IMG/VR virus record: IMGVR_UViG_3300032516_000117
Span: 1 to 30,640 of that record
From: a virus
Strand: one strand, 5' to 3'
Length of the DNA stretch: 30,640 nucleotides
A program made the translations under genes and the position numbers. Positions within the stretch are counted from its first letter, which is position 1. The number at the start of each line of letters is the position of its first letter. Under the pieces are notes generated by a model. It did not search any database, was not told where the DNA came from, and worked only from the letters and a program-made list of their open reading frames with translations. Shown here in pieces: positions 1 through 30,640 of the stretch.

Positions 1-2
1 TC

Positions 3-251
3 GCAAGTGGACAGAAACTAAAGCAATTGTTAGTGTCGTTGGATACATCGGGTAATGTTGGCATTGATTCAGGATGGGGATCTAGGACATCAGAATTATC
101 ATCTGCCATTACTAAGGCAATTGCACAGGCATCTGGCGGGCACGCACGTTCAGACAAGTTTAACAAATATGCTGCTGAAGCTGCTGCCGGCAATGCTGCA
201 CAATTGCGTCCAATCTTAGATGCATTAAGGGATAATCTCGTCGGACTATAA
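3..251 (+). CDS. C-terminal end of an unknown protein (5' truncated by window)
   Basis: The reading frame is open from base 3 at the window edge to the TAA at 249-251, so this is the 3' end of a longer gene. An internal TTG at 27 is unlikely to be the start because nothing resembling a ribosome binding site precedes it and the frame continues upstream. The visible 82 residues are rich in Ala, Gly and Ser (around AAEAAAGNAAQ) and look helical. I do not recognise the family. Its stop overlaps the start of the next gene by one base, so the two are probably co-translated. Function unknown; a virion protein is possible given its neighbour. Confidence 0.6.
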   Translation, partial: ASGQKLKQLLVSLDTSGNVGIDSGWGSRTSELSSAITKAIAQASGGHARSDKFNKYAAEAAAGNAAQLRPILDALRDNLVGL

Positions 252-1687
252 TGAATTTCATTCAGTATCTTAAAGAGATGTTTCTAACCGAAGCGATTGC
301 CCTGACAAAGGGCAGTCAGCGTGTTCTTGCTGATAAAAAACTTGTTGTGGGACTTGCTGATGCAATGCGCGATGATGCACGTTCACATCCACAGAATTTT
401 CCAGCCAATTCTAGTAGAACTTTCCAGAAAGCACCAGACGAAGAACTTGCTCAATGGTTTCTAGAAAACCTAGATAAAATTGAGAAGGCAGGTTATGAGG
501 GGACAATTTATTCACGTGATGGTGCTTACAGCGAATGGATTGTTCGTCGCTATATTGCAGGAAGTCATAACTGGGAAGATATCACAGGTGTTATGAATAT
601 GAATATGAGAGATTGGACTCTCTTAAAGAATCGTGATATGCTTGATGCAACTCATAAAGATATTCCAAAATTTAATAGTGTGAGAGATTTAGGAAAATAT
701 CTAGCAACACATTATCATGATAAACTAGACCAGATTAGAGACGCCGCCAAGAATGCCGCCGTAAACAAAATTGCCAAGCGTGCGAAAATTGTTGATAATG
801 AGGATTATTCAATTTATACAGTATTCAATTGGGCTGCTGCTAGAGCATTAGGATTAGGAACACAGTGGTGTACGGCTAATTCGACCTATGACGGTAATTA
901 TCAAAATTACTCGTCGAGAGCAATGCTATTTCAAGTCTACCCAAAAGATCCAGAGCATATTGATCGAGATGGCAGAGTATTAGGGAAACGAACCACAGGA
1001 CCCGAAAAATATCAATTTGATGCCGGGACACCATGTTTTCATGATATCGCCGATGACCCTGCAAACAAGGCAGAGATTAAAGAAAAGTTTCCATACATTT
1101 ATTCAGATTTAGTTAAAGGACTCAAACAGCATAGTGCTCAATTAGAAAAATTGATGGTAGAAATGAATGAAGATCCTCACCTTATGAATAGTAAGGAAGG
1201 TAAAACAAAAGTTTATAGTATAGATGATGAGATAAAGAAACTAAAGAAATTAGAAAATATTGGATATTTTACAGATCAGGTTCGTCCAAAGTCAGGCGGA
1301 TCATCGGCCGAAGAACCAGCAGGGGATCAACCACAGGCCCTACCTGCACCACAGCAACCACAAGGAAATCCACAAATGGAAAATGTAGACAAAGATGTAG
1401 CAGCAATGCTCAATTCGTTAAAGAAATATGACATGCTAAAGGAATCGGTTTCTCCTGTTCTCGGCATGGTAACTTTAGGTGAAAAGAAAGGCGACAAGCC
1501 CGATTTCCTAGACTTCGACAAAGACGAAGATAAGAAAGAACCAATGACAAAGGCGCTTAAGGATAAGAAAGAGCAAGAATCCGATTCCGAAGGCGGAGAA
1601 ATTGATGAGTCTAAGGAAGGTGCGGATCAAGAAGTGCTAACCTGGATGAAGCGTTTTGCCAGTCTCGGTAAAATGTCAGGATATTGA
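251..1687 (+). CDS. Conserved phage protein with WCTA motif and capsid-targeting-like N-terminus
   Basis: This 478-aa protein starts with ATG overlapping the previous stop by one base. Its first 15 residues (MNFIQYLKEMFLTEA) resemble the T4 capsid targeting sequence of internal head proteins (T4 IPIII begins MKTYQEFIAEA). They include an LTE|A site that fits the L/I-x-E specificity of the T4 gp21 prohead protease. The middle carries a GTQWCTAN motif near residue 200 that I recall from phage proteins of unknown role. Residues about 345-380 form a Pro/Gln/Ala-rich linker. Near residues 418-440 there is an acidic repeat-like segment, PDFLDFDKDEDKKEPM. Seen: motifs and linker. Inferred: possible packaging into the head. 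The enzymatic function is not recognised. Confidence 0.85.
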   Translation: MNFIQYLKEMFLTEAIALTKGSQRVLADKKLVVGLADAMRDDARSHPQNFPANSSRTFQKAPDEELAQWFLENLDKIEKAGYEGTIYSRDGAYSEWIVRRYIAGSHNWEDITGVMNMNMRDWTLLKNRDMLDATHKDIPKFNSVRDLGKYLATHYHDKLDQIRDAAKNAAVNKIAKRAKIVDNEDYSIYTVFNWAAARALGLGTQWCTANSTYDGNYQNYSSRAMLFQVYPKDPEHIDRDGRVLGKRTTGPEKYQFDAGTPCFHDIADDPANKAEIKEKFPYIYSDLVKGLKQHSAQLEKLMVEMNEDPHLMNSKEGKTKVYSIDDEIKKLKKLENIGYFTDQVRPKSGGSSAEEPAGDQPQALPAPQQPQGNPQMENVDKDVAAMLNSLKKYDMLKESVSPVLGMVTLGEKKGDKPDFLDFDKDEDKKEPMTKALKDKKEQESDSEGGEIDESKEGADQEVLTWMKRFASLGKMSGY

Positions 1688-1710
1688 TATCTTTATTCTT
1701 TAGTGGTTGA

Positions 1711-1739
1711 TTGACTTTTCAGTAAGTAGTTGTTACACT
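1711..1739 (+). promoter_or_regulatory. Sigma70-type early promoter
   Basis: TTGACT (1711-1716) and TACACT (1734-1739) are separated by exactly 17 bases, with an extended -10 TG at 1731-1732. It lies in the gap ahead of the exonuclease gene. Transcription would start near 1746, giving a leader of under 20 bases that still includes the GGAG at 1750-1753. Confidence 0.6.
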
Positions 1740-1762
1740 ATTGCTTACTGGAGAGTTTCACG

Positions 1763-2530
1763 ATGTCACATAAAGAAGATTTCTTACAGAGTTGTTTAGT
1801 TTTAGATACTGAAACCAATTCTGATGATTATAAAATTGCTGAAATTGTAGAATCTGGCTTCGTTATTAGAGAAGACGATGATTGGACAATTTTTCAAGAA
1901 TTACACAAGCCTGTCGATCGTCCTATTCCACCCAAGGTAGAATCAATTTGCTACATCACAAATAGTATGGTTGAAGATAAACCATCCTTTGTCGATTCAA
2001 GCGAAGTATTTCAATCAGTAATAAATGGTTATACTGGTGGTTATCTTGTAGCCCATAATCATTTCTATGATATGCGTGTTTTAGAAAGACACGGTATTGA
2101 TACATCAAAACACAATTGGATTTGTACCTGGAGAATGGCAAAGAAGCTATTCAATGGCGTAGAGGCAATTGAAGAAACAAATCTCCCATATTTACGATTT
2201 GCACTTGAGTTGGATATTCCAATCGAGATGCGTTGCCATCGTGCTGGCAATGATTCCTATATCACCGCGAAGTTGCTTGAGGCACTTGTAAGTTATATGG
2301 AGGAAATGAATCTAATTGATAAGGATCAACCATATGGCCCACAAATTGCAAAATGGGCAGCTGAACCTATTATCTATGAAAGAATGCCTTTTGGAAAACA
2401 TAAAGGCGAACTAATGACTTCAGTTCCTCATTCATATTGGAGTTGGGCTATGAAGAGTACTGATTGGTTCAACGAAGATGCCGACAATCACGATCCGGAT
2501 TTAGCAGCGAGTATCAATGCTGTTCTATAA
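1763..2530 (+). CDS. DnaQ-like 3'-5' exonuclease with ExoX-like C-terminal domain
   Basis: This 255-aa protein has an RNase H-fold DEDDh exonuclease domain. The metal ligands and catalytic His are visible: D15 and E17 (LDTET), D103 (AHNHFYDM), H159 and D164 (CHRAGNDSY). After it, around residues 213-245, comes a small domain with MPFGKHKGE...YWSWA, the pattern of DUF3820, also found at the C-terminus of E. coli exonuclease X. The expected reaction is 3'-5' removal of deoxynucleotides from DNA, for repair, recombination or nucleotide recycling from host DNA. I chose ATG 1763 because GGAG at 1750-1753 sits 9 bases upstream; a TTG at 1730 in the same frame has no such site and lies inside the promoter. 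It heads a short early unit. Confidence 0.88.
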   Translation: MSHKEDFLQSCLVLDTETNSDDYKIAEIVESGFVIREDDDWTIFQELHKPVDRPIPPKVESICYITNSMVEDKPSFVDSSEVFQSVINGYTGGYLVAHNHFYDMRVLERHGIDTSKHNWICTWRMAKKLFNGVEAIEETNLPYLRFALELDIPIEMRCHRAGNDSYITAKLLEALVSYMEEMNLIDKDQPYGPQIAKWAAEPIIYERMPFGKHKGELMTSVPHSYWSWAMKSTDWFNEDADNHDPDLAASINAVL

Positions 2531-2533
2531 TTG

Positions 2534-2773
2534 ATGTACGGAATAATGACCCAGGACGGCCATAGAGTATTATGCCAGCGATCCGGAACTAATGTCTATA
2601 TAATTAAGCGTTGGGACAGGGCAGCAATGCCGGCAATACGCAAATCTGCAATTGAAATTGATCAATTATTGCAGGATATGATGTCATTTGCAAATCGTTA
2701 TGATTTAAGGGTATTTGAATTCACAGAAGATGATCTAGAAAGATTACTAATTAAGAAATTACAAGGTTACTGA
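2534..2773 (+). CDS. Small unknown phage protein, member of shared C-terminal motif family
   Basis: A 79-aa protein begins three bases after the exonuclease stop. The ATG at 2534 is preferred over the TTG at 2531; an ATG at 2546 is an alternative. The C-terminus (RVFEFTEDDLERLLIKKL) weakly matches a motif shared by several small proteins of this window: an aromatic strand, an acidic turn, then an LFKL-like strand. The stop overlaps the end of the convergent minus-strand gene by seven bases. Function is unknown. Confidence 0.7.
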   Translation: MYGIMTQDGHRVLCQRSGTNVYIIKRWDRAAMPAIRKSAIEIDQLLQDMMSFANRYDLRVFEFTEDDLERLLIKKLQGY

Positions 2774-3156
2774 CCGTTGTTATTCCTAGCACCGTCCATA
2801 GTTTGTGCTGCAAGAACACGCTGTGGATCAGGTTTGTATGCTTGTACATTGTGGTTATAAGGTAGATTCGCAGCAGCTAACGCATACTGCAAGCCACGAT
2901 AGCCAGGGGATTGGAGCTTGCCCTGTTTAGGCATATTAGTGTATTCTGCTTGTGGCTTGGTGACTGGCTTGGTGAAGACTGGAACTACTTCTTCACTAAA
3001 CCATTGTTTGAAGTGCTCATCGTAATATTCTTTATTTTGATTTTTGTATTTTACATCTTCAGGATTATAAAATTTGTCCATATCAGCAGACGCCTCTTTA
3101 TAGAAACGAGCAACGACATCGGTAGCACTTTCACCTAAGAATTCTTTAATTTTCAT
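2767..3156 (-). CDS. Small protein with capsid-targeting-like N-terminus; candidate internal head protein
   Basis: This 129-aa minus-strand protein starts at the ATG whose complement is 3154-3156, giving [10 protein letters not shown]. The frame is open further upstream (to 3219), but the upstream residues overlap the ClpP coding start and look non-coding. The N-terminus closely parallels the T4 capsid targeting sequence (MKTYQEFIAEA), with an LGE|S site matching L-x-E prohead protease cleavage. The rest is charged and Tyr-rich, then Pro/Gln/Lys-rich ([11 protein letters not shown]), with no recognised domain. It is one of two minus-strand genes in the window and is divergent from clpP. Packaging into the capsid is inferred from the N-terminus only. 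No Shine-Dalgarno sequence precedes the ATG. Confidence 0.75.
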
Positions 3157-3161
3157 AACAC

Positions 3162-3169
3162 TATTTATC
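3162..3169 (-). promoter_or_regulatory. T4-type late promoter octamer (minus strand)
   Basis: On the minus strand bases 3169 to 3162 read GATAAATA, the same octamer that precedes many plus-strand genes here. It ends only five bases before the ATG of the minus-strand gene. By T4 late-promoter geometry transcription would start at the ATG itself, so either the message is leaderless or the match is fortuitous. Confidence 0.4.
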
Positions 3170-3183
3170 AAAGGAAAACAAAA

Positions 3184-3780
3184 ATGAGAAACGCATTGGT
3201 TCCAATCGTAGTTGAACAAACCGCCCGTGGTGAGCGTTCATATGATCTATATTCACGCTTGATGAAAGAAAGAGTTATTTTCTTTACAGGTGAAGTTGAA
3301 GAAAATATGTGTGATGTTATCGTGGCACAATTACTCTTCTTGGAAGCTGAAAATCCAGAGCAACCGATAAGTATGTATGTCAAGTCTCCCGGTGGCTCTG
3401 TCTATGATGGATTAGCGGTATATGATGTCATGCAATACATTAAGTGCCCGGTTCATACATATGCTATCGGTTGGGCGGCAAGTATGGGATCGTTTATTGC
3501 CCAAGCTGGCGCACCAGGCCACAGATATTTGCTTCCGCGGACAATGACAATGATACACCAACCCGCATCTGGTACAAGGGGTAAGGTTTCTGATATGGAA
3601 ATTGACCTCAGGGAAAGTCTTCGAATGAAGAAAGAGATGACGGAATTGTATGTTAAGCACAATTCCAAGGGTGTAACATACGATCAGTTTGTAACATTGC
3701 TTGACAGAGATAAATGGCTAACTGCACCTGAAGCTGTTGAGCTTGGGTTGGCAGATCACATTGTGGATAAGAGAATATGA
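3184..3780 (+). CDS. clpP: ATP-dependent Clp protease proteolytic subunit ClpP
   Basis: This 198-aa serine peptidase would form the double-heptamer chamber that degrades proteins fed by a Clp ATPase in the cytoplasm. The catalytic triad is intact: S100 in [10 protein letters not shown]125 in MIHQPASG, and D176 in [11 protein letters not shown]. Similarity to bacterial ClpP runs the full length (ALVP near the start, [19 protein letters not shown]). Unlike E. coli ClpP it has no propeptide: only MRN precedes ALVP, the E. coli mature N-terminus. The start is supported by AAAGGA about nine bases upstream. Its stop overlaps the start of the Fe-S carrier gene (ATGA). A matching ClpA with a ClpP-docking IGF loop is encoded at 19666-21891. 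ClpP is known in some phages, often as a prohead protease relative, but this one is of the housekeeping type. Confidence 0.96.
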
Positions 3781-4097
3781 TTACAATTACAGAAAAAGCA
3801 AAAGAAAAAATTATATCAGTCCTCACCGAAGAAAAAGCAACAATGATTCGCTTTGGATTGCAAGGCGGCGGCTGCAACGGATTTACTTATTTCTTTGCAG
3901 TTGAAGAAAAACAGGAAGACGATGATTTTGAGTTTCCTCTTAGCGAGTCGCATAAGATGGTAGTAGATGCGGCGAGTAGTATGTATTTAGAGGAAGCGAC
4001 GATTGATTACAAGAAAGATATGATGGGTGAGAGTTTTATATTCAACAACCCGTCGCAGAAAACAAGTTGCGGATGTGGTAATTCTGTAGGTTTTTAA
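3777..4097 (+). CDS. A-type iron-sulfur carrier (IscA/ErpA/HesB-like)
   Basis: This 106-aa protein matches the full length of A-type Fe-S carriers, which bind iron or an Fe-S cluster and pass it to apoproteins. The three cluster-ligating cysteines are present: C33 in GGGCNGF, and C98 and C100 in the terminal [10 protein letters not shown]. This is the C-x64-C-x-C spacing of the family. The start overlaps the clpP stop as ATGA, so it is translationally coupled to clpP. HesB-like genes are known from cyanophages and other T4-like phages, where the target apoprotein is generally unknown. No Fe-S enzyme is obvious in this window. ErpA versus IscA cannot be decided from the sequence. Confidence 0.92.
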
Positions 4098-4103
4098 TAA
4101 ATA
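4096..4103 (+). promoter_or_regulatory. T4-type late promoter octamer
   Basis: AATAAATA overlaps the stop of the Fe-S carrier gene and lies 23 bases before the hydrolase ATG. It fits the NATAAATA octamer repeated ahead of other genes in this window (T4 consensus TATAAATA). It would give the hydrolase its own late transcript. Confidence 0.6.
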
Positions 4104-4126
4104 CATATATTATAGAAAGGTAGTAC

Positions 4127-4858
4127 ATGGCAAGTCCATCAAAGATGCTATTAGGATTAGAGGCAGCAAGATGCATATATGAATATGGTCTTGGCTGGCT
4201 TTTAAACTCACCTCTACAATTTATTGCACCACCGGGAGATGGGCATCCAGTTTTGGTTATTCCTGGTCTCGGTGGATCTGATGGTTCCACTCAATATATT
4301 AGGAATTTTATTGATGGAATCGGTTACCATTCACATACGTGGGGCTTAGGACGAAACTTAGGTCCACGCCAGGGAATGGAGAAATTACTCAAAGACCTAA
4401 CTGATCGTGTTGCTGAGATATCAGAAGCATCTAATGGCGCACAGATTAGCCTAATAGGGTGGAGTTTAGGCGGTATCTATAGCAGGGAAATAGCTAAGTT
4501 GTGCCCCGATCTTATAAGACAAGTCATTACACTTGGTTCGCCATTTAAATCTGTAGATGATGGAACCAATGCTGCTCGTGTATATGAAATCTTGAGTAAG
4601 GATAAGACTTATAAGAATCCTACCATAGTAAAGCAGATTAGTGAGCCGCCACCGGTTCCGTTCACATCTCTATATAGTAAAACAGATGGTGTGGTACACT
4701 GGAAATGTTCCATTGAGGATGAAAACGATCAATCTGAAAATATCGAAGTTCCTGGCGCAAGCCATATGGGTATAGGTCATAATCCTATTGCGATGTATGT
4801 TATTGCTGATAGATTAAAGCAGACAAGGTCGAATTGGACACCATATAGATCAAAATAA
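4127..4858 (+). CDS. Alpha/beta hydrolase (esterase/lipase-like), bacterial-type cargo gene
   Basis: This 243-aa protein has an alpha/beta hydrolase fold with the nucleophile elbow GWSLGG (S113), an Asp in SKTDGVVHW (D187) and a His in GASHMGIGHNP (H213 or H218). The oxyanion region PVLVIPGLGGSDGST is near residues 42-56. The pattern WGLGRNLGP, GWSLGG, TLGSPF, YSKTDG and GHNP is one I associate with a chromosomal esterase/lipase-like family in proteobacteria. The substrate is unknown; an ester or acyl group of lipid, envelope or a small molecule is possible. No signal peptide is seen, so action is cytoplasmic unless released at lysis. It sits alone between a late octamer (4096) and a terminator (4873), the arrangement expected of an acquired moron. 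Confidence 0.88.
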   Translation: MASPSKMLLGLEAARCIYEYGLGWLLNSPLQFIAPPGDGHPVLVIPGLGGSDGSTQYIRNFIDGIGYHSHTWGLGRNLGPRQGMEKLLKDLTDRVAEISEASNGAQISLIGWSLGGIYSREIAKLCPDLIRQVITLGSPFKSVDDGTNAARVYEILSKDKTYKNPTIVKQISEPPPVPFTSLYSKTDGVVHWKCSIEDENDQSENIEVPGASHMGIGHNPIAMYVIADRLKQTRSNWTPYRSK

Positions 4859-4872
4859 TAATCAAATATAAC

Positions 4873-4895
4873 AAAAGGGCCTTAGGGCCCTTTTT
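4873..4895 (+). terminator. Rho-independent terminator after hydrolase gene
   Basis: A 9-bp stem (AAAAGGGCC / GGCCCTTTT) with a TTAG loop is followed by a run of T to 4895. The stem is nearly symmetric and closely resembles the terminator at 16295. Confidence 0.85.
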
Positions 4896-4903
4896 GCATG
4901 ATC

Positions 4904-4932
4904 TTGACATAATACATAAATTATGTTACAAT
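4904..4932 (+). promoter_or_regulatory. Strong sigma70 early promoter with extended -10
   Basis: TTGACA (4904-4909), a 17-base spacer and TACAAT (4927-4932) with TG at 4924-4925 give a near-consensus host promoter. It lies just after a terminator and 27 bases ahead of the 4959 gene, so it starts a new early transcript. Confidence 0.8.
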
Positions 4933-4958
4933 GTATTATATTAGCAATATAGGATAAG

Positions 4959-5189
4959 ATGGATAAGAATACATACGTACCGATGAATGAATTGATTCGC
5001 GATAAGGATACATCATGGACATTTACACATATAAATCTTCCTTATCACGAAATTGCTAGTAGGGGAATTGTTATTTGGTGTGTACAGAACCTCGAAGGGC
5101 GCTGGACTATGCTAGGTGGCAATAAATTTGGCTTTGAGGACGCGCCTGATGCCACAATGTTTAGAATACAGTTTGGGTTAGGTGCATAA
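4959..5189 (+). CDS. Small unknown early protein with shared C-terminal motif
   Basis: This 76-aa protein is first behind the 4904 promoter. The ATG at 4959 follows AGGA at 4951-4954. Its middle contains HEIASRGIVIWC and the C-terminus reads FGFEDAPDATMFRIQF. That is one of the clearer copies of the motif (aromatic-x-F, acidic turn, D-A, hydrophobic-F-K/R) shared by several tiny proteins here. No catalytic motif, membrane segment or signal peptide is visible. Its position suggests early expression and a role in host takeover, which is only inferred. Confidence 0.75.
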   Translation: MDKNTYVPMNELIRDKDTSWTFTHINLPYHEIASRGIVIWCVQNLEGRWTMLGGNKFGFEDAPDATMFRIQFGLGA

Positions 5190-5192
5190 ATA
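5185..5192 (+). promoter_or_regulatory. T4-type late promoter octamer
   Basis: CATAAATA overlaps the stop of the 4959 gene and ends 26 bases before the next ATG at 5219, the same geometry as the other octamers. Confidence 0.55.
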
Positions 5193-5218
5193 GTTTTGAC
5201 TACAATCGAGGTGATACT

Positions 5219-5416
5219 ATGTACGGAGTTCAAGAATTAAAGCAACGTCTAATCATTATCAAACATTCGGATCTTGATGATGCAACTATCCTCGACGAAA
5301 ATTATCTCCAGCTTATTAAGGAAACACCAAATCCTGACGAGAAGGAACAATTTATAGTCTTACGATCTATTGTCCACCGCAGGATTAAACATTTAATAAG
5401 CGATAACGGAAAATAA
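5219..5416 (+). CDS. Small unknown phage protein
   Basis: This 65-aa charged, helical protein has its ATG preceded by GAGGTG at 5208-5213. I recognise no family. It follows a late octamer and is three bases from the next gene, so the two are probably one unit. Confidence 0.7.
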   Translation: MYGVQELKQRLIIIKHSDLDDATILDENYLQLIKETPNPDEKEQFIVLRSIVHRRIKHLISDNGK

Positions 5417-5419
5417 TTA

Positions 5420-6580
5420 ATGCTCAATATTGCAAAACAGATTTACTCAGGATGGAATACAACAAGTACAAAACACGAATTACCAGAAGCAGAAGTTATT
5501 CCTTTTGGAAATTCATCCAATGAGAAAAAGAGATTAGAAAATATAACAAAGAAGTACACGGTACTTAAAGAACATAATAATATTCCTCTACCGGGATTTA
5601 CATTACATAAGACAGATAGAAAAAACTGGGGATCTTTAGATCAGGCCTGGCTTGTTATCGACCCGCGTGGATATCTAGTCAGAATCAGTAATGATAATTT
5701 AGAAAATATTCTTCATGTTACCGGAGTCACAGAAGGACTGATCCAGGAGAAATGTGTTTGGGCTAGAGAAGATAGTCAAACTAAGATGGTTTTAGTTCCT
5801 GTTAGTTCCCCGACATATCTCGAAGCTTCACAGAATACAGAACTCATTGAGGGTAAGGTTAATCTTAAGGATGTACAGATTGGTGATACGGTCCTACTTC
5901 AAAATGAATTAGTTGGAACATATATGGGTGTCTTATCTCTCTATGCCCCATTTGATTCTTTAGGATACGTATACAAACCGCAGGTATTTCTGCGTAGGCA
6001 AATTATTAGGATTGAAGATGCCAAATATCATTACCAGACAGATCTGAAGATCCTAAAGGTATTGAAGAAAACAGATAATCCACTCACACGAGAGGAATCT
6101 ATGGCATATCTAAACAAGGATATTGCCGGTGGAGCTTCGTATTTTACTAATATCCCCAGTATGCCTAGTTCGGGTTATTATTCATCGCGTGGAATGATCA
6201 AACTAGCATCGATTCACGCAGTTCCGAAAGTACATTTTACCTTAGATGAAATTACTCTTCCCGAAGCAACAGATTTATTTCACACTGCCTTAGCAATTTG
6301 CGATTCGGGTATGTTGATTCTTGAGAATACTCATGGTCGAAAAGTAATGATCGATTTTCCTTATAGTTTTTCAAGTTTTTCAGGAAGAACGCCAACAACA
6401 ATTAATTCCTTTGAAATTGATCATATTGAAGAACTTGTTGATGAGCCGTATGATAGGCTTACACAAATAAAAGATCCAAGTAAATCTTCTTACGGTAAAA
6501 CCAGAACACGGTATTCACTTGACAAATTTGTGAAATTCTATAAAATAGTCAAACATGTAAAACAAGACACTTATGTCTGA
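5420..6580 (+). CDS. Conserved hypothetical phage protein (386 aa)
   Basis: The protein begins MLNIAKQIYSGWNTT and continues with long conserved-looking stretches, such as LPGFTLHKTDRKNWGS near residues 58-73, IDPRGYLVRISNDNLE near 80-95 and IGDTVLLQNELVGTYMGVLS near 155-175. I recall similar hypothetical proteins in T4-like phages but no assigned function. No transmembrane segment, P-loop or nuclease motif is visible; the composition suggests a mixed beta-rich globular protein. It follows the 5219 gene closely and precedes the MazG-like gene by 14 bases, with AAGGA ahead of the latter, so the three may share a transcript. A virion role is possible but not shown. Confidence 0.85.
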   Translation: MLNIAKQIYSGWNTTSTKHELPEAEVIPFGNSSNEKKRLENITKKYTVLKEHNNIPLPGFTLHKTDRKNWGSLDQAWLVIDPRGYLVRISNDNLENILHVTGVTEGLIQEKCVWAREDSQTKMVLVPVSSPTYLEASQNTELIEGKVNLKDVQIGDTVLLQNELVGTYMGVLSLYAPFDSLGYVYKPQVFLRRQIIRIEDAKYHYQTDLKILKVLKKTDNPLTREESMAYLNKDIAGGASYFTNIPSMPSSGYYSSRGMIKLASIHAVPKVHFTLDEITLPEATDLFHTALAICDSGMLILENTHGRKVMIDFPYSFSSFSGRTPTTINSFEIDHIEELVDEPYDRLTQIKDPSKSSYGKTRTRYSLDKFVKFYKIVKHVKQDTYV

Positions 6581-6594
6581 CTATAAAGGAATTC

Positions 6595-7002
6595 ATGGAC
6601 AAAACTATTCTAAACAACTATGCCACATTCGTTGATGGCGTTACCAGCCCAGTAAGTAAAAACACAGACCTCTTTATCGAGCGAATCAAATTTCTACAAT
6701 CACAGGGGTGTGATGTAGCACGTTTAACAACTGCCGGCGTCGGCTTAGCAAGCGAAGGCGGCGAGTTCGACGAAATCGTTAAGAAGATTCTCTTTCACGG
6801 TAAGGAATATAACGAAGATAATATTTTCCATATGAAACGCGAACTAGGCGATATCATTTGGTATTGGATGAATGCTTGTATCGCACTGGGATTTGATCCT
6901 AATCAAGTCATTGAAGAAAATGTCAATAAGCTTGAGGCACGTTATCCGGGTGGAAAATTCTCTGTTTGGCATTCTGAAAACAGGGTAGAAAACGATATCT
7001 GA
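6595..7002 (+). CDS. MazG-like nucleotide pyrophosphohydrolase
   Basis: This 135-aa all-alpha NTP pyrophosphatase-like protein would hydrolyse nucleoside triphosphates to monophosphate and pyrophosphate. The metal-binding pattern is visible: E54 and E57 (ASEGGEFDE) and E83 and D86 (RELGDIIWYW), the E-x2-E...E-x2-D signature of the family. The C-terminus (LEARYPGGKFSVWHSENR) is typical of phage MazG-like proteins. The length fits a single-domain member rather than the two-domain cellular MazG. The natural substrate may be dNTPs or alarmones and cannot be settled here. It is close to dCMP deaminase in the same run of genes, consistent with nucleotide-pool remodelling during infection. Confidence 0.88.
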   Translation: MDKTILNNYATFVDGVTSPVSKNTDLFIERIKFLQSQGCDVARLTTAGVGLASEGGEFDEIVKKILFHGKEYNEDNIFHMKRELGDIIWYWMNACIALGFDPNQVIEENVNKLEARYPGGKFSVWHSENRVENDI

Positions 7003-7003
7003 T

Positions 7004-7240
7004 ATGTCCTTAACTTGGGTACTTAATAGACCATCAACTCCACAAATAGGAGATTGTTGGTATGATAGTTACAGAGAGCAGACTTATATGTGGCAAGGTA
7101 CAACCTGGATGCCTTTAATGGTGAATCCAATGCCTGTGCCACCATTTATACCACCTACGGAAGAACAGCTAGAAAAACATCCGGCATTAAAACAATCATG
7201 GGAAGAATTCTTAGTTGTTAGAAGATTATTGGGTATATGA
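7004..7240 (+). CDS. Small conserved phage protein (PALKQSWEEF motif)
   Basis: This 78-aa protein starts one base after the MazG-like stop. Its N-terminal half is Trp-rich (GDCWYDSYREQTYMWQG), a pattern seen in phage virion proteins that mention a coat of water-exposed loops. A Pro-rich linker follows and the helix HPALKQSWEEFLVVRRLLG ends it, a pattern I recall from small T4-like phage proteins. The function is unknown. Its end overlaps the next gene (ATGA). Confidence 0.78.
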   Translation: MSLTWVLNRPSTPQIGDCWYDSYREQTYMWQGTTWMPLMVNPMPVPPFIPPTEEQLEKHPALKQSWEEFLVVRRLLGI

Positions 7241-7476
7241 CTAAACCAATCTATAAATTTAACTGGCCAAAGAATCGCTGTGAGATAATATTAGCTGATC
7301 TCTCGCCGGAAGAAGTTAATTCAATGGTTGACTATTGCGACGAACTTAATATAGAATTAGAATCTTTTGGTCAGCTTGATGTTAGTGATGTATCTGGATA
7401 TGATACTTTAGCAATATTTAAATTTAAGAATGAAGAAGACGCGTTAATATTCAAATTAAGGTTCAAATGCAAGTAA
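7237..7476 (+). CDS. Tiny unknown protein, shared C-terminal motif family
   Basis: This 79-aa protein is coupled to the upstream gene by an ATGA overlap. It ends in AIFKFKNEEDALIFKLRFK, one of the clearest copies of the shared motif. The N-terminal part begins YKFNWPKNRCEIILADLS. It is followed by two more members (7467 and 7721), forming a head-to-tail trio that looks like duplicated and diverged genes. Function unknown. Confidence 0.78.
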   Translation: MTKPIYKFNWPKNRCEIILADLSPEEVNSMVDYCDELNIELESFGQLDVSDVSGYDTLAIFKFKNEEDALIFKLRFKCK

Positions 7477-7724
7477 ATGTTCGCCACTGGCGATATGAAG
7501 ATGGCTGGCATAATATTCTTCACACAGAAACTAAAGAATTTAGAGAAGATATGGTAGGTTGGCATTGCTGGGCTTATGCAGATTCTGATTTTGAAAAATG
7601 GATGGAACAAAATATGAAGGGCCAGTATGATTGTACATGGCGATTCAACAGCGGCGATCCAATGTATACCATCCACATATATGATGGCGAAGACGCAACA
7701 CTTTTTAAATTGACTTGGATGTGA
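7467..7724 (+). CDS. Tiny unknown Trp-rich protein, shared C-terminal motif family
   Basis: This 85-aa protein overlaps its upstream neighbour by ten bases. It is rich in Trp and His (GWHCWAYADSDFEKWMEQ) and ends IHIYDGEDATLFKLTWM, the family motif. It is the middle member of three adjacent paralogue-like genes. Function unknown. Confidence 0.78.
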   Translation: MQVNVRHWRYEDGWHNILHTETKEFREDMVGWHCWAYADSDFEKWMEQNMKGQYDCTWRFNSGDPMYTIHIYDGEDATLFKLTWM

Positions 7725-7936
7725 GAGTTCTTAAAAAAGAAATTTGGCCACACCGAATTATTATTAAAACATTAGACGAGAGTATTCAGGATACCTGGTG
7801 CAATAAAATGCTTGGTAGAAAATTTGATGATTGGTATGGATATAATATAGACAATGATAAACGAGTATATGCTTTCAAGGATGAGGCAACTTTACTTGTT
7901 TTTAAATTAACATGGGGACAATATGGAATTAGGTAG
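7721..7936 (+). CDS. Tiny unknown protein, shared C-terminal motif family (GTG start)
   Basis: I chose GTG 7721, which makes a GTGA overlap with the previous stop; an in-frame TTG at 7715 is the alternative. The 71-aa product begins VRVLKKEIWPHRIIIKTLDE and ends with YAFKDEATLLVFKLTWGQ, matching the trio motif. Aromatic residues (DDWYGYN) lie in the middle. Function unknown. Confidence 0.75.
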   Translation: MRVLKKEIWPHRIIIKTLDESIQDTWCNKMLGRKFDDWYGYNIDNDKRVYAFKDEATLLVFKLTWGQYGIR

Positions 7937-8231
7937 ATATATAAAGAAGATGGTAAAGACCGTAGTTAAATGGTCTGTAAGCGAGGATAAGAGATATTAT
8001 ACTGAAGATTCATGTGCGCAATCACCGGTAACAAAAGGTTCAAGTATCGGTGATAGATCAAATGGTATGAATTTTACCGTGCATGCTGCTACAGGTGGCA
8101 AGGTAATTCAGGTTAGCGTATATGATCCTCGAACCGATCGGCATAATACCAGTCTGTATGTAATTACAGATAAAGAGGATCTCGGCGAAGAACTTGCTCA
8201 AATTATTACAAAAGAAAGTTTATCTAGATAA
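7923..8231 (+). CDS. Conserved hypothetical phage protein
   Basis: The 102-aa frame starts at ATG 7923 and overlaps the previous gene by 14 bases. ATG 7950 (MVKTVVKWSVSEDKRYY) is a credible alternative start, because the conserved-looking part begins there. The C-terminus reads YVITDKEDLGEELAQIITKE. I recall similar hypothetical proteins in large phages but no function. Its TAA overlaps the dCMP deaminase ATG by one base. Confidence 0.78.
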   Translation: MELGRYIKKMVKTVVKWSVSEDKRYYTEDSCAQSPVTKGSSIGDRSNGMNFTVHAATGGKVIQVSVYDPRTDRHNTSLYVITDKEDLGEELAQIITKESLSR

Positions 8232-8686
8232 TGGAAAATACTCTAAAATGGGATCTTAGATTTCTAGATCTGGCAAAGCTAGTTTCCACTTGGTCCAAAG
8301 ATCCAAGCACCAAAACCGGTGCTGTAATTGTGTCACCTGATCGCCGCGTTGTTTCGGTCGGATTCAATGGTTTTCCAAAAAACATGTTAGACTTACCGGA
8401 AAACTATTCCAACCGCGAAGAAAAATATAGTCGAATAGTTCATTGCGAGATGAATGCACTTTTGTTTGCAAAAGAAAGTACCGCCGGATGTACACTGTAC
8501 ACCTGGCCGTTAATATCGTGTGATAGATGCTTTGTACATATGGCTCAAGCCGGATTAACAAGATTTGTTGCACCAAAACCATCTTTGGAAATTCTTACCA
8601 GATGGGGAGACGCACTGGACCGTGTGCGTAAATATATAAAAGAGACTGGGTTAGAACTAGTGGAATTAGATATAGAGTTAACATAG
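8231..8686 (+). CDS. dCMP deaminase
   Basis: This 151-aa zinc-dependent deaminase converts dCMP to dUMP, the precursor for dTMP synthesis. The zinc site is visible: H71 and E73 in HCEMNAL (E73 as proton shuttle), and C97 and C100 in SCDRC. The N-terminal SKDPSTKTGAVIVSPD and GFNGFPKNM are typical of deoxycytidylate deaminases. The usual P-C-x2-C motif is written as PLISCDRC, with the Pro further from the first Cys. It starts on the TAATG overlap with its neighbour and lies in the same gene run as the MazG-like protein. Length and motifs match phage dCMP deaminases. A relaxed deoxycytidine-type activity is not excluded. Confidence 0.92.
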   Translation: MENTLKWDLRFLDLAKLVSTWSKDPSTKTGAVIVSPDRRVVSVGFNGFPKNMLDLPENYSNREEKYSRIVHCEMNALLFAKESTAGCTLYTWPLISCDRCFVHMAQAGLTRFVAPKPSLEILTRWGDALDRVRKYIKETGLELVELDIELT

Positions 8687-8691
8687 CCGTC

Positions 8692-8865
8692 GTGGAATTA
8701 GATGATAACGAGATGGACAGGATCCTAACGCCTTCAGAAGAGGAGCAGACCATTCTAATATTGGCAGGGAAATGTCCACACAATAAGGGGTGGCGATATT
8801 CGGGGCATGGGCATAATGACGATGCATATGAATGTAAGCTTTGTAAAGAAATCAAGTGGTGGTAA
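8692..8865 (+). CDS. 57-aa putative zinc-knuckle protein
   Basis: A short frame from GTG 8692 to TAA 8863-8865 encodes 57 residues. The C-terminal half has C28-P-H30 (KCPHNKGW) and C48-K-L-C51 (YECKLCKE), with H39 and H41 between. That is a plausible C-x-H...C-x2-C zinc knuckle. The N-terminal half is acidic (SEEEQT). Coding is supported by this motif and by its tight fit between dCMP deaminase and the next promoter. ATG 8713 is an alternative start. The function is unknown; nucleic-acid or protein binding would be usual for such a knuckle. Confidence 0.6.
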   Translation: MELDDNEMDRILTPSEEEQTILILAGKCPHNKGWRYSGHGHNDDAYECKLCKEIKWW

Positions 8866-8871
8866 ATCCAG

Positions 8872-8900
8872 TTGACAACAATCTTAGTCTAGTATAAAAT
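8872..8900 (+). promoter_or_regulatory. Sigma70 early promoter
   Basis: TTGACA (8872-8877), a 17-base spacer and TAAAAT (8895-8900). It lies in the gap before the 8937 gene and would give a leader of about 30 bases. Confidence 0.75.
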
Positions 8901-8936
8901 ATAAGCTCAACAACCCAACTTTACAGAAAGTGTAAT

Positions 8937-9206
8937 ATGAACAAGCAAACTACCCCTAAGGCCACTCCGGTGAACCTGAAAGAGCAGAACGCGGCTCATA
9001 CCTTCCGTGTTACGATTCGTGATCGCGAACATTTCTACAAGCTTGTCAATTGGCTCAATGCCAACGTCGGCAAGGGCGAAGATAAGTGGACAATGGAAGG
9101 CCGTGTACTGAAGACACTGAAGGGCGGCAAATCGGTTAGCCCAAAGATCTATATTTTCAAACAGGATTTTGATCCGGCGTCTTCGCTGTACCTTAGCCTT
9201 CTGTAA
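8937..9206 (+). CDS. Unknown early protein with its own strong promoter
   Basis: This 89-aa protein is first behind the 8872 promoter. It contains HTFRVTIRDREHFYKLVNWL and VGKGEDKWTMEGRVLK, and ends IYIFKQDFDPASSLYLSLL, loosely like the shared C-terminal motif. The codons are noticeably richer in G and C than those of its neighbours (for example gcg, ggc, cgt), suggesting high expression or a different origin. No enzymatic motif is seen. Its stop overlaps the next ATG by one base. Confidence 0.8.
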   Translation: MNKQTTPKATPVNLKEQNAAHTFRVTIRDREHFYKLVNWLNANVGKGEDKWTMEGRVLKTLKGGKSVSPKIYIFKQDFDPASSLYLSLL

Positions 9207-9475
9207 TGTCATCTTTCCACGGTCATTCGGTTGTGACCGTGGATGATGACATTGTCCTCTTTAAGTTTATTGAATCCATTAATGTCAGAGATGCTGAGGA
9301 TATGGTGGTAGATAAACTTAAAGGGGATGTCACTCTCTCAATAAGAACCATATCCGGAAAAGAACACATTGTATCAATGAATAGAATGTGGAATGTAATT
9401 GGTGGAGGAACAATTCGTGGACAAGAATTGGCTTCTAGCATATGCGAAAAATGGCTATGGATTAATAAACCGTAA
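9206..9475 (+). CDS. Small unknown phage protein
   Basis: This 89-aa protein starts on a TAATG overlap with the 8937 gene. It contains DDDIVLFKFIESINVRDAED early and a Trp-containing C-terminus (CEKWLWINKP). No family is recognised. It belongs to the early transcript from 8872. Confidence 0.75.
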   Translation: MSSFHGHSVVTVDDDIVLFKFIESINVRDAEDMVVDKLKGDVTLSIRTISGKEHIVSMNRMWNVIGGGTIRGQELASSICEKWLWINKP

Positions 9476-9486
9476 TGGAGATATAA

Positions 9487-9729
9487 ATGAAACAGCAAGG
9501 AAGATGCATTGTTGGTGATCTACGTGTGGTAGATAGTTATACCTCTGATTGGATGTCTATTAAGATGCATCCTGCTACTTTTTATCGTCGCCAGGCTGAC
9601 ATTCTTCCTACCTTAGAAAAAATTAAGGGCCTATATGCTGAACTCGACATGGGTCAGTATATTCTTCTGCGATTTTCTGAGAAGGATGATGTCACTGCCT
9701 TTCATAAGCGCCATCACGAATACATATGA
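9487..9729 (+). CDS. Small unknown protein, weak member of the shared-motif family
   Basis: This 80-aa protein is preceded by TGGAGAT at 9476-9482. It ends YILLRFSEKDDVTAFHKRHH, a weaker version of the shared C-terminal motif. The stop is in an ATGA overlap with the next gene. Function unknown. Confidence 0.75.
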   Translation: MKQQGRCIVGDLRVVDSYTSDWMSIKMHPATFYRRQADILPTLEKIKGLYAELDMGQYILLRFSEKDDVTAFHKRHHEYI

Positions 9730-10160
9730 GCGTTAAGAAACTTCATTCGCGAACTAAAATATTCTTTCCTAAACCATATGTGGTTAGGTTGGATTATTCT
9801 AATATTGTAGCGGATGAGGCAATGACCGATTATAGGAAACTCACAAGACAAGCCTATAAGTTGCTTAAGGGGACCTGGGGTTATTGTCAACTTGAATATG
9901 AACAAGTGAAAATAAAGGATGAATTTAAGCATCCTGCTCCTCCGGGACCTAATCATTTTGCTGTAATGATTCCTCCGGGTATTGGCGTTTCTTCATTTGA
10001 TTCCGATTATCAGCGTGTCGCGCGCGGATATATCTGTTTCGCTGATGAATTGGATGCATTACAATTCAGACTCTCTATTTCTGCAAATGCTATTCAGGTA
10101 TTGATGTGGCCTGAAAGATGGTTCACTATCCACGAGATAGTAGAAGCGGATGAGTCTTAG
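9726..10160 (+). CDS. Unknown phage protein with internal shared motif
   Basis: This 144-aa protein is coupled to the previous gene by ATGA. A Pro-rich stretch (HPAPPGPNHF) is near the middle. The shared motif, YICFADELDALQFRLS, is internal here and followed by about 25 more residues (LMWPERWFTIHEIVE). It is the longest member of the family and ends the early run. Confidence 0.78.
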   Translation: MSVKKLHSRTKIFFPKPYVVRLDYSNIVADEAMTDYRKLTRQAYKLLKGTWGYCQLEYEQVKIKDEFKHPAPPGPNHFAVMIPPGIGVSSFDSDYQRVARGYICFADELDALQFRLSISANAIQVLMWPERWFTIHEIVEADES

Positions 10161-10197
10161 ATCTGTGTCATCTTTTGTAAGACTGGTCTGAACCTGC

Positions 10198-10205
10198 CAT
10201 AAATA
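10198..10205 (+). promoter_or_regulatory. T4-type late promoter octamer
   Basis: CATAAATA lies in the gap after 10160, 22 bases before the ATG at 10227, with AGAGGA between as ribosome binding site. Confidence 0.6.
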
Positions 10206-10226
10206 CAGATAATAAGAGGACACCGT

Positions 10227-10475
10227 ATGCACCCGTTTTTAGATGTTGCCAAACTAACCGACGAAGAGATTATCGAAAGGTTGGGGAGAGCCTACACCTT
10301 TATGAACATGCAGAAAACACTTGGACATTCACCGGCGGTTCTTAGCATTAGAGAAGTTATTCAACATCTTGAGGACGAAAGAGCCAAAAGAATGCAGAAG
10401 ATGATGGATGATGAATATTCAAGAAAGTTTCCAGAAGCTAATAAACCGATTGAATTAGGTAAGATCGAGGACTAA
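10227..10475 (+). CDS. Small unknown helical phage protein
   Basis: This 82-aa charged protein is predicted to be mostly helical (REVIQHLEDERAKRMQKMMD). The start is supported by AGAGGA at 10215-10220. It is first behind a late octamer and five bases ahead of the next gene. I do not recognise the family. Confidence 0.75.
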   Translation: MHPFLDVAKLTDEEIIERLGRAYTFMNMQKTLGHSPAVLSIREVIQHLEDERAKRMQKMMDDEYSRKFPEANKPIELGKIED

Positions 10476-10480
10476 TAACT

Positions 10481-11197
10481 ATGATGAAACGAGGGAAAAG
10501 CATCATCAGAAATTATATGACCCTGAGTTATGAATTTGCTGGAACAAGAATACAAGAAGGATTTCTTACTCCTGTTGATTGGGAACTATCTGTCAACTTA
10601 ATTGTTTCGGGTAAGAAGTCTAAATCAAAAGAAGATATTGAATATAGAGCAAGTGTTATATATCAGAAATTATATTTTTGGTTAGATACTAATTTATCTT
10701 ATATAACAATGGTGGATGTGGGTAACGAAGATGATTTATACCTTGCGAATCTATCATCCAATATTATGTTATATTGTCCTGGAAATCCCAGTGATGATTT
10801 AATTATAAGATTGATACATTCAAAACTCTCTGCATTATCCGGCTCGGATATGGAGATCGGCGAAATTAAATTAAAGGCAAGTGATACATCATTGCAGTAC
10901 ACTTATGATTGTCCCGAACACGAATATGAATTGCCAGCAACCACAACAGAATACTACACAGAAGGTACCTGCAGGGATATAGAACCTTGGTGGACAAGAA
11001 ATGATGGATTCTGTTTTGAATTTGTTCGCCCAGAAGAATCAGAAGCTACAGACGAAGAAATTTTTGCAGGAATTACTGATCCAATGGATGAATTTGAAAG
11101 AGTAGTTTCTGAAATGGATGATACACATATCGGTATGGTAAGAGAACCAGCAAGAATTGTTCAGGTGGAAAAGTGGAAGCCACGGAAGGTCGAATGA
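10481..11197 (+). CDS. Conserved hypothetical phage protein (238 aa)
   Basis: This 238-aa protein may start at ATG 10481 or the adjacent ATG 10484; GAGG at 10467-10470 fits either. It contains LYFWLDTNLSYITMVDVGNE near residues 65-84 and a conserved-looking TTTEYYTEGTCRDIEPWW near 154-171, with an acidic C-terminal third. No catalytic motif is evident. The end overlaps the DnaE-like gene (ATGA). It appears to be a replication-region neighbour, but its role is unknown. Confidence 0.8.
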   Translation: MMKRGKSIIRNYMTLSYEFAGTRIQEGFLTPVDWELSVNLIVSGKKSKSKEDIEYRASVIYQKLYFWLDTNLSYITMVDVGNEDDLYLANLSSNIMLYCPGNPSDDLIIRLIHSKLSALSGSDMEIGEIKLKASDTSLQYTYDCPEHEYELPATTTEYYTEGTCRDIEPWWTRNDGFCFEFVRPEESEATDEEIFAGITDPMDEFERVVSEMDDTHIGMVREPARIVQVEKWKPRKVE

Positions 11198-11709
11198 AAA
11201 CAAATATGTACGGTCAAGCCATACTTTCCAGTAATGAATTGAGAGAATTATTACTGCAAGGAAAGAGCATAAGTCACTTGAATGTTATATTTGATGAGGA
11301 AATAAACCTCTTTAAAGAACACCAGGCCGAACTACTGCAAGAAACAATTACATTTTTAGATGCACCAGAGGAACTTTTAACGTTTGACGAGTTTCACCAA
11401 AAATGTGCCGATGAATGGATTTTCCCAGAAATTTATCAGCAAATAGATGTAAAGAAATGGCTATTCGATAAATGTAAAACAAATGCCGAAGTAGACAGAG
11501 TAGAATTAGAATATGAACTCTATGAAGAGCGTGATTTAATTATGTTACTTCGATTGTTTATATTTCTTGTTGATTACATGAGGAAGAATAAATTTATTTG
11601 GGGTGTAGGAAGAGGTTCAAGTGTTTCATCGTACATTCTGTATTTGATAGGTGTTCATAGAGTAGATTCGCTGAAATATGGATTCGATATCAAAGACTAT
11701 TTAAAATGA
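11194..11709 (+). CDS. Standalone DnaE-like module (C-family polymerase motif)
   Basis: I chose ATG 11194, which forms an ATGA overlap with the previous stop and has GGAAGG at 11183-11188; the frame is open to an earlier ATG at 11173. The 171-aa product ends with WGVGRGSSVSSYILYLIG and continues VDSLKYGFDIKDYLK. This matches the start of the palm of bacterial replicative polymerase DnaE (GPGRGSAAGSLV...DPLKYDLLFERFL). The rest of a polymerase, including the catalytic aspartates that lie further on, is absent. It cannot by itself be a complete polymerase. Similar short proteins are annotated as DNA polymerase III alpha in some phages. It may bind nucleotides or the host replisome; this is inference. 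A homing endonuclease gene follows directly. Confidence 0.75.
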   Translation: MKTNMYGQAILSSNELRELLLQGKSISHLNVIFDEEINLFKEHQAELLQETITFLDAPEELLTFDEFHQKCADEWIFPEIYQQIDVKKWLFDKCKTNAEVDRVELEYELYEERDLIMLLRLFIFLVDYMRKNKFIWGVGRGSSVSSYILYLIGVHRVDSLKYGFDIKDYLK

Positions 11710-12383
11710 AGGAATTTAAACCCACCTGGTTATATATTAAACAACATAATATAACCGGATTGAAATATTTTGGTAAGACAATTTCTGATCCAATTAAGTA
11801 TAGAGGATCTGGTATAGTTTGGACGAGGCATCTTAATAAACACGGAGATGATGTATCTACATTATGGACACAATTTTTTGAAGATAAAGAAGCTATAACA
11901 GAATATGCAGTAAATTTTTCTAAGGAAAATAACATAGTAGAATCTAAAGAATGGGCTAATCTTAAAATAGAAGACGGACATATGGGCGGTTATTACGGAG
12001 AGGTTACAGCCGAGACAAGGAAAAAGCTAAGTGATAAGAGTAAACAGCACAAACATTCAGAAGAATCTAAGGAGAAAATATCTGCTAAATTAAAAGGGAG
12101 AACGTTTTCAGAAGAATGGATAGAAAAATTAAAAGTATCCAGCAAAGGTAGAAAACACACAGAAGAATCAAAGCTAAAGATGTCTGAATCTAAGAAGGGA
12201 TTTAAGCATACTGAAGAAACTAAATTAAAAATTAGTAAAATGGTTAAGGGTAAGAATATAGGTAGCGATAATCCATTCTTTGGTAAAACACATACACCGG
12301 AAGTAATGGAAAAAATTAAAGCAACAAAGAAACTAAAATTAGAAAAATTAGGAGAAAATCATGTCACGCCACGTTACATATAG
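11706..12383 (+). CDS. GIY-YIG-like homing endonuclease with NUMOD3 repeats
   Basis: This 225-aa protein has an N-terminal GIY-YIG-like nuclease segment (TWLYIKQHNITGLKYFGKT, where LYI and YFGKT stand for the GIY and YIG strands, then KYRGSGIVWTRHL). From about residue 100 it has five or six Lys-rich NUMOD3-type DNA-binding repeats (HSEESKEKISAKLKG, HTEESKLKMSESKKG, HTEETKLKISK). This domain order is typical of free-standing phage homing endonucleases of the Seg kind. It cuts a DNA target to promote its own spread. The start is coupled to the DnaE-like stop by ATGA. Its last 23 bases run into the next gene in another frame, suggesting insertion just upstream of that gene. A and T content is high compared with neighbours. 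Confidence 0.85.
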   Translation: MKEFKPTWLYIKQHNITGLKYFGKTISDPIKYRGSGIVWTRHLNKHGDDVSTLWTQFFEDKEAITEYAVNFSKENNIVESKEWANLKIEDGHMGGYYGEVTAETRKKLSDKSKQHKHSEESKEKISAKLKGRTFSEEWIEKLKVSSKGRKHTEESKLKMSESKKGFKHTEETKLKISKMVKGKNIGSDNPFFGKTHTPEVMEKIKATKKLKLEKLGENHVTPRYI

Positions 12384-12699
12384 AGGCACGACATTGGATA
12401 TGGATTCCATTCGTCGTGAAAATGAGAAAGTTCCAGCAATTGGAAATATGAAAGTAAATGCCAAGGGTGATCAAATTAAGGATGGCCGCGTAACCAAGAC
12501 TGCTGATCAGATTGCTCGCGAAAATCACAGAGTTCAATCTACCATAGTAAATACTGGCCTGAAGGGCCCTGTTCCCGCAGCACCTGCAACGGTATTAGAG
12601 GCACCAAAGGCATCCAGAGTTGCAAAGACAACAAAGGCAATGAAAGAAGTAGAGTTGCCCAGTGGCGACATTGTTATGAAAGAAGACGATGAAAATTAA
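12361..12699 (+). CDS. Conserved hypothetical phage protein (112 aa)
   Basis: The ATG at 12361 is preceded by GGAGA at 12351-12355, which lies inside the end of the homing endonuclease. The 112-aa product begins MSRHVTYRGTTLDMDSIRRE and contains GNMKVNAKGDQIKDGR and ARENHRVQSTIVNTGLKGP, which I recall as a conserved pattern in T4-like phages. The C-terminal third is Ala/Pro/Lys-rich and then acidic. No function is known to me. Its end overlaps the GroES-like gene by 11 bases. Confidence 0.82.
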   Translation: MSRHVTYRGTTLDMDSIRRENEKVPAIGNMKVNAKGDQIKDGRVTKTADQIARENHRVQSTIVNTGLKGPVPAAPATVLEAPKASRVAKTTKAMKEVELPSGDIVMKEDDEN

Positions 12700-13042
12700 A
12701 GCACTCAAAGGTAAAGTCCTTGTTACCGACCTGGAACGAGGATCGCGTGTAGTCAATGGAATTATTATTCCGAGCGATGATGGTAAGAGTGAGGGTATAC
12801 GCCCACGCTGGTGTAAAGTATATTCTGTTGGAGAAGACATCACAGATATTACACCCGGACAATGGATTCTTGTTGAACATCTACGATGGACTCGTATGAT
12901 TAAGATCAGACAGGAGGACGGTACATATCTTCAATTATTTGGAGTAGAATGGCCACAGGCATGTATGCTTGTTTCTGACGATGATCCAGAGACAGCAATT
13001 TTCTCCGTATTTTCACAGGCAAACGAACGCGCTCAGACTTGA
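12689..13042 (+). CDS. GroES-like co-chaperonin (Cpn10 fold), putative
   Basis: This 117-aa protein follows the GroES plan: an opening beta strand (MKIKALKGKVLVTDLE), a mobile-loop-like segment ending VNGIIIP, a CKVYSVG strand corresponding to GEVLAVG, then G-x-WILVEH where GroES has GD-x-VIF. Length is close to GroES (97 aa) and T4 gp31 (111 aa). Phage members of this fold replace host GroES so that GroEL can fold the major capsid protein. The hydrophobic IIIP tripeptide in the loop would be the GroEL contact. Similarity is by pattern only, so the call is moderate. It overlaps the previous gene by 11 bases, and its stop lies within the next promoter. Confidence 0.7.
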   Translation: MKIKALKGKVLVTDLERGSRVVNGIIIPSDDGKSEGIRPRWCKVYSVGEDITDITPGQWILVEHLRWTRMIKIRQEDGTYLQLFGVEWPQACMLVSDDDPETAIFSVFSQANERAQT

Positions 13043-13067
13043 CATTTCTATTGTTCATAGTTATACT
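13039..13067 (+). promoter_or_regulatory. Sigma70 early promoter for clamp loader unit
   Basis: TTGACA (13039-13044), a 17-base spacer and TATACT (13062-13067). The -35 overlaps the stop of the GroES-like gene. Transcription would start about 19 bases before the GTG at 13093. Confidence 0.75.
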
Positions 13068-13092
13068 TGTTACAAATTAGAAAGGTCAGTCT

Positions 13093-14031
13093 GTGAAAGA
13101 ATTATGGGTCGAAAAATACCGTCCACCTACACTTGACGGTTATGTCTTCAAAGACAAAAATCAGAAAAAGCAAATTGAACGATGGATTGCAGGTGGTGCA
13201 TTGCCGCATATGCTTCTGTCTGGTTCGCCAGGCACTGGCAAGTCCACACTTATTAAAATCCTGTTGAATGAATTAAAGATTAATGCATTTGATATTCTTG
13301 ATGTAAATGCATCCAAGGATAATGGTGTTGATTACATTCGTGATACAATTACACGATTCTCCGAAACCATGGGATATGGTGAAATTCGTTATGTATTTTT
13401 AGACGAGGCTGATGGATTATCTCCACCAGCACAAAATACATTGCGTGGCACAATGGAAAAATACGCAAAGAATGTACGCTTCTTGCTGACATGTAATTAT
13501 CCACACAAGATTATCCAAGCTATTCATTCTCGTTGCGAAACAGGTCGTATGCATATTGAGAGTTTGAATAAAGACGAATTTGATATGCGTCTTATTGATA
13601 TCTTACAAAAAGAAAACACTGAAATTGACATTGACGCATTAGAAGAAATCTCCAAAAAAACTTATCCCGACTTACGCAGGGGTATAAGTATGGTGCAGGC
13701 CAATGTATTAGACGGTAAATTGCAAAAACCTGGCGAAGGTATCGAGAATGTTGCTGACTACAGACTGGACATGGTTGCATTGTTTAGATCTAAGAGATTT
13801 AAGGAAGCAAGGCAACTAATTTGCACACAGGCACAGCAAGAAGAATATGAAGATATTTACAAATTCATGTATCAGAATTTGGATGTCTGGGCCGATGGTA
13901 ATGATTCTAAAGAAGATCGCTGTATTTTAGTAATACGTGACGGATTGGTAAAACATACAATGTGCGCAGATATTGAAATCAATCTAAGTGCAACTATGGT
14001 AGAGCTTGAAATAATTGCAAAAGAAGCATAA
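13093..14031 (+). CDS. 44: Sliding-clamp loader small subunit (T4 gp44-like AAA+ ATPase)
   Basis: This 312-aa AAA+ protein is the ATPase that opens and loads the sliding clamp at the replication fork. Motifs run in order: WVEKYRPPTLDGYVF at the N-terminus, Walker A SGSPGTGKST near residue 43, Walker B YVFLDEADGL near 100, sensor 1 FLLTCNYP near 131, the arginine-finger SRC motif (IHSRCE) near 145, and sensor 2 DLRRGIS near 195. Length matches T4 gp44 (319 aa). The start is GTG at 13093 with AAAGGTC at 13081-13087. The partner subunit (T4 gp62) and clamp (gp45) are not in the window. In T4 the clamp also activates late transcription, which fits the NATAAATA octamers here. It is the first gene of an early unit. 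Confidence 0.95.
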   Translation: MKELWVEKYRPPTLDGYVFKDKNQKKQIERWIAGGALPHMLLSGSPGTGKSTLIKILLNELKINAFDILDVNASKDNGVDYIRDTITRFSETMGYGEIRYVFLDEADGLSPPAQNTLRGTMEKYAKNVRFLLTCNYPHKIIQAIHSRCETGRMHIESLNKDEFDMRLIDILQKENTEIDIDALEEISKKTYPDLRRGISMVQANVLDGKLQKPGEGIENVADYRLDMVALFRSKRFKEARQLICTQAQQEEYEDIYKFMYQNLDVWADGNDSKEDRCILVIRDGLVKHTMCADIEINLSATMVELEIIAKEA

Positions 14032-14293
14032 TCAGATTATATATTCTCGATTTGAGTATTTTATAGGAGATACACCATCCCACGAAATATTTAACGAATA
14101 TGATAATATGTTCAATAACATACTTGAGAACGGTGTTCAGGTTAGTGGGGCACAGGCAGCTATTAATATGGATTTAAGAACTGCCATAGTCCTAACATAT
14201 TCGGAAGAAGCAGATAACTTTTTGCGTCTAAAATTCTGTAATAGAAAAGATGTAAAATTTCATGATTGTAGACCAAAAAAGGAAAAAGAATGA
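14015..14293 (+). CDS. Small unknown protein, shared C-terminal motif family (TTG start)
   Basis: The best start is TTG 14015, 17 bases inside the clamp loader gene; the first in-frame ATG lies well within conserved-looking sequence. The 92-aa product includes RFEYFIGDTPSHEIFNEYD and ends AIVLTYSEEADNFLRLKFCN, matching the shared motif. It lies away from the main cluster of this family. Function unknown. Its end overlaps the next gene (ATGA). Confidence 0.68.
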   Translation: MQKKHNQIIYSRFEYFIGDTPSHEIFNEYDNMFNNILENGVQVSGAQAAINMDLRTAIVLTYSEEADNFLRLKFCNRKDVKFHDCRPKKEKE

Positions 14294-14664
14294 GCAAAGA
14301 AAAAGTTTTTATTATTGTATCGCACAAGAATAGCCTTAAGAAGGATCCTAAGACAGGTAAGGGTCTTAAGGATCAATGGGAAGTTGCAGAATCTGTAGAA
14401 TTTGTAAACCAAGTTAGAGATAGACATATTTCTGTAGGTAGTGCTATTGGCGATTACATCAATAGAAAAATGATTACCGGTTCGCGATATGGTATAACCG
14501 AATACGATAAATTTGAAGAGTATGTCCGCACAAAATATAAGAAGCAAATGGATGAATTAGATGCTGCTTATCGTGAAGTTCAAATTCAACCAGAGGAAAG
14601 CCCCGAAGTCTTTGTCGACCAATTCGGCAATATAAGAGCCAAGACTGTTTTTGACGTAGCATGA
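14290..14664 (+). CDS. Conserved hypothetical phage protein (124 aa)
   Basis: This 124-aa protein is coupled to both neighbours by ATGA overlaps. Conserved-looking segments are KVFIIVSHKNSLKKD near the start and VGSAIGDYINRKM near residue 50, followed by a charged helix (KFEEYVRTKYKKQMDELDAA). I recall similar unnamed proteins in phages of proteobacteria. No function can be assigned. Confidence 0.8.
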   Translation: MSKEKVFIIVSHKNSLKKDPKTGKGLKDQWEVAESVEFVNQVRDRHISVGSAIGDYINRKMITGSRYGITEYDKFEEYVRTKYKKQMDELDAAYREVQIQPEESPEVFVDQFGNIRAKTVFDVA

Positions 14665-15266
14665 AGCCTAAAATAATATTAACCGATGCCGATGGTGTAT
14701 TAGTTTGGTGGTTTGGCGGATTTGAAAAGTTTATGGCCGATAAGGGCCATAAATTAATCCCTGGCACAGATCAACATTATTCAATGAGTGCTCGTTATGA
14801 TATAAATGATGACCAGGCGTATCAGCTAATCAACGAATACAACGAGAGTCCATATATTGCTGATTTAGAACCATATGAAGATGCTGCTGAGTATGTTAAA
14901 AAATTAGCCGGTCATGGATTTAAATTTGTCTGTATTACTAGTCTGAGTGCTAATCCGACTGCCAAGAAACATAGAAAAGAAAATCTAGAAAAACTATTTG
15001 GAAATATGTTCATTGAACTTATTTGTTTAGAGACAGGGTCCTCGAAAAGAAATGCTCTGTTTCCCTGGGAAGGATCTGATTTATTCTGGATTGAAGATCA
15101 TATCAAGAATGCCGAAGCCGGCTATCAAATGGGTCTTAGAACGGTATTAATTCAACAAGACCATAACGACCATTATGAGACAGAACATTTTGCTATTGTA
15201 GGTCCTAAACATCCGTGGAAAGAAATCTACGAAATGGTTTGCAAGGAATATAATCTAATATCGTGA
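14661..15266 (+). CDS. HAD-superfamily phosphatase
   Basis: This 201-aa protein carries the HAD core: motif I TDADGVL with D9 and D11, motif II in VCITSLSAN near residues 88-96, a Lys-rich segment, and motif IV WIEDHIKNAEAGYQMG near 150-165. Such enzymes remove phosphate through an aspartyl-phosphate intermediate; the substrate may be a nucleotide or a nucleic-acid 3' end. The gene overlaps the following P-loop kinase by four bases, mirroring the kinase and phosphatase halves of T4 polynucleotide kinase as separate genes. A 5'(3')-deoxyribonucleotidase is an equally good reading. It is coupled to the upstream gene by ATGA. Confidence 0.85.
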   Translation: MKPKIILTDADGVLVWWFGGFEKFMADKGHKLIPGTDQHYSMSARYDINDDQAYQLINEYNESPYIADLEPYEDAAEYVKKLAGHGFKFVCITSLSANPTAKKHRKENLEKLFGNMFIELICLETGSSKRNALFPWEGSDLFWIEDHIKNAEAGYQMGLRTVLIQQDHNDHYETEHFAIVGPKHPWKEIYEMVCKEYNLIS

Positions 15267-15712
15267 CACAACGAATTCTTGTTATGGGCCTTCCGGGTGC
15301 CGGAAAGACAACACTTGCAGAAAAGCTTAGGATATATTTTGAGCATTATGAAAAGAAAGTAATCTGGCTAAATGCCGATAGAGTTAGAAAAGAATACAAC
15401 GATTGGGATTTTAGTCACGAAGGTCGAATCAGGCAGAGTCATAGAATGCGCGAACTTGCAGATAAGATTGAATGTGATTTTGTTATTTGTGATTTTGTTG
15501 CGCCATTGGTTGAGATGAGAAATAATTTCAATGCACATTGGACTATTTGGGTAGATACGATTGAAAGGGGGCGGTTCGACAATACAAACAGAGTATTTGT
15601 TCCACCCGATGTATATGATTTCAGGGTGATAGAACAGGATGCCGAAAAATGGGCTACGTTCATAACAAATCATATCCTAAAACTCAGCATGACTAAATTA
15701 GGACTTAAATAG
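15263..15712 (+). CDS. P-loop kinase, adenylylsulfate-kinase-like
   Basis: This 149-aa protein starts with GTG in a GTGA overlap with the HAD gene. It has a Walker A motif (MGLPGAGKTTL, residues 8-18) and a substrate loop VIWLNADRVRKEYND at about 33-47. That is the arrangement of adenylylsulfate kinases (LDGDNVRHGL) and of related nucleotide and polynucleotide kinases. The lid and nucleotide-binding region is short, and the second half (WTIWVDTIERGRF) matches the later beta strand of the fold. Phosphorylation of a small molecule or of a nucleic-acid 5' end is expected; APS is not certain. Context with a HAD phosphatase favours end-processing or nucleotide metabolism. Confidence 0.82.
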   Translation: MTQRILVMGLPGAGKTTLAEKLRIYFEHYEKKVIWLNADRVRKEYNDWDFSHEGRIRQSHRMRELADKIECDFVICDFVAPLVEMRNNFNAHWTIWVDTIERGRFDNTNRVFVPPDVYDFRVIEQDAEKWATFITNHILKLSMTKLGLK

Positions 15713-15733
15713 GTATTAGAATTCCTAATCTTT

Positions 15734-15741
15734 GATAAATA
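15734..15741 (+). promoter_or_regulatory. T4-type late promoter octamer
   Basis: GATAAATA is in the gap after the kinase, 23 bases before the ATG at 15765, with AGAGGA between. Confidence 0.6.
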
Positions 15742-15764
15742 CTGCTACCATAAGAGGAAACGGT

Positions 15765-16094
15765 ATGCAAGTAATGCAGACAATCAAAGAAAATCAATGG
15801 AAAATCTTATTAGGTTCTTCCGGCACTATCATTACGCTAGTGGCAACCCTTTTTACGCTCGATGCACGTTATGCCCATGCCGCAGATGTCGAGAAGGATA
15901 AGCAACAAATTCATTTAGCAGTTAAATCAGCGGTATCTAATCTACGAAAACAGAATCTCGAAGATAAATTATTTGAATTAGATATTAAGAGGGAGCAAGC
16001 ACCTAATCAACGCCTATCTCCTATAGATGCAGCATTAGCAGCAAGATATAAAAGACAATTAGAAGAAATTATACAAAAGAAGGATAATAATTAA
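15765..16094 (+). CDS. Small membrane-anchored protein A of tandem pair
   Basis: I chose ATG 15765, preceded by AGAGGA at 15753-15758; an in-frame TTG at 15732 lies in the promoter. The 109-aa product has one hydrophobic segment near residues 13-32 (ILLGSSGTIITLVATLF), then DARYAHA, then a charged helical tail likely to form a coiled coil. With few charges before the segment, N-in C-out topology is likely, placing the tail in the periplasm. The sequence KIL-x-G-x2-GTII...DARY-x-H is repeated in the next gene. A role in lysis or at the envelope is possible. It is expressed from a late octamer. Confidence 0.78.
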   Translation: MQVMQTIKENQWKILLGSSGTIITLVATLFTLDARYAHAADVEKDKQQIHLAVKSAVSNLRKQNLEDKLFELDIKREQAPNQRLSPIDAALAARYKRQLEEIIQKKDNN

Positions 16095-16286
16095 ATGTTA
16101 GAATTTCTCAAGAATCATTATGGAAAAATCTTAACTGGTACTACCGGAACAATTATTTTTACCGTTGTCGGTATTTTCTTTTCAGATGCAAGATATGTAC
16201 ATCAGACTAAAGAAAAAGAATATAGAGAATCAGTACAGAAACAAATAGATACTATTCAAAAACGTATAGACGAACTTAAAAAATAA
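16095..16286 (+). CDS. Small membrane-anchored protein B of tandem pair
   Basis: The ATG follows the previous stop directly. This 63-aa protein has a hydrophobic segment (ILTGTTGTIIFTVVGIFF) followed by SDARYVHQ and a short charged helix (YRESVQKQIDTIQKRIDELK). It is a shorter paralogue of the upstream gene, so the two arose by tandem duplication. The function is unknown; two single-span proteins with periplasmic coiled coils could act together at the membrane. Confidence 0.78.
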   Translation: MLEFLKNHYGKILTGTTGTIIFTVVGIFFSDARYVHQTKEKEYRESVQKQIDTIQKRIDELKK

Positions 16287-16294
16287 GAACATTA

Positions 16295-16317
16295 AAAAGG
16301 GCCCTTGGGGCCCTTTT
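16295..16317. terminator. Bidirectional rho-independent terminator
   Basis: A perfect 10-bp stem (AAAAGGGCCC / GGGCCCTTTT) with a TTG loop sits between the convergent membrane-protein gene and phoH. A-tract and T-tract flank both sides, so it can work in both directions. Its stem is almost identical to the one at 4873. Confidence 0.88.
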
Positions 16318-16318
16318 G

Positions 16319-17077
16319 TTATTCATCCTCCCCATATACGTCAAGGACTTCCGCTACTAACGGATCTCGTTCAATGTGGCATCTCTGAAATGTACATACT
16401 GCCATCGACCTAGTTTTGTACGAAGCTAGTTTCTCTAAGAAATCTTTTAGACCATTCTTATCAAATCCACGATCATGTTGTTTTAAGTCACCGGTAATAA
16501 CCATACTGCTACCGTCGCCAATACGTGTCAATAACATCTTAGTTTGATCTGGCGTTGCGTTTTGCATTTCATCAGCAATAATATAGGCATACTTGAATGT
16601 GCGGCCGCGCATAAAGCCCAAGGGCGCAATTTCGATGGTGCCCTCATCAAGCATTCTCTTTGTCTCTTGTAGTCCGTAATACTCTTCAAATACATCAAAG
16701 ATCGGGCGTGTCCAAGGTTCCATTTTTGCATTTAAATCTCCCGGTAAAAATCCATGTTTTTCGTCTACACTCACTGCCGGACGTGTTAGGATAATTTTTG
16801 TTACTTCTTGTTCTCTTAATGCCTTAATAGCACGTAAGACCGCAAGTAATGTCTTACCTGTACCTGCAGGACCTACTGCAAATACCATTCTTTTTTCTAG
16901 CAAGGCTTCGATGTATGTTTCTTGTGCCGTATTACGTGGGAGCATTTCTACTCTTTTATAATTACGATTACCAAGCTTGACTACATTTGTGGACTGTGAC
17001 TCATCTACGAAATTTTTTACTTGACGTGATGAACGTGATTGTGGCTGTGCCTTCGCCATTCTGCGATTTTTGCTCAA
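16319..17077 (-). CDS. phoH: PhoH-like ATPase
   Basis: This 252-aa protein is a PhoH-family ATPase with RecA/helicase-like motifs: Walker A VGPAGTGKT, Walker B YIIADEMQNATPDQTKMLL, and GDLKQHD. The family is common in T4-like and marine phages; its role is not settled, though RNA or nucleic-acid handling is suspected. The start I favour is TTG at 17075-17077, because AAGGAG (complement 17085-17090) sits seven bases before it. The first internal ATG at 17059 has no such spacing, and the frame is open to an ATG at 17179 with only a weak site. It is one of two minus-strand genes and converges on the terminator at 16295. The N-terminal 35 residues are basic and Ser/Gln-rich, unlike the core. Confidence 0.93.
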   Translation of the reverse strand: MSKNRRMAKAQPQSRSSRQVKNFVDESQSTNVVKLGNRNYKRVEMLPRNTAQETYIEALLEKRMVFAVGPAGTGKTLLAVLRAIKALREQEVTKIILTRPAVSVDEKHGFLPGDLNAKMEPWTRPIFDVFEEYYGLQETKRMLDEGTIEIAPLGFMRGRTFKYAYIIADEMQNATPDQTKMLLTRIGDGSSMVITGDLKQHDRGFDKNGLKDFLEKLASYKTRSMAVCTFQRCHIERDPLVAEVLDVYGEDE

Positions 17078-17084
17078 GGTTATG

Positions 17085-17090
17085 CTCCTT
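17085..17090 (-). promoter_or_regulatory. Shine-Dalgarno sequence deciding the phoH TTG start
   Basis: The minus strand reads AAGGAG here, seven bases ahead of the TTG at 17077-17075. No equally good site precedes either in-frame ATG. Confidence 0.65.
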
Positions 17091-17259
17091 AGTAGTGGTT
17101 TTTGTGGAGTTAGCGGAATTCTGGGCAGGGAGTGCCCATCCGCGGAAACGTCGATAATAGTACCGAGTGTATTTTGCATACCTATTACTTATGACTTTCT
17201 AAAGGTAGAGGATTGGATTGAGGTGTCTTTTCAAAACTTTCAAAATCTCTCAAGTTATA

Positions 17260-17267
17260 GATAAATA
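17260..17267 (+). promoter_or_regulatory. T4-type late promoter octamer
   Basis: GATAAATA is 19 bases before the ATG at 17286, with AGAGGG as ribosome binding site. The rest of the 208-base gap back to phoH holds no further gene or clear promoter that I can see. Confidence 0.6.
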
Positions 17268-17285
17268 ATCAAAAGAGGGTAACGG

Positions 17286-17858
17286 ATGACAACTGATCTA
17301 GATAGCATCAAGCAGACTTTAGTAGGAATTTCAAAGGGTGATACAATTTTGGACACCTTGTTGGAGTTTGAGCGCACATTAGATAATGCTGAAATCTTTG
17401 CCTATAAGAATTGGATTCTTGGAGAATTGGTAGAAGGTCCGGAGATTGGAAGATACTGGTATAAGACTGTGTGGATGTATCCATACGCAATGATGCCAGA
17501 TCCAGATGCAGGATTGCGTTTAACCAAGCTCGGCGCCAAAGTAAATTTTAGAAAAGGAATCTTCAAGAGACCTGTTAAGGTTAAGGGACCAGAGGATTGG
17601 GTAGATCCACAAAGTAAGAGAGCCAAGATGGTTGACAGCGATGTCTGGCTTGTAACAATAGAATTGCCGATTAAGTATATCAATCGCGGATTGCAGGATT
17701 TAGATGATATCATCCAAAAAGATATTGATGATACAAATGAAGAGATAGCAAGTGCATTCGCGGATGAAGCACCACCAGAACAGGAAGCACCAGAACAGGA
17801 TATTACACCAGACGATATGGGTGGTCCTGGAGAGATGCCACCAGAGGAAGAAGTATGA
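17286..17858 (+). CDS. Conserved hypothetical T4-like phage protein (190 aa)
   Basis: This 190-aa protein begins with an acidic helical region, then IFAYKNWILGELVEGPEIGRYWY and VWMYPYAMMPDPDAG. I recall similar patterns in hypothetical proteins of T4-like phages. The last 35 residues are an acidic, Pro-rich tail (APPEQEAPEQ, GPGEMPPEEE). It is late-promoted and coupled to the next gene by ATGA. A virion-assembly role is inferred from late expression only. Confidence 0.82.
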   Translation: MTTDLDSIKQTLVGISKGDTILDTLLEFERTLDNAEIFAYKNWILGELVEGPEIGRYWYKTVWMYPYAMMPDPDAGLRLTKLGAKVNFRKGIFKRPVKVKGPEDWVDPQSKRAKMVDSDVWLVTIELPIKYINRGLQDLDDIIQKDIDDTNEEIASAFADEAPPEQEAPEQDITPDDMGGPGEMPPEEEV

Positions 17859-18607
17859 GCTTAAAGAATGGCGATCTAGCAGGCACCATCTTGCCAGACG
17901 TTTCGATCGACGAGTTTGAACCTAAGGCCGGTGATGAAAAAGATGTTATTGTTGTAGCCTTCTATCTCAATGATCAAAACCCTGCTGATGACCTAAATAC
18001 ATTCATCCAACGAGGGTTTATCGACACCCTGGATGTTGAAGTAAGTCCCAATACAGATGAAGAAGGGCGCTATCTCGTCTTTGTCGAAATGTCGAGAGAT
18101 GATACCTTCCCTAACAAGTTCCAAGCCTTATTAAAGGACATTGGTAACTTATCTGGTAATATGGATTGGACCGTAAAAACATACCTTGCAGACGACAGAG
18201 CGTTCAAGTTTAATGATCCGGAACTATTCAATTACTTAATTCTTCAACCAGAAGCATATGTACCTAAGGACGAATTTAAAATGCAAGATATGAAAGAAAG
18301 TATCAATCAATTCTTTAAAGAATCCTTGGTGTCAGACTTGACTATAGATGGTAATGTCGTTACACTGACACACAACAGAAGAAAGATCGTCGCGGAAGTT
18401 GTGGATGTGGGCGATTATGATGTTGTGATTGGAAGAAACTTCCTAAGCGAATCTGCTTTTGGAGTTGGCAAGAATCCGCATGAAGCTAATGTATTACAGA
18501 GCATGTTGGGCAATTGCCAAATACTTCCACTCGGAAAATATCTTTGCGTCAGTAGGGACGACAAGGTAATGTTACTTAAAAATACACAACTTAATTACGG
18601 AGTTTGA
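17855..18607 (+). CDS. Conserved hypothetical T4-like phage protein (250 aa)
   Basis: This 250-aa protein starts on an ATGA overlap with its neighbour. It includes [21 protein letters not shown] near the start and a conserved-looking [20 protein letters not shown] near residue 180, ending in [14 protein letters not shown] helical linker ([19 protein letters not shown]) separates two likely domains. No enzyme motif is seen. It precedes IF-1 with only four bases between. Function unknown; probably acts with the 17286 product. Confidence 0.82.
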
Positions 18608-18611
18608 TAAC

Positions 18612-18827
18612 TTGGCTAAAGACGATATGATTGTAACAAAGGGTCGCGTCACAGATGCATCACCCGGAGCCCGATTTAAAGTTAAACTAGAAAGTGGGCA
18701 TATCTTAAATGCAGTTATCAGCGGAAAGATTCGTAAGAATAATATACAAATTCTACTAGACGATATGGTAGAAATCGAAATGAGTCCATACGACTTGACA
18801 CTAGGTAGAATTACCTACCGATTCTAA
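18612..18827 (+). CDS. infA: Translation initiation factor IF-1
   Basis: This 71-aa protein is the S1/OB-fold factor IF-1, which binds the A site of the 30S subunit with IF-2 and IF-3. The TTG start gives [13 protein letters not shown], matching the MAKEDNIEMQG opening of E. coli IF-1 in place and length (72 aa). GGAG at 18599-18602 lies nine bases upstream. Conserved features are [18 protein letters not shown] with [11 protein letters not shown], and PYDLTLGRI near the end. TTG at the start may keep the level low. It stands between a conserved phage gene and dnaJ in the same operon, so a phage-encoded copy could bias initiation toward phage messages. Such factors are rare in phages. Confidence 0.93.
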
Positions 18828-18835
18828 AGAATTAA

Positions 18836-19657
18836 ATGAGCAAACGGGATTACTACGAAATCCTTGGCCTTGCAAAAAATGCATCCGACGACGATATAAA
18901 GAAAGCATATCGTAAGCTCGCGAGCAAATATCATCCAGATAAGGTGCAAGGAGAGGCTGAAAAAGCATCTGTTGAAGTAAAATTCAAAGAGGCTAAAGAA
19001 GCCTATGAGCAACTCAGTGATCCCGAAAAAAGAAAATTGTATGATCACTACGGATTCAATGAACCTAGAAATCCCTTTGCGCACGGTACTCGTGCTACTT
19101 CACAAACATGGAATTTTGAGGATATCGGAGACATGCAACATGTCTTCGAAGAAATCTTTAGAAATAATGCGGCCAGGGGATTTACACAGGCCAGAACTCA
19201 TACCCCAACCATTCTGACTATTTCGTTACAAGATGCATATATAGGCTGTACAATAAAACACGGTGATACCACAATACAGGTACCAAAGGGAATTAGAACA
19301 GGAACTAAGCTATATGTAAATGGTAAGATGTTCCAAATTGATGTCCGACCGGATGCTAAATTCAAACGTGCATTAGACGACTTGATGATTGAAATAAATA
19401 TTACAGCAATCGAGGCTATGTTAGGCATTGAAGCTACGCTCGGGACATTAGATGGGAATAAATTACAATTCACCATCCCTGAAGGAATACAATCTGGACA
19501 AATTGTAAAATTGTCCAAGGTGGGAATGAAAAATCCCGAAACAGGTGCTATTGGAGATCTTCTAGTACGCATAAATATTACTATACCTAAAGATTTACAA
19601 GAGTTTGAAAAGGTCTCCCTCCGGAATCTATCACATAGAGATTCCATTACTATATAA
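18836..19657 (+). CDS. dnaJ: DnaJ/CbpA-like J-domain co-chaperone
   Basis: This 273-aa protein starts with a full J-domain containing HPD at residues 33-35 (YHPDK), which stimulates DnaK ATPase, after [21 protein letters not shown] short linker with FAHGTRAT follows, then two peptide-binding beta domains from about 120 ([14 protein letters not shown]). There is no Cys-rich zinc-finger region, so it is the type II, CbpA-like architecture rather than the classic DnaJ. The gene lies nine bases after infA and eight bases before clpA. With host DnaK it would fold or feed substrates. Because it is directly ahead of clpA, supply of substrates to the protease is plausible. Confidence 0.94.
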
Positions 19658-19665
19658 GGATTACA

Positions 19666-21891
19666 ATGAGTACAAAGAAGGTAGAGAAGATGATTGAACG
19701 TGCGGTGGCAATTGCCAACGATAATAATCACGAATATGTGACACTTGAACATATCCTATTATCGTTGTTGCACGAAAAGGATGTCAATGAACTTATCCTA
19801 TCCATCAATGGTCAGCCAGCTAAAATTAAGGCAGATGTAATCCAGTTTTTAGGCCAACCCGAACTCAAGAAGCCGGATGCCCTAAAGGATGTTCCTGCCA
19901 AAAGAACAGCAGTTCTACAACGCACATTTCAGAGAGCATTGACACAACTTGTATTCAGTGGTCGTAATGAACTTAGTAATGAGGCAGTTCTTCTAAGTAT
20001 CCTAAGTGAGGAAACAAGTCACGCATATTACTTCTTAGGTAAGAACGGTGTTTCCAGAGAGAAGATTATCGCCCAGTTGCGTAAATCTGAAGAAAAAGCA
20101 GCTACGGAAGGCACAGGTGAAACACCACTTGATTTATTTGCTCGCAACCTGAACAAAGAAGCAGCCGATGGAAGTATTGATCCGGTTATCGGACGCGAAC
20201 GCGAAGTTAAGGACACAATCGAAATCTTAGCTCGTCGTAAAAAGAATAACGTAGTCTATGTTGGTGAACCTGGTGTTGGTAAGACTGCACTTGCAGAAGG
20301 GCTTGCACTCAAGATTACAAAGAAAGAAGTTCCAAAGGCCCTACAAGACAAGGTTGTCTATAGTTTGGATTTGGGTGCATTACTTGCCGGGACAAAGTTC
20401 CGCGGTGATTTTGAAGAACGTCTGAAGGGTGTATTAGATCAAGTTAAGAAGCTTGGTAATTGCATTATGTTCATTGATGAGATTCATATGGTTCTTGGTG
20501 CAGGTTCAACAACCGGTAGTCAAATGGATGCTGGTAATTTGTTGAAGCCTATGCTTGCTAAGGGTCAACTCATGTGCGTAGGTGCTACCACATATGATGA
20601 ATTCCATGAACACTTTGAGAAGGATAAAGCCTTACTGCGTCGTTTCCAAAAGTACGACATTGATCAACCATCAGCAGCAGAGACAAAACTCATCCTTGCC
20701 GGTATTGCTTACCAGTATGAAAAATTCCACGGAGTTACATTCGAGGATGGCGCACTTGATATGTGCGTTGATTTAGCTGATCGCTACATGAAACAAAAGT
20801 TCTTCCCTGACAAGGCTATTGATATTATGGACTCAGCAGGTGCTATTGCAAAGCTTCAAGATGAAAAAATAGTAACTATTGACATGGTTCTAAAGCAAGC
20901 GTCCAAGCTTGCCAGAGTACCCGCACAGATGATGAATTTGAAGGAAAATGACGCACTTGCTAACCTTGCTCCACGTGTTAAGAATGTTGTATATGGGCAG
21001 GATCTGGCTATTGACAACTTGGTAGCGTCAATCTTCTTGTCTAAATCGGGATTGCGTAATCCAACCAAACCTATTGGATCTTTCTTATTTACTGGTACAA
21101 CTGGTACAGGAAAGACCTATACCGCTAAGAAGCTTGCTGAAGCACTTGGCGTGAAATTTATACGCTTTGACTTGTCTGAATACATGGAAAAGCATACGGT
21201 ATCCAAGCTGATCGGTGCTCCACCTGGCTATGTTGGCCACGGTGAGGGTAAGATGGGCGAAGGACAACTTATTCAAGCAATTGATACTAATCCAAATGCC
21301 GTATTATTGCTGGACGAAGTTGATAAGGCGCACCCTGATGTTATGACGGTGCTCTTGCAGGTTATGGACGATGGCCGTCTAACTTCCTCTAAGGGCAAGA
21401 CCGTTGACTTCTCAAACGTGATTATCATTATGTCGGCCAATCTGGGATCTGCAGATGCAGAAAAACTTAAGATTGGATTCGGAGATCAGGATAATTCGGG
21501 TGCAGTGGAAAAAGAAATCAAGCGATTCTTTAGTCCAGAATTTAGAAACCGGTTGGATGCAATTGTTAAATTCAACAAGTTAACAATGGTTGAAATGAAC
21601 CTTATTGTTAATGCCGAAGTTGATAAGACAGAAGTATTGCTCGCTCCAAAGAACATTAGTCTAAATGTTACTCAACAGGCTCGCGATTGGCTTGCACAGA
21701 ATGGTTACGATCCTATGATGGGTGCGAGACCGTTTGAGAGATTGTTTGAAACTAAAGTTAAGATGCCACTATCTAAAGAAATCTTATTTGGCAAATTAAT
21801 GAATGGTGGAAGAGTCAATGTTGATATGCTTGGCGATGAAATTAGCGTTACAGTTTTAGATCTAATCGTCGAAGAAACCATAATTCTATAA
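19666..21891 (+). CDS. clpA: ATP-dependent Clp protease ATP-binding subunit ClpA
   Basis: This 741-aa AAA+ unfoldase has an N-terminal Clp repeat domain (residues 1-145), then two ATPase modules. Walker A1 GEPGVGKT is near residues 200-207 with FIDEIHMVLG; Walker A2 GTTGTGKT is near 477-484 with LLLDEVDKAHPDV. There is no ClpB/ClpC middle domain, so it is ClpA-type (E. coli ClpA 758 aa). At residues 603-605 it has IGF, in KIGFGDQDN, at the same place as the IGL loop of E. coli ClpA that docks on ClpP. The same phage encodes ClpP at 3184. The arginine-rich SPEFRNRLDAIV segment follows the loop. It begins eight bases after dnaJ and ends at a terminator, so infA, dnaJ and clpA form one operon. 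Confidence 0.96.
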   Translation: MSTKKVEKMIERAVAIANDNNHEYVTLEHILLSLLHEKDVNELILSINGQPAKIKADVIQFLGQPELKKPDALKDVPAKRTAVLQRTFQRALTQLVFSGRNELSNEAVLLSILSEETSHAYYFLGKNGVSREKIIAQLRKSEEKAATEGTGETPLDLFARNLNKEAADGSIDPVIGREREVKDTIEILARRKKNNVVYVGEPGVGKTALAEGLALKITKKEVPKALQDKVVYSLDLGALLAGTKFRGDFEERLKGVLDQVKKLGNCIMFIDEIHMVLGAGSTTGSQMDAGNLLKPMLAKGQLMCVGATTYDEFHEHFEKDKALLRRFQKYDIDQPSAAETKLILAGIAYQYEKFHGVTFEDGALDMCVDLADRYMKQKFFPDKAIDIMDSAGAIAKLQDEKIVTIDMVLKQASKLARVPAQMMNLKENDALANLAPRVKNVVYGQDLAIDNLVASIFLSKSGLRNPTKPIGSFLFTGTTGTGKTYTAKKLAEALGVKFIRFDLSEYMEKHTVSKLIGAPPGYVGHGEGKMGEGQLIQAIDTNPNAVLLLDEVDKAHPDVMTVLLQVMDDGRLTSSKGKTVDFSNVIIIMSANLGSADAEKLKIGFGDQDNSGAVEKEIKRFFSPEFRNRLDAIVKFNKLTMVEMNLIVNAEVDKTEVLLAPKNISLNVTQQARDWLAQNGYDPMMGARPFERLFETKVKMPLSKEILFGKLMNGGRVNVDMLGDEISVTVLDLIVEETIIL

Positions 21892-21906
21892 GTAATTTAT
21901 AGCACT

Positions 21907-21937
21907 ATAAGGAAAGGTCCATTGGACCTTTCCTTAT
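21907..21937 (+). terminator. Hairpin terminator after clpA
   Basis: A perfect 14-bp inverted repeat (ATAAGGAAAGGTCC and its complement) surrounds a 3-base ATT spacer. No long T-run follows, so efficiency is uncertain. It closes the infA-dnaJ-clpA unit. Confidence 0.75.
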
Positions 21938-21956
21938 GACTTAATGTTTCATATTG

Positions 21957-21964
21957 GATAAATA
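21957..21964 (+). promoter_or_regulatory. T4-type late promoter octamer
   Basis: GATAAATA sits 26 bases before the fibre ATG at 21990. AAGGAG at 21976-21981 is the ribosome binding site. Confidence 0.65.
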
Positions 21965-21989
21965 TGATTAACATTAAGGAGCTAATTCC

Positions 21990-24900
21990 ATGGCAGTTTT
22001 CATTTCGGGCGCAAATTATGTAGCCAATCCAAGTCCTCTCGCTATATCAGAGGGCGGTACAGGTCAGTCAACAGCATCCGGTGCAATTAATGCATTAGTT
22101 CCAGTCCAGACTGGTAATTCGGGTAAATTTTTAACTACAGACGGTTCTATTGTTTCTTGGGCTACTGTTAGCGGTGCTGGAACAGTTACATCTGTATCAG
22201 TTACTTCTGCAAATGGATTTGCTGGAACTGTGGCAACATCCACTACTACACCGGCAATTACATTAACAACATCGGTAACGGGTGTTCTAAAGGGAAATGG
22301 AACTGCATTATCAGCTGCCAGTTCTGGAGATATTACAACAGCATTAGGATATACACCAGTTAATGTAGCCGGTGACACAATGACTGGTTTCCTAATTCTA
22401 AATGCTGATCCGACTGCTGCACTTGGTGCAGTCACAAAGCAATATGCAGATGCTATTTCATCGGGTATAAATGTACACGACGCAGCAATTACAGCAACAA
22501 CAGCAACACTTGCATCTACATCGGGTGGAACTGTTACATATGCTAACGGCGCAAGCGGTGTAGGTGCAACACTTACCACTACTGGTACATATACTACAAT
22601 CGGTGGATTTTCTTCTTGGGTAGGTGGTGATCGCGTTTTAGTTAAAGATGAGGCAACACAAGCAAACAACGGTATATATGTAAGAACTTCGGCAACTGTG
22701 CTTACTCGTGCAACAGACTTTGATGGTAGTCCTTCATCAGAAATTCAAGCTGGTGATTTGGTGTATATCTCTGGTACTGGTGCAACGCTAATTGGAACCA
22801 GCTGGGTACAAACTACAGCAGGTACAATCACTGTTGGTACTACAGCAATCGTCTTTTCACAATTTACTGGCCCGGGTGTTGTGACAGCCGGCACTGGTAT
22901 TACTGTTACTGGTAATCAGGTATCACTTACTTCGCCTGTAACAGCAGTTTTAGGTGGAACTAACCAAACAACATATACAACCGGCGATATTCTTTATGCT
23001 TCGGCAACAAATACATTATCGAAACTTCCGATTGGAACATCAACACAGGTTCTTACAGTAACTGGCGGTGTTCCTGTATGGGCGGCAGCAGGCGGCGGCG
23101 GTGGAACAGCATCAACCCTTGCAAACGTAACTGAATTTGGTACTGTAGCAAATTCACTACAATCGCTAATTGGTATCAACGGATCAACATCAGCTTCGGC
23201 TCCGATGACAATCAGGGCAAGTAGTTCTACAGTGGGTACTTCTAATTCACTTACACTATCGGGCGGTAATGCTAATCCCACAGGAGGTACAGGTGGTAAC
23301 ATTTTACTCGGGGGTGGAGTATTAAACGGTATAGGCGGCGCAGTCACAATTAGTGGTGGTACACCAAATACTGGCGCCGGTGCTCCAGTCACGATTAGTG
23401 GAACTAACGCCGTAACAGGTGACGGTGGTAATATAAGCATTACTGCCGGTCGTGGAACAACTGTTTCGGGTGTTGGCAATGGCGGTACCGTAACTATTAC
23501 AACTGGTGCTGGCGCACCGACAGGTGGTACAGGCGGAACGGGTGGTAATATGACCCTAACACTTGGAGCAGGAACTGTTAACAACGTCGGCGGCTCCTTC
23601 TCAGTTGCGGCTGGCGCCGGCCCAGGCTCGGGCGCCGGCGGCTCGATTACCTTAACAGCAGGCGCCGGCAGTGCTACTACTGTAACTGGTGCCACAGCAT
23701 CCATGTCAGCAGGCTCTGGAAATACAACAGGTGGTAAGCTTACACTTACATCTGGTACTGGTGGCACAGACCAGGGTGATATTTCATTCAGGCTCGGTGC
23801 ATCTGAGCAGTGGAAGATCAATGGTGTTACAGCACAGCTCGGTGATCTTGTTGGTGTAGTAGCTGCCGGTGGAACCAAGGTTATTCACCCTAACGATCTT
23901 GGTGCTGTGGCCGGTTGCGCACTTACTATTCGTGCTTCCAATCACACCGCTGGCAACGGCGCTGCCCTCAATCTTATTGGTGGTGCTGGAAATACTCCTG
24001 GTGCAGTTAATATTACAGGTGGAACAGTCACAACCAGCAGTGGAAGCGCAGTCAATATTACGGCAACTGCTGCGGTGGGTTCTGGAACTGGCGGTGCTGT
24101 AACAGTGCTTACTGGCGCCGGCAACGGTAATTCTTCGGCGGGTGGTCCATTAACTATTACAACAGGCGCAGGCGGAGGCACAACAACAGGTGGTGCAGGC
24201 GGCGCCATTAACATCACTTCTGGTGCCGGCGGTGGCACGACTACCGGCGCTGCTGGTGGTGCCATAAACATCACCGCTGGTGCTGGCGCAGTTGCGGCGG
24301 CGGGAGGCGCGATAACGCTTAAACCAGGCGATGCAAATACCGGAACAGGTGGTAACCTGATTCTTGCAACTGGAACAGGCACCACAGCAGGTACTATTTT
24401 CTTTAGATCGAATGTCTCAAATTTCTGGGCAATCGATGCAACCGCAAACTTTATTGGTCTAGTTTCTGCTAATAATATCATACGCGGTACTGATGCAGTT
24501 ACAGGGTTGACAATGACCGTTCGTGGTGGTAATGGTACAACTGGTAACGGAGGCGCACTAACACTCAGTGGTGGTGCCAACACAACCACATCGGGTGCAG
24601 GTGGTGCAATCACAATCAATGCCGGTAACGGTGTCACAACAGGTGGTGCAGTAACAATTACTAGTGGTACTGGTGCAACAAACGGAAACCTAATTCTACA
24701 AGCCGCCGGAGCGACACTTCTAACTCTGGTTGGTGCTACTAACATTGTCACCGTTGCTAGCACTGTCAACGTTGCCAGTACGGATGGTACATCTGGCGGT
24801 AACTGGACTGCGCGTGGTGGTGATGGTACTGCTGGTGCAGGTGGTGCCTTTACAATTCGTGCTGGTAATGGAACAACAGCAGGTGGTGCCCTTTCAATCA

Positions 24901-25232
24901 GCGCAGGTAATGCCTCTGCTGGAACAGGCGGAGCATTTACTGTAAATGCCAGCACTGGTTCTACAGCCGGCGGATCTCTTGTCTTCCGAACAGCAGATAC
25001 CACAACATTGTCGACAAAGATGACAATCTCAAATGCTGGTAACGTGTCCATTGGTATCCCAACACTAGCAACAACAGCCACAGATGGATTCCCATACATT
25101 CCGACTTGTGCTGGCGTCCCAACTGGTGTTCCTACAGCAGTTACAGGATTTGCACCAATGGTTATTGACAGTACAAACAGCAAATTGTATTTCTATGCAG
25201 GTGGTGCTTGGAGATTGATCACATCTACATAA
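21990..25232 (+). CDS. Large tail fibre-like protein, Gly/Thr/Ala-rich
   Basis: This 1080-aa protein is a tail fibre or similar adhesin. The opening residues MAVFISGANYVANPSPLAIS lead to GGTGQSTASGAINALV and QTGNSGKFLTTDGS. A tail-fibre motif GDTMTGFLILNADPTAALGA is near residue 130, followed by a module with NNGIYVRTSATVLTRATDFDG. From about residue 365 to 960 the chain is a long run of Gly-rich repeats (GGxGG, TxGAG, AITITAG), likely a beta-rich shaft. The C-terminus, GNVSIGIPTLATTATDGF to LYFYAGGAWRLITST, is a common phage-fibre end. It would recognise the host surface. It is late-promoted and closed by a terminator at 25252. Long minus-strand open frames over it are side effects of its composition. 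Confidence 0.92.
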   Translation: MAVFISGANYVANPSPLAISEGGTGQSTASGAINALVPVQTGNSGKFLTTDGSIVSWATVSGAGTVTSVSVTSANGFAGTVATSTTTPAITLTTSVTGVLKGNGTALSAASSGDITTALGYTPVNVAGDTMTGFLILNADPTAALGAVTKQYADAISSGINVHDAAITATTATLASTSGGTVTYANGASGVGATLTTTGTYTTIGGFSSWVGGDRVLVKDEATQANNGIYVRTSATVLTRATDFDGSPSSEIQAGDLVYISGTGATLIGTSWVQTTAGTITVGTTAIVFSQFTGPGVVTAGTGITVTGNQVSLTSPVTAVLGGTNQTTYTTGDILYASATNTLSKLPIGTSTQVLTVTGGVPVWAAAGGGGGTASTLANVTEFGTVANSLQSLIGINGSTSASAPMTIRASSSTVGTSNSLTLSGGNANPTGGTGGNILLGGGVLNGIGGAVTISGGTPNTGAGAPVTISGTNAVTGDGGNISITAGRGTTVSGVGNGGTVTITTGAGAPTGGTGGTGGNMTLTLGAGTVNNVGGSFSVAAGAGPGSGAGGSITLTAGAGSATTVTGATASMSAGSGNTTGGKLTLTSGTGGTDQGDISFRLGASEQWKINGVTAQLGDLVGVVAAGGTKVIHPNDLGAVAGCALTIRASNHTAGNGAALNLIGGAGNTPGAVNITGGTVTTSSGSAVNITATAAVGSGTGGAVTVLTGAGNGNSSAGGPLTITTGAGGGTTTGGAGGAINITSGAGGGTTTGAAGGAINITAGAGAVAAAGGAITLKPGDANTGTGGNLILATGTGTTAGTIFFRSNVSNFWAIDATANFIGLVSANNIIRGTDAVTGLTMTVRGGNGTTGNGGALTLSGGANTTTSGAGGAITINAGNGVTTGGAVTITSGTGATNGNLILQAAGATLLTLVGATNIVTVASTVNVASTDGTSGGNWTARGGDGTAGAGGAFTIRAGNGTTAGGALSISAGNASAGTGGAFTVNASTGSTAGGSLVFRTADTTTLSTKMTISNAGNVSIGIPTLATTATDGFPYIPTCAGVPTGVPTAVTGFAPMVIDSTNSKLYFYAGGAWRLITST
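24165..24278 (+). repeat. Two tandem 57-base repeats in fibre gene
   Basis: Bases 24165-24221 and 24222-24278 encode GAGGGTTTGGAGGAINITS and GAGGGTTTGAAGGAINITA, 19 residues each. The DNA differs mostly at third positions, so the repeat is kept at protein level. It is the most regular part of a longer Gly-rich shaft. Confidence 0.8.
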
Positions 25233-25251
25233 TCAATTTAGTAGCATAATG

Positions 25252-25277
25252 AAAACCTGTCTCCAGACAGGTTTTTT
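25252..25277 (+). terminator. Rho-independent terminator after fibre gene
   Basis: A 10-bp stem (AAAACCTGTC / GACAGGTTTT) with a TCCA loop is followed by more T to 25277. Confidence 0.9.
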
Positions 25278-25290
25278 ATTGCCTTCTTCT

Positions 25291-25298
25291 GATAAATA
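25291..25298 (+). promoter_or_regulatory. T4-type late promoter octamer
   Basis: GATAAATA is 22 bases before the ATG at 25320 and directly after a terminator, so it starts a separate late transcript. Confidence 0.65.
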
Positions 25299-25319
25299 CT
25301 ATAAAGAAAGGGAACAATA

Positions 25320-25757
25320 ATGGCAATCAGAAAATCAGTTCTAATGATGACAAATACAGGAACCAACTGGAATCTCATCGGCGAACCAATTCGTGGCGAT
25401 GCCTACTATGGCTATACTGATGGAATTCATACAGTTCAGGTTATCTATCAAAATTTCGTAGGTGGATTTGGGCTGCAAGGAACACTTGCGATAAATCCAT
25501 CGGCAGAAGATTGGTTTTGGATTAGACTAAACCCAAACGGAGATGTAAATACTCCATTCATACCATTTCCTATAGATCCATACGCACCAACCGGTGCTAA
25601 CGGTGGTGATACGGGATCAATGGCTACAACATTTATTGGAAACTTTGTGTTTCTGCGTGCTGTACTTTCGAGAGACTATATTCAACCACCTCCACCAAGC
25701 CCACAATGGCAGACGTGGCAATGGGGTGAAATTGATAAAGTGTTATTGAGCTTATAA
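25320..25757 (+). CDS. Probable virion protein (145 aa)
   Basis: This 145-aa protein, rich in aromatic residues and Gly (TVQVIYQNFVGGFGLQGTL, SAEDWFWIRLNP), looks like a compact beta-sandwich. A Pro-rich loop (YIQPPPPSPQWQ) lies near the end. I recall similar small proteins near fibre genes in T4-like phages. It has its own late octamer and is 12 bases before the next fibre. It may be a fibre accessory or baseplate protein; this is inferred from position. Confidence 0.78.
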   Translation: MAIRKSVLMMTNTGTNWNLIGEPIRGDAYYGYTDGIHTVQVIYQNFVGGFGLQGTLAINPSAEDWFWIRLNPNGDVNTPFIPFPIDPYAPTGANGGDTGSMATTFIGNFVFLRAVLSRDYIQPPPPSPQWQTWQWGEIDKVLLSL

Positions 25758-25769
25758 GGAAGAAAAAGA

Positions 25770-27668
25770 ATGATCGTAGGTCAAAATGCTCTCCTAAATC
25801 AATACGTACCAACGTTTTTTATCCAAAACCTATTAGACGGTCAGGGTGTAATCTATGATTCAACACGAAGGGCATTTGTTAATGCCGATGTAGGTGGCGG
25901 TGGTGGCGTCGATAAACTCGGTGAATTACTTAATGTATCAGATACCGTCGATGTTCCGGGTCTATTAACAAATGGTCAGTCACTAGTATGGAATTCGTTT
26001 ACCAATCTATGGGAGAATGGTTCACCTCTTCCAGATCAAACCGGCAATGCAGGTAAATTCCTAACCACAAACGGATCAGTCCTTTCTTGGGTTACTGTTT
26101 CGGGATCGGGTACAGTAACATCTGTTTCTGTTGTAACTGCCAATGGTGTCAGTGGATCTGTTGCAACAGCAACAACTACACCAGCTATTACCTTAACACT
26201 TGGTGCTATTACCCCGACGTCTGTGGCAGCAACTGGTACGGTTACGGGTTCCAATTTATCAGGAATAAACACCGGTAATCAAACAATTACATTAACAGGC
26301 GATGTCACTGGTTCTGGTACTGGATCCTTTGTTACAACACTTGCAACAGTTCCGATTGCCAAGGGTGGTACAGGACAAACAACAGCACCAAATGCAATCA
26401 ATGCATTAGTGCCAACTCAGGCAGGTAATGCAGGTAAATTCCTAACTACAAACGGATCGGTTGTTTCTTGGGTACCGGGTGATGGTTCTGGAACTGTAAC
26501 ATCGGCCTCAGTAACACCTACCGCCGATGTTACAGGTACTGTTGCCACAGCAACAACAACCCCGGCCCTCTCCCTGAATTTAACCACTACTGGTGTAGTA
26601 GCAGCTTCATACGGAAGTGCAACACAAATACCTGTATTTTCAGTTGACTCTAAGGGTAGAATTACAAGCGTAACAAATACACCTATATCTGGTGGAGGAA
26701 CGGTAACATCTGTTTCTGTTGTTACAGCTAACGGTGTTAGTGGATCTGTTGCAACAGCAACAACTACACCAGCTATTACCTTAACGCTTGGTGCGATAAC
26801 ACCAACAAGTGTATCGGCTTCTGGCACTGTAACTGGTTCTAATTTATCCGGCACAAATACAGGTAATCAGACCATTACCCTAACAGGGGATGTCACTGGT
26901 ACTGGTACTGGTACTTTTGCAGCATCTTATGCGAATAATTTACCTGTTACCAAGCTTAATTCGGGAACGGGCGCAAGTGCAGCAACATTCTGGAGAGGTG
27001 ATGGTACCTGGGCCTCACCTGCAGGCGCTGGCACAGTAACATCTGTTAGCGGATCTGGTGGATTTACCGGATTATCATTAACCGGTGGACCAATTACATC
27101 AAGTGGAACACTTACACTGGGTGGCACACTTGCAATTGCTAGTGGTGGTACAGGTGCGACAACAGCACCTACAGCAATCAATGCTCTATTACCTACTCAA
27201 GTAGCTCAGACTGGCAAGTTTCTTACTACCAACGGAACCAATGTATCTTGGGCAACAGTGGCCGCAATATCCAACGCGCCAGAACAAGTCGTATTTCATT
27301 ATAGTGCAGGCGGCGCTGGAAATTTCACACCAGTAGATGCAATCTTTTCACAGACATCGGGTGTAACAGCAGTAGTCACAGATGGTGCGAATTGTATTGC
27401 AACATATACATTCAGCGGTAAATCGAATCCACCGAAATCTATTACAACATATGGTCAGAATTTTTCAACGAATATATTTAACCTTAAGGATACAACTAGT
27501 TTGCCTACAGCAACTATCGTAGGTGGCGGTACAGCAGCATCTCCAGATTTAGCAAATAGTATCTTTTCTGCAACCAATGTATTGTCACTTCAGACTAGAA
27601 TGTCAGATACAGGTGCTTCATCAACAATCGGAAATAGAGCCTGGTTGGTAGTTGTTTTTGGGTTCTAA
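25770..27668 (+). CDS. Second tail fibre-like protein with repeated modules
   Basis: This 632-aa protein begins MIVGQNALLNQYVPTFFIQ, contains a Gly linker (DVGGGGGVDKLGELLNVSD), then a series of modules built from GTVTSVSVVTANGVSGSVA, TTTPAITLTLGAITPTSV and GGTGQTTAPNAINALVPTQ. The last two of these modules also occur in the 21990 fibre as close variants. Two copies of a block of about 215 bases are at 26109 and 26697. The C-terminal 135 residues (from about residue 495) are non-repetitive and form a likely receptor-binding or trimerisation tip, ending WLVVVFGF. A ribosome site AAGGAAG precedes the start. It follows the 25320 gene by 12 bases. Confidence 0.9.
   Translation: MIVGQNALLNQYVPTFFIQNLLDGQGVIYDSTRRAFVNADVGGGGGVDKLGELLNVSDTVDVPGLLTNGQSLVWNSFTNLWENGSPLPDQTGNAGKFLTTNGSVLSWVTVSGSGTVTSVSVVTANGVSGSVATATTTPAITLTLGAITPTSVAATGTVTGSNLSGINTGNQTITLTGDVTGSGTGSFVTTLATVPIAKGGTGQTTAPNAINALVPTQAGNAGKFLTTNGSVVSWVPGDGSGTVTSASVTPTADVTGTVATATTTPALSLNLTTTGVVAASYGSATQIPVFSVDSKGRITSVTNTPISGGGTVTSVSVVTANGVSGSVATATTTPAITLTLGAITPTSVSASGTVTGSNLSGTNTGNQTITLTGDVTGTGTGTFAASYANNLPVTKLNSGTGASAATFWRGDGTWASPAGAGTVTSVSGSGGFTGLSLTGGPITSSGTLTLGGTLAIASGGTGATTAPTAINALLPTQVAQTGKFLTTNGTNVSWATVAAISNAPEQVVFHYSAGGAGNFTPVDAIFSQTSGVTAVVTDGANCIATYTFSGKSNPPKSITTYGQNFSTNIFNLKDTTSLPTATIVGGGTAASPDLANSIFSATNVLSLQTRMSDTGASSTIGNRAWLVVVFGF
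26109..26323 (+). repeat. Long direct repeat in second fibre, copy 1
   Basis: This block of about 215 bases recurs at 26697-26911 in the same frame. It encodes GTVTSVSVVTANGVSGSVAT, TLGAITPTSV, NTGNQTITLTGDVTG and nearby residues. Protein identity between the copies is very high, while DNA differs at many third positions. Confidence 0.85.
26697..26911 (+). repeat. Long direct repeat in second fibre, copy 2
   Basis: Second copy of the 26109 block, 588 bases downstream and in the same frame. The region between holds a variant GGTGQTTAPNAINALVPTQ module and a short spacer. Confidence 0.85.
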
Positions 27669-27671
27669 CAA

Positions 27672-29705
27672 ATGGCTTTCCTAAACATTCCGCTGAAATC
27701 AGTTCAGGCTATTGTCTCTTCTGTGACTGGCACAGAGGCAATGCCTTGGTATAATCCACTTCTTTATCCTACAATACCACCTGCATTACCGGCACCGGCA
27801 GTACAAAGAGATTTTAGATGGCGTGTAACTATGACTATCTCCGAACAACAACATAGTTCATACCTCACTCGCGATCCTGGATCATATAGTGGACAGGATA
27901 TTTCCGTGGGCCAATGGATTGCAAACCTAACCACAGGTCAGACCTGGCAGATTATCGTAATTGAGGCAAAAACTCCTACTACGGTTATTGCGATAGTACA
28001 AGACGTCTATCGTTATAATACATTTCGTGATACGGCACAGGTGGGAAATGGTTCACCGCTCTCAGGTACTTATGTAGTATTCAACATCGGCGATACAGGT
28101 ATTCCAGAAATTGATCCTGTACCTCCAGCAGGTGCATCATCTACATTTGGTATAAATCTTATGAGTAGGTTTGAATATATAAACCTACAATATGACTATC
28201 CATTATATCAGGCAGCAAATACATTTGCATTAAATGAGGTAATTGCAGCCGATTCTACCACAAATTCTTTTGTATTATCGAATGCATCTAATAGACTCGT
28301 TATAGGTAGAATAACTTCTATTTCGGATACTATTTCAGGATGGTTTACAATTAATCCAGTCCAAAAGATTGTAGACTTCTTAGATTATCTACCCGGTGAC
28401 ATTGCCGATATTATCTATACCTCCACAGTTATACCTGGTGAAATTACAAACGTACCAGGTGGTACAGAAATTTATGTAAAGCTTAGAAATAATACCTCAT
28501 CTATATCTTATAGCACAGCACCGGGGCCAACTACACCAGCTAATGTTTTTCAACTCAATGATTTTGATGTTACTGTCGGTGGAACAGGCATTGATACTGA
28601 TGTTATTTCTGCAACCAATTTACAAACAATAAACACAGGTGTTACAGCATCACTTGTATTATATCCGGCAATTGTCTTAACAAATAATTTATTAATCTCA
28701 GGAACATATGGTGAACCTGTGCTCTGGGCTTCCAGTTCTCCTGCATCTGCAACCATCAACGGCACAACGGTAACATTCAATATTGTTTCTACCGATCCAG
28801 GGTATGAAGATTATTCACGACCAGCACAAATGGCACAGGCAATCAACAATGCAGCAATTCCAAATATTGTTGCATCTACAAACGGTCCACTTGTTCTTGT
28901 AGTAACAAATACAGCAGGTGGTGCAATAACAATTGTAAATGTAACATCGGATATAAACGGAGTCCCGGTTGCCGGTGCAGCTTCAGGAACTGGATTAGCA
29001 CTTTCTACACCCGCTTCAACTAATTTCCGAATCAAATTTACAGCAATCGATGCAAGAGCAATAAACTTCATCGATGTTATTGGTAATACAGTAGATGACT
29101 TCGGGCTAGTATCGGTGGAAAATGGTGTAAAAGCCTGCGGTCTGTATATTGAGGAAGGACTACGTACCTCTACAAGTACAGTGGTTATGAATTTGACCCA
29201 ATTGAACGCATTGTCGCCATTGATTGGTGACCAGGCGTATGTCATTGACAGTGATGATGGAAATGGAAATAATGTCGGGGAATGGAGTAATTGGTTGTAT
29301 GATGGTGCTGTCTGGGTGCAGATAAGCAATCAAGATAGCGCATCAACAGATGCCAAATCATTGGAATATACTCTGACAACGGCAAGCCCGACAACGGTAA
29401 ATATTGGAATAATTAGTACAGGACGAAGAGTTACATTGATTACGGTTGAAATTCTAACGCCTTTTGACGGTGCACCAACACTGAATATTGGTTATCAGGT
29501 TAATAATCCCGTACCTCCACCACCAGTGCCGGCAGGTTTAATGACGTCAGCTATTATAGATTTAACGGTAGCAGGCACTTATACAACATCTACAGATGTA
29601 TTATTTGGAACTGATACAGTGCAGGGAGATGTCACGGTTACATCAACATTCACATTAGGTGGGGCAACTGTTGGTTCGGCACAAATCATTGTGTCTTATG
29701 TATAA
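27672..29705 (+). CDS. Probable virion structural protein (677 aa)
   Basis: This 677-aa protein starts MAFLNIPLKSVQAIVSSVTG, three bases after the second fibre stop. It contains YLTRDPGSYSGQDISVGQWI near residue 65, and long beta-rich Thr/Ala/Val regions. A later segment with VISATNLQTINTGVTASLVL and a Pro-rich stretch (NNPVPPPPVPAGL) near 610 are notable. No enzyme motif is visible. Position and composition suggest a fibre, collar or baseplate component. It shows no internal module shared with the fibres, so it is likely a different component. Confidence 0.83.
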   Translation: MAFLNIPLKSVQAIVSSVTGTEAMPWYNPLLYPTIPPALPAPAVQRDFRWRVTMTISEQQHSSYLTRDPGSYSGQDISVGQWIANLTTGQTWQIIVIEAKTPTTVIAIVQDVYRYNTFRDTAQVGNGSPLSGTYVVFNIGDTGIPEIDPVPPAGASSTFGINLMSRFEYINLQYDYPLYQAANTFALNEVIAADSTTNSFVLSNASNRLVIGRITSISDTISGWFTINPVQKIVDFLDYLPGDIADIIYTSTVIPGEITNVPGGTEIYVKLRNNTSSISYSTAPGPTTPANVFQLNDFDVTVGGTGIDTDVISATNLQTINTGVTASLVLYPAIVLTNNLLISGTYGEPVLWASSSPASATINGTTVTFNIVSTDPGYEDYSRPAQMAQAINNAAIPNIVASTNGPLVLVVTNTAGGAITIVNVTSDINGVPVAGAASGTGLALSTPASTNFRIKFTAIDARAINFIDVIGNTVDDFGLVSVENGVKACGLYIEEGLRTSTSTVVMNLTQLNALSPLIGDQAYVIDSDDGNGNNVGEWSNWLYDGAVWVQISNQDSASTDAKSLEYTLTTASPTTVNIGIISTGRRVTLITVEILTPFDGAPTLNIGYQVNNPVPPPPVPAGLMTSAIIDLTVAGTYTTSTDVLFGTDTVQGDVTVTSTFTLGGATVGSAQIIVSYV

Positions 29706-29719
29706 AAAAGATAATTTTG

Positions 29720-29727
29720 GATAAATA
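29720..29727 (+). promoter_or_regulatory. T4-type late promoter octamer
   Basis: GATAAATA is 48 bases before the ATG at 29775, the longest such distance in the window. AGAGGA at 29761-29766 is the ribosome site. Confidence 0.6.
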
Positions 29728-29774
29728 ATACACTGAAGGCCAGCGCGCCTCAACAATTTTAGAGGAACATAAAA

Positions 29775-30640
29775 ATGGCAAACGTAAAGAATTTCGGACT
29801 TATCGGCGTAGCAGATAACGTACAATACGGTAAGGCAGGTCCAAAGCTAAAGCATACAACGGGCACGTTTAATTTCAGAAATGCGGCTGATGCTGCCGAT
29901 GCAGCATTAACATCTGCAGGTATCACATCATCTGCCGGTGGAATTACAGCAACAACCGGCAATATCTCAGCAACAGCTGGCAGTTTAAGTGCTGGTACTA
30001 CTGTTACAGCAGGTACAGGTGTTACAGCAACAACAGGTGGCGTCACAGCATCGGCTGGTAATATTACAGCCACACTTGGTAACATGGTTTTATCAGATAA
30101 TGCAGCAGTTTTAACCGTTGGTAATGCTGGCAACTTAGGAGCCGCGGCCGCCGGTGTGTTTAGTTTAAGCGGTACTGGCGCTATTGTTATGCCATCTGGC
30201 AACACAGCCGCCCGACCAGCATTTGCTACATATCCTGGTGGATTTCGTTATAATAACCAAACATTAACCATGGAATATTCCGATGGTACAGCTTGGCAAA
30301 CATTGGCATTTGCTGGTGGTTCGGTAGCTTCTATCACTGGTACAGCTAGCCAAATTACAGCATCAAGCCCGACTGGCGCAGTAACATTAAGCATTCCTTC
30401 AACATTCATTGCTCCTGGTTCAATTGCTTCAACATCAACTGTTACCGCGGCAACAGGACTAACAGTCACAGCAGGCGGCGCAACAATTACCGCAGGTGGA
30501 CTTTTAGTTACCGCTGGCGGCGCAACAATTTCAACACTAACTGCAAACAGTTTCTTATATTCGGGAACAGCAGGCTTACTAACAACAACAGCAGCACCAA
30601 CAAACGGTCAATTATTGATTGGCTCTACCGGCGTAGCACC
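29775..30640 (+). CDS. Third tail fibre-like protein, 3' truncated by window
   Basis: From ATG 29775 the frame is open to the end of the window (at least 288 residues). It begins MANVKNFGLIGVADNVQYG, then has a short Ala-rich helix (FRNAADAADAAL) and repeats such as GITATTGNISATAGSLSAGT. Near residue 140 is a segment with MPSGNTAARPAFATYPGGFR and a W-Q motif typical of fibre heads (YSDGTAWQTLAF). The last visible part, APTNGQLLIGSTGVAP, is a known fibre repeat. The protein is probably another fibre or adhesin of the late tail cluster, and is promoted by the octamer at 29720. Confidence 0.88.
   Translation, partial: MANVKNFGLIGVADNVQYGKAGPKLKHTTGTFNFRNAADAADAALTSAGITSSAGGITATTGNISATAGSLSAGTTVTAGTGVTATTGGVTASAGNITATLGNMVLSDNAAVLTVGNAGNLGAAAAGVFSLSGTGAIVMPSGNTAARPAFATYPGGFRYNNQTLTMEYSDGTAWQTLAFAGGSVASITGTASQITASSPTGAVTLSIPSTFIAPGSIASTSTVTAATGLTVTAGGATITAGGLLVTAGGATISTLTANSFLYSGTAGLLTTTAAPTNGQLLIGSTGVA

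Follow-up and report, generated by a model that had tools for sequence, protein, structure and literature searches.

Do the short N-terminal segments of two proteins encoded near the start of a 30,640-base virus record (the window, meaning the whole stretch of DNA analysed) mark these proteins as cargo of the phage head? The initial annotation proposed that a 478-aa protein (251–1687, plus strand) and a 129-aa protein (2767–3156, minus strand) begin like the capsid-targeting sequence (CTS) of T4, carry an L-x-E site for a gp21-type protease and may be internal head proteins delivered into the host. Both open reading frames are correct as it gave them. We consider it likely that both proteins are late-expressed phage head cargo, targeted to the prohead, cut by a gp21-type protease, associated with the DNA and probably ejected with it.

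The source phage of the window is an uncultured giant T4-like bacteriophage, and no near match to the first 12 kb was found among phage records. The region at 179–196 kb of the Pseudomonas jumbo phage PA5oct is syntenic with the window, the shared set comprising a DnaQ-like exonuclease (1766–2530, plus strand), the 129-aa gene, ClpP (3184–3780, plus strand), MazG, the clamp loader, PhoH, a virion protein, DnaJ, ClpA and fibre genes. The 129-aa gene, with ClpP on one side and the exonuclease on the other, runs in the opposite direction to both, and the arrangement is the same in PA5oct.

The ATG of the 129-aa ORF is at 3156 on the minus strand. A longer in-frame TTG start exists; the ATG is preferred because a late promoter falls inside the extension and the alignment of homologues begins at this Met. 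Homologues are present at 16 loci with 65–100 % identity and, when a profile is used, at about 40 loci; those in Pseudomonas jumbo phages are approximately 35 % identical. Across all 32 distinct sequences [LI]-x-E ends at residue 9 or 10, with N, L, T, G or K at x and S, G, D or E as the next residue, and the L-x-E step is still intact in the L015 and L168 homologues, which have one inserted residue. The family tag, M[KR]IK[DE][ILVF]LxE, can be read as a short CTS resembling MKTYQEFIAE. Its form in the window, MKIKEFLGE (3130–3156, minus strand), is a predicted propeptide with a predicted cut after E9.

The 478-aa ORF begins with MNFIQYLKEMFLTE followed by A, and its ATG overlaps the stop codon of the preceding gene (T-A-ATG, 249–253), the geometry of co-transcription. 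Only M1, L12 and E14 are invariant within residues 1–15 of 13 aligned sequences, and an almost invariant ALTKGSQRV block stands directly after them. The [LI]-x-E step ends 23/23 distinct N-termini before the ALTKGSQ block, most of them with a second step upstream. From this conservation, MNFIQYLKEMFLTE (251–292, plus strand) is predicted to be a capsid-targeting/propeptide segment cut after E14. The tag is atypical in that it starts MNFIQYL and has no K/R at position 2, and taken without its relatives it would not be convincing. The family is long and multi-domain, with a domain around the motif GTQWCTA (residues 78–307; 482–1171, plus strand) and a highly variable linker in which L396, E398 and S399 are invariant (1436–1447, plus strand). 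This second conserved L-x-E step, followed by S, is possibly a second cut that would free the C-terminal module. The preceding gene, first in the operon, has only its 3′ end in the window (1–251, plus strand) and is complete as 1046 aa in a near-identical contig (L018:6861-10001). It has a tag of its own, MSEIRKWLKIME followed by S; as the start reads MSDIRKWLKIME before that S, the gene probably encodes one more tagged protein, the third here.

The T4 sequences used for comparison were MKTYQEFIAEA of IPII and IPIII, MAKINELLRES of gp24 and FLTE/A at residues 62–66 of gp23 (slashes mark the bond after Glu), whose propeptide is of 65 residues (PMC5694885). Given that the motif is short and that the earlier comparison was made by eye, chance resemblance or wrong start codons have to be weighed. 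The scan for the same N-terminus that had been suggested was productive in PA5oct, where the strict K/R-start tag is found at 6 of 440 called N-termini against 0.3 in shuffles, and less so in three other relatives, with only 1–2 per genome against 0.1–0.4 in shuffles. Conservation is the stronger test: the [LI]-x-E step is kept in every one of the 32 and 23 distinct N-termini. Chance is already contradicted by retention of the 129-aa tag across 34 records, some of them from Pseudomonas phages with 35 % identity. Since the stop–start overlap and constant promoter spacing also fix the starts, an explanation of this kind is very improbable. Thus the starts are confirmed, and conservation places the resemblance of both N-termini to those of T4 beyond chance.

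The T4 late promoter TATAAATA covers −13 to −6 relative to the transcript start (PMC1524935). A T4-type late promoter, GATAAATA, occupies exactly positions −13 to −6 before the 129-aa ATG (3162–3169 in the window, minus strand) in 32 of 34 records, PA5oct and Paride included, and at −30/−29 in the other two. From the −13 to −6 position the transcript should begin at the AUG, and a leaderless late mRNA is predicted. No proximal late promoter was found within 2.5 kb of the 478-aa gene, as it comes second in its operon, after a gene of 3.1 kb. The ATG of this leading gene is preceded by GATAAATA at −33 to −35 in 28/28 loci with a readable start and in 19/19 contigs. On these signals, both the 129-aa and the 478-aa gene look late.

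There are six occurrences of GATAAATA in the window (2.6 expected): one at the 129-aa gene, four before other genes (one virion structural, two in the tail-fibre region) and one near the end. Those on the plus strand are located 31 bases before an ORF at 15765 for a small possible membrane protein (15734–15741), 26 bases before a virion structural gene at 17286 (phrog_12928; 17260–17267), 33 bases before a repeat-rich, probable fibre gene at 21990 (21957–21964) and 29 bases before a gene at 25320 (25291–25298) whose syntenic PA5oct counterpart is MS-flagged. The last (29720–29727) is downstream of 27672–29705, and its putative target is the next plus-strand fibre gene, which extends past the end of the window. 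The MS flags of PA5oct are the depositors' annotation, a deep list of 93 genes that includes enzymes, and there are 347 other genes; NATAAATA precedes 23 of the flagged and 14 of the unflagged (p=1.4e-8). When five relatives are pooled, a late promoter is present at 19 of 64 tagged genes vs 285 of 2384 genes (p=1.6e-4); a control tag pattern also leans toward late promoters, weakly (17/87, p=0.035).

By the terms of the initial annotation, lack of a gp21-like protease in the full genome would refute the proposal. No protease gene is present in the 30.6-kb window itself, and PF03420 (Peptidase_S77, the gp21 family) was found in PA5oct, in Paride and in full-length relatives of 385, 363 and 369 kb; the proposal withstood this check in the relatives. 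PF07068 (gp23) is present in the relatives of 363 and 369 kb, whose capsid ORFs are almost the same as the ORF that the 385-kb relative has at the gp23 position. Taken as families or as syntenic counterparts, Peptidase_S77 and Gp23 are found in G005, G011, G012 and PA5oct. The gene order in the relatives is portal, a small tagged protein (MKAKDLLVEF), an acidic protein, the protease, the scaffold (MAKKIDEILSES) and the capsid protein, which matches T4 genes 20-67-68-21-22-23. The capsid proteins have a conserved YLAE/SATAG step at about residue 42 (FLVE/NASAG in PA5oct), the counterpart of FLTE/A in T4 gp23, and would presumably be cut there. The reading of these N-termini as tags, with L-x-E as a gp21-type site, is supported by conservation, by tags common to unrelated proteins, by the late promoters and by the gp21 and gp23 families of the relatives.

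Evidence from virions comes from PA5oct. EST35_0205, its homologue of the 478-aa family (tblastn from L101, E 3e-17; profile match; fold match), is annotated 'structural protein, ESI-MS/MS' and begins MKLFEVFTLYED; it differs from the 478-aa protein in its low identity, its location elsewhere in PA5oct and its lack of the C-terminal module. For the 129-aa protein, the PA5oct orthologue EST35_0271 is a syntenic homologue of low identity and bears no MS flag. A head location thus gains support for the 478-aa family from the annotation of EST35_0205, and none directly for the 129-aa family because of the missing flag. Other tagged and MS-flagged PA5oct proteins are 0150 (MKINDIITEG, at the gp67 position beside the portal gene), 0238 (MKIKDILVES), 0380 (MRLNEINLIET) and 0381 (MKILEFNLTEK). 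A T4-derived tag pattern, refined while looking, matches 5 of 93 flagged vs 3 of 347 unflagged genes, a modest excess (p=0.012), and EST35_0271 is among the three. There was no enrichment among flagged PA5oct proteins of a looser tag transferred from relatives (7/15 vs 63/140, p=0.56) or of any [LI]xE at residues 7–16 (p=0.46).

That [LI]xE alone is common and unenriched among flagged proteins, and that the 478-aa tag has no K/R at position 2, would also suit N-termini that are amphipathic helices for membrane or partner binding in late non-cargo proteins, L-x-E being incidental. This is improbable given that L and E are fixed while x is free, even through an indel, that these genomes show the step in their capsid protein and scaffold as well, and that MS-flagged relatives bear it.

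T4 gp67 and gp68 are degraded in the prohead, and gp24, which has a propeptide of 10 residues, is a vertex protein. The two proteins could be core or shell assembly proteins of this sort, needing the same tag and remaining uninjected. Indeed, the nearest T4 sequence to the 129-aa N-terminus and to MKIKDILxES is the gp24 propeptide, MAKINELLRE/S, and no internal protein, although the 129-aa protein shows no relation beyond the tag to gp24, a shell vertex protein of gp23 fold. In the relatives, both the gp22 scaffold and the protein at the gp67 position bear the same tag, and the scaffold EST35_0153 is likewise without an MS flag; the failure to detect EST35_0271 in virions would follow if the 129-aa protein were consumed during assembly, as it may be. 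However, neither gene is inside the head-morphogenesis cluster, and a long, multi-domain family with a variable linker, whose homologue persists in the PA5oct virion, is difficult to reconcile with such a role. In G005 the domain is lost and a shorter protein retains only the C-terminal module, which suggests that the GTQWCTA-bearing domain is dispensable. We therefore regard an assembly role as unlikely.

Both families are most likely prohead-targeted, gp21-cut internal head proteins. The short N-terminal helix ending in L-x-E would direct each protein into the prohead core, where the gp21-type protease would then cut after the Glu (E14 and possibly the linker residue E398 of the 478-aa protein, and E9 of the 129-aa protein). 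The propeptide would depart, and the mature protein would remain with the DNA and probably be ejected with it at infection. Cleavage itself and a virion location in this phage are what we infer from these comparisons; delivery of either protein into the host would follow by analogy with T4. The tag alone does not imply injection, as gp24 and gp67 show.

The distant homologues of the GTQWCTA domain favour carriage in the head. A profile search identified 38 distant loci (L101–L138) that match only the domain around GTQWCTA, with 18–27 % identity over the domain in a 41-sequence alignment. These homologues start with M[KR]xxEF[LI]xE-like sequences such as MRAFQFLTEAG, MKASEFLIEYN and MRYYEFIVEYK, and a stricter tag is found in 13 of 24 of them vs 28 of 294 other genes at the same loci (p=3.8e-7). 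AlphaFold performed poorly on the full-length 478-aa protein (pLDDT 51) and well on the domain modelled from the 41-sequence alignment (mean pLDDT 84.7). The domain model has no fold match in the PDB at E<0.3, and a PDB sequence search gave nothing (best E 0.13); among the viral fold matches is a structural protein of PA5oct (482 aa, E 1.4e-6). As the model matched nothing solved, any activity, an effector role included, would be conjectural. Neither protein had a match above cut-off to a named family in Pfam, PHROGs or NCBIfam. A PcfJ-like domain was rejected (no Pfam match in the A1 members or the distant homologues; PcfJ-like fold matches only at E 0.1–0.2), as was a Pfam NUMOD1 assignment for the 478-aa protein, which scored 12.1 bits where the curated cut-off is 22.8.

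In contig L101, seven successive genes carry MRAxEFLxE tags, and both an SLT transglycosylase and the GTQWCTA domain are encoded among them. This raises the tentative idea, which we hold to be somewhat short of an even prospect, that giant and environmental T4-like phages load many unrelated effectors into the head with one short cuttable tag, partly as whole operons, and that GTQWCTA is a widespread injected effector domain. To our knowledge, only a few phages have had their injected proteins identified. Provided that the tag has been read correctly, those of uncultured jumbo phages could be listed from sequence alone. The GTQWCTA domain, which occurs in many phage contigs and has no solved relative, would gain its first functional context, as virion cargo. 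A literature search with little coverage of subscription papers found the CTS discussed for T4, SPN3US and P1 and nothing on either family.

The internal proteins of T4, Alt and gp24 carry propeptides of 10–20 residues, which bring them into the prohead and which gp21 then removes (PMC5694885, PMC3012670). The likeness to IPI, IPII, IPIII and Alt is in the N-terminal segment of 10–20 residues with the pattern M-K-x-x-x-E-F-I-x-E-A and, as predicted, in a gp21-type cut, a variable mature part and late expression; the differences are that no sequence similarity extends beyond the tag and that the 478-aa protein exceeds them in size and has a domain unrelated to theirs. The ejection proteins of phiKZ-like phages and SPN3US are also those of giant phages with N-terminal propeptides on inner head proteins; however, their propeptides are mostly of >100 residues with an A/S-x-E cut (PMC5694885), whereas those of the window are short and T4-like. 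The proteins of the window agree with the T4 scheme in their tag and predicted cut site, in their predicted timing and in the machinery that the relatives encode.

Late promoters lie at two preferred distances from the ATG genome-wide, about -12 to -14 and about -24 to -40, in the 385-kb relative (G005) and in two further genomes, G007 and G004. The late promoter of the tagged 129-aa gene (window 3162-3169, minus strand) has the short spacing, and genes so spaced form a class of late genes that, judging by sequence, apparently lack a leader. Besides the 129-aa gene, the class includes homing endonucleases and further genes with a tag (MKLREILLEHM).

Seven successive genes tagged MRAxEFLxE, apparently without kinship outside the tag, occupy positions 1633-8764 of contig IMGVR_UViG_3300042691_032331 (L101). 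The run encodes an SLT transglycosylase (PF01464, E 1.9e-23) as well as the GTQWCTA domain, which the tagged 478-aa protein also has. Genes nearby in similar contigs include some for GNAT-like and perhaps Tpt1/KptA-like proteins, on weak similarity. In the 385-kb relative, a single 608-aa gene (L008:12554-14410, minus strand; G005 28807-30633) combines two parts, the beginning of the 1046-aa protein, encoded first in the 478-aa operon, and the 478-aa protein's C-terminal module; the GTQWCTA domain is missing.

The window encodes a proteostasis set in one phage (ClpP, a ClpA-type ATPase, DnaJ and a Cpn10-like protein; 3184-21891), alongside an IscA-like Fe-S gene (3777-4097). Possible further members of the set, Hsp20-like and ClpS-like genes, were seen by eye just upstream, in the near-identical contig L018 (694-1474). 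The DnaJ and ClpA genes adjoin a 71-aa translation initiation factor IF-1 gene (18612-18827, plus strand; PF01176, E 8.8e-19); phage-encoded IF-1 is unusual.

In T4, the hypothetical 54-aa gp61.1 (gene 61.1; AF158101 18966-19130) has an N-terminus, MKTFKEFIKED, like the capsid targeting sequence. In the syntenic Pseudomonas jumbo phage PA5oct, three adjacent minus-strand genes (MK797984 260677-262300) begin MRLNEINLIET, MKILEFNLTEK and MKLSEICILES, and two of the three are annotated by the depositors as virion proteins by ESI-MS/MS.

Follow-up and report, generated by a model that had tools for sequence, protein, structure and literature searches.

The window, by which the whole analysed stretch of 30,640 nucleotides is meant, carries intact genes for both ClpP and ClpA. 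Judged from its gene order, it is a fragment of a PA5oct-like jumbo phage genome. Fifteen of its genes match the 179-197 kb region of PA5oct (Wroclawvirus, Arenbergviridae) and are collinear with it, except that MazG and dCMP deaminase are exchanged. The order in PA5oct and its relatives, near-identical to that of the window's phage, is clpX, hsp20, clpS, DNA ligase, a DnaQ-like gene, clpP, MazG, chaperonin, clamp loader and a minus-strand phoH, followed by two genes with virion-protein homology, dnaJ and clpA. Identity to PA5oct is 48.5% for ClpA and 50.5% for ClpP. In GenBank, PA5oct ClpP carries an ESI-MS/MS note. An overlapping contig (G044), 99.97% identical to the window across 18,311 b, reaches 12.9 kb further upstream and contributes clpS and hsp20 beyond the window's own genes. 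It also carries a SufBD-like gene and SOD, which the window's phage possesses in addition to the PA5oct set, along with an A-type Fe-S carrier beside clpP. The clpX gene of PA5oct was not seen in the window or in the 12.9 kb upstream of it, which counts against a full Clp system of the phage's own. Rfam scan of the window gave no match.

The clpP gene (3184..3780, plus strand) encodes a protein of 198 aa which matches the CLP_protease family (PF00574, E=9.8e-68) and aligns with E. coli ClpP (phmmer, E=3e-64). In this alignment, supported by an index check, S100, H125 and D176 correspond to S97, H122 and D171 of E. coli ClpP in mature numbering. The ORF coordinates and the alignment thus confirm the gene position and the intact triad given in an earlier note on this DNA. 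Each of the 32 phage ClpPs compared likewise has the full triad. The AF2 model (pLDDT 92) resembles E. coli ClpP with a TM of ~0.93-0.98. The protein is a cellular-type ClpP of peptidase family S14, with the triad placed within the ClpP fold. Its N-terminal axial segment, which includes YSRL, is present and aligns to mature E. coli ClpP, and there is no long propeptide such as that of E. coli ClpP. At the positions that form the hydrophobic cleft in E. coli ClpP, all residues are aromatic or aliphatic except S60. The cleft differs from that of E. coli by Y60S, F82Y, I90Y, M92I and F112Y, and these differences count against a ClpAPS protease of the phage's own. Y82, Y90 and Y112 are also found in cellular ClpPs of Oligoflexia and Bacteriovoracaceae, and the docking-cleft residues of phage ClpPs lie inside the range of cellular ClpPs.

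The clpA gene (19666..21891, plus strand) encodes 741 aa and matches phrog_4871 (E=4.5e-244). Its Pfam domains are Clp_N, two AAA modules (D1 and D2) and ClpB_D2-small. Walker A and B motifs are intact in both D1 and D2, the pore loops KFRGDFE and GYVG are kept, and the closest solved structure is that of E. coli ClpA (1ksf/6w1z, E ~1e-197). On the basis of its sequence, the protein is a two-ring AAA+ unfoldase of the ClpA type. Docking of IGL/IGF loops into the ClpP clefts is established in E. coli (PMC7707817, PMC9663308). The window ClpA possesses IGF at residues 603-605 (21472..21480, plus strand), and its alignment to E. coli IGL 617-619 is gap-free and residue for residue, so the position of the gene and the equivalence of the two tripeptides stand as first noted. 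In the AF2 model, residues 600-612 are without secondary structure and form a lower-confidence loop around IGF. The tripeptide is retained in 66 of 68 viral homologues, while the flanking residues are freely variable. An alignment of 58 ClpA-type viral homologues gives entropies of 0.25, 0.00 and 0.47 bits for columns 603-605, whereas the two preceding columns reach 2.7 and 2.6 bits (median column, 1.24). Because of this difference, the presence of IGF at the aligned position is not attributed to chance. The codons for the three residues show synonymous variation within the close clade. Comparison of the homologues shows purifying selection on the docking tripeptide.

The measured gap between clpP and clpA is 15.9 kb, in agreement with the roughly 16 kb stated earlier. 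A phoH-like gene (16319..17179, minus strand; PF02562, E=3.4e-69) lies between the two groups, and it is reasonable to place clpP and clpA in different units. The clpP gene is surrounded by DNA-metabolism genes, and the start of the A-type Fe-S carrier gene (3777..4097, plus strand; PF01521, E=3.4e-17; C33, C98 and C100) overlaps its stop codon as ATGA. A GroES/Cpn10-like co-chaperonin gene (12689..13042, plus strand; PF00166, E=5.9e-5) is syntenic with the PA5oct chaperonin gene and shows 37% identity to it. The clpA gene adjoins virion-protein homologues and a dnaJ-like co-chaperone gene (18836..19657, plus strand; Pfam DnaJ and DnaJ_C; J-domain HPD at residue 33), which ends 8 bp ahead of clpA. 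A J-domain gene is situated within 2.1 kb upstream of clpA at 30 of 39 loci.

ClpS is encoded on the overlapping contig, ~8.5 kb upstream of the window (PF02617, E=6.5e-22). Its core contains the N-degron-anchoring residues N34, D35 and H66, and the protein is extended at its N-terminus. The phage set shares with E. coli ClpAPS the domain order, the triad, the position of the tripeptide, the pore loops and these ligand-anchoring residues of ClpS. It differs in the ClpP cleft residues, in having IGF in place of IGL, and in the ClpS pocket, where most members of the window's clade have F and T for M40 and M62 of E. coli. Each of the 9 related records longer than 230 kb has all four genes, clpX, clpS, clpP and clpA. 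These are linked, in the order just given and all on the same strand, in the close clade and PA5oct, where dnaJ adjoins clpA. Phage ClpX of the close clade aligns with a docking tripeptide of IGI or IGL, mostly IGI. A phage Leu/Phe-tRNA transferase, which would make N-degrons, was found in none of 18 records.

Taken together, the genome of this PA5oct-like jumbo phage probably specifies a ClpAPS protease that is complete in itself. From the presence of both protease halves and the kept docking motif, the earlier note had proposed a complete phage protease, which may redirect protein turnover, and the ClpS gene upstream of the window strengthens the case for such a protease. From their anatomy, phage ClpA and phage ClpP very likely form one active protease. 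Phage ClpP would assemble into a 14-subunit peptidase barrel, on which hexameric phage ClpA would dock through its IGF loops. The D1 and D2 pore loops would unfold substrates and feed them into ClpP, while substrates with N-degrons would reach the N-domain of ClpA by way of phage ClpS. The phage ClpX encoded in related genomes is probably served by the same ClpP, as ClpXP. The likely task of the machine is the removal, during infection, of selected host or phage proteins and of misfolded protein, in which the phage DnaJ, GroES-like and Hsp20 proteins may act alongside. It is possible, though rather doubtful, that the phage has a private ClpX/A/S/P system with an altered ClpS N-degron pocket and a replaceable ClpP module, by which proteins of its own choice are degraded according to their N-terminal residue and independently of host ClpAP.

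Several database annotations of PA5oct-like phages, including PHROG and RefSeq labels, present this ClpP as a head-maturation (prohead) protease. Such a role is very hard to credit and is largely refuted, since 15 of 18 related records encode a separate prohead protease of the S77 (T4 gp21) type, which makes ClpP unnecessary for that job. The S77 protease is far from clpP in all 7 isolates with this ClpA and in 8 of the 9 metagenomic relatives whose records exceed 230 kb, and the remark that the pair is not a prohead protease is supported by this separation. The window ClpP is also fully cellular in sequence, N-terminal axial segment included; its neighbours are not the capsid genes that a prohead protease normally adjoins, and no capsid, portal or terminase gene was recognised within the window by profile searches. 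A functional separation of the two genes is improbable as well. In this reading ClpA, together with DnaJ, would chiefly act as a chaperone that remodels virion or replication proteins, and ClpX would be the main partner of ClpP. The different neighbourhoods of clpA and clpP and the phage ClpX of relatives agree with this, and an earlier proposal saw ClpA as a translocase or an assembly factor (PMC7824862). However, a pure chaperone should lose its docking tripeptide, while ClpA keeps IGF, against mostly IGI in close-clade ClpX, and the ClpA N-domain and ClpS are also kept.

Formation of mixed machines is unlikely too, less so than that separation. Host ClpP would then be the main docking site of phage ClpA (with ClpS), or else phage ClpP would join host ClpX, ClpA or ClpP rings, which would mean retargeting of the host protease and not a separate phage one. 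The IGF loop and the ClpP cleft are generic, and a previous survey proposed that phage ClpS takes targets to host ClpAP (PMC7824862). Two relatives (G014 and G020) possess a different ClpP at the same locus beside a conserved ClpA. Forcing these ClpPs into the close clade lowered lnL by 41 (p-AU 0.006), while the corresponding ClpAs are firmly within it. This rules out strict co-inheritance of clpA and clpP, which the earlier note had put forward for checking by phylogeny. Apparently, as judged from the trees, ClpP was swapped in place while ClpA remained unchanged. Such a swap requires a permissive interface and suggests that ClpA and ClpP have not co-evolved closely and that a host protein could also serve as partner. 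On the other hand, if host ClpP were sufficient, phage ClpP should often have been lost, yet ClpP and ClpA are kept together in 9 of 9 large related records.

Pairing of ClpA and ClpP in phages is already known, as PA5oct, Atu_ph07, Phosso, SCTP-2, RaK2 and 121Q carry both, and the ClpA, ClpP and ClpS set is already annotated in Atu_ph07 and PA5oct. The published annotation of Atu_ph07 lists ClpX, ClpA, ClpB, ClpS and a ClpP-type subunit (PMC6102473). Agrobacterium phage Atu_ph07 and Sinorhizobium phage Phosso have ClpA, ClpP, ClpS and ClpX, and also a dnaJ that precedes clpA, as in the window's lineage, but their Clp genes are scattered across the genome and their ClpA is ~42% identical to that of the window. 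RaK2/121Q-like phages and Vibrio phage 2.275.O contain ClpA, ClpP and a separate S77 protease, with no ClpX at the level of the family and no ClpS found at the search sensitivity used; their ClpA loop is IGV or IGM, and L114 of the ClpP cleft is changed to G or T. A search of the open literature found no functional study of a phage ClpAP, and Clp is unmentioned in a 2026 jumbo-phage review. Jumbo phages of the window's lineage appear to carry regulated proteolysis as a set of genes rather than a single stray one. Should the machine prove real, the proteins that a phage selects for destruction could be sought directly, and the natural ClpP swaps are ready-made tests of ClpA-ClpP specificity. 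An intron in clpA, considered for two loci (L012 and L013), was rejected. The gene is intact in both, and what matched in addition is a short second copy of the clpA 3' end, situated behind a reverse-strand HNH-like endonuclease ORF.

The window codes for a ClpP (3184-3780, plus strand, 198 aa) and a ClpA (19666-21891, plus strand, 741 aa) at the positions where an earlier note had placed them. The ClpP is full length (Pfam CLP_protease, E=9.8e-68) and aligned with E. coli ClpP over residues 4-196 (E=3e-64). Its triad was found to be intact, as that note had read it, with S100, H125 and D176 aligned to E. coli S97, H122 and D171. Judging from its 13-residue start sequence, it is without the 14-residue propeptide of E. 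coli and begins near the mature N-terminus. The AlphaFold2 monomer built on an alignment of relatives (pLDDT 92) matched best with E. coli ClpP in the PDB (rmsd about 1 Å), and the aligned cleft positions are compatible with those of cellular ClpPs. ClpA matched phrog_4871 (E=4.5e-244) and contains the Pfam domains Clp_N, D1, D2 and D2-small along with pore loops and Walker motifs. Among solved structures its best relative is E. coli ClpA, with ClpC and ClpB ranking lower. The ClpA model, also built on relatives (pLDDT 84), matched ClpC and ClpA chains and showed residues 600-612 as an unstructured loop; both models are monomers only and say nothing on docking.

The claim that ClpA keeps the ClpP-docking tripeptide was borne out by the alignment, where IGF (603-605) falls on E. 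coli IGL (617-619) without gap. A docking tripeptide is kept at this site in 66 of 68 viral ClpA/Hsp100 homologues (IGF 55, VGF 6, IGV 2, FGF 1, IGY 1, IGM 1). Among the 58 ClpA-type rows, the column entropy at 603-605 was 0.25, 0.00 and 0.47 bits, while the two columns just before it showed 2.7 and 2.6 bits and the median column 1.24. In the close clade, comprising the nearest relatives of the window, all four glycine, three isoleucine and both phenylalanine codons were seen in the tripeptide. From these alignments, the tripeptide is maintained by protein-level selection, which does not tell which ClpP is the partner. The RaK2/121Q/Vibrio group, in which no ClpX was found at family level, departs at two sites: its docking loop reads IGV or IGM, and G or T replaces L114 in the ClpP cleft. 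The loop and cleft changes may be paired, counting as a single event because the group is one clade.

The adaptor gene clpS lies about 8.5 kb upstream of window base 1. It was located through an overlapping contig (3300031997_000652, G044), whose 18,311 shared bases (window 2-18312) align without gap and differ at 5 positions. The contig reaches 12.9 kb further upstream and codes there for Hsp20, ClpS (PF02617, E=6.5e-22), a SufBD-like protein, SOD and DNA ligase. Residues N34, D35 and H66, which in E. coli ClpS hold the N-terminal amino group, are conserved in this protein and in all 25 phage ClpS sequences examined. The position of M40, which restricts specificity in E. coli, is mostly F in window-clade ClpS, and that of M62 mostly T. 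The phage ClpS bears an N-terminal extension. One related record has a second ClpS-like gene (G019:C1:205165-205371), which is divergent and shows no counterparts of D36 and K84, and G040 also has two ClpS genes. The window's phage has a Fe-S/oxidative-stress gene set linked to the protease genes: an A-type Fe-S carrier that keeps its three cysteines (window 3777-4097) overlaps clpP, and a SufBD-core-like protein and Fe/Mn superoxide dismutase adjoin clpS (4624-6223 of L154, the G044 locus).

All the parts for an E. coli-type ClpAPS cycle are present with their key residues, namely the ClpP cleft, ClpA pore loops and Walker motifs, and ClpS with its extension. In E. coli, ClpA IGL loops and ClpX IGF loops dock in hydrophobic ClpP clefts (PMC7707817), and N-degron substrates are delivered by ClpS, whose extension enters the ClpA channel (PMC9663308). 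Likewise, the phage ClpA loops would dock in ClpP clefts and ClpS would deliver N-degron substrates; both the working machine and its choice of targets are what we infer from the parts. A search of 18 related records for a Leu/Phe transferase found none, so N-degrons would come from a host transferase or from proteolysis.

ClpA, ClpP, ClpS and ClpX were found together in 9/9 tested related records larger than 230 kb. A 216-kb record with ClpA (G031), possibly incomplete, yielded neither ClpP nor ClpS. Gene order in the close clade and PA5oct is X-S-P-A, with all four on the same strand and spanning about 26-35 kb; the arrangement is looser in more distant records. A ClpS query of the phage collection matched no more than 17 records; 14 of these are named isolates (PA5oct-like, Atu_ph07, Phosso), every one of which was matched by the ClpA and ClpP queries as well. 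As the records were gathered by similarity to these genes, such frequencies describe the lineage and not jumbo phages at large. The phage ClpX has IGI or IGL as docking tripeptide in G002, G005, G011, G013, G014 and G019 (L256-L261) and MGF in PA5oct, against IGF in the ClpA of these phages; one of the two unfoldases may have the advantage in competing for ClpP.

On a joint acquisition of clpA and clpP, raised in the earlier note, the trees gave a divided answer. Leaving out the divergent G037 and SCTP-2, phage ClpAs formed a single clade against sampled bacterial ClpAs (98/98). Phage ClpPs were not resolved as one clade, and a single-clade constraint was not rejected (p-AU 0.295). The part that did not hold concerns two related records, G014 and G020, whose ClpAs are 79% and 76% identical to the window ClpA and lie inside the close clade (100/100), whereas their ClpPs (G014:C1:115723-116295, G020:C1:52315-52896) are only 52% and 50% identical. 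These ClpPs cluster together, and uniting them with the close clade was rejected (p-AU 0.006, somewhat optimistic because the groups were picked after the identities were seen). In G014 clpP occupies the usual site, flanked by a DnaQ-like gene and the Fe-S carrier; in G020 it stands shortly before the same hydrolase gene. ClpP in these two records has hence either been exchanged at its site or evolved unusually quickly, while ClpA stayed conserved. Either course speaks for an interface that tolerates different partners, and host partners are conceivable too.

A role of ClpP as prohead protease, which the earlier note had set aside, is very unlikely given a separate S77 (T4 gp21-type) protease gene, present far from clpP in 7/7 isolates with this ClpA and in 8/9 large related records. 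Some PA5oct-like records call their ClpP a 'head maturation protease', probably because of a shared fold family. ClpX, ClpA, ClpB, ClpS, a ClpP-type subunit and DnaJ were already listed for Atu_ph07, with suggested functions in assembly, replication and the clearing of aggregates (PMC6102473), and a 2025 survey placed ClpA among the near-core genes of one lineage of large aquatic phages (PMC12619734). According to a 2021 survey, some jumbo phages have ClpP while others have ClpS 'instead' (PMC7824862); the present lineage has both together. New here are the linkage of the genes in X-S-P-A order, the protein-level selection that keeps the docking tripeptide, a ClpP exchanged at its site or else unusually fast in its divergence, and a putatively altered ClpS pocket.

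The window is a linear virus record of 30,640 bases, and its nearest IMG/VR relatives are contigs of up to 385 kb. In tblastn, PA5oct-like phages were top for ClpA (48.5%), and Atu_ph07, Phosso and PA5oct-like phages ranked high for ClpP. Fifteen window genes were matched at 179-197 kb of PA5oct in the same order except for a MazG/dCMP deaminase exchange; the common order is DnaQ-like, ClpP, MazG, Cpn10-like, clamp loader, phoH (minus strand), two genes with virion-protein homology, DnaJ and ClpA. At 30 of 39 loci, clpA is preceded by a J-domain gene at a distance of no more than 2.1 kb. Downstream of clpA (21990-30638), long genes (1080, 632, 677 and at least 288 aa) had no Pfam match, and the two tested had no PHROG match; PA5oct has MS-detected structural proteins at the matching position. 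At 11173-12383, the gene for a stand-alone protein of 178 aa resembling DNA polymerase III alpha (phrog_11127) stands directly before that of a NUMOD3 homing endonuclease. In two related loci (L012 and L013, 10001-13311), an intact clpA is followed by a reverse-strand HNH-like homing endonuclease ORF and a short duplicate of the clpA 3' end, as if the endonuclease gene had carried in a fragment of another clpA.
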